Source: Gordius sp. MW1
Lineage: Eukaryota > Nematomorpha > Gordioida > Gordea > Gordiidae
Direction: 5' to 3'
DNA: 64,000 bases
NCBI GenBank assembly: GCA_964036665.1
Contig: OZ038528.1
Location: 10,856,501-10,920,500, forward strand
Part shown: positions 1-64,000 of the stretch, piece by piece
Position numbering within the stretch: the first letter of the stretch is position 1
Layout of the letters: every line of letters begins with the position of its first letter
Program-made: the position numbers and the translations under genes
The notes under the pieces: generated by a model
Seen by the model: the letters and a program-made list of their open reading frames with translations, nothing else
What the model was told of the DNA's origin: nothing
The model's database searches: none

Positions 1-456
1 TCGTTTTCAGACGTGGTTTCCATGATAAAAAGTAAAAATTTATCAGAATTAGAAAACTATTACTTTGAAATCATGATCGCATAGTGCATTTTTGAAAAAT
101 TAAGCATTCACGTAGCGATACAACAAACTAATCGCAACAATAAAACGTTGTCTTTTGTCAAAATGATAGTTCTCGCAGCTTAAAACCTCTTTTCGGAAGT
201 CAATCGAGGATAATAGGATTCTCAAATTGGCCTACTATTATATATTTTTTCATGCTCTTTCACATAGAATCGAAAAAAATAAATATTTTTACCTCAAAAT
301 TTTTCACATATTTTTCTTTCAACCGTATTCATCCGATGAAAGTTGTCGTTTTCAGACGTGGTTTCCATGATAAAAAGTAAAAATTTATCAGAATCAGAAA
401 ACTATTACTTTGAAATCATGATCGCATAGTGCATTTTTGAAAAATTAAGCACTCAC

Positions 457-483
457 GTTGCGATACAACAAACTAATCGCAAC
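457..483. other. 8-bp perfect dyad in monomer core (example copy)
   Basis: GTTGCGAT and ATCGCAAC are perfect reverse complements separated by 11 bases (unit positions 112-138). The element recurs in most monomers. The right arm and spacer rarely change. The left arm is altered in recognisable subfamilies: GTAGCGAT with the GCATTCACG variant (for example 17223-17567), GGTGCGAT (46753, 48132, 50200 and related units), GTTGAGAT at 25070 and GTTCCGAT at 31935. It could be a binding site for a dimeric protein, or a cruciform or hairpin in transcripts. No function can be assigned from sequence alone. Confidence 0.75.
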
Positions 484-504
484 AATAAAACGTTGTCTTT
501 TGTC
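484..504 (+). other. AATAAA with downstream GT-rich tract (example copy)
   Basis: AATAAA (unit positions 139-144) is followed at once by GTTGTCTTTTGTC (147-159). The hexamer is present in nearly every monomer and survives in variants such as AATAATAAAAC and AATAAATCG. The order resembles a eukaryotic polyadenylation signal with a GU-rich element, but the spacing is tighter than usual and there is no transcript evidence. A second AATAAA lies in the A-tract segment at unit positions 278-283. Confidence 0.3.
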
Positions 505-617
505 AAAATGATAGTTCTCGCAGCTTAAAACCTCTTTTCGGGAGTCAATCGAGGATAATAGGATTCTCAAATTGGCCTACTTTTATATATTTTTTCATGC
601 TCTTTCACATAGAATCG

Positions 618-660
618 AAAAAAATAAATATTTTTACCTCAAAATTTTTCACATATTTTT
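618..660. other. A/T-tract segment, possible curved DNA (example copy)
   Basis: Unit positions 273-315 carry an A7 run, a T5 run, an A4T5 block and a second T5 run, centred about 12-13 bp apart. This is the main length-variable part of the monomer. The A-run grows to about 12-15 in some units (for example 27804-28146, 42276-42618, 53993-54337) and the TAAAT interruption is lost in others. Phased A-tracts can bend DNA, but the spacing here is longer than one helical turn, so curvature is only a possibility. Confidence 0.5.
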
Positions 661-2414
661 CTTTGAACCGTATTCATCCGATGAAAGTTGTCGTTTTCAG
701 ACGTGGTTTCCATGATAAAAAGTAAAAATTTATCAGAATCAGAAAACTATTACTTTGAAATCATGATCGCATAGTGCATTTTTGAAAAATTAAGCACTCA
801 CGTTGCGATACAACAAACTAATCGCAACAATAAAACGTTGTCTTTTGTCAAAATGATAGTTCTCGCAGCTTAAAACCTCTTTTCGGAAGTCAATCGAGGA
901 TAATAGGATTCTCAAATTGGCCTACTTTTATATATTTTTTCATGCTCTTTTACATAGAATCGAAAAAAATAAATATTTTTACCTCAAAATTTTTCACATA
1001 TTTTTCTTTCAACCGTATTCATCCGATGAAAGTTGTCGTTTTCAGACGTGGTTTCCATGATAAAAAGTAAAAATTTATCGGAATCAGAAAACTATTACTT
1101 TGAAATCATGATCGCATAGTGCATTTTTGAAAAATTAAGCACTCACGTTGCGATACAACAAACTAATCGCAACAATAAAACGTTGTCTTTTGTCAAAATG
1201 ATAGTTCTCGCAGCTTAAAACCTCTTTTCGGAAGTCAATCGAGGATAATAGGATTCTCAAATTGGCCTACTATTATATATTTTTTCATGCTCTTTCACAT
1301 AGAATCAAAAAAAATAAATATTTTTACCTCAAAATTTTTCACATATTTTTCTTTGAACCGTATTCATCCGATGAAAGTTGTCGTTTTCAGACGTGGTTTT
1401 CATGATAAAAAGTCAAAATTTATCAGAATCAGAAAACTATTACTTTGAAATCATGATCGCATAGTGCATTTTTGAAAAATTAAGCACTCACGTTGCGATA
1501 CAACAAACTAATCGCAACAATAAAACGTTGTCTTTTGTCAAAATGATAGTTCTCGCAGCTTAAAACCTCTTTTCGGAAGTCAATCGAGGATAATAGGATT
1601 CTCAAATTGGCCTACTTTTATATATTTTTTCATGCTCTTTCACATAGAATCGAAAAAAATAAATATTTTTACCTCAAAAGTTTTCACATATTTTTCTTTC
1701 AACCGTATTCATCCGATGAAAGTTGTCGTTTTCAGACGTGGTTTCCATGATGAAAAGTAAAAATTTATCAGAATCAGAAAACTGTTACTTTGAAATCATG
1801 ATCGCATAGTGCATTTTTGAAAAATTAAGCACTCACGTTGCGATACAACAAACTAATCGCAACAATAAAACGTTGTCTTTTGTCAAAATGATAGTTCTCG
1901 CAGCTTAAAACCTCTTTTCGGAAGTCAATCGAGGATAATAGGATTCTCAAATTGGCCTACTTTTATATATTTTCTCATGCTCTTTCACATAGAATCGAAA
2001 AAAATAAATATTTTTACCTTAAAAGTTTTCACATATTTTTCTTTCAACCGTATTTATCCGATGAAAGTTGTCGTTTTCAGACGTGGTTTCCATGATAAAA
2101 AGTAAAAATTTATCAGAATCAGAAAACTATTACTTTGAAATCATGATCGCATCGTGCATTTTTGAAAAATTAAGCACTCACGTTGCGATACAACAAACTA
2201 ATCGCAACAATAAAACGTTGTCTTTTGTCAAAATGATAGTTCTCGCAGCTTAAAACCTCTTTTCGGATGTCAATCGAGGATAATAGAATTCTCAAATAGC
2301 CTACTTTTATATATTTTTTCATGCTCTTTCACATAGAATCGAAAAAAATAAATATTTTTACCTCAAAAGTTTTCACATATTTTTCTTTCAAGCTAATTCA
2401 TCCGGTGAAAGTTG

Positions 2415-5400
2415 TCGTTTTCAGATGTGGTTTCCATGATAAAAAGTAAAAATTTATCAGAATCAGAAAACTATTACTTTGAAATCATGATCGCATAGTG
2501 CATTTTTGAAAAATTAAGCACTCACGTTGCGATACAACAAACTAATCGCAACAATAAAACGTTGTCTTTTGTCAAAATGATAGTTCTCGCAGCTTAAAAC
2601 CTCTTTTCGGATGTCAATCGAGGATAATAGGATTCTCAAACAGCCTACTTTTATATATTTTTTCATGCTCTTTCACATAGAATCGAAAAAAATAAATATT
2701 TTGACCCCATCATTTTTCACATATTTTTCTTTCAACCGTATTCATCCGATGAAAGTTGTCGTTTTCAGACGTGGTTTCCATGATAAAAAGTAAAAATTTA
2801 TCAGAATCAGAAAACTATTACTTTGAAATCATGATCGCATAGTGCATTTTTGAAAAATTAAGCATTCACGTTGCGATACAACAAACTAATCGCAACAATA
2901 AAACGTTGTCTTTTGTCAAAATGATAGTTCTCGCAGCTTAAAACCTCTTTTCGGAAGTCAATCGAGGATAATAGGATTCTCAAATTGGCCTACTATTATA
3001 TATTTTTTCATGCTCTTCCACATAGAATCGAAAAAAATAAATATTTTTACCTCAAAATTTTTCACATATTTTTCTTTCAACCGTATTCATCCGATGAAAG
3101 TTCTCGTTTTCAGACGTGGTTTCCATGATAAAAAGTAAAAATTTATCAGAATCAGAAAACTATTACTTTGAAATCATGATCGCATAGTGCATTTTTGAAA
3201 AATTAAGCATTCACGTAGCGATACAACAAACTAATCGCAATAATAAAACGTTGTCTTTTGTCAAAATGATAGTTCTCGCAGCTTAAAACCTCTTTTCGGG
3301 AGTCAATCGAGGATAATAGGATTCTCAAATTGGCCTACTTTTATATATTTTTTCATGCTCTTTCACATAGAATCGAAAAAAATAAATATTTTTACCTTAA
3401 AATTTTTCACATATTTTTCTTTGAACCGTATTCATCCGATGAAAGTTGTCGTTTTCAGACGTGGTTTCCATGATAAAAAGTAAAAATTTATCAGAATCAG
3501 AAAACTATTACTTTGAAATCATCATCGCATAGTGCATTTTTGAAAAATTAAGCACTCACGTTGCGATACAACAAACTAATCGCAACAATAAAACGTTGTC
3601 TTTTGTCAAAATGATAGTTCTCGCAGCTTAAAACCTCTTTTCGGAAGTCAATCGAGGATAATAGGATTCTCAAATTGGCCTACTTTTATATATTTTTTCC
3701 TACTCTTTCACATAGAATCGAAAAAAATAAATATTTTTACCTCAAAATTTTTCACATATTTTTCTTTCAACCGTATTCATCCGATGAAAGTTGTCGTTTT
3801 CAGACGTGGTTTCCATGATAAAAAGTAAAAATTTATCGGAATCAGAAAACTATTACTTTGAAATCATGATCGCATAGTGCATTTTTGAAAAATTAAGCAC
3901 TCACGTTGCGATACAACAAACTAATCGCAACAATAAAACGTTGTCTTTTGTCAAAATGATAGTTCTCGCAGCTTAAAACCTCTTTTCGGAAGTCAATCGA
4001 GGATAATAGGATTCTCAAATTGGCCTACTATTATATATTTTTTCATGCTCTTTCACATAGAATCGAAAAAAATAAATATTTTTGCCTCAAAATTTTTCAC
4101 ATATTTTTCTTTGAACCGTATTCATCCGATGAAAGTTGTCGTTTTCAGACGTGGTTTCCATGATAAAAAGTAAAAATTTATCAGAATCAGAAAACTATTA
4201 CTTTAAAATCATGATCGCATAGTGCATTTTTGAAAAATTAAGCACTCACGTTGCGATACAACAAACTAATCGCAACAATAAAACGTTGTCTTTTGTCAAA
4301 ATGATAGTTCTCGCAGCTTAAAAACTCTTTTCGGAAGTCAATCGAGGATAATAGGATTCTCAAATTGGCCTACTTTTATATATTTTTTCATGCTCTTTCA
4401 CATAGAATCGAAAAAAATCAATATTTTTACCTCAAAAGTTTTCACATATTTTTCTTTGAACCGTATTCATCCGATGAAAGTTGTCGTTTTCAGACGTGGT
4501 TTCCATGATAAAAAGTAAAAATTTATCAGAATCAGAAAACTATTACTTTGAAATCATGATCGCATAGTGCATTTTTGAAAAATTTAGCACTCACGTTGCG
4601 ATACAACAAACTAATCGCAACAATAAAACGTTGTCTTTTGTCAAAATGATAGTTCTCGCAGCTTAAAACCTCTTTTCGGAAGTCAATCGAGGATAATAGG
4701 ATTCTCAAATTGGCCTACTTTTATATATTTTTTCATGCTCTTTCACATAGAATCGAAAAAAATAAATATTTTTACCTTAAAATTTTTCACATATTTTTCT
4801 TTGAACCGTATTCATCCGATGAAAGTTGTCGTTTTCAGACGTGGTTTCCATGATAAAAAGTAAAAATTTATCAGAATCAGAAAACTATTACTTTGAAATC
4901 ATGATCGCATAGTGCATTTTTGAAAAATTAAGCATTCACGTAGCGATACAACAAACTAATCGCAATAATAAAACGTTGTCTTTTGTCAAAATGATAGTTC
5001 TCGCAGCTTAAAACCTCTTTTCGGGAGTCAATCGAGGATAATAGGATTCTCAAATTGGCCTACTTTTATATATTTTTTCATGCTCTTTCACATAGAATCG
5101 AAAAAAATAAATATTTTTACCTTAAAATTTTTCACATATTTTTCTTTGAACCGTATTCATCCGATGAAAGTTGTCGTTTTCAGACGTGGTTTCCATGATA
5201 AAAATTAAAAATTTATCAGAATCAGAAAACTATTACTTTGAAATCATCATCGCATAGTGCATTTTTGAAAAATTAAGCACTCACGTTGCGATACAACAAA
5301 CTAATCGCAACAATAAAACGTTGTCTTTTGTCAAAATGATAGTTCTCGCAGCTTAAAACCTCTATTCGGATGTCAATCGAGGATAATAGAATTCTCAAAT

Positions 5401-5517
5401 AGCCTACTTTTATATATTTTTTCATGCTCTTTCACATAGAATCGAAAAAAATAAATATTTTTACCTCAAAAGTTTTCACATATTTTTCTTTCAAGCTAAT
5501 TCATCCGGTGAAAGTTG
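2415..5517 (+). repeat. 9-mer HOR, copy 1 (3103 bp)
   Basis: Nine units start at 2415, 2759, 3104, 3449, 3794, 4139, 4484, 4829 and 5174. Markers of the first seven types are: GATGTGG plus TTGACCCC (2415), CTCTTCCAC (2759), GGGAGTC with AATAATAAAAC (3104), CATCATCGC with TTCCTACTC (3449), TATCGG with TTGCCTC (3794), AATCAATATT (4139) and AATTTAGC (4484). The last two differ from other copies: 4829 repeats the 3104 type, and 5174 is a hybrid that starts like 3449 and ends like the unit at 2071. Confidence 0.9.
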
Positions 5518-8500
5518 TCGTTTTCAGATGTGGTTTCCATGATAAAAAGTAAAAATTTATCAGAATCAGAAAACTATTACTTTGAAATCATGATCGCATA
5601 GTGCATTTTTGAAAAATTAAGCACTCACGTTGCGATACAACAAACTAATCGCAACAATAAAACGTTGTCTTTTGTCAAAATGATAGTTCTCGCAGCTTAA
5701 AACCTCTTTTCGGATGTCAATCGAGGATAATAGGATTCTCAAACAGCCTACTTTTATATATTTTTTCATGCTCTTTCACATAGAATCGAAAAAAATAAAT
5801 ATTTTGACCCCATCATTTTTCACATATTTTTCTTTCAACCGTATTCATCCGATGAAAGTTGTCGTTTTCAGACGTGGTTTCCATGATAAAAAGTAAAAAT
5901 TTATCAGAATCAGAAAACTATTACTTTGAAATCATGATCGCATAGTGCATTTTTGAAAAATTAAGCATTCACGTTGCGATACAACAAACTAATCGCAACA
6001 ATAAAACGTTGTCTTTTGTCAAAATGATAGTTCTCGCAGCTTAAAACCTCTTTTCGGAAGTCAATCGAGGATAATAGGATTCTCAAATTGGCCTACTATT
6101 ATATATTTTTTCATGCTCTTCCACATAGAATCGAAAAAAATAAATATTTTTACCTCAAAATTTTTCACATATTTTTCTTTCAACCGTATTCATCCGATGA
6201 AAGTTCTCGTTTTCAGACGTGGTTTCCATGATAAAAAGTAAAAATTTATCAGAATCAGAAAACTATTACTTTGAAATCATGATCGCATAGTGCATTTTTG
6301 AAAAATTAAGCATTCACGTAGCGATACAACAAACTAATCGCAATAATAAAACGTTGTCTTTTGTCAAAATGATAGTTCTCGCAGCTTAAAACCTCTTTTC
6401 GGGAGTCAATCGAGGATAATAGGATTCTCAAATTGGCCTACTTTTATATATTTTTTCATGCTCTTTCACATAGAATCGAAAAAAATAAATATTTTTACCT
6501 TAAAATTTTTCACATATTTTTCTTTGAACCGTATTCATCCGATGAAAGTTGTCGTTTTCAGACGTGGTTTCCATGATAAAAAGTAAAAATTTATCAGAAT
6601 CAGAAAACTATTACTTTGAAATCATCATCGCATAGTGCATTTTTGAAAAATTAAGCACTCACGTTGCGATACAACAAACTAATCGCAACAATAAAACGTT
6701 GTCTTTTGTCAAAATTATAGTTCTCGCAGCTTAAAACCTCTTTTCGGAAGTCAATCGAGGATAATAGGATTCTCAAATTGGCCTACTTTTATATATTTTT
6801 TCCTACTCTTTCACATAGAATCGAAAAAAATAAATATTTTTACCTCAAAATTTTTCACATATTTTTCTTTCAACCGTATTCATCCGATGAAAGTTGTCGT
6901 TTTCAGACGTGGTTTCCATGATAAAAAGTAAAAATTTATCGGAATCAGAAAACTATTACTTTGAAATCATGATCGCATAGTGCATTTTTGAAAAATTAAG
7001 CACTCACGTTGCGATACAACAAACTAATCGCAACAATAAAACGTTGTCTTTTGTCAAAATGATAGTTCTCGCAGCTTAAAACCTCTTTTCGGAAGTCAAT
7101 CGAGGATAATAGGATTCTCAAATTGGCCTACTATTATATATTTTTTCATGCTCTTTCACATAGAATCGAAAAAAATAAATATTTTTGCCTCAAAATTTTT
7201 CACATATTTTTCTTTGAACCGTATTCATCCGATGAAAGTTGTCGTTTTCAGACGTGGTTTCCATGATAAAAAGTAAAAATTTATCAGAATCAGAAAACTA
7301 TTACTTTAAAATCATGATCGCATAGTGCATTTTTGAAAAATTAAGCACTCACGTTGCGATACAAAAAACTAATCGCAACAATAAAACGTTGTCTTTTGTC
7401 AAAATGATAGTTCTCGCAGCTTAAAACCTCTTTTCGGAAGTCAATCGAGGATAATAGGATTCTCAAATTGGCCTACTTTTATATATTTTTTCATGCTCTT
7501 TCACATAGAATCGAAAAAAATCAATATTTTTACCTCAAAAGTTTTCACATATTTTTCTTTGAACCGTATTCATCCGATGAAAGTTGTCGTTTTCAGACGT
7601 GGTTTCCATGATAAAAAGTAAAAATTTATCAGAATCAGAAAACTATTACTTTGAAATCATGATCGCATAGTGCATTTTTGAAAAATTTAGCACTCACGTT
7701 GCGATACAACAAACTAATCGCAACAATAAAACGTTGTCTTTTGTCAAAATGATAGTTCTCGCAGCTTAAAACCTCTTTTCGGAAGTCAATCGAGGATAAT
7801 AGGATTCTCAAATTGGCCTACTTTTATATATTTTTTCATGCTCTTTCACATAGAATCGAAAAAAATAAATATTTTTACCTTAAAAGTTTTCACATATTTT
7901 TCTTTCAACCGTATTCATCCGATGAAAGTTGTCGTTTTCAGACGTGGTTTCCATGATAAAAAGTAAAAATTTATCAGAATCAGAAAACTATTACTTTGAA
8001 ATCATGATCGCATAGTGCATTTTTGAAAAATTAAGCACTCACGTTGCGATACAACAAACTAATCGCAACAATAAAACGTTGTCTTTTGTCAAAATGATAG
8101 TTCTCGCAGCTTAAAACCTCTTTTCGGATGTCAATCGAGGATAATAGGATTCTCAAACAGCCTACTTTTATATATTTTTTCATGCTCTTTCACATCGAAT
8201 CGAAAAAAATAAATATTTTTACCTCAACATTTTTTACATATTTTTCTTTCAACCGTATTCATCCGATGAAAGTTGTCGTTTTCAGACGTGGTTTCCATGA
8301 TAAAAAGTAAATATTTATCAGAATCAGAAAACTATTACTTTGAAATCATGATCGCTTAGTGCATTTTTGAAAAATTAAGCACTCACGTTGCGATACAACA
8401 AACTAATCGCAACAATAAAACGTTGTCTTTTGTCAAAATGATAGTTCTCGCAGCTTAAAACCTCTTTTCGGATGTCAATCGAGGATAATAGGATTCTCAA

Positions 8501-8619
8501 ACAGCCTACTTTTATATATTTTTTCATGCTCTTTCACATCGAATCGAAAAAAATAAATATTTTTACCTCAACATTTTTCACATATTTTTCTTTCAAGCGT
8601 ATTCATCCGGTGAAAGTTG
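5518..8619 (+). repeat. 9-mer HOR, copy 2 (3102 bp)
   Basis: Units start at 5518, 5862, 6207, 6552, 6897, 7242, 7587, 7932 and 8276. The first seven match copy 1 in order with very few differences (for example ACAAAAAACT in the 7242 unit). The eighth and ninth are a different pair: 7932 has CACATCGAATCG and CAACATTTTTTAC, and 8276 has GTAAATATTTA, GATCGCTTAG and the CAAGCG...CCGGTG ending that leads into the next GATGTGG unit. This pair recurs in copies 3 and 4. Confidence 0.9.
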
Positions 8620-11600
8620 TCGTTTTCAGATGTGGTTTCCATGATAAAAAGTAAAAATTTATCAGAATCAGAAAACTATTACTTTGAAATCATGATCGCA
8701 TAGTGCATTTTTGAAAAATTAAGCACTCACGTTGCGATACAACAAACTAATCGCAACAATAAAACGTTGTCTTTTGTCAAAATGATAGTTCTCGCAGCTT
8801 AAAACCTCTTTTCGGATGTCAATCGAGGATAATAGGATTCTCAAACAGCCTACTTTTATATATTTTTTCATGCTCTTTCACATAGAATCGAAAAAAATAA
8901 ATATTTTGACCCCATCATTTTTCACATATTTTTCTTTCAACCGTATTCATCCGATGAAAGTTGTCGTTTTCAGACGTGGTTTCCATGATAAAAAGTAAAA
9001 ATTTATCAGAATCAGAAAACTATTACTTTGAAATCATGATCGCATAGTGCATTTTTGAAAAATTAAGCATTCACGTTGCGATACAACAAACTAATCGCAA
9101 CAATAAAACGTTGTCTTTTGTCAAAATGATAGTTCTCGCAGCTTAAAACCTCTTTTCGGAAGTCAATCCAGGATAATAGGATTCTCAAATTGGCCTACTA
9201 TTATATATTTTTTCATGCTCTTCCACATAGAATCGAAAAAAATAAATATTTTTACCTCAAAATTTTTCACATATTTTTCTTTCAACCGTATTCATCCGAT
9301 GAAAGTTGTCGTTTTCAGACGTGGTTTCCATGATAAAAAGTAAAAATTTATCAGAATCAGAAAACTATTACTTTGAAATCATGATCGCATAGTGCATTTT
9401 TGAAAAATTAAGCATTCACGTAGCGATACAACAAACTAATCGCAATAATAAAACGTTGTCTTTTGTCAAAATGATAGTTCTCGCAGCTTAAAACCTCTTT
9501 TCGGGAGTCAATCGAGGATAATAGGATTCTCAAATTGGCCTACTTTTATATATTTTTTCATGCTCTTTCATATAGAATCGAAAAAAATAAATATTTTTAC
9601 CTAAAATTTTTCACATATTTTTCTTTGAACCGTATTCATCCGATGAAAGTTGTCGTTTTCAGACGTGGTTTCCATGATAAAAAGTAAAAATTTATCAGAA
9701 TCAGAAAACTATTACTTTGAAATCATCATCGCATAGTGCATTTTTGAAAAATTAAGCACTCACGTTGCGATACAACAAACTAATCGCAACAATAAAACGT
9801 TGTCTTTTGTCAAAATGATAGTTCTCGCAGCTTAAAACCTCTTTTCGGAAGTCAATCGAGGATAATAGGATTCTCAAATTGGCCTACTTTTATATATTTT
9901 TTCCTACTCTTTCACATAGAATCGAAAAAAATAAATATTTTTACCTCAAAATTTTTCACATATTTTTCTTTCAACCGTATTCATCCGATGAAAGTTGTCG
10001 TTTTCAGACGTGGTTTCCATGATAAAAAGTAAAAATTTATCGGAATCAGAAAACTATTACTTTGAAATCATGATCGCATAGTGCATTTTTGAAAAATTAA
10101 GCACTCACGTTGCGATACAACAAACTAATCGCAACAATAAAACGTTGTCTTTTGTCAAAATGATAGTTCTCGCAGCTTAAAACCTCTTTTCGGAAGTCAA
10201 TCGAGGATAATAGGATTCTCAAATTGGCCTACTATTATATATTTTTTCATGCTCTTTCACATAGAATCGAAAAAAATAAATATTTTTGCCTCAAAATTTT
10301 TCACATATTTTTCTTTGAACCGTATTCATCCGATGAAAGTTGTCGTTTTCAGACGTGGTTTCCATGATAAAAAGTAAAAATTTATCAGAATCAGAAAACT
10401 ATTACTTTGAAATCATGATCGCATAGTGCATTTTTGAAAAATTAAGCACTCACGTTGCGATACAACAAACTAATCGCAACAATAAAACGTTGTCTTTTGT
10501 CAAAATGATAGTTCTCGCAGCTTAAAACCTCTTTTCGGAAGTCAATCGAGGATAATAGGATTCTCAAATTGGCCTACTTTTATATATTTTTTCATGCTCT
10601 TTCACATAGAATCGAAAAAAATCCATATTTTTACCTCAAAAGTTTTCACATATTTTTCTTTCAACCGTATTCATCCGATGAAGGTTGTCGTTTTCAGACG
10701 TGGTTTCCATGATAAAAAGTAAAAATTTATCAGAATCAGAAAACTATTACTTTGAAATCATGATCGCATAGTGCATTTTTGAAAAATTTAGCACTCACGT
10801 TGCGATACAACAAACTAATCGCAACAATAAAACGTTGTCTTTTGTCAAAATGATAGTTCTCGCAGCTTAAAACCTCTTTTCGGAAGTCAATCGAGGATAA
10901 TAGGATTCTCAAATTGGCCTACTTTTATATATTTTTTCATGCTCTTTCACATAGAATCGAAAAAAATAAATATTTTTACCTTAAAAGTTTTCACATATTT
11001 TTCTTTCAACCGTATTCATCCGATGAAAGTTGTCGTTTTCAGACGTGGTTTCCATGATAAAAAGTAAAAATTTATCAGAATCAGAAAACTATTACTTTGA
11101 AATCATGATCGCATAGTGCATTTTTGAAAAATTAAGCACTCACGTTGCGATACAACAAACTAATCGCAACAATAAAACGTTGTCTTTTGTCAAAATGATA
11201 GTTCTCGCAGCTTAAAACCTCTTTTCGGATGTCAATCGAGGATAATAGGATTCTCAAACAGCCTACTTTTATATATTTTTTCATGCTCTTTCACATCGAA
11301 TCGAAAAAAATAAATATTTTTACCTCAACATTTTTTACATATTTTTCTTTCAACCGTATTCATCCGATGAAAGTTGTCGTTTTCAGACGTGGTTTCCATG
11401 ATAAAAAGTAAATATTTATCAGAATCAGAAAACTATTACTTTGAAATCATGATCGCTTAGTGCATTTTTGAAAAATTAAGCACTCACGTTGCGATACAAC
11501 AAACTAATCGCAACAATAAAACGTTGTCTTGTGTCAAAATGATAGTTCTCGCAGCTTAAAATTTCTTTTCGGATGTCAATCGAGGATAATAGGATTCTCA

Positions 11601-12064
11601 AACAGCCTACTTTTATATATTTTTTCATGCTCTTTCACATCGAATCGAAAAAAATAAATATTTTTACCTCAACATTTTTTACATATTTTTCTTTCAACCG
11701 TATTCATCCGATGAAAGTTGTCGTTTTCAGACGTGGTTTCCATGATAAAAAGTAAATATTTATCAGAATCAGAAAACTATTACTTTGAAATCATGATCGC
11801 TTAGTGCATTTTTGAAAAATTAAGCACTCACGTTGCGATACAACAAACTAATCGCAACAATAAAACGTTGTCTTTTGTCAAAATGATAGTTCTCGCAGCT
11901 TAAAACCTCTTTTCGGATGTCAATCGAGGATAATAGGATTCTCAAACAGCCTACTTTTATATATTTTTTCATGCTCTTTCACATCGAATCGAAAAAAATA
12001 AATATTTTTACCTCAACATTTTTCACATATTTTTCTTTCAAGCGTATTCATCCGGTGAAAGTTG
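8620..12064 (+). repeat. HOR copy 3, expanded to 10-mer (3445 bp)
   Basis: Units start at 8620, 8964, 9309, 9653, 9998, 10343, 10688, 11033, 11377 and 11721. The first seven follow the copy 1 order. The tail holds three CTTAG/CATCG-type units instead of two: 11377 combines the start of the 8276 type with the end of the 7932 type, adding one 344-bp unit. Private changes include AATCCATATT (10343 unit), GTCTTGTGTC (11377 unit) and a one-base loss giving ACCTAAAATT near 9600. Confidence 0.9.
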
Positions 12065-15000
12065 TCGTTTTCAGATGTGGTTTCCATGATAAAAAGTAAA
12101 AATTTATCAGAATCAGAAAACTATTACTTTGAAATCATGATCGCATAGTGCATTTTTGAAAAATTAAGCACTCACGTTGCGATACAACAAACTAATCGCA
12201 ACAATAAAACGTTGTCTTTTGTCAAAATGATAGTTCTCGCAGCTTAAAACCTCTTTTCGGATGTCAATCGAGGATAATAGGATTCTCAAACAGCCTACTT
12301 TTATATATTTTTTCATGCTCTTTCACATAGAATCGAAAAAAATAAATATTTTGACCCCATCATTTTTCACATATTTTTCTTTCAACCGTATTCATCCGAT
12401 GAAAGTTGTCGTTTTCAGACGTGGTTTCCATGATAAAAAGTAAAAATTTATCAGAATCAGAAAACTATTACTTTGAAATCATGATCGCATAGTGCATTTT
12501 TGAAAAATTAAGCATTCACGTTGCGATACAACAAACTAATCGCAACAATAAAACGTTGTCTTTTGTCAAAATGATAGTTCTCGCAGCTTAAAACCTCTTT
12601 TCGGAAGTCAATCGAGGATAATAGGATTCTCAAATTGGCCTACTATTATATATTTTTTCATGCTCTTCCACATAGAATCGAAAAAAATAAATATTTTTAC
12701 CTCAAAATTTTTCACATATTTTTCTTTCAACCGTATTCATCCGATGAAAGTTCTCGTTTTCAGACGTGGTTTCCATGATAAAAAGTAAAAATTTATCAGA
12801 ATCAGAAAACTATTACTTTGAAATCATGATCGCATAGTGCATTTTTGAAAAATTAAGCATTCACGTAGCGATACAACAAACTAATCGCAATAATAAAACG
12901 TTGTCTTTTGTCAAAATGATAGTTCTCGCAGCTTAAAACCTCTTTTCGGGAGTCAATCGAGGATAATAGGATTCTCAAATTGGCCTACTTTTATATATTT
13001 TTTCATGCTCTTTCATATAGAATCGAAAAAAATAAATATTTTTACCTTAAAATTTTTCACATATTTTTCTTTGAACCGTATTCATCCGATGAAAGTTGTC
13101 GTTTTCAGACGTGGTTTCCATGATAAAAAGTAAAAATTTATCAGAATCAGAAAACTATTACTTTGAAATCATGATCGCATAGTGCATTTTTGAAAAATTA
13201 AGCACTCACGTTGCGATACAACAAACTAATCGCAACAATAAAACGTTGTCTTTTGTCAAAATGATAGTTCTCGCAGCTTAAAACCTCTTTTCGGAAGTCA
13301 ATCGAGGATAATAGGATTCTCAAATTGGCCTACTTTTATATATTTTTTCCTACTCTTTCACATAGAATCGAAAAAAATAAATATTTTTACCTCAAAATTT
13401 TTCACATATTTTTCTTTCAACCGTATTCATCCGATGAAAGTTGTCGTTTTCAAACGTGGTTTCCATGATAAAAAGTAAAAATTTATCGGAATCAGAAAAC
13501 TATTACTTTGAAATCATGATCGCATAGTGCATTTTTGAAAAATTAAGCACTCACGTTGCGATACAACAAACTAATCGCAACAATAAAACGTTGTCTTTTG
13601 TCAAAATGATAGTTCTCGCAGCTTAAAACCTCTTTTCGGAAGTCAATCGAGGATAATAGGATTCTCAAATTGGCCTACTATTATATATTTTTTCATGCTC
13701 TTTCACATAGAATCGAAAAAAATAAATATTTTTGCCTCAAAATTTTTCACATATTTTTCTTTGAACCGTATTCATCCGATGAAAGTTGTCGTTTTCAGAC
13801 GTGGTTTCCATGATAAAAAGTAAAAATTTATCAGAATCAGAAAACTATTACTTTGAAATCATGATCGCATAGTGCATTTTTGAAAAATTAAGCACTCACG
13901 TTGCGATACAACAAACTAATCGCAACAATAAAACGTTGTCTTTTGTCAAAATGATAGTTCTCGCAGCTTAAAACCTCTTTTCGGAAGTCAATCGAGGATA
14001 ATAGGATTCTCAAATTGGCCTACTTTTATATATTTTTTCATGCTCTTTCACATAGAATCGAAAAAAATCAATATTTTTACCTCAAAAGTTTTCACATATT
14101 TTTCTTTCAACCGTATTCATCCGATGAAGGTTGTCGTTTTCAGACGTGGTTTCCATGATAAAAAGTAAAAATTTATCAGAATCAGAAAACTATTACTTTG
14201 AAATCATGATCGCATAGTGCATTTTTGAAAAATTTAGCACTCACGTTGCGATACAACAAACTAATCGCAACAATAAAACGTTGTCTTTTGTCAAAATGAT
14301 AGTTCTCGCAGCTTAAAACCTCTTTTCGGAAGTCAATCGAGGATAATAGGATTCTCAAATTGGCCTACTTTTATATATTTTTTCATGCTCTTTCACATAG
14401 AATCGAAAAAAATAAATATTTTTACCTTAAAAGTTTTCACATATTTTTCTTTCAACCGTATTCATCCGATGAAAGTTGTCGTTTTCAGACGTGGTTTCCA
14501 TGATAAAAAGTAAAAATTTATCAGAATCAGAAAACTATTACTTTGAAATCATGATCGCATAGTGCATTTTTGAAAAATTAAGCACTCACGTTGCGATACA
14601 ACAAACTAATCGCAACAATAAAACGTTGTCTTTTGTCAAAATGATAGTTCTCGCAGCTTAAAACCTCTTTTCGGATGTCAATCGAGGATAATAGGATTCT
14701 CAAACAGCCTACTTTTATATATTTTTTCATGCTCTTTCACATCGAATCGAAAAAAATAAATATTTTTACCTCAACATTTTTTACATATTTTTCTTTCAAC
14801 CGTATTCATCCGATGAAAGTTGTCGTTTTCTGACGTGGTTTCCATGATAAAAAGTAAATATTTATCAGAATCAGAAAACTATTACTTTGAAATCATGATC
14901 GCTTAGTGCATTTTTGAAAAATTAAGCACTCACGTTGCGATACAACTAACTAATCGCAACAATAAAACGTTGTCTTGTGTCAAAATGATAGTTCTCGCAG

Positions 15001-15166
15001 CTTAAAACCTCTTTTCGGATGTCAATCGAGGATAATAGGATTCTCAAACAGCCTACTTTTATATATTTTTTCATGCTCTTTCACATAGAATCGGAAAAAA
15101 TAAATATTTTTACCTCAACATTTTTTACATATTTTTCTTTCAACCGTATTCATCCGATGAAAGTTG
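12065..15166 (+). repeat. 9-mer HOR, copy 4 (3102 bp)
   Basis: Units start at 12065, 12409, 12754, 13099, 13444, 13789, 14134, 14479 and 14823. It is closest to copy 3: both have TCATATAG in the GGGAGTC unit and GATGAAGGTTG after the AATCAATATT-type unit. The fourth unit has regained CATGATCGC. The last unit (14823) has TTCTGACG, ACAACTAAC and AATCGGAAAA and does not end in CCGGTG, so it does not lead into another GATGTGG unit; the HOR series stops here. Confidence 0.88.
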
Positions 15167-18100
15167 TCGTTTTCAGACGTGGTTTCCATGATAAAAAGTA
15201 AAAATTTATCAGAATCAGAAAACTATTACTTTGAAATCATGATCGCATAGTGCATTTTTGAAAAATTAAGCACTCACGTTGCGATACAACAAACTAATCG
15301 CAACAATAAAACGTTGTCTTTTGTCAAAATGATAGTTCTCGCAGCTTAAAACCTCTTTTCGGAAGTCAATCGAGGATAATAGGATTCTCAAACAGCCTAC
15401 TTTTATATATTTTTTCATGCTCTTTCACATAGAATCGGAAAAAATAAATATTTTTACCTCAACATTTTTTACATATTTTTCTTTCAACCGTATTCATCCG
15501 ATGAAAGTTGTCGTTTTCAGACGTGGTTTCCATGATAAAAAGTAAAAATTTATCAGAATCAGAAAACTATTACTTTGAAATCATGATCGCATAGTGCATT
15601 TTTGAAAAATTAAGCATTCACGTTGCGATACAACAAACTAATCGCAACAATAAAACGTTGTCTTTTGTCAAAATGATAGTTCTCGCAGCTTAAAACCTCT
15701 TTTCGGAAGTCAATCGAGGATATTAGGATTCTCAAATTAACCTACTATTATATATTTTTTCATGCTCTTTCACATAGAATCGAAAAAAATAAATATTTTT
15801 ACCTCAAAAGTTTTCACATATTTTTCTTTCAACCGTATTCATCCGATGAAAGTTGTCGTTTTCAGACGTGGTTTCCATGATAAAAAGTAAAAATTTATCG
15901 GAATCAGAAAACTATTACTTTGAAATCATGATCGCATAGTGCATTTTTGAAAAATTAAGCACTCACGTTGCGATACAACAAACTAATCGCAACAATAAAA
16001 CGTTGTCTTTTGTCAAAATGATAGTTCTCTCAGCTTAAAACCTCTTTTCGGAAGTCAATCGAGGATAATAGGATTCTCAAATTGGCCTACTTTTATATAT
16101 TTTTTCATGCTCTTTCACATAGAATCGAAAAAAATAAAGATTTTTACCTCAAAATTTTTCACATATTTTTCTTTCAACCGTATTCATCCGATGAAAGTTG
16201 TCGTTTTCAGACGTGGTTTCCATGATAAAAAGTAAAAATTTATCAGAATCAGAAAACTATTACTTTGAAATCATGATCGCATAGTGCATTTTTGAAAAAT
16301 TAAGCACTCACGTTGCGATACAACAAACTAATCGCAACAATAAAACGTTGTCTTTTGTCAAAATGATAGTTCTCGCAGCTTAAAACCTCTTTTCGGAAGT
16401 CAATCGAGGATAATAGGATTCTCAAATTGGCCTACTTTTATATATTTTTTCATGCTCTTTCACATAGAATCGAAAAAAATAAATATTTTTACCTCAAAAG
16501 TTTTCACATATTTTTCTTTCATCCGTATTCATCCGATGAAAGTTGTCGTTTTCAGACGTGGTTTCCATGATAAAAAGTAAATTTATCAGAATCAGAAAAC
16601 TATTACTTTGAAATCATGATCGCATAGTGCATTTTTGAAAAATTAAGCACTCACGTTGCGATACAACAAACTAATCGCAACAATAAAACGTTGTCTTTTG
16701 TCAAAATGATAGTTCTCGCAGCTTAAAACCTCTTTTCGGATGTCAGTCGAGAATAATAGGATTCTCAAATTGGCCTACTATTATATGTTTTTTCATGCTC
16801 TTTCACATAGAATCGAAAAAAATAAATATTTTTACCTCAAAATTTTTCACATATTTTTCTTTCAACCGTATTCATCCGATGAAAGTTGTCGTTTTCAGAC
16901 GTGGTTTCCATGATAAAAAGTAAAAATTTATCAGAATCAGAAAACTATTACTTTGAAATCATGATCGCATAGTGCATTTTTGAAAAATTAAGCACTCACG
17001 TTGCGATACAACAAACTAATCGCAATAATAAAACGTTGTCTTTTGTCAAAATGATAGTTCTCGCAGCTTAAAACCTCTTTTCGGAAGTCAATCGAGGATA
17101 ATAGGATTCTCAAATTGGCCTACTTTTATATATTTTTTCATGCTCTTTCACATAGAATTGAATTTTTACCTCAAAATTTTTCACATATTTTTCTTTGAAC
17201 CGTATTCATCCGATGAAAGTTGTCGTTTTCAGACGTGGTTTCCATGATAAAAAGTAAAAATTTATCAGAATCAGAAAACTATTACTTTGAAATCATGATC
17301 GCATAGTGCATTTTTGAAAAATTAAGCATTCACGTAGCGATACAACAAACTAATCGCAACAATAAAACGTTGTCTTTTGTCAAAATGATAGTTCTCGCAG
17401 CTTAAAACCTCTTTTCGGAAGTCAATCGAGGATAATAGGATTCTCAAATTGGCCTACTTTTATATATTTTTTCATGCTCTTTCACATAGAATCGAAAAAA
17501 ATAAATATTTTTACCTCAAAATTTTTCACATATTTTTCTTTGAACCGTATTCATCCGATGAAAGTTGTCGTTTTCAGACGTGGTTTCCATAATAAAAAGT
17601 AAAAATTTATCAGAATCAGAAAACTATTACTTTGAAATCATGATCGCATAGTGCATTTTTGAAAAATTAAGCACTCACGTTGCGATACAACAAACTAATC
17701 GCAACAATAAAACGTTGTCTTTTGTCAAAATGATAGTTCTCGCAGCTTAAAACCTCTTTTCGGATGTCAATCGAGGATAATAGAATTCTCAAATAGCCTA
17801 CTTTTATATATTTTTTCATGCTCTTTCACATAGAATCGAAAAAAATAAATATTTTTACCTCAAAAGTTTTCACATATTTTTCTTTCAAGCGTATTCATCC
17901 GGTGAAAGTTGTCGTTTTCAGATGTGGTTTCCATGATAAAAAGTAAAAATTTATCAGAATCAGAAAACTATAACTTTGAAATCATGATCGCATAGTGCAT
18001 TTTTGAAAAATTAAGCACTCACGTTGCGATACAACAAACTAATCGCAACAATAAAACGTTGTCTTTTGTCAAAATGATAGTTCTCGCAGCTTAAAACCTC

Positions 18101-18599
18101 TTTTCGGAAGTCAATCGAGGATAATAGGATTCTCAAATTGGCCTACTTTCATATATTTGTTCATGCTCTTTCACATAGAATCGAAAAAATAAATATTTTT
18201 ACCTCAAAATTTTTCACATATTTTTCTTTGAACCGTATTCATCCGATGAAAGTTGTCGTTTTCAGACGTGGTTTCTATGATAAAAAGTAAATATTTATCA
18301 GAATCAGAAAACTATTACTTTGAAATCATGATCGCATAGTGCATTTTTGAAAAATTAAGCACTCACGTTGCGATACAACAAACTAATCGCAACAATAAAA
18401 CGTTATCTTTTGTCAAAATGATAGTTCTCGCAGCATAAAACCTCTTTTCGGATGTCAATCGAGGATAATAGGATTCTCAAATAGCCTACTTTTATATATT
18501 TTTTCATGCTCTTTCACATAGAATCGAAAAAAATAAATATTTTTACCTCAACATTTTTTACTTATTTTTCTTTCAAGCGTATTCATCCGATGAAAGTTG
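15167..18599 (+). repeat. Irregular block of ten monomers
   Basis: Units start at 15167, 15511, 15856, 16201, 16546, 16889, 17223, 17568, 17912 and 18256. No clear multi-monomer period repeats within the block. Many units carry private changes: TATTAGG and AATTAACC (15511), a 2-bp loss in the GTAAATTTATC segment (16546), an 11-bp loss (16889), CTATAACTTTG (17912), CGTTATC and GCATAAAAC (18256). Units 17568 and 17912 resemble the GAATTCTC / GATGTGG pair at 2071-2415. No gene. Confidence 0.8.
16889..17222 (+). repeat. 334-bp monomer with 11-bp deletion
   Basis: The A-run and following TAAAT of the A/T-tract segment are missing, so CATAGAATTG runs directly into AATTTTTACC around 17151-17169. 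The rest of the unit is ordinary, with AATAATAAAAC. I saw no second copy of this deletion, so it has not spread in this window. Confidence 0.85.
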
Positions 18600-20300
18600 T
18601 CGTTTTCAGACGTGGTTTTCATGATAAAAAGTAAAAATTTATCAGAATCAGAAAACTATTACTTTGAAATCATGATCGCATAGTGCATTTTTGAAAAATT
18701 AAGCATTTACGTAGCGATACAACAAACTAAGCGCAACAATAAAACGTTGTCTTTTGTCAAAATGATAGTTCTCGCAGCTTAAAACCTCTTTTCGGAAGTC
18801 AATCGAGGATAATAGGATTCTCAAATTGGCCTATTTTATATATTTTTTCATGCTCTTTCACATAGAATCGAAAAAAATAATTATTTTTACCTCAAAAGTT
18901 TTCACATATTTTTCTTTGAACCGTATTCATCTGATGAAAGTTGTCGTTTTCAGACGTGGTTTCCATGATAAAAAGTAAAAATTTATCAGAATCAGAAAAC
19001 TATTACTTTGAAATCATGATCGCATAGTGCATTTTTGAAAAATTAAGCACTCACGTTGCGATACAACAAACTAATCGCAACAATAAAACGTTGTCTTTTG
19101 TCAAAATGATAGTTCTCGCAGCTTAAAACCTCTTTTCGGAAGTCAATCGAGGATAATAGGATTCTCAAATTGGCCTACTTTTATATATTTTTTCATGCTC
19201 TTTCACATAGAATCGAAAAAAAAAATATTTTTACCTCAAAATTTTTCACATATTTCGATGAAAGTTGTCGTTTTCAGACGTGGTTTCCATGATAAAAAGT
19301 AAAAATTTATCAGAATCAGAAAACTATTACTTTGAAATCATGATCGCATAGTGCATTTTTGAAAAATTAAGCATTCACGTAGCGATACAACAAACTAATC
19401 GCAACAATAAAACGTTGTCTTTTGTCAAAATGATAGTTCTCGCAGCTTAAAACCTCTTTTCGGAAGTCAATCGAGGATAATAGGATTCTCAAATTGGCCT
19501 ATTTTATATATTTTTTCATGCTCTTTCACATAGAATCGAAAAAAATAATTATTTTTACCTCAAAAGTTTTCACATATTTTTCTTTGAACCGTATTCATCC
19601 GATGAAAGTTGTCGTTTTCAGACGTGGTTTCCATGATAAAAAGTAAAAATTTATCAGAATCAGAAAACTATTACTTTGAAATCATGATCGCATAGTGCAT
19701 TTTTGAAAAATTAAGTACTCACGTTGCGATACAACAAACTAATCGCAACAATAAAACGTTGTCTTTTGTCAAAATGATAGTTCTCGCAGCTTAAAACCTC
19801 TTTTCGGAAGTCAATCGAGGATAATAGGATTCTCAAATTGGCCTACTTTTATATATTTTTTCATGCTCTTTCACATAGAATCGAAAAAAATAAATATTTT
19901 TACCTCAAATTTTTCACATATTTTTCTTTGAACCGTATTCATCCGATGAAAGTTGTCGTTTTCAGACGTGGTTTTCATGATAAAAAGTAAAAATTTATCA
20001 GAATCAGAAAACTATTACTTTGAAATCATGATCGCATAGTGCATTTTTGAAAAATTAAGCACTCACGTTGCGATACAACAAACTAATCGCAACAATAAAA
20101 CGTTGTCTTTTGTCAAAATGATAGTTCTCGCAGCTTAAAACCTCTTTTCGGAAGTCAATCGAGGATAATAGGATTCTCAAATTGGCCTACTTTTATATAT
20201 TTTTTCATGCTCTTTCACATAGAATCGAAAAAAATAATTATTTTTACCTCAAAAGTTTTCACATATTTTTCTTTCAACCGTATTCATCCGATGAAAGTTG
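18600..20300 (+). repeat. 5-mer HOR, copy 1 (1701 bp)
   Basis: Units start at 18600, 18944, 19268, 19612 and 19956. Markers in order: CCTATTTTATA with AATTATTTTT and a CATCTGATG ending (18600); a 324-bp unit with a 20-bp 3' deletion (18944); CCTATTTTATA again with a CATCCGATG ending (19268); AAGTACTC (19612); GGTTTTCATG (19956). The first unit differs from its partner in copy 2 by GCATTTACG and ACTAAGCGC. Confidence 0.9.
18944..19267 (+). repeat. Truncated monomer, first copy (324 bp)
   Basis: ACATATTT is joined directly to CGATGAAAG at about 19255, removing 20 bases that hold the CTTTGAACC segment and half of the small CTTTCA/TGAAAG dyad. The A/T-tract segment is also altered, with the TAAAT interruption replaced by A. 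The same 20-bp junction occurs in four more monomers of this window. Confidence 0.9.
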
Positions 20301-22001
20301 TCGTTTTCAGACGTGGTTTCCATGATAAAAAGTAAAAATTTATCAGAATCAGAAAACTATTACTTTGAAATCATGATCGCATAGTGCATTTTTGAAAAAT
20401 TAAGCATTCACGTAGCGATACAACAAACTAATCGCAACAATAAAACGTTGTCTTTTGTCAAAATGATAGTTCTCGCAGCTTAAAACCTCTTTTCGGAAGT
20501 CAATCGAGGATAATAGGATTCTCAAATTGGCCTATTTTATATATTTTTTCATGCTCTTTCACATAGAATCGAAAAAAATAATTATTTTTACCTCAAAAGT
20601 TTTCACATATTTTTCTTTGAACCGTATTCATCTGATGAAAGTTGTCGTTTTCAGACGTGGTTTCCATGATAAAAAGTAAAAATTTATCAGAATCAGAAAA
20701 CTATTACTTTGAAATCATGATCGCATAGTGCATTTTTGAAAAATTAAGCACTCACGTTGCGATACAACAAACTAATCGCAACAATAAAACGTTGTCTTTT
20801 GTCAAAATGATAGTTCTCGCAGCTTAAAACCTCTTTTCGGAAGTCAATCGAGGATAATAGGATTCTCAAATTGGCCTACTTTTATATATTTTTTCATGCT
20901 CTTTCACATAGAATCGAAAAAAAAAATATTTTTACCTCAAAATTTTTCACATATTTCGATGAAAGTTGTCGTTTTCAGACGTGGTTTCCATGATAAAAAG
21001 TAAAAATTTATCAGAATCAGAAAACTATTACTTTGAAATCATGATCGCATAGTGCATTTTTGAAAAATTAAGCATTCACGTAGCGATACAACAAACTAAT
21101 CGCAACAATAAAACGTTGTCTTTTGTCAAAATGATAGTTCTCGCAGCTTAAAACCTCTTTTCGGAAGTCAATCGAGGATAATAGGATTCTCAAATTGGCC
21201 TATTTTATATATTTTTTCATGCTCTTTCACATAGAATCGAAAAAAATAATTATTTTTACCTCAAAAGTTTTCACATATTTTTCTTTGAACCGTATTCATC
21301 CGATGAAAGTTGTCGTTTTCAGACGTGGTTTCCATGATAAAAAGTAAAAATTTATCAGAATCAGAAAACTATTACTTTGAAATCATGATCGCATAGTGCA
21401 TTTTTGAAAAATTAAGTACTCACGTTGCGATACAACAAACTAATCGCAACAATAAAACGTTGTCTTTTGTCAAAATGATAGTTCTCGCAGCTTAAAACCT
21501 CTTTTCGGAAGTCAATCGAGGATAATAGGATTCTCAAATTGGCCTACTTTTATATATTTTTTCATGCTCTTTCACATAGAATCGAAAAAAATAAATATTT
21601 TTACCTCAAATTTTTCACATATTTTTCTTTGAACCGTATTCATCCGATGAAAGTTGTCGTTTTCAGACGTGGTTTTCATGATAAAAAGTAAAAATTTATC
21701 AGAATCAGAAAACTATTACTTTGAAATCATGATCGCATAGTGCATTTTTGAAAAATTAAGCACTCACGTTGCGATACAACAAACTAATCGCAACAATAAA
21801 ACGTTGTCTTTTGTCAAAATGATAGTTCTCGCAGCTTAAAACCTCTTTTCGGAAGTCAATCGAGGATAATAGGATTCTCAAATTGGCCTACTTTTACATA
21901 TTTTTTCATGCTCTTTCACATAGAATCGAAAAAAATAAATATTTTTACCTCAAAAGTTTTCACATATTTTTCTTTCAACCGTATTCATCCGATGAAAGTT
22001 G
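20301..22001 (+). repeat. 5-mer HOR, copy 2 (1701 bp)
   Basis: Units start at 20301, 20645, 20969, 21313 and 21657, matching copy 1 unit by unit, including the truncated second unit. Differences are few: the first unit has GCATTCACG and ACTAATCGC, and the last has TTTTACATATT and AAATAAATATT in place of AATTATTTTT. The equal total length and shared rare markers show a recent duplication of the 1701-bp block. Confidence 0.9.
20645..20968 (+). repeat. Truncated monomer, second copy (324 bp)
   Basis: Same deletion junction and same uninterrupted A-run as the unit 1701 bp upstream. It was copied as part of the 5-mer block. Confidence 0.9.
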
Positions 22002-22346
22002 TCGTTTTCAAACGTGGTTTCCATGATAAAAAGTAAAAATTTATCAGAATCAGAAAACTATTACTTTGAAATCATGATCGCATAGTCCATTTTTGAAAAA
22101 TTAAGCACTCACGTTGCGATACAACAAACTAATCGCAACAATAAAACGTTGTCTTTTGTCAAAATGATAGTTCTCGCAGCTTAAAACCTCTTTTCGGAAG
22201 TCAATCGAGGATAATAGGATTCTCAAATTGGCCTACTATTATATATTTTTTCATGCTCTTTCACATAGAATCGAAAAAAATAAATATTTTTACCTCAAAA
22301 TTTTTCACATATTTTTCTTTCAACCGTATTCATCCGATGAAAGTTG

Positions 22347-22696
22347 TCGTTTTCAGACGTGGTTTCCATGATAAAAAGTAAAAATTTATCAGAATCAGAA
22401 AACTATTACTTTAAAATCATGATCGCATAGTGCATTTTTGAAAAATTAAGCACTCACGTTGACGTTGCGATACAACAAACTAATCGCAACAATAAAACGT
22501 TGTCTTTTGTCAAAATGATAGTTCTCGCAGCTTAAAACCTCTTTTCGGAAGTTAATCGAGGATAATAGGATTCTCAAATTGGCCTATTTTATATATTTTT
22601 TTATGCTCTTTCACATAGAATCGAAAAAAATAATTATTTTTACCTCAAAAGTTTTCACATATTTTTCTTTCAACCGTATTCATCCGATGAAAGTTG
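22347..22696 (+). repeat. 350-bp monomer with 6-bp tandem duplication
   Basis: ACGTTG is duplicated in tandem at 22456-22467, just at the left arm of the core dyad, so an extra ACGTTG precedes GCGAT. The unit also has CTTTAAAATC, GAAGTTAATC and the CCTATTTTATA / AATTATTTTT markers of the upstream 5-mer. It is the longest monomer in the window and I saw no copy of it. Confidence 0.85.
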
Positions 22697-23021
22697 TCGT
22701 TTTCAGACGTGGTTTCCATGATAAAAAGTAAAAATTTATCAGAATCAGAAAACTATTACTTTGAAATCATGATCGCATAGTGCATTTTTGAAAAATTAAG
22801 CACTCACGTTGCGATACAACAAACTAATCGCAACAATAAAACGTTGTCTTTTGTCAAAATGATAGTTCTCGCAGCTTGAAACCTCTTTTCGGAAGTCAAT
22901 CGAGGATAATAGGATTCTCAAATTGGCCTACTTTTATATATTTTTTCATGCTCTTTCACATAGAATCGAAAAAAATAAATATTTTTACCTCAAAATTTTT
23001 CACATATTTCGATGAAAGTTG
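22697..23021 (+). repeat. Truncated monomer, third copy (325 bp)
   Basis: It carries the ACATATTT-CGATGAAAG junction, but with the normal AAATAAATATT in the A/T-tract segment and with GCTTGAAACC. The truncation is therefore found on a different background from the copies at 18944 and 20645. Confidence 0.88.
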
Positions 23022-23366
23022 TCGTTTTCAGACGTGGTTTCCATGATAAAAAGTAAAAATTTATCAGAATCAGAAAACTATTACTTTGAAATCATGATCG
23101 CATAGTGCATTTTTGAAAAATTAAGCACTCACGTTGCGATACAACAAACTAATCGCAACAATAAAACGTTGTCTTTTGTCAAAATGATAGTTCTCGCAGC
23201 TTAAAACCTCTTTTCGGAAGTCAATCGAGGATAATAGGATTCTCAAATTGGCCTACTTTTATATATTTTTTCATGCTCTTTTACATAGAATCGAAAAAAA
23301 TAAATATTTTTACCTCAAAATTTTTCACATATTTTTCTTTGAACCGTATTCATCCGATGAAAGTTG

Positions 23367-23691
23367 TCGTTTTCAGACGTGGTTTCCATGATAAAAAGTA
23401 AAAATTTATCAGAATCAGAAAACTATTACTTTGAAATCATGATCGCATAGTGCATTTTTGAAAAATTAAGCACTCACGTTGCGATACAACAAACTAATCG
23501 CAACAATAAAACGTTGTCTTTTGTCAAAATGATAGTTCTCGCAGCTTGAAACCTCTTTTCGGAAGTCAATCGAGGATAATAGGATTCTCAAATTGGCCTA
23601 CTTTTATATATTTTTTCATGCTCTTTCACATAGAATCGAAAAAAATAAATATTTTTACCTCAAAATTTTTCACATATTTCGATGAAAGTTG
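23367..23691 (+). repeat. Truncated monomer, fourth copy (325 bp)
   Basis: Same background as the unit 670 bp upstream, with GCTTGAAACC and the same 20-bp junction near 23679. Confidence 0.88.
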
Positions 23692-25069
23692 TCGTTTTCA
23701 GACGTGGTTTCCATGATAAAAAGTAAAAATTTATCAGAATCAGAAAACTATTACTTTGAAATCATGATCGCATAGTGCATTTTTGAAAAATTAAGCCCTC
23801 ACGTTGCGATACAACAAACTAATCGCAACAATAAAACGTTGTCTTTTGTCAAAATGATAGTTCTCGCAGCTTAAAACCTCTTTTCGGAAGTCAATCGAGG
23901 ATAATAGGATTCTCAAATAGGCCTACTTTTATATATTTTTTCATGCTCTTTCACATAGAATCGAAAAAAATAAATATTTTTACCTCAAAAGTTTTCACAT
24001 ATTTTTCTTTCAACCGTATTCATCCGATGAAAGTTGTCGTTTTCAGACGTGGTTTCCATGATAAAAAGTAAAAATTTATCAGAATCAGAAAACTATTACT
24101 TTGAAATAATGATCGCATAGTGCATTTTTGAAAAATTAAGCATTCACGTAGCGATACAACAAACTAATCGCAACAATAAAACGTTGTCTTTTGTCAAAAT
24201 GATAGTTCTCGCAGCTTAAAACCTCTTTTCGGAAGTCAATCGAGAATAATAGGATTCTCAAATTGGCCTACTTTCATATATTTTTTCATGCTCTTTCACA
24301 TAGAATCGAAAAAAATAAATATTTTTACCTCAAAATTTTTCACATATTTTTCTTTGAACCGTATTCATCCGATGAAAGTTGTCGTTTTCAGACGTGGTTT
24401 CCATGATAAAAAGTAAAAATTTATCAGAATCAGAAAACTATTACTTTGAAATCATGATCGCATAGTGCATTTTTGAAAAATTAAGCACTCACGTTGCGAT
24501 ACAACATACTAATCGCAACAATAAAACGTTGTCTTTTGTCAAAATGATAGTTCTCGCACTTAAAACCTCTTTTCGGATGTCAATCGAGGATAATAGGATT
24601 CTCAAATAGCCTACTTTTATATATTTTTTCATGCTCTTTCACATAGAATCGAAAAAAATAAATATTTTTACCTCAAAAGTTTTCACATATTTTTCTTTCA
24701 AGCGTATTCATCCGGTGAAAGTTGTCGTTTTCAGATGTGGTTTCCATGATAAAAAGTAAAAATTTATCAGAATCAGAAAACTATTACTTTGAAATCATGA
24801 TCGCATAGTGCATTTTTGAAAAATTAAGCATTTACGTAGCGATACAACAAACTAAGCGCAACAATAAAACGTTGTCTTTTGTCAAAATGATAGTTCTCGC
24901 AGCTTAAAACCTCTTTTCTGAAGTCAATCGAGGATAATACCATTCTCAAATTGGCCTACTATTATATATTTTTTCATGCTCTTTCACATAGAATCGAAAA
25001 AAATAAATATTTTTACCTCAAAATTTTTCACATATTTTTCTTTGAACCGTATTCATCCGATGAAAGTTG

Positions 25070-25394
25070 TCGTTTTCAGACGTGGTTTCCATGATAAAAA
25101 GTAAAAATTTATCAGAATCAGAAAACTATTTCTTTGAAATCATGATCGCATAGTGCATTTTTGAAAAATTAAGCACTCACGTTGAGATACAATAAACTAA
25201 TCGCAACAATAAAACGTTGTCTTTTGTCAAAATGATAGTTCTCGCAGCTTAAAACCTCTTTTCGGAAGTCAATCGAGGATAATAGGATTCTCAAATTGGC
25301 CTACTTTTATATATTTTTTCATCCTCTTTCACATAGAATCGAAAAAAATAAATATTTTTACCTCAAAATTTTTCACATATTTCGATGAAAGTTG
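25070..25394 (+). repeat. Truncated monomer, fifth copy (325 bp)
   Basis: The same junction with many private changes: TATTTCTTTG, GTTGAGATACAATAAAC and CATCCTCTTTC. The left arm of the core dyad is broken here. It is the most diverged carrier of the deletion and the last one in the window. Confidence 0.88.
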
Positions 25395-25736
25395 TCGTTT
25401 TAGACGTGGTTTCCATGATATAAAGTAAAAATTTATCAGAATCAGAAAACTATTACTTTGAAATCATGATCGCATAGTGCATTTTTGAAAAATTAAGCAC
25501 TCACGTTGCGATACAACAAACTAATCGCAACAATAAAACGTTGTCTTTTGTCAAAATGATAGTTCTCGCAGCTTAAAACCTCTTTTCGGAAGTCAATCGA
25601 GGATAATAGGATTCTCAAATTGGCTTACTTTTATATGCTTTTTCATGCTCTTTCACATAGAATCAAAAAAAAAATATTTTTACCTCAAAATTTTTCATAT
25701 ATTTTTCTTTGAACCGTATTCATCCGATGAAAGTTG

Positions 25737-28489
25737 TCGTTTTCAGACGTGGTTTCCTTGATAAAAAGTAAAAATTTATCAGAATCAGAAAACTATTACT
25801 TTGAAATCATGATCGCATAGTGCATTTTTGAAAAATTAAGCACTCACGTTGCGATACAACAAACTAATCGCAACAATAAAACGTTGTCTTTTGTCATAAT
25901 GATAGTTCTCGCAGCTTAAAACCTCTTTTCGGAAGTCAATCGATGATAATAGGATTCTCAAATTGGCCTACTTTTATATATTTTTTCATGCTCTTTCACA
26001 TAGAATCGAAAAAAATAAATATTTTTACCTCAAAATTTTTCACATATTTTTCTTTCAACCGTATTCATCCGATGAAAGTTGTCGTTTTCTCACGTGGTTT
26101 CCATGATAAAAAGTAAAAATTTGTCAGAATCAGAAAACTATTACTTTGAAATCATGATCGCATAGTGCATTTTTGAAAAATTAAGCACTCACGTTGCGAT
26201 ACAACAAACTAATCGCAACAATAAAACGTTGCCTTTTGTCAAAATGATAGTTCTCGCAGCTTAAAACCTCTTTTCGGAAGTCAATCGAGGATAATAGGAT
26301 TCTCAAATTGGCTTACTTTTATATATTTTTTCATGCTCTTTCACATAGAATCGAAAAAAAAAATATTTTTACCTCAAAATTTTTCACATATTTTTCTTTG
26401 AACCGTATTCATCCGATGAAAGTTGTCGTTTTCAGACGTGGTTTCCATGATAAAAAGTAAAAATTTATCAGAATCAGAAAACTATTACTTTGAAATCATG
26501 ATCGCATAGTGCATTTTTGAAAAATTAAGCACTCACGTTGCGATACAACAAACTAATCGCAACAATAAAACGTTGTCTTTTGTCAAAATGATAGTTCTCG
26601 CAGCTTAAAACCTCTTTTCGGAAGTCAATCGAGGATAATAGGATTCTCAAATTGGCCTACTTTTATATGTTTTTTCATGCTCTTTGACATAGAATCGAAA
26701 AAAAAAATATTTTTACCTCAAAATTTTTCACATATTTTTCTTTGAACCGTATTCATCCGATGAAAGTTGTCGTTTTCAGACGTGGTTTCCTTGATAAAAA
26801 GTAAAAATTTATCAGAATCAGAAAACTATTACTTTGAAATCATGATCGCATAGTGCATTTTTGAAAAATTAAGCACTCACGTTGCGATACAACAAACTAA
26901 TCGCAACAATAAAACGTTGTCTTTTGTCATAATGATAGTTCTCGCAGCTTAAAACATCTTTTCGGAAGTCAATCGATGATAATAGGATTCTCAAATTGGC
27001 CTACTTTTATATATTTTATCATGCTCTTTCACATAGAATCGAAAAAAATAAATATTTTTACCTTAAAATTTTTCACATATTTTTCTTTCAACCGTATTCA
27101 TCCGATGAAAGTTGTCGTTTTCAGACGTGGTTTCCTTGATAAAAAGTAAAAATTTATCAGAATCAGAAAACTATTACTTTGAAATCATGATCGCATAGTG
27201 CATTTTTGAAAAATTAAGCACTCACGTTGCGATACAACAAACTAATCGCAACAATAAAACGTTGTCTTTTGTCAAAATAATAGTTCTCGCAGCTTAAAAC
27301 CTCTTTTCGGAAGTCAATCGAGGATAATAGGATTCTCAAATTGGCCTACTTTTATATGTTTTTTCATGCTCTTTCACATAGAATCAAAAAAAAAATATTT
27401 TTATCATAAAATTTTTCACATATTTTTCTTTGCACCGTATTCATCCGATGAAAGTTGTCGTTTTCAGACGTGGTTTCCTTGATAAAAAGTAAAAATTTAT
27501 CAGAATCAGAAAACTATTACTTTGAAATCATGATCGCATAGTGCATTTTTGAAAAATTAAGCACTCACGTTGCGATACAACAAACTAATCGCAACAATAA
27601 AACGTTGTCTTTTGTCATAATGATAGTTCTCGCAGCTTAAAACCTCTTTTCGGAAGTCAATCGATGATAATAGGATTCTCAAATTGGCCTACTTTTATAT
27701 ATTTTTTCATGCTCTTTTACATAGAATCGAAAAAAAATAAATATTTTTACCTCAAAATTTTTCACATATTTTTCTTTCAACCGTATTCATCCGATGAAAG
27801 TTGTCGTTTTCTCACGTGGTTTCCATGATAAAAAGTAAAAATTTATCAGAATCAGAAAACTATTACTTTGAAATCATGATCGCATAGTGCATTTTTGAAA
27901 AATTAAGCACTCACGTTGCGATACAACAAACTAATCGCAACAATAAAACGTTGTCTTTTGTCAAAATGATAGTTCTCGCAGCTTAAAACCTCTTTTCGGA
28001 AGTCAATCGAGGATAATAGGATTCTCAAATTGGCTTACTTTTATATATTTTTTCATGCTCTTTCACATAGAATCGAAAAAAAAAAAATTTTACCTCAAAA
28101 TTTTTCAAATATTTTTCTTTGAACCGTATTCATCCGATGAAAGTTGTCGTTTTCAGACGTGGTTTCCATGATAAAAAGTAAAAGTTTATCAGAATCAGAA
28201 AACTATTACTTTGAAATCATGATCGCATAGTGCATTTTTGAAAAATTAAGCACTCACGTTGCGATACAACAAACTAATCGCAACAATAAAACGTTGTCTT
28301 TTGTCAAAATGATAGTTCTCGCAGCTTAAAACCTCTTTTCGGAAGTCAATCGAGGATAATAGGATTCTCAAATTGGCTTACTTTTATATGCTTTTTCATG
28401 CTCTTTCACATAGAATCAAAAAAAAAATATTTTTACCTCAAAATTTTTCATATATTTTTCTTTGAACCGTATTCATCCGATGAAAGTTG
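25737..28489 (+). repeat. 8-mer HOR, copy 1 (2753 bp)
   Basis: Units start at 25737, 26082, 26426, 26770, 27115, 27458, 27804 and 28147. Markers in order: TTTCCTTGAT with GTCATAATG and CGATGATAAT; TTCTCACG with TTTGTCAG and GTTGCC; CTCTTTGACAT; AAAACATC with ATTTTATCATG; AAAATAATAG with TTATCATAAAA and TTTGCACCG; CTCTTTTACAT with A8TAAAT; TTCTCACG with an A12 run and TTCAAATATT; AAAAGTTTATC with TATGCTTTTTC. Confidence 0.92.
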
Positions 28490-31244
28490 TCGTTTTCAGA
28501 CGTGGTTTCCTTGATAAAAAGTAAAAATTTATCAGAATCAGAAAACTATTACTTTGAAATCATGATCGCATAGTGCATTTTTGAAAAATTAAGCACTCAC
28601 GTTGCGATACAACAAACTAATCGCAACAATAAAACGTTGTCTTTTGTCATAATGATAGTTCTCGCAGCTTAAAACCTCTTTTCGGAAGTCAATCGATGAT
28701 AATAGGATTCTCAAATTGGCCTACTTTTATATATTTTTTCATGCTCTTTCACATAGAATCGAAAAAAATAAATATTTTTACCTCAAAATTTTTCACATAT
28801 TTTTCTTTCAACCGTATTCATCCGATGAAAGTTGTCGTTTTCTCACGTGGTTTCCATGATAAAAAGTAAAAATTTGTCAGAATCAGAAAACTATTACTTT
28901 GAAATCATGATCGCATAGTGCATTTTTGAAAAATTAAGCACTCACGTTGCGATACAACAAACTAATCGCAACAATAAAACGTTGCCTTTTGTCAAAATGA
29001 TAGTTCTCGCAGCATAAAACCTCTTTTCGGAAGTCAATCGAGGATAATAGGATTCTCAAATTGGCTTACTTTTATATATTTTTTCATGCTCTTTCACATA
29101 GAATCGAAAAAAAAAATATTTTTACCTCAAAATTTTTTACATATTTTTCTTTGAACCGTATTCATCCGATGAAAGTTGTCGTTTTCAGACGTGGTTTCCA
29201 TGATAAAAAGTAAAAATTTATCAGAATCAGAAAACTATTACTTTGAAATCATGATCGCATAGTGCATTTTTGAAAAATTAAGCACTCACGTTGCGATACA
29301 ACAAACTAATCGCAACAATAAAACGTTGTCTTTTGTCAAAATGATAGTTCTCGCAGCTTAAAACCTCTTTTCGGAAGTCAATCGAGGATAATAGGATTCT
29401 CAAATTGGCCTACTTTTATATGTTTTTTCATGCTCTTTGACATAGAATCGAAAAAAAAAATATTTTTACCTCAAAATTTTTCACATATTTTTCTTTGAAC
29501 CGTATTCATCCGATGAAAGTTGTCGTTTTCAGACGTGGTTTCCTTGATAAAAAGTAAAAATTTATCAGAATCAGAAAACTATTACTTTGAAATCATGATC
29601 GCATAGTGCATTTTTGAAAAATTAAGCACTCACGTTGCGATACAACAAACTAATCGCAACAATAAAACGTTGTCTTTTGTCATAATGATAGTTCTCGCAG
29701 CTTAAAACATCTTTTCGGAAGTCAATCGATGATAATAGGATTCTCAAATTGGCCTACTTTTATATATTTTATCATGCTCTTTCACATAGAATCGAAAAAA
29801 ATAAATATTTTTACCTTAAAATTTTTCACATATTTTTCTTTCAACCGTATTCATCCGATGAAAGTTGTCGTTTTCAGACGTGGTTTCCTTGATAAAAAGT
29901 AAAAATTTATCAGAATCAGAAAACTATTACTTTGAAATCATGATCGCATAGTGCATTTTTGAAAAATTAAGCACTCACGTTGCGATACAACAAACTAATC
30001 GCAACAATAAAACGTTGTCTTTTGTCAAAATAATAGTTCTCGCAGCTTAAAACCTCTTTTCGGAAGTCAATCGAGGATAATAGGATTCTCAAATTGGCCT
30101 ACTTTTATATGTTTTTTCATGCTCTTTCACATAGAATCAAAAAAAAAATATTTTTATCATAAAATTTTTCACATATTTTTCTTTGCACCGTATTCATCCG
30201 ATGAAAGTTGTCGTTTTCAGACGTGGTTTCCTTGATAAAAAGTAAAAATTTATCAGAATCAGAAAACTATTACTTTGAAATCATGATCGCATAGTGCATT
30301 TTTGAAAAATTAAGCACTCACGTTGCGATACAACAAACTAATCGCAACAATAAAACGTTGTCTTTTGTCATAATGATAGTTCTCGCAGCTTAAAACCTCT
30401 TTTCGGAAGTCAATCGATGATAATAGGATTCTCAAATTGGCCTACTTTTATATATTTTTTCATGCTCTTTTACATAGAATCGAAAAAAAATAAATATTTT
30501 TACCTCAAAATTTTTCACATATTTTTCTTTCAACCGTATTCATCCGATGAAAGTTGTCGTTTTCTCACGTGGTTTCCATGATAAAAAGTAAAAATTTATC
30601 AGAATCAGAAAACTATTACTTTGAAATCATGATCGCATAGTGCATTTTTGAAAAATTAAGCACTCACGTTGCGATACAACAAACTAATCGCAACAATAAA
30701 ACGTTGTCTTTTGTCAAAATGATAGTTCTCGCAGCTTAAAACCTCTTTTCGGAAGTCAATCGAGGATAATAGGATTCTCAAATTGGCTTACTTTTATATA
30801 TTTTTTCATGCTCTTTCACATAGAATCGAAAAAAAAAAAATTTTACCTCAAAATTTTTCAAATATTTTTCTTTGAACCGTATTCATCCGATGAAAGTTGT
30901 CGTTTTCAGACGTGGTTTCCATGATAAAAAGTAAAAGTTTATCAGAATCAGAAAACTATTACTTTGAAATCATGATCGCATAGTGCATTTTTGAAAAATT
31001 AAGCACTCACGTTGCGATACAACAAACTAATCGCAACAATAAAACATTGTCTTTTGTCAAAATGATAGTTCTCGCAGCTTAAAACCTCTTTTCGGAAGTC
31101 AATCGAGGATAATAGGATTCTCAAATTGGCTTACTTTTATATATTTTTTCATGCTCTTTCACATAAAATCGAAAAAAATAAATATTTTTACCTTAAAATT
31201 TTTCACATTTTTTTCTTTCAACCGTATTCATCCGATGAAAGTTG
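28490..31244 (+). repeat. 8-mer HOR, copy 2 (2755 bp)
   Basis: Units start at 28490, 28835, 29179, 29523, 29868, 30211, 30557 and 30900 and repeat copy 1 unit for unit, including rare markers such as TTGCACCG and AAAAGTTTATC. The last unit changes midway: after GGCTTAC it has CATAAAATCG and CTTAAAATTTTTCACATTT instead of TATGCTTTTTC. Copying therefore stopped, or was overwritten, inside this monomer. Confidence 0.92.
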
Positions 31245-34200
31245 TCGTTTTCAGACGTGGTTTCCATGATAAAAAGTAAAAATTTATCAGAATCAGAAAA
31301 CTATTACTTTGAAATCATGATCGCATAGTGCATTTTTGAAAAATTAAGCACTCACGTTGCGATACAACAAACTAATCGCAACAATAAAACGTTGTCTTTT
31401 GTCAAAATGATAGTTCTCGCAGCTTAAAACCTCTTTTCGGAAGTCAATCGAGGATAATAGGATTCTCAAATTGGCTTACTTTTATATATTTTTTTATGCT
31501 CTTTCACATAGAATCGAAAAAAATAAATATTTTTACCTTAAAATTTTTCACATATTTTTCTTTGAACCGTATTCATCCGATGAAAGTTGTCGTTTTCAGA
31601 CGTGGTTTCCTTGATAAAAAGTAAAAATTTATCAGAATCAGAAAACTATTACTTTGAAATCATGATCGCATAGTGCATTTTTGAAAAATTAAGCACTCAC
31701 GTTGCGATACAACAAACTAATCGCAACAATAAAACGTTGTCTTTTGTCATAATGATAGTTCTCGCAGCTTAAAACATCTTTTCGGAAGTCAATCGATGAT
31801 AATAGGATTCTCAAATTGGCCTACTTTTATATATTTTATCATGCTCTTTCACATAGAATCGAAAAAAATAAATATTTTTACCTTAAAATTTTTCACATAT
31901 TTTTCTTTCAACCGTATTCATCCGATGAAAGTTGTCGTTTTCAGACGTGGTTTCCATGATAAAAAGTAAAAATTTATCAGAATCAGAAAACTATTACTTT
32001 GAAATCATGATCGCATAGTGCATTTTTGAAAAATTAAGCACTCACGTTCCGATACAACAAACTAATCGCAACAATAAAACGTTGTCTTTTGTCAAAATGA
32101 TAGTTCTCGCAGCTTAAAACCTCTTTTCGGAAGTCAATCGAGGATAATAGGATTCTCAAATTGGCTTCCTTTTATATATTTTTTCATGCTCTTTCACATA
32201 AAATCGAAAAAAAAATATTTTTACCTCAAAATTTTTCACATATTTTTCTTTGAACCGTATTCATCCGAAGAAAGTTGTCGTTTTCAGACGTGGTTTCCAT
32301 GATAAAAAGTAAAAAATTATCAGAATCAGAAAACTATTACTTTGAAATCATGATCGCATAGTGCATTTTTGAAAAATTAAGCACTCACGTTGCGATACAA
32401 CAAACTAATCGCAACAATAAAACGTTGTCTTTTGTCATAATGATAATTCTCGCAGCTCAAAACCTCTTTTCGGAAGTCAATCGAGGATAATAGGATTCTA
32501 AAATTGGCCTACTTTTATATATTTTTTCATGCTCTTTAACATAGAATCAAAAAAAAAAAAAATATTTTTACCTCAAAATTTTTCACATATTTTTCTTTCA
32601 ACCGTATTCATCCGATGAAAGTTGTCGTTTTCAGACGTGGTTTCCATGATAAAAAGTAAAAATTTATCAGAATCAGAAAACTATTACTTTGAAATCATGA
32701 TCGCATAGTGCATTTTTGAAAAATTAAGCACTCACGTTGCGATACAACAAACTAATCGCAACAATAAAACGTTGTCTTTTGTCAAAATGATAGTTCTCGC
32801 AGCTTAAAACCTCTTTTCAGAAGTCAATCGAGGATAGTAGGATTCTCAAATTGGCTTACTTTTATATATTTTTTTATGCTCTTTCACATAGAATCGAAAA
32901 AAATAAATATTTTTACCTTAAAATTTTTCACATATTTTTCTTTGAACCGTATTCATCCGATGAAAGTTGTCGTTTTCAGACGTGGTTTCCATGATAAAAA
33001 GTAAAAATTTATCAGAATCAGAAAACTATTACTTTGAAATCATGATCGCATAGTGCATTTTTGAAAAATTAAGCACTCACGTTGCGATACAACAAACTAA
33101 TCGCAACAATAAAACGTTGTCTTTTGTCAAAATGATAGTTCTCGCAGCTTAAAACCTCTTTTCGGAAGTCAATCGAGGATAATAGGATTCTCAAATTGGC
33201 CTACTTTATATGTTTTTTCATGCTCTTTGACATAGAATCGAAAAAAAAAATATTTTTACCTCAAAATTTTTCACATATTTTTCTTTGAACCGTATTCATC
33301 CGATGAAAGTTGTCGTTTTCAGACGTGGTTTCCTTGATAAAAAGTAAAAATTTATCAGAATCAGAAAACTATTACTTTGAAATCATGATCGCATAGTGCA
33401 TTTTTGAAAAATTAAGCACTCACGTTGCGATACAACAAACTAATCGCAACAATAAAACGTTGTCTTTTGTAATAATGATAGTTCTCGCAGCTTAAAACAT
33501 CTTTTCGGAAGTCAATCGATGATAATAGGATTCTCAAATTGGCCTACTTTTATATATTTTATCATGCTCTTTCACATAGAATCGAAAAAAATAAATATTT
33601 TTACCTTAAAATTTTTCACATATTTTTCTTTCAACCGTATTCATCCGATGAAAGTTGTCGTTTTCAGACGTGGTTTCCTTGATAAAAAGTAAAAATTTAT
33701 CAGAATCAGAAAACTATTACTTTGAAATCATGATCGCATAGTGCATTTTTGAAAAATTAAGCACTCACGTTGCGATACAACAAACTAATCGCAACAATAA
33801 AACGTTGTCTTTTGTCAAAATAATAGTTCTCGCAGCTTAAAACCTCTTTTCGGAAGTCAATCGAGGATAATAGGATTCTCAAATTGGCCTACTTTTATAT
33901 GTTTTTTCATGCTCTTTCACATAGAATCAAAAAAAAAATATTTTTATCATAAAATTTTTCACATATTTTTCTTTGCACCGTATTCATCCGATGAAAGTTG
34001 TCGTTTTCAGACGTGGTTTCCTTGATAAAAAGTAAAAATTTATCAGAATCAGAAAACTATTACTTTGAAATCATGATCGCATAGTGCATTTTTGAAAAAT
34101 TAAGCACTCACGTTGCGATACAACAAACTAATCGCAACAATAAAACGTTGTCTTTTGTCATAATGATAGTTCTCGCAGCTTAAAACCTCTTTTCGGAAGT

Positions 34201-35379
34201 CAATCGATGATAATAGGATTCTCAAATTGGCCTACTTTTATATATTTTTTCATGCTCTTTTACATAGAATCGAAAAAAAATAAATATTTTTACCTCAAAA
34301 TTTTTCACATATTTTTCTTTCAACCGTATTCATCCGATGAAAGTTGTCGTTTTCTCACGTGGTTTCCATGATAAAAAGTAAAAATTTATCAGAATCAGAA
34401 AACTATTACTTTGAAATCATGATCGCATAGTGCATTTTTGAAAAATTAAGCACTCACGTTGCGATACAACAAACTAATCGCAACAATAAAACGTTGTCTT
34501 TTGTCAAAATGATAGTTCTCGCAGCTTAAAACCTCTTTTCGGAAGTCAATCGAGGATAATAGGATTCTCAAATTGGCTTACTTTTATATATTTTTTCATG
34601 CTCTTTCACATAAAATCGAAAAAAATAAATATTTTTACCTCAAAATTTTTCAAATATTTTTCTTTGAACCGTATTCATCCGATAAAAGTTGTCGTTTTCA
34701 GACGTGGTTTCCATGATAAAAAGTAAAAATTTATCAGAATCAGAAAACTATTACTTTGAAATCATGATCGCATAGTGCATTTTTGAAAAATTAAGCACTC
34801 ACGTTGCGATACAACAAACTAATCGCAACAATAAAACGTTGTCTTTTGTCAAAATGATAGTTCTCGCAGCTTAAAACCTCTTTTCGGAAGTCAATCGAGG
34901 ATAATAGGATTCTCAAATTGGCTTACTTTTATATATTTTTTTATGCTCTTTCACATAGAATCGAAAAAAATAAATATTTTTACCTTAAAATTTTTCACAT
35001 ATTTTTCTTTGAACCGTATTCATCCGATGAAAGTTGTCGTTTTCAGACGTGGTTTCCATGATAAAAAGTAAAAATTTATCAGAATCAGAAAACTATTACT
35101 TTGAAATCATGATCGAATAGTGCATTTTTGAAAAATTAAGCACTCACGTTGCGATACAACAAACTAATCGCAACAATAAAACGTTGTCTTTTGTCAAAAT
35201 GATAGTTCTCGCAGCTTAAAACCTCTTTTCGGAAGTCAATCGAGGATAATAGGATTCTCAAATTGGCCTACTTTTATATGTTTTTTCATGCTCTTTCACA
35301 TAGAATCAAAAAAAAAATATTTTTACCTCTAAATTTTTCACATATTTTTCTTTGAACCGTATTCATCCGATGAAAGTTG
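31245..35379 (+). repeat. Mosaic block of twelve monomers
   Basis: Units start at 31245, 31590, 31935, 32278, 32625, 32970, 33313, 33658, 34001, 34347, 34692 and 35037. The five units 32970-34691 are a partial third copy of units 3 to 7 of the 8-mer HOR. The 31590 unit repeats the fourth unit type. The stretch from the second half of 31935 through the 33313 unit reappears about 5.86 kb downstream. Units 31245, 32625 and 34692 share GGCTTAC with TTTTTTTATGC. No gene. Confidence 0.85.
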
Positions 35380-38134
35380 TCGTTTTCAGACGTGGTTTCC
35401 TTGATAAAAAGTAAAAATTTATCAGAATCAGAAAACTATTACTTTGAAATCATGATCGCATAGTGCATTTTTGAAAAATTAAGCACTCACGTTGCGATAC
35501 AACAAACTAATCGCAACAATAAAACGTTGTCTTTTGTCATAATGATAGTTCTCGCAGCTTAAAACCTCTTTTCGGAAGTCAATCGATGATAATAGGATTC
35601 TCAAATTGGCCTACTTTTATATATTTTTTCATGCTCTTTCACATAGAATCGAAAAAAATAAATATTTTTACCTCAAAATTTTTCACATATTTTTCTTTCA
35701 ACCGTATTCATCCGATGAAAGTTGTCGTTTTCTCACGTGGTTTCCATGATAAAAAGTAAAAATTTATCAGAATCAGAAAACTATTACTTTGAAATCATGA
35801 TCGAATAGTGCATTTTTGAAAAATTAAGCACTCACGTTGCGATACAACAAACTAATCGCAACAATAAAACGTTGTCTTTTGTCAAAATGATAGTTCTCGC
35901 AGCTTAAAACCTCTTTTCGGAAGTCAATCGAGGATAATAGGATTCTCAAATTGGCCTACTTTTATATGTTTTTTCATGCTCTTTCACATAGAATCAAAAA
36001 AAAAAATATTTTTACCTCAAAATTTTTCACATATTTTTCTTTGAACCGTATTCATCCGATGAAAGTTGTCGTTTTCAGACGTGGTTTCCTTGATAAAAAG
36101 TAAAAATTTATCAGAATCAGAAAACTATTATTTTGAAATCATAATCGCATAGTGCATTTTTGAAAAATTAAGCACTCACGTTGCGATACAACAAACTAAT
36201 CGCAACAATAAAACGTTGTCTTTTGTCATAATGATAGTTCTCGCAGCTTAAAACCTCTTTTCGGAAGTCAATCGATGATAATAGGATTCTCAAATTGGCC
36301 TACTTTTATATATTTTTTCATGCTCTTTCACATAGAATCGAAAAAAATAAATATTTTTACCTCAAAATTTTTCACATATTTTTCTTTCAACCGTATTCAT
36401 CCGATGAAAGTTGTCGTTTTCTCACGTGGTTTCCATGATAAAAAGTAAAAATTTGTCAGAATCAGAAAACTATTACTTTGAAATCATGATCGCATAGTGC
36501 ATTTTTGAAAAATTAAGCACTCACGTTGCGATACAACAAACTAATCGCAACAATAAAACGTTGTCTTTTGTCAAAATGATAGTTCTCGCAGCTTAAAACC
36601 TCTTTTCGGAAGTCAATCGAGGATAATAGGATTCTCAAATTGGCCTACTTTTATATGTTTTTTCATGCTCTTTCACATAGAATCAAAAAAAAAATATTTT
36701 TACCTCTAAATTTTTCACATATTTTTCTTTGAACCGTATTCATCCGATGAAAGTTGTCGTTTTCAGACGTGGTTTCCTTGATAAAAAGTAAAAATTTATC
36801 AGAATCAGAAAACTATTACTTTGAAATCATGATCGCATAGTGCATTTTTGAAAAATTAAGCACTCACGTTGCGATACAACAAACTAATCGCAACAATAAA
36901 ACGTTGTCTTTTGTCATAATGATAGTTCTCGCAGCTTAAAACCTCTTTTCGGAAGTCAATCGATGATAATAGGATTCTCAAATTGGCCTACTTTTATATA
37001 TTTTTTCATGCTCTTTCACATAGAATCGAAAAAAATAAATATTTTTACCTCAAAATTTTTCACATATTTTTCTTTCAACCGTATTCATCCGATGAAAGTT
37101 GTCGTTTTCTCACGTGGTTTCCATGATAAAAAGTAAAAATTTATCAGAATCAGAAAACTATTACTTTGAAATCATGATCGAATAGTGCATTTTTGAAAAA
37201 TTAAGCACTCACGTTGCGATACAACAAACTAATCGCAACAATAAAACGTTGTCTTTTGTCAAAATGATAGTTCTCGCAGCTTAAAACCTCTTTTCGGAAG
37301 TCAATCGAGGATAATAGGATTCTCAAATTGGCCTACTTTTATATGTTTTGTCATGCTCTTTCACATAGAATCAAAAAAAAAAAATATTTTTACCTCAAAA
37401 TTTTTCACATATTTTTCTTTGAACCGTATTCATCCGATGAAAGTTGTCGTTTTCAGACGTGGTTTCCTTGATAAAAAGTAAAAATTTATCAGAATCAGAA
37501 AACTATTATTTTGAAATCATAATCGCATAGTGCATTTTTGAAAAATTAAGCACTCACGTTGCGATACAACAAACTAATCGCAACAATAAAACGTTGTCTT
37601 TTGTCATAATGATAGTTCTCGCAGCTTAAGACCTCTTTTCGGAAGTCAATCGATGATAATAGGATTCTCAAATTGGCCTACTTTTATATATTTTTTCATG
37701 CTCTTTCACATAGAATCGAAAAAAATAAATATTTTTACCTCAAAATTTTTCACATATTTTTCTTTCAACCGTATTCATCCGATGAAAGTTGTCGTTTTCT
37801 CACGTGGTTTCCATGATAAAAAGTAAAAATTTGTCAGAATCAGAAAACTATTACTTTGAAATCATGATCGCATAGTGCATTTTTGAAAAATTAAGCACTC
37901 ACGTTGCGATACAACAAACTAATCGCAACAATAAAACGTTGTCTTTTGTCAAAATGATAGTTCTCGCAGCTTAAAACCTCTTTTCGGAAGTCAATCGAGG
38001 ATAATAGGATTCTCAAATTGGCTTCCTTTTATATATTTTTTCATGCTCTTTCACATAAAATCGAAAAAAAAATATTTTTACCTCAAAATTTTTCACATAT
38101 TTTTCTTTGAACCGTATTCATCCGAAGAAAGTTG
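35380..38134 (+). repeat. 4-mer HOR, two copies (1377 and 1378 bp)
   Basis: Copy 1 units start at 35380, 35725, 36069 and 36414; copy 2 at 36757, 37102, 37447 and 37792. Types alternate TTTCCTTGAT and TTCTCACG, so the 4-mer is itself built from a dimer. Finer markers define the period of four: GATCGAATAG in the second unit, TATTATTTTG and CATAATCGC in the third, TTTGTCAG in the fourth. The last unit switches midway to GGCTTCC, CATAAAATCG and CCGAAGAAAG, matching the unit at 31935. Confidence 0.9.
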
Positions 38135-40895
38135 TCGTTTTCAGACGTGGTTTCCATGATAAAAAGTAAAAAATTATCAGAATCAGAAAACTATTACTTT
38201 GAAATCATGATCGCATAGTGCATTTTTGAAAAATTAAGCACTCACGTTGCGATACAACAAACTAATCGCAACAATAAAACGTTGTCTTTTGTCATAATGA
38301 TAATTCTCGCAGCTCAAAACCTCTTTTCGGAAGTCAATCGAGGATAATAGGATTCTCAAATTGGCCTACTTTTATATATTTTTTCATGCTCTTTAACATA
38401 GAATCAAAAAAAAATAAATATTTTTACCTCAAAATTTTTCACATATTTTTCTTTCAACCGTATTCATCCGATGAAAGTTGTCGTTTTCAGACGTGGTTTC
38501 CATGATAAAAAGTAAAAATTTATCAGAATCAGAAAACTATTACTTTGAAATCATGATCGCATAGTGCATTTTTGAAAAATTAAGCACTCACGTTGCGATA
38601 CAACAAACTAATCGCAACAATAAAACGTTGTCTTTTGTCAAAATGATAGTTCTCGCAGCTTAAAACCTCTTTTCAGAAGTCAATCGAGGATAGTAGGATT
38701 CTCAAATTGGCTTACTTTTATATATTTTTTTATGCTCTTTCACATAGAATCGAAAAAAATAAATATTTTTACCTTAAAATTTTTCACATATTTTTCTTTG
38801 AACCGTATTCATCCGATGAAAGTTGTCGTTTTCAGACGTGGTTTCCATGATAAAAAGTAAAAATTTATCAGAATCAGAAAACTATTACTTTGAAATCATG
38901 ATCGCATAGTGCATTTTTGAAAAATTAAGCACTCACGTTGCGATACAACAAACTAATCGCAACAATAAAACGTTGTCTTTTGTCAAAATGATAGTTCTCG
39001 CAGCTTAAAACCTCTTTTCGGAAGTCAATCGAGGATAATAGGATTCTCAAATTGGCCTACTTTTATATGTTTTTTCATGCTCTTTGACATAGAATCGAAA
39101 AAAAAAATATTTTTACCTCAAAATTTTTCACATATTTTTCTTTGAACCGTATTCATCCGATGAAAGTTGTCGTTTTCAGACGTGGTTTCCTTGATAAAAA
39201 GTAAAAATTTATCAGAATCAGAAAACTATTACTTTGAAATCATGATCGCATAGTGCATTTTTGAAAAATTAAGCACTCACGTTGCGATACAACAAACTAA
39301 TCGCAACAATAAAACGTTGTCTTTTGTCATAATGATAGTTCTCGCAGCTTAAAACATCTTTTCGGAAGTCAATCGATGATAATAGGATTCTCAAATTGGC
39401 CTACTTTTATATATTTTTTCATGCTCTTTTACATAGAATCGAAAAAAAATAAATATTTTTACCTCAAAATTTTTCACATATTTTTCTTTCAACCGTATTC
39501 ATCCGATGAAAGTTGTCGTTTTCTCACGTGGTTTCCATGATAAAAAGTAAAAATTTGTCAGAATCAGAAAACTATTACTTTGAAATCATGATCGCATAGT
39601 GCATTTTTGAAAAATTAAGCACTCACGTTGCGATACAACAAACTAATCGCAACAATAAAACGTTGTCTTTTGTCAAAATGATAGTTCTCGCAGCTTAAAA
39701 CCTCTTTTCGGAAGTCAATCGAGGATAATAGGATCCTCAAATTGGCTTACTTTTATATATTTTTTTATGCTCTTTCACATAGAATCGAAAAAAATAAATA
39801 TTTTTACCTTAAAATATTTCACATATTTTTCTTTGAACCGTATTCATCCGATGAAAGTTGTCGTTTTCAGACGTGGTTTCCTTGATAAAAAGTAAAAATT
39901 TATTAGAATCAGAAAACTATTACTTTGAAATCATGATCGCATAGTGCATTTTTGAAAAATTAAGCACTCACGTTGCGATACAACAAACTAATCGCAACAA
40001 TAAAACGTTGTTTTTTGTCAAAATGATAGTTCTCGCAGCTTAAAACCTCTTTTCGGAAGTCAATAGAGGATAATAGGATTCTCAAATTGGCCTACTTTTA
40101 TATATTTTTTCATGCTCTTTCACATAGAATCGAAAAAAATAAATATTTTTACCTCAAAATTTTTCACATATTTTTCTTTGAACCGTATTCATCCGATGAA
40201 AGTTGTCGTTTTCAGACGTGGTTTCCTTGATAAAAAGTAAAAATTTATCAGAATCAGAAAACTACTACTTTGAAATCATGATCGCATAGTGCATTTTTGA
40301 AAAATTAAGCACTCACGTTGCGATACAACAAACTAATCGCAACAATAAAACGTTGTCTTTTGTCATAATGATAGTTCTCGCAGCTTAAAACCTCTTTTCG
40401 GAAGTCAATCGAGGATAATAGGATTCTCAAATTGGCTTACCTTTATATATTTTTTCATGCTCTTTCACATAGAATCGAAAAAAATAAATATTTTTACCTT
40501 AAAATATTTCACATATTTTTCTTTGAACCGTATTCATCCGATGAAAGTTGTCGTTTTCAGACGTGGTTTCCATGATAAAAAGTAAAAATTTATCAGAATC
40601 AGAAAACTATTACTTTGAAATCATGATCGCATAGTGCATTTTTGAAAAATTAAGCACTCACGTTGCGATACAACAAACTAATCGCAACAATAAAACGTTG
40701 TCTTTTGTCAAAATGATAGTTCTCGCAGCTTAAAACCTATTTTCGGAAGTCAATCGAGGATAATAGGATTCTCAAATTGGCTTACTTTTATAAATTTTTT
40801 TATGCTCTTTCACATAGAATCGAAAAAAATAAATATTTTTACCTTAAAATTTTTCACATATTTTTCTTTGAACCGTATTCATCCGATGAAAGTTG
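38135..40895 (+). repeat. Mosaic block of eight monomers
   Basis: Units start at 38135, 38481, 38826, 39170, 39516, 39861, 40206 and 40551. The first three and part of the fourth copy 32278-33600 (TAAAAAATTATC, GCTCAAAAC, CTCTTTAACAT, GGATAGTAGG, CTCTTTGACAT, AAAACATC). The fourth then switches to the CTCTTTTACAT / A8 type. The 39516 unit has a GGATCC created by one change; the 39861 unit has TTATTAG, GTTGTTTTTTG and CAATAGAGG, markers that return near 47098 and 61228. No gene. Confidence 0.85.
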
Positions 40896-42618
40896 TCGTT
40901 TTCAGACGTGGTTTCCATGATAAAAAGTAAAAATTTATCAGAATCAGAAAACTATTACTTTGAAATCATGATCGCATAGTGCATTTTTGAAGAATTAAGC
41001 ACTCATGTTGCGATACAACAAACTAATCGCAACAATAAAACGTTGTCTTTTGTCAAAATGATAGTTCTCGCAGCTTAAAACCTCTTTTCGGAAGTCAATC
41101 GAGGATAATATGATTCTCAAATTGGCCTACTTTTATATATTTTTTCATTCTATTTCACATAGAATCGAAAAAAATAAATATTTTTACCTCAAAATTTTTC
41201 ACATATTTTTCTTTCAACCGTATTCATCCGATGAAAGTTGTCGTTTTCTCACGTGGTTTCCATGATAAAAAGTAAAAATTTATCAGAATCAGAAAACTAT
41301 TACTTTGAAATCATGATCGCATAGTGCATTTTTGAAAAATTAAGCACTCACGTTGCGATACAACAAACTAATCGCAACAATAAAACGTTGTCTTTTGTCA
41401 AAATGATAGTTCTCGCAGCTTAAAACCTCTTTTCGGAAGTCAATCGATGATAATAGGATTCTCAAATTGGCCTACTTTTATATATTTTTTCATGCTCTTT
41501 CACATAGAATCGAAAAAAATAAATATTTTTACCTCAAAATTTTTCACATATTTTTCTTTCAACCGTATTCATCCGATGAAAGTTGTCGTTTTCAGACGTG
41601 GTTTCCATGATAATAAGTAAAAATTTATCAGAATCAGAAAACTATTACTTTGAAATCATGATCGCATAGTGCATTTTTGAAAAATTAAGCACTCACGTTG
41701 CGATACAACAAACTAATCGCAACAATAAAACGTTGTCTTTTGTCAAAATGATAGTTCTCGCAGCTTAAAACCTCTTTTCGGAAGTCAATCGAGGATAATA
41801 GGATTCTCAAATTGGCTTACTTTTATAAATTTTTTTATGCTCTTTCACATAGAATCGAAAAAAATAAATATTTTTACCTTAAAATTTTTCACATATTTTT
41901 CTTTGAACCGTATTCATCCGATGAAAGTTGTCGTTTTCAGACGTGGTTTCCATGATAAAAAGTAAAAATTTATCAGAATCAGAAAACTATTACTTTGAAA
42001 TCATGATCGCATAGTGCATTTTTGAAAAATTAAGCACTCACGTTGCGATACAACAAACTAATCGCAACAATAAAACGTTGTCTTTTGTCAAAATGATAGT
42101 TCTCGCAGCTTAAAACCTCTTTTCGGAAGTCAATCGAGGATAATAGGATTCTCAAATTGGCCTACTTTTATATATTTTTTCATGCTATTTCACATAGAAT
42201 CAAATAAAATAAATATTTTTACCTCAAAATTTTTCACATATTTTTCTTTCAACCGTATTCATCCGATGAAAGTTGTCGTTTTCTCACGTGTTTCCATGAT
42301 AAAAAGTAAAAATTTATCAGAATCAGAAAACTATTACTTTGAAATCATGATCGCATAGTGCATTTTTGAAAAATTAAGCACTCACGTTGCGATACAACAA
42401 ACTAATCGCAACAATAAAACGTTGTCTTTTGTCAAAATGATAGTTCTCGCAGCTTAAAACCTCTTTTCGGAAGTCAATCGAGGATAATAGGATTCTCAAA
42501 TTGGCTTACTTTTATATATTTTTTCATGCTCTTTCACATAGAATCGAAAAAAAAAAAAATTTTACCTCAAAATTTTTCACATATTTTTCTTTGAACCGTA
42601 TTCATCCGATGAAAGTTG
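40896..42618 (+). repeat. 5-mer HOR of 1723 bp, copy 1
   Basis: Units start at 40896, 41241, 41586, 41931 and 42276. Markers in order: TTGAAGAATT with ACTCATG and CATTCTATTTC; TTCTCACG with CGATGATAAT; GATAATAAG with TATAAATTTTTTTA; CATGCTATTTC with AATCAAATAAA; TTCTCACGTGTTTCC (one G lost) with an A-run of about 13. This 5-mer shares no unit types with the one at 18600-22001. Confidence 0.93.
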
Positions 42619-44341
42619 TCGTTTTCAGACGTGGTTTCCATGATAAAAAGTAAAAATTTATCAGAATCAGAAAACTATTACTTTGAAATCATGATCGCAT
42701 AGTGCATTTTTGAAGAATTAAGCACTCATGTTGCGATACAACAAACTAATCGCAACAATAAAACGTTGTCTTTTGTCAAAATGATAGTTCTCGCAGCTTA
42801 AAACCTCTTTTCGGAAGTCAATCGAGGATAATAGGATTCTCAAATTGGCCTACTTTTATATATTTTTTCATTCTATTTCACATAGAATCGAAAAAAATAA
42901 ATATTTTTACCTCAAAATTTTTCACATATTTTTCTTTCAACCGTATTCATCCGATGAAAGTTGTCGTTTTCTCACGTGGTTTCCATGATAAAAAGTAAAA
43001 ATTTATCAGAATCAGAAAACTATTACTTTGAAATCATGATCGCATAGTGCATTTTTGAAAAATTAAGCACTCACGTTGCGATACAACAAACTAATCGCAA
43101 CAATAAAACGTTGTCTTTTGTCAAAATGATAGTTCTCGCAGCTTAAAACCTCTTTTCGGAAGTCAATCGATGATAATAGGATTCTCAAATTGGCCTACTT
43201 TTATATATTTTTTCATGCTATTTCACATAGAATCAAATAAAATAAATATTTTTACCTCAAAATTTTTCACATATTTTTCTTTCAACCGTATTCATCCGAT
43301 GAAAGTTGTCGTTTTCAGACGTGGTTTCCATGATAATAAGTAAAAATTTATCAGAATCAGAAAACTATTACTTTGAAATCATGATCGCATAGTGCATTTT
43401 TGAAAAATTAAGCACTCACGTTGCGATACAACAAACTAATCGCAACAATAAAACGTTGTCTTTTGTCAAAATGATAGTTCTCGCAGCTTAAAACCTCTTT
43501 TCGGAAGTCAATCGAGGATAATAGGATTCTCAAATTGGCTTACTTTTATAAATTTTTTTATGCTCTTTCACATAGAATCGAAAAAAATAAATATTTTTAC
43601 CTTAAAATTTTTCACATATTTTTCTTTGAACCGTATTCATCCGATGAAAGTTGTCGTTTTCAGACGTGGTTTCCATGATAAAAAGTAAAAATTTATCAGA
43701 ATCAGAAAACTATTACTTTGAAATCATGATCGCATAGTGCATTTTTGAAAAATTAAGCACTCACGTTGCGATACAACAAACTAATCGCAACAATAAAACG
43801 TTGTCTTTTGTCAAAATGATAGTTCTCGCAGCTTAAAACCTCTTTTCGGAAGTCAATCGAGGATAATAGGATTCTCAAATTGGCCTACTTTTATATATTT
43901 TTTCATGCTATTTCACATAGAATCAAATAAAATAAATATTTTTACCTCAAAATTTTTCACATATTTTTCTTTCAACCGTATTCATCCGATGAAAGTTGTC
44001 GTTTTCTCACGTGTTTCCATGATAAAAAGTAAAAATTTATCAGAATCAGAAAACTATTACTTTGAAATCATGATCGCATAGTGCATTTTTGAAAAATTAA
44101 GCACTCACGTTGCGATACAACAAACTAATCGCAACAATAAAACGTTGTCTTTTGTCAAAATGATAGTTCTCGCAGCTTAAAACCTCTTTTCGGAAGTCAA
44201 TCGAGGATAATAGGATTCTCAAATTGGCTTACTTTTATATATTTTTTCATGCTCTTTCACATAGAATCGAAAAAAAAAAAAATTTTACCTCAAAATTTTT
44301 CACATATTTTTCTTTGAACCGTATTCATCCGATGAAAGTTG
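42619..44341 (+). repeat. 5-mer HOR of 1723 bp, copy 2
   Basis: Units start at 42619, 42964, 43309, 43654 and 43999, nearly identical to copy 1. The main difference is in the second unit, whose 3' half has CATGCTATTTC and AATCAAATAAA, features of the fourth unit type. That patch looks like gene conversion between units within the HOR. Confidence 0.93.
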
Positions 44342-46064
44342 TCGTTTTCAGACGTGGTTTCCATGATAAAAAGTAAAAATTTATCAGAATCAGAAAACTA
44401 TTACTTTGAAATCATGATCGCATAGTGCATTTTTGAAGAATTAAGCACTCATGTTGCGATACAACAAACTAATCGCAACAATAAAACGTTGTCTTTTGTC
44501 AAAATGATAGTTCTCGCAGCTTAAAACCTCTTTTCGGAAGTCAATCGAGGATAATAGGATTCTCAAATTGGCCTACTTTTATATATTTTTTCATTCTATT
44601 TCACATAGAATCGAAAAAAATAAATATTTTTACCTCAAAATTTTTCACATATTTTTCTTTCAACCGTATTCATCCGATGAAAGTTGTCGTTTTCTCACGT
44701 GGTTTCCATGATAAAAAGTAAAAATTTATCAGAATCAGAAAACTATTACTTTGAAATCATGATCGCATAGTGCATTTTTGAAAAATTAAGCACTCACGTT
44801 GCGATACAACAAACTAATCGCAACAATAAAACGTTGTCTTTTGTCAAAATGATAGTTCTCGCAGCTTAAAACCTCTTTTCGGAAGTCAATCGATGATAAT
44901 AGGATTCTCAAATTGGCCTACTTTTATATATTTTTTCATGCTCTTTCACATAGAATCGAAAAAAATAAATATTTTTACCTCAAAATTTTTCACATATTTT
45001 TCTTTCAACCGTATTCATCCGATGAAAGTTGTCGTTTTCAGACGTGGTTTCCATGATAATAAGTAAAAATTTATCAGAATCAGAAAACTATTACTTTGAA
45101 ATCATGATCGCATAGTGCATTTTTGAAAAATTAAGCACTCACGTTGCGATACAACAAACTAATCGCAACAATAAAACGTTGTCTTTTGTCAAAATGATAG
45201 TTCTCGCAGCTTAAAACCTCTTTTCAGAAGTTAATCGAGGATAATAGGATTCTCAAATTGGCTTACTTTTATAAATTTTTTTATGCTCTTTCACATAGAA
45301 TCGAAAAAAATAAATATTTTTACCTTAAAATTTTTCACATATTTTTCTTTGAACCGTATTCATCCGATGAAAGTTGTCGTTTTCAGACGTGGTTTCCATG
45401 ATAAAAAGTAAAAATTTATCAGAATCAAAAAACTATTACTTTGAAATCATGATCGCATAGTGCATTTTTGAAGAATTAAGCACTCACGTTGCGATACAAC
45501 AAACTAATCGCAACAATAAAACGTTGTCTTTTGTCAAAATGATAGTTCTCGCATCTTAAAACCTCTTTTCGGAAGTCAATCGAGGATAATAGGATTCTCA
45601 AATTGGCCTACTTTTATATATTTTTTCATGCTATTTCACATAGAAACAAATAAAATAAATATTTTTACCTCAAAATTTTTCACATATTTTTCTTTCAACC
45701 GTATTCATCCGATGAAATTTGTCGTTTTCTCACGTGTTTCCATGATAAAAAGTAAAAATTTATCAGAATCAGAAAACTATTACTTTGAAATCATGATCGC
45801 ATAGTGCATTTTTGAAAAATTAAGCACTCATGTTGCGATACAACAAACTAATCGCAACAATAAAACGTTGTCTTTTGTCAAAATGATAGTTCTCGCAGCT
45901 TAAAACCTCTTTTCGGAAGTCAATCGAGGATAATAGGATTCTCAAATTGGCTTACTTTTATATATTTTTTCATGCTCTTTCACATAGAATCGAAAAAAAA
46001 AAAAATTTTACCTCAAAATTTTTCACATATTTTTCTTTGAACCGTATTCATCCGATGAAAGTTG
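44342..46064 (+). repeat. 5-mer HOR of 1723 bp, copy 3
   Basis: Units start at 44342, 44687, 45032, 45377 and 45722. It carries more private changes than copies 1 and 2: TTCAGAAGTTAATC (45032), ATCAAAAAAC with TTGAAGAATT and GCATCTTAAAA (45377), AGAAACAAAT (45377) and GAAATTTGTCG leading into ACTCATG (45722). As the last copy, it is the most diverged of the three. Confidence 0.92.
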
Positions 46065-49000
46065 TCGTTTTCAGACGTGGTTTCCATGATAAAAAGTAAA
46101 AATTTATCAGAATCAGAAAACTATTACTTTGAAATCATGATCGCATAGTGCATTTTTGAAAAATTAAGCACTCACGTTGCGATACAACAAACTAATCGCA
46201 ACAATAAAACGTTGTCTTTTGTCAAAATGATAGTTCTCGCAGCTTAAAACCTCTTTTCGGAAGTCAATCGAGAATAATAGGATTCTCAAATTGGCTTACT
46301 TTTATATATTTTTTCATGCTCTTTCACATAAAATCGAAAAAAAAAATATTTTTACCTCAAAATTTTTCACATATTTTTCTTTGAACCGTATTCATCCGAA
46401 GAAAGTTGTCGTTTTCAGACGTGGTTTCCATGATAAAAAGTAAAAATTTATCAGAATCAGAAAACTATTACTTTGAAATCATGATCGCATAGTGCATTTT
46501 TGAAAAATTAAGCACTCACGTTGCGATACAACAAACTAATCGCAACAATAAAACGTTGTCTTTTGTCAAAATGATAGTTCTCGCAGCTTAAAACCTCTTT
46601 TCGGAAGTCAATCGAGGATAATAGGATTCTCAAATTGGCCTACTTTTATATAGTTTTTCATGCTCTTTAACATAGAATCAAAAAAAAAAATATTTTTACC
46701 TCAAAATTTTTCACATATTTTTCTTTGAACCGTATTCATCCGATGAAAGTTGTCGTTTTCAGACGTAGTTTCCATGATAAAAAGTAAAAATTTATCAGAA
46801 TCAGAAAACTATTACTTTGAAATCATGATCGCATAGTGCATTTTTGAAAAATTAAGCACTCACGGTGCGATACAACAAACTAATCGCAACAATAAAACGT
46901 TGTCTTTTGTCAAAATGATAGTTCTCGCAGCTTAAAACCTCTTTTCGGAAGTCAATCGAGGATAATAGGATTCTCAAATTGGCTTACTTTTATAAATTTT
47001 TTTATGCTCTTTCACATAGAATCGAAAAAAATAAATATTTTTACCTTAAAATATTACGCATATTTTTCTTTGACCCGTATTCATCCGATGAAAGTTGTCG
47101 TTTTCAGACGTGGTTTCCTTGATAAAAAGTAAAAATTTATCAGAATCAGAAAACTATTACTTTGAAATCATGATCGCATAGTGCATTTTTGAAAAATTAA
47201 GCACTCACGTTGCGATACAACAAACTAATCGCAACAATAAAACGTTGTTTTTTGTCAAAATGATAGTTCTCGCAGCTTAAAACCTCGTGGCGGAAGTCAA
47301 TAGAGGATAATAGGATTCTCAAATTGGCCTACTTTTATATATTTTTTCCTACTCTTTCACATAGAATCGAAAAAAATAAATATTTTTACCTCAAAATTTT
47401 TCACATATTTTTCTTTGAACCGTATTCATCCGATGAAAGTTGTCGTTTTCCGACGTGGTTTCCATGATAAAAAGTAAAAATTTATCAGAATCAAAAAACT
47501 ATTACTTTGAAATCATGATCGCATACTGCATTTTTGAAAAATTAAGCACTCACGTTGCGATACAACAAACTAATCGCAACAATAAAACGTTGTCTTTTGT
47601 CAAAATGATAGTTCTCGCAGCTTAAAACCTCTTTTCGGAAGTCAATCGATGATAATAGGATTCTCAAATTGGCCTACTTTTATATATTTTTTCATGCTCT
47701 TTCACATAGAATCGAAAAAAATAAATATTTTTACCTCAAAATTTTTCACATATTTTTCTTTCAACCGTATTCATCCTAAGAAAGTTGTCGTTTTCAGACG
47801 TGGTTTCCATGATAAAAAGTAAAAATTTATCAGAATCAGAAAACTATTACTTTGAAATCATGATCGCATAGTGCATTTTTGAAAAATTAAGCACTCACGT
47901 TGCGATACAACAAACTAATCGCAACAATAAAACGTTGTCTTTTGTCAAAATGATAGTTCTCGCAGCTTAAAACCTCTTTTCGGAAGTCAATCGAGGATAA
48001 TAGGATTCTCAAATTGGCCTACTTTTATATAGTTTTTCATGCTCTTTAACATAGAATCAAAAAAAAAAATATTTTTACCTCAAAATTTTTCACATATTTT
48101 TCTTTGAACCGTATTCATCCGATGAAAGTTGTCGTTTTCAGACGTAGTTTCCATGATAAAAAGTAAAAATTTATCAGAATCAGAAAACTATTACTTTGAA
48201 ATCATGATCGCATAGTGCATTTTTGAAAAATTAAGCACTCACGGTGCGATACAACAAACTAATCGCAACAATAAAACGTTGTCTTTTGTCAAAATGATAG
48301 TTCTCGCAGCTTAAAACCTCTTTTCGGAAGTCAATCGAGGATAATAGGATTCTCAAATTGGCTTACTTTTATAAATTTTTTTATGCTCTTTCACATAGAA
48401 TCGAAAAAAATAAATATTTTTACCTTAAAATTTTTCACATATTCTTCTTTGAACCGTATTCATCCGATGAAAGTTGTCGTTTTCAGACGTGGTTTCCATG
48501 ATAAAAAGTAATAATTTATCAGAATCAGAAAAGTATTACTTTGAAATCATGATAGCATAGTGCATTTTTGAAGAATTAAGCACTCACGTTGCGATACAAC
48601 AAACTAATCGCAACAATAAAACGTTGTCTTTTGTCAAAATGATAGTTCTCGCAGCTTAAAACCTCTTTTCGGAAGTCAATCGAGGATAATAGGATTCTCA
48701 AATTGGCCTACTTTTATATATTTTTTCATGCTCTTTCACATAGAATCGAAAAAAATAAATATTTTTATCTCAAAATATTACGCATATTTTTCTTTGACCC
48801 GTATTCATCCGATGAAAGTTGTCGTTTTCAGACGTGGTTTCCTTGATAAAAAGTAAAAATTTATCAGAATCAGAAAACTATTACTTTGAAATCATGATCG
48901 CATAGTGCATTTTTGAAAAATTAAGCACTCACGTTGCGATACAACAAACTAATCGCAACAATAAAACGTTGTTTTTTGTCAAAATGATAGTTCTCGCAGC

Positions 49001-49510
49001 TTAAAACCTCGTGGCGGAAGTCAATCGATGATAATAGGATTCTCAAATTGGCCTACTTTTATATATTTTTTCATGCTCTTTCACATAGAATCGAAAAAAA
49101 TAAATATTTTTACCTCAAAATTTTTCACATATTTTTCTTTCAACCGTATTCATCCTAAGAAAGTTGTCGTTTTCAGACGTGGTTTCCATGATAAAAAGTA
49201 AAAATTTATCAGAATCAGAAAACTATTACTTTGAAATCATGATCGCATAGTGCATTTTTGAAAAATTAAGCACTCACGTTGCGATACAACAAACTAATCG
49301 CAACAATAAAACGTTGTCTTTTGTCAAAATGATAGTTCTCGCAGCTTAAAACCTCTTTTCGGAAGTCAATCGAGGATAATAGGATTCTCAAATTGGCCTA
49401 CTTTTAATATTTTTTCATGCTCTTTCACATAGAATCGAAAAAAATAAATATTTTTACCTGAAAATTTTTCACATATTTTTCTTTCAACCGTATTCATCCG
49501 ATGAAAGTTG
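46065..49510 (+). repeat. Mosaic block with two 1379-bp 4-mers
   Basis: Units start at 46065, 46409, 46753, 47098, 47443, 47788, 48132, 48477, 48822 and 49167. The stretches 46409-47787 and 47788-49166 are both exactly 1379 bp and share TATATAGTTTTTC, CTCTTTAACAT, GACGTAGTTTCC, ACGGTGCG, ATTACGCAT...TTTGACCCG, CCTCGTGGCGG and CATCCTAAG. The internal junctions differ: the 46753 unit corresponds to parts of 48132 and 48477, and the 48822 unit to parts of 47098 and 47443. No gene. Confidence 0.85.
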
Positions 49511-51924
49511 TCGTTTTCCGACGTGGTTTCCATGATAAAAAGTAAAAATTTATCAGAATCAAAAAACTATTACTTTGAAATCATGATCGCATACTGCATT
49601 TTTGAAAAATTAAGCACTCACGTTGCGATACAACAAACTAATCGCAACAATAAAACGTTGTCTTTTGTCAAAATGATAGTTCTCGCATCTTAAAACCTCT
49701 TTTCGGAAGTCAATCGAGGATAATAGGATTCTCAAATTGGCTTACTTTTATATATTTTTTCATGCTCTTTCACATAGAATCGAAAAAAAAAAAAAATTTT
49801 ACCTCAAAATTTTTCACATATTTTTCTTTGAACCGTATTCATCCGATGAAAGTTGTCGTTTTCAGACGTGGTTTCCATGATAAAAAGTAAAAATTTATCA
49901 GAATCAGAAAACTATTACTTTGAAATCATGATCGCATAGTGCATTTTTGAAAAATTAAGCACTCACGTTGCGATACAACAAACTAATCGCAACAATAAAA
50001 CGTTGTCTTTTGTCAAAATGATAGTTCTCGCAGCTTAAAACCTCTTTTCGGAAGTCAATCGAGGATAATAGGATTCTCAAATTGGCCTACTTTTATATAG
50101 TTTTTCATGCTCTTTAACATAGAATCAAAAAAAAAAATATTTTTACCTCAAAATTTTTCCAATATTTTTCTTTGAACCGTATTCATCCGATGAAAGTTGT
50201 CGTTTTCAGACGTGGTTTCCATGATAAAAAGTAAAAATTTATCAGAATCAGAAAACTATTACTTTGAAATCATGATCGCATAGTGCATTTTTGAAAAATT
50301 AAGCACTCACGGTGCGATACAACAAACTAATCGCAACAATAAAACGTTGTCTTTTGTCAAAATGATAGTTCTCGCAGCTTAAAACCTCTTTTCGGAAGTC
50401 AATCGAGGATAATAGGATTCTCAAATTGGCTTACTTTTATAAATTTTTTTATGCTCTTTTACATAGAATCGAAAAAAATAAATATTTTTACCTTAAAATT
50501 TTTCACATATTCTTCTTTGAACCGTATTCATCCGATGAAAGTTGTCGTTTTCAGACGTGGTTTCCATGATAAAAAGTAAAAATTTATCAGAATCAGAAAA
50601 GTATTACTTTGAAATCATGATCGTATAGTGCATTTTTGAAGAATTAAGCACTCACGTTGCGATACAACAAACTAATCGCAACAATAAAACGTTGTCTTTT
50701 GTCAAAATGATAGTTCTCGCAGCTTAAAACCTCTTTTCGGAAGTCAATCGAGGATAATAGGATTCTCAAATTGGCCTACTTTTATATATTTTTTCCTACT
50801 CTTTCACATAGAATCGAAAAAAATAAATATTTTTACCTCAAAATTTTTCACATATTTTTCTTTGAACCGTATTCATCCGATGAAAGTTGTCGTTTTCCGA
50901 CGTGGTTTCCATGATAAAAAGTAAAAATTTATCAGAATCAAAAAACTATTACTTTGAAATCATGATCGCATACTGCATTTTTGAAAAATTAAGCACTCAC
51001 GTTGCGATACAACAAACTAATCGCAACAATAAAACGTTGTCTTTTGTCAAAATGATAGTTCTCGCAGCTTAAAACCTCTTTTCGGAATTCAATCGAGGAT
51101 AATAGGATTCTCAAATTGGCCTACTTTTATATATTTTTTCATGCTCTTTCACATAGAATCGAAAAAAATAAATATTTTTACCTCAAAATCTTTCACATAT
51201 TTTTCTTTCAACCGTATTCATCCGATGAAAGTTGTCGTTTTCCAACGTGGTTTCCATGATAAAAAGTAAAAATTTATCAGAATACAAAAACTATTACTTT
51301 GAAATCAAGATCGCATAGTGCATTTTTGAAAAATTAAGCACTCACGTTGCGATACAACAAACTAATCGCAACAATAAAACGTTGTCTTTTGTCAAAATGA
51401 TAGTTCTCGCAGCTTAAAACCTCTTTTCGGAAGTCAATCGAGGATAATAGGATTCTCAAATTGGCCTACTTTTATATATTTTTTCATGCTCTTTCACATA
51501 GAATCGAAAAAAACAAATATTTTTACCTCAAAATCTTTCACATATTTTTCTTTGAACCGTATTCATCCGATGAAAGTTGTCGTTTTCAGACGTGGTTTCC
51601 ATGATAAAAAGTAAAAATTTATCAAAATCAGAAAACTATTACTTTGAAATCATGATCGCATAGTGCATTTTTGAAAAATTAAGCACTCACGTTGCGATAC
51701 AACAAACTAATCGCAACAATAAATCGTTGTCTTTTGTCAAAATGATAGTTCTCGCAGCTTAAAACCTCTTTTCGGAAGTCAATCGAGGATAATAGGATTC
51801 TCAAATTGGCCTACTTTTATAAATTTTTTCATGCTCTTTCACATAGAATCGAAAAAAATAAATATTTTTACCTCAAAATTTTTCACATATTTTTCTTTCA
51901 ACCGTATTCATCCGATGAAAGTTG
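49511..51924 (+). repeat. 7-mer HOR, copy 1 (2414 bp)
   Basis: Units start at 49511, 49856, 50200, 50545, 50890, 51235 and 51580. Markers in order: TTCCGACG with CATACTGC and a long A-run; TATATAGTTTTTC with CTCTTTAACAT; ACGGTGCG with TATTCTTC; AAAAGTATTAC with GATCGTATAG; TTCCGACG with GGAATTC; TTCCAACG with GAATACAAAAAC and TCAAGATC; ATCAAAATC with AATAAATCG. This copy has GCATCTTAAAA in unit 1 and TTTCCAATATT in unit 2. Confidence 0.92.
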
Positions 51925-53992
51925 TCGTTTTCCGACGTGGTTTCCATGATAAAAAGTAAAAATTTATCAGAATCAAAAAACTATTACTTTGAAATCATGA
52001 TCGCATACTGCATTTTTGAAAAATTAAGCACTCACGTTGCGATACAACAAACTAATCGCAACAATAAAACGTTGTCTTTTGTCAAAATGATAGTTCTCGC
52101 AGCTTAAAACCTCTTTTCGGAAGTCAATCGAGGATAATAGGATTCTCAAATTGGCTTACTTATATATATTTTTTCATGCTCTTTCACATAGAATCGAAAA
52201 AAATAAATATTTTTACCTCAAAATTTTTCACATATTTTTCTTTCAACCGTATGCATATGATGAAAGTTGTTGTTTTCAGACGTGGTTTCCATAATCCCAA
52301 GTAAAAATTTATCAGAATCTGAAAACTATTACTTTGAAATCATGATCGCATAGAGCCATTTTCAAAAATTAAGCATCACGTTGCGATACAACAAATTAAT
52401 CGCAACAATAAAACGTTGTCTTTTGTCAAAATGATAGATATCGCAGCTTAAAACCTCTTTTCGGAAGTAAATCGAGGATAATAGGATTCTCAAATTGGCT
52501 TAGTTATATATATTTTTTCATGCTCTTTCACATAGAATCGAAAAAAATAAATATTTTTACCTCAAAATTTGTCACATATTTTTCTTTCAACCGTATTCAT
52601 CCGATGAAAGTTGTCGTTTTCCGACGTGGTTTCCATGATAAAAAGTAAAAATTTATCAGAATCAAAAAACTATTACTTTGAAATCATGATCGCATACTGC
52701 ATTTTTGAAAAATTAAGCACTCACGTTGCGATACAACAAACTAATCGCAACAATAAAACGTTGTTTTTTGTCAAAATGATAGTTCTCGCAGCTTAAAACC
52801 TCGTGGCGGAAGTCAATCGATGATAATAGGATTCTCAAATTGGCCTACTTTTATATATTTTTTCATGCTCTTTCACATAGAATCGAAAAAAATAAATATT
52901 TTTACCTCAAAATTTTTCACATATTTTTCTTTCAACCGTATTCATCCTAAGAAAGTTGTCGTTTTCAGACGTGGTTTCCATGATAAAAAGTAAAAATTTA
53001 TCAGAATCAGAAAACTATTACTTTGAAATCATGATCGCATAGTGCATTTTTGAAAAATTAAGCACTCACGTTGCGATACAACAAACTAATCGCAACAATA
53101 AAACGTTGTCTTTTGTCAAAATGATAGTTCTCGCAGCTTAAAACCTCTTTTCGGAAGTCAATCGAGGATAATAGGATTCTCAAAGTGGCCTACTTTTATA
53201 TATTTTTTCATGCTCTTTCACATAAAATCGAAAAAAATAAATATTTTTACCTCAAAATCCTTCACATATTTTTCTTTCAACCGTATTCATCCGATGAAAG
53301 TTGTCGTTTTCCAACGTGGTTTCCATGATAAAAAGTAAAAATTTATCAGAATACAAAAACTATTACTTTGAAATCAAGATCGCATAGTGCATTTTTGAAA
53401 AATTAAGCACTCACGTTGCGATACAACAAACTAATCGCAACAATAAAACGTTGTCTTTTGTCAAAATGATAGTTCTCGCAGCTTAAAACCTCTTTTCGGA
53501 AGTCAATCGAGGATAATAGGATTCTCAAATTGGCCTACTTTTATATATTTTTTCATGCTCTTTCACATAGAATCGAAAAAAACAAATATTTTTACCTCAA
53601 AATCTTTCACATATTTTTCTTTGAACCGTATTCATCCGATGAAAGTTGTCGTTTTCAGACGTGGTTTCCATGATAAAAAGTAAAAATTTATCAAAATCAG
53701 AAAACTATTACTTTGAAATCATGATCGCATAGTGCATTTTTGAAAAATTAAGCACTCACGTTGCGATACAACAAACTAATCGCAACAATAAATCGTTGTC
53801 TTTTGTCAAAATGATAGTTCTCGCAGCTTAAAACCTCTTTTCGGAAGTCAATCGAGGATAATAGGATTCTCAAATTGGCCTACTTTTAATATTTTTTCAT
53901 GCTCTTTCACATAGAATCGAAAAAAATAAATATTTTTACCTGAAAATTTTTCACATATTTTTCTTTCAACCGTATTCATCCGATGAAAGTTG
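51925..53992 (+). repeat. Six-monomer insert between 7-mer copies
   Basis: Units start at 51925, 52270, 52614, 52959, 53304 and 53649 (2068 bp). The first two (GGCTTACTTATATA, then a strongly diverged unit) recur at 59513-60201. The third joins a CATACTGC start to the CCTCGTGGCGG / CATCCTAAG end seen at 48822. The fourth has AAAGTGGCC and AAATCCTTC. The last two are the sixth and seventh unit types of the 7-mer and lead into its next copy. Confidence 0.88.
52270..52613 (+). repeat. Strongly diverged monomer, copy 1
   Basis: This 344-bp unit carries many clustered differences from the consensus: CATAATCCCAAG, ATCTGAAAAC, TAGAGCCATTTTC, GCATCACG, CAAATTAATCG, a GATATC at 52437-52442, GAAGTAAATC, GGCTTAGTTATA and AATTTGTCAC. 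The core dyad is intact. The preceding unit ends GTATGCATATGATG, containing CATATG at 52254-52259. The changes are spread over the whole unit, so it looks like an older lineage rather than a local mutation burst. Confidence 0.9.
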
Positions 53993-56407
53993 TCGTTTTC
54001 CGACGTGGTTTCCATGATAAAAAGTAAAAATTTATCAGAATCAAAAAACTATTACTTTGAAATCATGATCGCATACTGCATTTTTGAAAAATTAAGCACT
54101 CACGTTGCGATACAACAAACTAATCGCAACAATAAAACGTTGTCTTTTGTCAAAATGATAGTTCTCGCAGCTTAAAACCTCTTTTCGGAAGTCAATCGAG
54201 GATAATAGGATTCTCAAATTGGCTTACTTTTATATATTTTTTCATGCTCTTTCACATAGAATCGAAAAAAAAAAAAAAATTTACCTCAAAATTTTTCACA
54301 TATTTTTCTTTGAACCGTATTCATCCGATGAAAGTTGTCGTTTTCAGACGTGGTTTCCATGATAAAAAGTAAAAATTTATCAGAATCAGAAAACTATTAC
54401 TTTGAAATCATGATCGCATAGTGCATTTTTGAAAAATTAAGCACTCACGTTGCGATACAACAAACTAATCGCAACAATAAAACGTTGTCTTTTGTCAAAA
54501 TGATAGTTCTCGCAGCTTAAAACCTCTTTTCGGAAGTCAATCGAGGATAATAGGATTCTCAAATTGGCCTACTTTTATATAGTTTTTCATGCTCTTTAAC
54601 ATAGAATCAAAAAAAAAAAAATATTTTTACCTCAAAATTTTTCACATATTTTTCTTTGAACCGTATTCATCCGATGAAAGTTGTCGTTTTCAGACGTGGT
54701 TTCCATGATAAAAAGTAAAAATTTATCAGAATCAGAAAACTATTACTTTGAAATCATGATCGCATAGTGCATTTTTGAAAAATTAAGCACTCACGGTGCG
54801 ATACAACAAACTAATCGCAACAATAAAACGTTGTCTTTTGTCAAAATGATAGTTCTCGCAGCTTAAAACCTCTTTTCGGAAGTCAATCGAGGATAATAGG
54901 ATTCTCAAATTGGCTTACTTTTATAAATTTTTTTATGCTCTTTTACATAGAACCGAAAAAAATAAATATTTTTACCTTAAAATTTTTCACATATTCTTCT
55001 TTGAACCGTATTCATCCGATGAAAGTTGTCGTTTTCAGACGTGGTTTCCATGATAAAAAGTAAAAATTTATCAGAATCAGAAAAGTATTACTTTGAAATC
55101 ATGATCGTATAGTGCATTTTTGAAGAATTAAGCACTCACGTTGCGATACAACAAACTAATCGCAACAATAAAACGTTGTCTTTTGTCAAAATGATAGTTC
55201 TCGCAGCTTAAAACCTCTTTTCGGAAGTCAATCGAGGATAATAGGATTCTCAAATTGGCCTACTTTTATATATTTTTTCCTACTCTTTCACATAGAATCG
55301 AAAAAAATAAATATTTTTACCTCAAAATTTTTCACATATTTTTCTTTGAACCGTATTCATCCGATGAAAGTTGTCGTTTTCCGACGTGGTTTCCATGATA
55401 AAAAGTAAAAATTTATCAGAATCAAAAAACTATTACTTTGAAATCATGATCGCATACTGCATTTTTGAAAAATTAAGCACTCACGTTGCGATACAACAAA
55501 CTAATCGCAACAATAAAACGTTGTCTTTTGTCAAAATGATAGTTCTCGCAGCTTAAAACCTCTTTTCGGAATTCAATCGAGGATAATAGGATTCTCAAAT
55601 TGGCCTACTTTTATATATTTTTTCATGCTCTTTCACATAGAATCGAAAAAAATAAATATTTTTACCTCAAAATCTTTCACATATTTTTCTTTCAACCGTA
55701 TTCATCCGATGAAAGTTGTCGTTTTCCAACGTGGTTTCCATGATAAAAAGTAAAAATTTATCAGAATACAAAAACTATTACTTTGAAATCAAGATCGCAT
55801 AGTGCATTTTTGAAAAATTAAGCACTCACGTTGCGATACAACAAACTAATCGCAACAATAAAACGTTGTCTTTTGTCAAAATGATAGTTCTCGCAGCTTA
55901 AAACCTCTTTTCGGAAGTCAATCGAGGATAATAGGATTCTCAAATTGGCCTACTTTTATATATTTTTTCATGCTCTTTCACATAGAATCGAAAAAAACAA
56001 ATATTTTTACCTCAAAATCTTTCACATATTTTTCTTTGAACCGTATTCATCCGATGAAAGTTGTCGTTTTCAGACGTGGTTTCCATGATAAAAAGTAAAA
56101 ATTTATCAAAATCAGAAAACTATTACTTTGAAATCATGATCGCATAGTGCATTTTTGAAAAATTAAGCACTCACGTTGCGATACAACAAACTAATCGCAA
56201 CAATAAATCGTTGTCTTTTGTCAAAATGATAGTTCTCGCAGCTTAAAACCTCTTTTCGGAAGTCAATCGAGGATAATAGGATTCTCAAATTGGCCTACTT
56301 TTAATATTTTTTCATGCTCTTTCACATAGAATCGAAAAAAATAAATATTTTTACCTGAAAATTTTTCACATATTTTTCTTTCAACCGTATTCATCCGATG
56401 AAAGTTG
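53993..56407 (+). repeat. 7-mer HOR, copy 2 (2415 bp)
   Basis: Units start at 53993, 54338, 54684, 55029, 55374, 55719 and 56064, matching copy 1 in order. The A-run in the first unit is about 15 long. The seventh unit ends CTTTTAATATTTTTTC with ACCTGAAAATT, as does 53649, where copy 1 has TATAAATTTTTTC. Copies 2 and 3 start with the same long-A unit. Confidence 0.92.
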
Positions 56408-59400
56408 TCGTTTTCCGACGTGGTTTCCATGATAAAAAGTAAAAATTTATCAGAATCAAAAAACTATTACTTTGAAATCATGATCGCATACTGCATTTTT
56501 GAAAAATTAAGCACTCACGTTGCGATACAACAAACTAATCGCAACAATAAAACGTTGTCTTTTGTCAAAATGATAGTTCTCGCAGCTTAAAACCTCTTTT
56601 CGGAAGTCAATCGAGGATAATAGGATTCTCAAATTGGCTTACTTTTATATATTTTTTCATGCTCTTTCACATAGAATCGAAAAAAAAAAAAAATTTACCT
56701 CAAAATTTTTCACATATTTTTCTTTGAACCGTATTCATCCGATGAAAGTTGTCGTTTTCAGACGTGGTTTCCATGATAAAAAGTAAAAATTTATCAGAAT
56801 CAGAAAACTATTACTTTGAAATCATGATCGCATAGTGCATTTTTGAAAAATTAAGCACTCACGTTGCGATACAACAAACTAATCGCAACAATAAAACGTT
56901 GTCTTTTGTCAAAATGATAGTTCTCGCAGCTTAAAACCTCTTTTCGGAAGTCAATCGAGGATAATAGGATTCTCAAATTGGCCTACTTTTATATAGTTTT
57001 TCATGCTCTTTAACATAGAATCAAAAAAAAAAAAATATTTTTACCTCAAAATTTTTCACATATTTTTCTTTGAACCGTATTCATCCGATGAAAGTTGTCG
57101 TTTTCAGACGTGGTTTCCATGATAAAAAGTAAAAATTTATCAGAATCAGAAAACTATTACTTTGAAATCATGATCGCATAGTGCATTTTTGAAAAATTAA
57201 GCACTCACGGTGCGATACAACAAACTAATCGCAACAATAAAACGTTGTCTTTTGTCAAAATGATAGTTCTCGCAGCTTAAAACCTCTTTTCGGAAGTCAA
57301 TCGAGGATAATAGGATTCTCAAATTGGCTTACTTTTATAAATTTTTTTATGCTCTTTTACATAGAATCGAAAAAAATAAATATTTTTACCTTAAAATTTT
57401 TCACATATTCTTCTTTGAACCGTATTCATCCGATGAAAGTTGTCGTTTTCAGACGTGGTTTCCATGATAAAAAGTAAAAATTTATCAGAATCAGAAAAGT
57501 ATTACTTTGAAATCATGATCGTATAGTGCATTTTTGAAGAATTAAGCACTCACGTTGCGATACAACAAACTAATCGCAACAATAAAACGTTGTCTTTTGT
57601 CAAAATGATAGTTCTCGCAGCTTAAAACCTCTTTTCGGAAGTCAATCGAGGATAATAGGATTCTCAAATTGGCTTACTTTTATAAATTTTTTTATGCTCT
57701 TTTACATAGAATCGAAAAAAATAAATATTTTTACCTTAAAATTTTTCACATATTCTTCTTTGAACCGTATTCATCCGATGAAAGTTGTCGTTTTCAGACG
57801 TGGTTTCCATGATAAAAAGTAAAAATTTATCAGAATCAGAAAACTATTACTTTGAAATCATGATCGCATAGTGCATTTTTGAAAAATTAAGCACTCACGG
57901 TGCGATACAACAAACTAATCGCAACAATAAAACGTTGTCTTTTGTCAAAATGATAGTTCTCGCAGCTTAAAACCTCTTTTCGGAAGTCAATCGAGGATAA
58001 TAGGATTCTCAAATTGGCTTACTTTTATAAATTTTTTTATGCTCTTTTACATAGAATCGAAAAAAATAAATATTTTTACCTCAAAATTTTTCACATATTT
58101 TTCTTTGAACCGTATTCATCCGATGAAAGTTGTCGTTTTCAGACGTGGTTTCCATGATAAAAAGTAAAAATTTATCAGAATCAGAAAACTATTACTTTGA
58201 AATCATGATCGCATAGTGCATTTTTGAAAAATTAAGCACTCACGGTGCGATACAACAAACTAATCGCAACAATAAAACGTTGTCTTTTGTCAAAATGATA
58301 GTTCTCGCAGCTTAAAACCTCTTTTCGGAAGTCAATCGAGGATAATAGGATTCTCAAATTGGCCTACTTTTATATATTTTTTCCTACTCTTTCACATAGA
58401 ATCGAAAAAAATAAATATTTTTACCTCAAAATTTTTCACATATTTTTCTTTGAACCGTATTCATCCGATGAAAGTTGTCGTTTTCCGACGTGGTTTCCAT
58501 GATAAAAAGTAAAAATTTATCAGAATCAAAAAACTATTACTTTGAAATCATGATCGCATACTGCATTTTTGAAAAATTAAGCACTCACGTTGCGATACAA
58601 CAAACTAATCGCAACAATAAAACGTTGTCTTTTGTCAAAATGATAGTTCTCGCAGCTTAAAACCTCTTTTCGGAATTCAATCGAGGATAATAGGATTCTC
58701 AAATTGGCCTACTTTTATATATTTTTTCATGCTCTTTCACATAGAATCGAAAAAAATAAATATTTTTACCTCAAAATCTTTCACATATTTTTCTTTCAAC
58801 CGTATTCATCCGATGAAAGTTGTCGTTTTCCAACGTGGTTTCCATGATAAAAAGTAAAAATTTATCAGAATACAAAAACTATTACTTTGAAATCAAGATC
58901 GCATAGTGCATTTTTGAAAAATTAAGCACTCACGTTGCGATACAACATACTAATCGCAACAATAAAACGTTGTCTTTTGTCAAAATGATAGTTATCGCAG
59001 CTTAAAACCTCTTTTCGGAAGTCAATCGAGGATAATAGGATTCTCAAATTGGCCTACTTTTATATATTTTTTCATGCTCTTTCACATAGAATCGAAAAAA
59101 ACAAATATTTTTACCTCAAAATCTTTCACATATTTTTCTTTGAACCGTATTCATCCGATGAAAGTTGTCGTTTTCAGACGTGGTTTCCATGATAAAAAGT
59201 AAAAATTTATCAAAATCAGAAAACTATTACTTTGAAATCATGATCGCATAGTGCATTTTTGAAAAATTAAGCACTCACGTTGCGATACAACAAACTAATC
59301 GCAACAATAAATCGTTGTCTTTTGTCAAAATGATAGTTCTCGCAGCTTAAAACCTCTTTTCGGAAGTCAATCGAGGATAATAGGATTCTCAAATTGGCCT

Positions 59401-59512
59401 ACTTTTATAAATTTTTTCATGCTCTTTCACATAGAATCGAAAAAAATAAATATTTTTACCTCAAAATTTTTCACATATTTTTCTTTCAACCGTATTCATC
59501 CGATGAAAGTTG
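56408..59512 (+). repeat. 7-mer HOR, copy 3, expanded to 9-mer (3105 bp)
   Basis: Units start at 56408, 56752, 57098, 57443, 57788, 58133, 58478, 58823 and 59168. Two extra units were gained around the third and fourth types: 57443 starts as the GATCGTATAG type but ends as the ACGGTGCG type, and 57788 and 58133 are further ACGGTGCG units, the last ending TTCCTACTC as the fourth type should. The GGAATTC, GAATACAAAAAC and AATAAATCG units then follow as normal. Confidence 0.9.
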
Positions 59513-60201
59513 TCGTTTTCCGACGTGGTTTCCATGATAAAAAGTAAAAATTTATCAGAATCAAAAAACTATTACTTTGAAATCATGATCGCATACTGCA
59601 TTTTTGAAAAATTAAGCACTCACGTTGCGATACAACAAACTAATCGCAACAATAAAACGTTGTCTTTTGTCAAAATGATAGTTCTCGCAGCTTAAAACCT
59701 CTTTTCGGAAGTCAATCGAGGATAATAGGATTCTCAAATTGGCTTACTTATATATATTTTTTCATGCTCTTTCACATAGAATCGAAAAAAATAAATATTT
59801 TTACCTCAAAATTTTTCACATATTTTTCTTTCAACCGTATGCATATGATGAAAGTTGTCGTTTTCAGACGTGGTTTCCATAATCCCAAGTAAAAATTTAT
59901 CAGAATCTGAAAACTATTACTTTGAAATCATGATCGCATAGAGCCATTTTCAAAAATTAAGCATCACGTTGCGATACAACAAATTAATCGCAACAATAAA
60001 ACGTTGTCTTTTGTCAAAATGATAGATATCGCAGCTTAAAACCTCTTTTCGGAAGTAAATCGAGGATAATAGGATTCTCAAATTGGCTTAGTTATATATA
60101 TTTTTTCATGCTCTTTCACATAGAATCGAAAAAAATAAATATTTTTACCTCAAAATTTGTCACATATTTTTCTTTCAACCGTATTCATCCGATGAAAGTT
60201 G
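59513..60201 (+). repeat. Copy of the diverged two-monomer segment
   Basis: Units 59513 and 59858 repeat units 51925 and 52270, including GTATGCATATGATG and every listed change of the diverged monomer; the only difference I noted is TGTCG here against TGTTG at the start of the 52270 unit. The separation is 7588 bp. Both pairs follow an AATAAATCG unit, so the pair was probably part of an older, larger repeat. Confidence 0.9.
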
Positions 60202-62943
60202 TCGTTTTCAGACGTGGTTTCCATGATAAAAAGTAAAAATTTATCAGAATCAGAAAACTATTACTTTGAAATCATGATCGCATAGTGCATTTTTGAAAAA
60301 TTAAGCACTCACGTTGCGATACAACAAACTAATCGCAACAATAAAACGTTGTCTTTTGTCAAAATGATAGTTCTCGCAGCTTAAAACCTCTTTTCGGAAG
60401 TCAATCGATGATAATAGGATTCTCAAATTGGCCTACTTTTATATATTTTTTCATGCTCTTTCACATAGAATCGAAAAAAATAAATATTTTTACCTCAAAA
60501 TTTTTCACATATTTTTCTTTCAACCGTATTCATCCGATGAAAGTTGTCGTTTTCAGACGTGGTTTCCATGATAAAAAGTAAAAATTTATCAGAATCAGAA
60601 AACTATTACTTTGAAATCATGATCGCATAGTGCATTTTTGAAAAATTAAGCACTCACGTTGCGATACAACAAACTAATCGCAACAATAAAACGTTGTTTT
60701 TTGTCAAAATGATAGTTCTCGCAGCTTAAAACCTCTTTTCGGAAGTCAATCGAGGATAATAGGATTCTCAAATTGGCTTACTTTTATATATTTTTTCATG
60801 CTCTTTCACAAAGAATCGAAAATAATAAATATTTTTACCTTAAAATATTTCACATATTTTTCTTTGAACCGTATTCATCCGATGAAAGTTGTCGTTTTCA
60901 GACGTGGTTTCCATGATAAAAAGTAAAAATTTATCACAATCACTATTACTTTAAAATCATGATCGCATAGTGCATTTTTGAAAAATTAAGCACTCACGTT
61001 GCGATACAACAAACTAATCGCAACAATAAAACGTTGTCTTTTGTCAAAATGATAGTTCTCGCAGCTTAAAACCTCTTTTCGGAAGTCAATCGAGGATAGG
61101 ATTCTCAAATTGGCCTACTTTTATATATTTTTTCATGCTCTTTCACATAGAATCAAAAAAAAAATATTTTGTACCTCAAAATTTTACGCATATTTTTCTT
61201 TGAACCGTATTCATCCGATGAAAGTTGTCGTTTTCAGACGTGGTTTCCTTGATAAAAAGTAAAAATTTATCAGAATCAGAAAACTATTACTTTGAAATCA
61301 TGATCGCATAGTGCATTTTTGAAAAATTAAGCACTCACGTTGCGATACAACAAACTAATCGCAACAATAAAACGTTGTTTTTTGTCAAAATGATAGTTCT
61401 CGCAGCTTAAAACCTCTTTTCGGAAGTCAATAGAGGATAATAGGATTCTCAAATTCGCCTACTTTTATATATTTTTTCATGCTCTTTCACATAGAATCGA
61501 AAAAAATAAATATTTTTACCTCAAAATTTTTCACATATTTTTCTTTGAACCGTATTCATCCGATGAAAGTTGTCGTTTTCCGACGTAATTTCCATGATAA
61601 AAAGTAAAAATTTATCAGAATCAAAAAACTATTACTTTGAAATCATGATCGCATAGTGCATTTTTGAAAAATTAAGCACTCACGTTGCGATACAACAAAC
61701 TAATCGCAACAATAAAACGTTGTCTTTTGTCAAAATGATAGTTCTCGCAGCTTAAAACCTCTTTTCGGAAGTCAATCGATGATAATAGGATTCTCAAATT
61801 GGCCTACTTTTATATATTTTTTCTTGCTCTTTCACATAGAATCAAAAAAAAAATATTTTTACCTCAAAATTTTTCACATATTTTTCTTTGAACCGTATTC
61901 ATCCGATGAAAGTTGTCGTTTTCAGACGTGGTTTCCTTGATAAAAAGTAAAAATTTATCAGAATCAGAAAACTATTACTTTGAAATCATGATCGCATAGT
62001 GAATTTTTGAAAAATTAAGCACTCACGTTGCGATACAACAAACTAATCGCAACAATAAAACGTTGTCTTTTGTCAAAATGATAGTTCTCGCAGCTTAAAA
62101 CCTCTTTTCGGAAGTCAATCGATGATAATAGGATTCTCAAATTGGCCTACTTTTATATATTTTTTCTTGCTCTTTCACATAGAATCAAAAAAATATTTTT
62201 ACCTCAAAATTTTTCACATATTTTTCTTTGAACCGTATTCATCCGATGAAAGTTGTCGTTTTCAGACGTGGTTTCCTTGATAAAAAGTAAAAATTTATCA
62301 GAATCAGAAAACTATTACTTTGAAATCATGATCGCATAGTGCATTTTTGAAAAATTAAGCACTCACGTTGCGATACAACAAACTAATCGCAACAATAAAA
62401 CGTTGTTTTTTGTCAAAATGATAGTTCTCGCAGCTTAAAACCTCTTTTCGGAAGTCAATAGAGGATAATAGGATTCTCAAATTGGCCTACTTTTATATAT
62501 TTTTTCTTGCTCTTTCACATAGAATCAAAAAAAAAATATTTTTACGTCAAAATTTTTCACATATTTTTCTTTGAACCGTATTCATCCGATGAAAGTTGTC
62601 GTTTTCAGACGTGGTTTCCTTGATAAAAAGTAAAAATTTATCAGAATCAGAAAACTATTACTTTGAAATCATGATCGCATAGTGCATTTTTGAAAAATTA
62701 AGCACTCACGTTGCGATACAACAAACTAATCGCAACAATAAAACGTTGTTTTTTGTCAAAATGATAGTTCTCGCAGCTTAAAACCTCTTTTCGGAAGTCA
62801 ATAGAGGATAATAGGATTCTCAAATTGGCCTACTTTTATATATTTTTTCATGCTCTTTCACATAGAATCGAAAAAAATAAATATTTTTACCTCAAAATTT
62901 TTCACATATTTTTCTTTCAACCGTATTCATCCGATGAAAGTTG
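60202..62943 (+). repeat. 8-mer HOR, copy 1 (2742 bp)
   Basis: Units start at 60202, 60547, 60892, 61228, 61573, 61916, 62256 and 62599. Markers: CGATGATAAT (60202); GTTGTTTTTTG with CACAAAGAATCG and AAATAATAAAT (60547); ATTTTGTACC and TTTTACGCAT (60892, 336 bp, with small deletions giving ATCACAATCACT and GAGGATAGG); TTTCCTTGAT with CAATAGAGG (61228); TTCCGACGTAATT (61573); TTTTCTTGCTC (61573, 61916 and 62256); a shortened A-run in 61916 (340 bp). Confidence 0.82.
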
Positions 62944-64000
62944 TCGTTTTCAGACGTGGTTTCTATGATAAAAAGTAAAAATTTATCAGAATCAGAAAAC
63001 TATTACTTTGAAATCATGATCGCATAGTGCATTTTTGAAAAATTAAGCACTCACGTTGCGATAAAACAAACTAATCGCAACAATAAAACGTTGTCTTTTG
63101 TCAAAATGATAGTTCTCGCAGCTTAAAACCTCTTTTCGGAAGTCAATCGATGATAATAGGATTCTCAAATTGGCCTACTTTTATATATTTTTTCATGCTC
63201 TTTCACATAGAATCGAAAAAAATAAATATTTTTACCTCAAAATTTTTCACATATTTTTCTTTCAACCGTATTCATCCGATGAAAGTTGTCGTTTTCAGAC
63301 GTGGTTTCCATGATAAAAAGTAAAAATTTATCAGAATCAGAAAACTATTACTTTGAAATCATGATCGCATAGTGCATTTTTGAAAAATTAAGCACTCACG
63401 TTGCGATACAACAAACTAATCGCAACAATAAAACGTTGTTTTTTGTCAAAATGATAGTTCTCGCAGCTTAAAACCTCTTTTCGGAAGTCAATCGAGGATA
63501 ATAGGATTCTCAAATTGGCTTACTTTTATATATTTTTTCATGCTCTTTCACAAAGAATCGAAAATAATAAATATTTTTACCTTAAAATATTTCACATATT
63601 TTTCTTTGAACCGTATTCATCCGATGAAAGTTGTCGTTTTCCGACGTGGTTTCCATGATAAAAAGTAAAAATTTATCAGAATCAAAAAACTATTACTTTG
63701 AAATCATGATCGCATAGTGCATTTTTGAAAAATTAAGCACTCACGTTGCGATACAACAAACTAATCGCAACAATAAAACGTTGTCTTTTGTCAAAATGAT
63801 AGTTCTCGCAGCTTAAAACCTCTTTTCGGAAGTCAATCGAGGATAATAGGATTCTCAAATTGGCCTACTTTTATATATTTTTTCATGCTCTTTCACATAG
63901 AATCAAAAAAAAAATATTTTGTACCTCAAAATTTTACGCATATTTTTCTTTGAACCGTATTCATCCGATGAAAGTTGTCGTTTTCAGACGTGGTTTCCTT
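62944..64000 (+). repeat. 8-mer HOR, copy 2, cut by window end
   Basis: Units 62944, 63289 and 63634 and the first 23 bases of 63978 parallel 60202, 60547, 60892 and 61228: CGATGATAAT, then CACAAAGAATCG with AAATAATAAAT, then ATTTTGTACC with TTTTACGCAT, then TTTCCTT. The third unit differs in its first half, with TTCCGACG and ATCAAAAAAC where 60892 has the small deletions. Private changes are GGTTTCTATG and GCGATAAAAC in 62944. Confidence 0.82.

Follow-up and report, generated by a model that had tools for sequence, protein, structure and literature searches.

How does a tandem satellite come to carry several different higher-order repeats (HORs) in quick succession, each lasting only a few copies? 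We addressed this question in the hairworm Gordius sp. MW1, using a window (the whole stretch of DNA analyzed; C2:10856501-10920500, 64000 bp) and a flanked analysis that added 100 kb on each side (264 kb).

An unbroken, nearly uniform satellite array

Bases 1-63998 of the window form one tandem array with a period of 345 bp, i.e., 187 monomers of a satellite (family A; 1..64000, + strand) arranged head to tail in a single orientation and without insertion. While the initial annotation referred to a “short array”, family A continues unbroken for at least 264 kb, no insertion was seen in these 264 kb, and the satellite turned up at points sampled along 9.0-12.5 Mb of the contig. The window belongs to a centromere-like array on the megabase scale, whose role as a centromere is putative. 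The CENP-B-box motif had 0 matches in the window at ≤1 mismatch; this box occurs in some centromeric satellites and is not required.

Across the 264 kb, monomers differed pairwise at a mean of 10.8 positions, or ~3.1% (767 monomers, two monomers <300 bp being left out). This divergence was nearly flat with distance (mean 10.2 at lag 1, 11.3 at lag 400, and 10.2 at lag 600), which points to an earlier homogenization of the whole stretch. The first 35 monomers were unusually uniform.

Successive short HORs, typical of the surrounding array

Lag analysis recovered the HOR periods first proposed for this locus (9/10, 5, 8, 4, 5, 7, and 8 monomers) at their claimed places, and added a partial period of 13. 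The first block comprises four copies of 9/9/10 monomers (2154..14947), with lag sub-blocks of 9 (2.1-8.0 kb), 9 (5.5-11.5 kb), and 10 monomers (8.1-14.9 kb, window coordinates) whose segments differ by 0.21-0.34%; its marker 31-mer lies at 4570, 7673, 10774, and 14220, as read from marker spacing. Further along are a 5-monomer block in two copies (18732..21897; 0 differences in 1488 columns), an 8-monomer block in two copies (25432..31143; 3 in 2965), a 4-monomer block in two copies (35117..38023; 3 in 1531), and a second 5-monomer block in three copies (40846..46161; 15 in 3596), for which a marker 31-mer is listed at 41599, 43322, and 45045. The series ends with the partial 13-monomer block (49213..56645; match length 0.66 of the lag), a 7-monomer block of ~1.8 copies (53261..57674; 2 in 1999), and a second 8-monomer block of ~1.7 copies (60223..64000, extending to 64854 beyond the window), all blocks being on the + strand. 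A weak period 2 overlaps the 4-monomer block.

Within the window's blocks of periods 4-13, matched segments differ by 0-0.48%, compared to 3.1% between monomers, i.e., copies are far more alike than monomers, as in HOR arrays of the alpha-satellite kind. The other trait of such arrays, one unit repeated over a long distance, was not found: blocks consist of 2-4 copies, with no near-identical run beyond 400 monomers in the 264 kb. More than two copies, within the two to four originally attributed to every HOR, were seen for the 9/9/10 block and the second 5-monomer block, the others being two-copy duplications. Likewise, the idea that each block owns a marker set held for six of the seven blocks, which carry private 31-mers (recurring within their own block only, across 264 kb), and failed for the last period-8 block, where no private 31-mer was found within 264 kb; when 11 markers were recentred on their variant, eight stayed block-private within 264 kb and three did not. 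The HORs can be called “unrelated” with respect to their variants only, since all blocks belong to the same monomer family.

These blocks far exceed chance expectation. Ten were observed in the window, whereas 50 random reorderings of the monomers gave a mean of 0.04 and a maximum of 1; the 264 kb held 191 monomer-level runs (mean 0.75 and maximum 2 in 20 shuffles; lags to 60) and 273 base-level segments (1, 4, and 0 in three shuffles). Seven overlapping stretches contained 8-18 blocks each, making the window ordinary among its neighbors, and no single period dominates in the 264 kb. Thus the pattern, initially presented as exceptional, is typical of its flanks, and it resembles the successive HORs published for maize CentC (PMC4806543).

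Local duplication and deletion as the probable main source of turnover

Near-identical runs were concentrated at lags 4-20: their density was 11.4 per 1000 monomer-pair cells at lags 4-6, had dropped to 0.05 by lags 201-400, and reached zero at lags 401-760 in the 264 kb. This steep decay, together with the rough fit of a local duplication/deletion model, bears out the frequent short-range duplication originally suggested. We consider it likely that an older wide-scale amplification was followed by mainly local tandem duplication and deletion, probably with some gene conversion, in a centromere-like array. Specifically, the amplification would have left a nearly uniform array, which has since turned over mainly, we propose, through random local duplications and deletions, mostly affecting blocks 4-10 monomers long (1.4-3.5 kb). 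Candidate sources of the duplications are homology-directed break repair and out-of-register exchange between sister chromatids, and gene conversion probably contributes a share. Each duplication would give rise to a two-copy “HOR” that later gains its own mutations; few of these would reach three or four copies, and the rest would be broken up.

Simulations in which an initially homogeneous array undergoes local duplication and deletion fitted the data roughly if blocks below ~4 monomers were rare. The model is idealized, with geometrically distributed block sizes, a single array without a population, and an assumed uniform starting state. With a minimum block of 4 and a mean of 8-10, the simulation reproduced the share of near-identical pairs at each lag. 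It gave 57-61 blocks, where 50 were observed (42 once the first 35 monomers are left out), and a mean copy number of 2.0 vs. 2.6 observed (2.1 without these monomers). Against the model, blocks with ≥2.8 copies numbered 11 (6 when those 35 monomers are left out) vs. 2.5-2.9 modeled, and most runs with a minimum block of 4 overshot the observed short-lag deficit. An equilibrium version was also tried and rejected, as it produced a ~2.3-fold distance gradient from lag 1 to 600 vs. ~1.1-fold or less observed, at an untuned mutation level.

Among very recent segments (n = 31; ≥900 bp, ≤0.12% different), 9 of the 11 at lags 4-6 span ≥0.85 of their lag, as adjacent duplication predicts. A permutation test for length equal to lag was not significant (12 vs. 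8.8 expected, p 0.17); since this test is diluted by derived diagonals, simulations were used instead. In these, two of the three settings for pure duplication/deletion gave 17-19 (sd ~3) recent runs lying adjacent, vs. 12 observed, a count that a 25-50% share of conversion fits better.

Could gene conversion then be the dominant process, i.e., 1-2 kb tracts copied over their neighbors, with array length constant and adjacency by chance? Beyond the fitted share, 15 of the 31 very recent segments, with distances reaching 60 monomers, cover under half of their lag, as do 37 of the 59 recent runs scored by monomer. However, pure duplication/deletion also gives 24-33 dispersed runs via later rearrangement, while conversion alone leaves the number of adjacent recent runs at 5.8 (sd 2.4) vs. 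the 12 observed and yields too few runs longer than their lag (4% vs. 5/58), and the deficit at lags 1-3 was absent from the conversion settings tried (0/100 in each of four). We therefore regard dominant conversion as unlikely, even though the simulations do not cleanly separate duplication alone from duplication plus conversion. Overall, Smith-type unequal exchange, i.e., random duplication and deletion with mutation, fits roughly and not uniquely, a mixture with conversion being better on one count.

Exchange events in this array may further have a minimum size of about four monomers (~1.4 kb), such that event size, not sequence, would set the length of short-lived HORs, a suggestion we make tentatively and would not yet back at even odds. 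As part of this reading, the rarity of one- to three-monomer duplications would indicate a process with a minimum displacement and not replication slippage. That run counts peak at 4-10 monomers is partly a detection effect, runs <3 monomers being uncounted, and the argument for a minimum size thus rests on per-monomer fractions, which are free of such a cut and give a ratio of 3.21 without the first 35 monomers and 2.94 with them.

Long-range relatives

At a distance of 934 kb, near C2:11.79-11.81 Mb, lies a relative of the 9/10 block that keeps its register and is ~2% diverged; comparison by monomer register counted 13 of 18 shared variants. Long-range copying is hence rare, not absent, and the 9/10 structure predates the similarity now seen among its copies in the window. 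The little long-range homogenization proposed at the outset holds only in part, being qualified by this relative, by the flat monomer divergence, and by marker positions on other contigs that, among the matches listed, seem to recur at constant spacings of 9.6, 36, and 80 kb.

The 934-kb relative would also suit an origin of the blocks as decayed relics of larger, formerly dominant HOR arrays. Yet within-block copies are an order of magnitude younger than monomers, and the 264 kb contain no dominant period and none that recurs beyond 400 monomers, making this origin quite improbable. Least probable of all is an assembly mosaic, to which a duplication of 14 monomers at C2:10,767,351, beyond the window, lends some color with 0 differences in 5,125 columns, as a false duplication would show, but against which stand private differences between copies in most blocks, block units of 1.4-3.5 kb that should lie well inside usual long-read lengths, and blocks of like kind throughout the 264 kb.

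Among the matches listed, satellite words occur on all eight large contigs and, for each of C1-C8, are concentrated in a single internal region, the list being complete for three. Contig ends are of the TTAGGG type. Elsewhere in this genome, mitochondrial protein genes hold long perfect inverted repeats, with 17-bp and 53-bp arms inside reading frames that we take to be cytochrome b and nad1. Such coding palindromes are a feature of Nematomorpha, with less extreme cases in other phyla (PMC6649704), and they suggest this phylum as host. Primate alpha satellite, beetles, and other insects, considered earlier as sources, were set aside in view of the contig ends and these palindromes.

Comparison with known satellite arrays

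The mosaic of short-lived HORs is approximately what simple local duplication yields, and such mosaics need no special explanation. The local duplication and deletion that we favor would be a process of known kind, as in maize CentC, acting in an apparently undescribed satellite of a little-studied animal group: a literature search on Nematomorpha and satellite DNA returned work on the R2 retrotransposon and no description of this satellite. What the array offers is 264 kb in which duplication size, age, and distance are directly readable, and a minimum event size that can be tested.

The maize CentC monomer is ~156 bp long and comes from a different kingdom. In Arabidopsis, CEN178 HORs are reportedly mostly local and of low copy number, as Naish 2021 and Wlodzimierz 2023 are said to have found. 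According to a TRASH annotation of CEN178, ~10% of the genome lies in tandem repeats, and the monomer measures 178 bp vs. 345 bp in the hairworm (PMC10199239). Human alpha-satellite shares with the hairworm array a divergence that increases away from a more uniform zone and duplicated multi-monomer blocks more similar than monomers; there, one HOR can span megabases and monomers are ~70% alike (PMC11062924, PMC8122249), whereas in the hairworm array monomer identity is 97% and blocks persist for 2-4 copies. The Tribolium macro-dyad satellites are like the hairworm array in their multi-megabase extent, blocks of alternating orientation, and two related families, and differ in sequence and phylum (PMC13081366). 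In the hairworm, the second family (B) would meet family A within C2:10.65-10.76 Mb.

A close parallel is CentC at maize centromere 10, where adjacent segmental duplication made several short HORs of mostly paired copies, including one of 10 monomers and four within a ~50-monomer array, and break repair was proposed (PMC4806543). Unlike the hairworm array, CentC is interrupted by retrotransposons, and CENH3 binding has been mapped there (PMC4806543). In both arrays, paired blocks lie side by side, each a few to roughly ten monomers long, and several such pairs follow one another.

Successive higher-order repeats in the window

The window, at positions 10,856,501–10,920,500 on contig C2, consists of 187 monomers of a 345-bp tandem repeat, the main satellite, all in a single orientation. 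By comparing each monomer with that k places on and keeping runs of near-identity, we recovered short-lived higher-order repeats (HORs), i.e., blocks with near-identical adjacent copies, of 9/10, 5, 8, 4, 5, 7 and 8 monomers where the initial annotation had placed them. These are a block of 9, 9 and 10 monomers in four copies at 2.1–14.9 kb of the window (the 9/10 block), followed by blocks of 5 (18.7–21.9 kb), 8 (25.4–31.1 kb), 4 (35.1–38.0 kb), 5 in three copies (40.8–46.2 kb), 7 (53.3–57.7 kb) and 8 monomers (60.2–64.9 kb); a partial 13-monomer block was also detected in the window. The 10 observed blocks compare with a mean of 0.04 and a maximum of 1 under shuffled monomer order (50 shuffles). 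The proposal that each block has its own marker set held locally for most blocks: six of seven blocks carry 31-mers absent elsewhere in the 264 kb formed by the window and its 100-kb flanks, and 8 of 11 markers recentred on their variant stayed private to their block there. Genome-wide, however, four recentred markers recur (57, 19, 315 and 1,651 copies).

The satellite continues unbroken through both flanks, and the 264 kb hold 767 monomers with a mean pairwise difference of 10.8 per monomer pair. Seven overlapping 187-monomer stretches spanning this region contained 8–18 blocks with 5–11 periods and 50–75% block coverage; the window, 65% covered, is thus typical of its surroundings. Local divergence, in differences per monomer pair, is ~5 near 10.76 Mb and climbs, with fluctuations, to 14.9 near 10.92 Mb; a second dip, to 8.0, occurs near 10.98 Mb. 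The window thus sits on a gradient along which a more uniform zone gives way to a more varied one. A word with variant G at monomer column 298 is common up to 24.7 kb of the window, then missing until 66 kb. On C2, the contig holding the window, low-divergence zones (~4–6 differences per pair) lie at 10.757–10.768 Mb and at three loci at 11.815–11.822 Mb, the latter chosen by query similarity, so that their low divergence is partly selection. Left of the window, C2:10,767,351–10,777,300 is a 14-monomer tandem duplication with 0 differences in 5,125 columns, either a very recent event or an assembly duplicate.

Range of copying

The density of near-identical runs in the 264 kb was 11.4 per 1000 cells for lags of 4–6 monomers but only 1.4 at 51–100 and 0.05 at 201–400, and no such run occurred at lags 401–760. 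This bears out the short-range duplication initially proposed; the accompanying claim of little long-range homogenisation stands only in part, given a relative of the 9/10 block 934,497 bp away. One marker of that block recurs at C2:11,798,668, 11,801,770 and 11,805,217, with spacings of 3,102 and 3,447 (3,101 and 3,446 in the window); its first window copy has no partner in the distant set. For a second marker there is a single partner, again offset by 934,497 bp. For a 3-kb sample from the distant locus, the best four places in the 264 kb were the four window copies, in register, with 45–51 differences over seven monomers versus 54–79 at shifts of 1–3 monomers. The sample has 13 of 18 block-fixed variants, but one of its monomers is identical to an off-register neighbor. 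Across five monomers well aligned in all four window copies, the copies differ by 5–10 and the relative by 29–33, indicating that the 9/10 structure predates the similarity now seen among its copies. By inspection of the match lists, markers on other contigs also appear to repeat at fixed offsets: two pairs lie 35,991 bp apart on contig C4, and on C3 three pairs are separated by 9,600 bp and two by 79,540 bp.

Simulated array turnover

We simulated array turnover as the duplication and deletion, at random, of tandem blocks of monomers that also mutate, beginning with a homogeneous array. In settings with a minimum block of four monomers, a mean of 8–10 and ~900–1000 events in 800 monomers, near-identical pairs were close to those observed at lags 1–8 and somewhat above at 10–30, with 57–61 blocks (50 observed) and a mean copy number of 2.0 (2.6 observed, or 2.1 when the first 35 monomers are left out). 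The observed ratio of near-identical pairs at lags 4–8 to lags 1–3, 3.2, was attained in none of 100 runs for any of six settings with a minimum of one or two, in 0/100 and 4/100 runs with three, and in 88–95/100 with four or five. The last of these figures also implies that a hard limit of four goes too far. Within this model small events look rare rather than forbidden, and a minimum event size is possible.

A mixture of duplication/deletion and conversion is quite possible under these models: the 12 adjacent recent runs observed are bracketed by 14.8 at 25% conversion and 11.0 at 50%, although this fit is not proof of conversion because block borders inside monomers lower the observed count. 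Duplication alone yielded 17–19 (14.5 with a mean block of 14), and conversion alone only 5.8 (sd 2.4).

Genomic distribution of the satellite

One 25-mer of the main satellite has 48,846 exact copies genome-wide; if it is as frequent throughout as in the 264 kb (653 copies in 767 monomers), the satellite amounts by extrapolation to roughly 20 Mb, or ~9% of the 211.8-Mb, 12-contig assembly. Among the matches listed, each of the eight large contigs has its satellite words confined to a single internal region (C1, 11.2–14.6 Mb; C2, 8.6–12.5; C3, 12.8–16.3; C4, 2.9–4.0; C5, 11.4–11.8; C6, 13.2–16.4; C7, 9.0–11.1; C8, 13.1–13.2, three matches), and this single region per contig suggests a (peri)centromere repeat. 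CCCTAA (TTAGGG-type) repeats occupy the first 200 bases of 6 of 12 contigs (C1, C2, C3, C5, C6 and C8). C8 (37 Mb) and C9 (1.4 Mb) break the contig size order, as might be expected of named sex chromosomes.

Along C2 (26.6 Mb), the main satellite was present at 10 of 20 sampled points (9.0, 9.5, 10.0, 11.2, 11.4, 11.6, 11.8, 12.0, 12.25 and 12.5 Mb), and its 12-mers were absent at 7 (8 Mb, 13 Mb and beyond). Its strand switches several times between 9.0 and 12.5 Mb, resembling the large inverted arrangements described for Tribolium satellites (PMC13081366). At the other three points (10.25, 10.5 and 10.65 Mb) lies a second family, with a ~343-bp unit and 60–67% identity to the main satellite. 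A 22-mer from this second family occurs 2,157 times in forward and 227 times in reverse orientation; among the matches listed, six are on C1 and the others on C2. Monomer columns 110–137 of the main satellite (e.g., window 112–139) contain an 8-bp perfect dyad, GTTGCGAT-N11-ATCGCAAC, adjoining the least variable part of the monomer; this dyad may be a protein site.

Mitochondrial palindromes

The 14.8-kb contig C12 is mitochondrial. Its reading frames, which we take to be cytochrome b and, on the opposite strand, nad1, contain perfect inverted repeats with arms of 17 and 53 bp, and a third (13 bp per arm) lies elsewhere in the same 3.2 kb; 0/10 shuffles of that sequence had such repeats. tRNA-Val separates nad1 from tRNA-Ser and cytochrome b, an arrangement around nad1 that differs from the usual arthropod gene order. 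The palindromes are like those of Nematomorpha, which are described as exceptional in scale (PMC6649704), with nad1 among the sites common to all four species studied and milder coding palindromes in other phyla.

Comparison with known systems

In the Smith model, as reviewed in PMC8122249, periodicity is the inevitable outcome of out-of-register exchange. Maize CentC is described as forming successive short HORs through adjacent duplication (PMC4806543), and TRASH lists the HORs of Arabidopsis as duplications of several monomers each (PMC10199239). Runs of short HORs that arise in this way are a known kind. A literature search of limited extent found no published description of the 345-bp satellite in this host, which we rate as a newly seen case of that kind.
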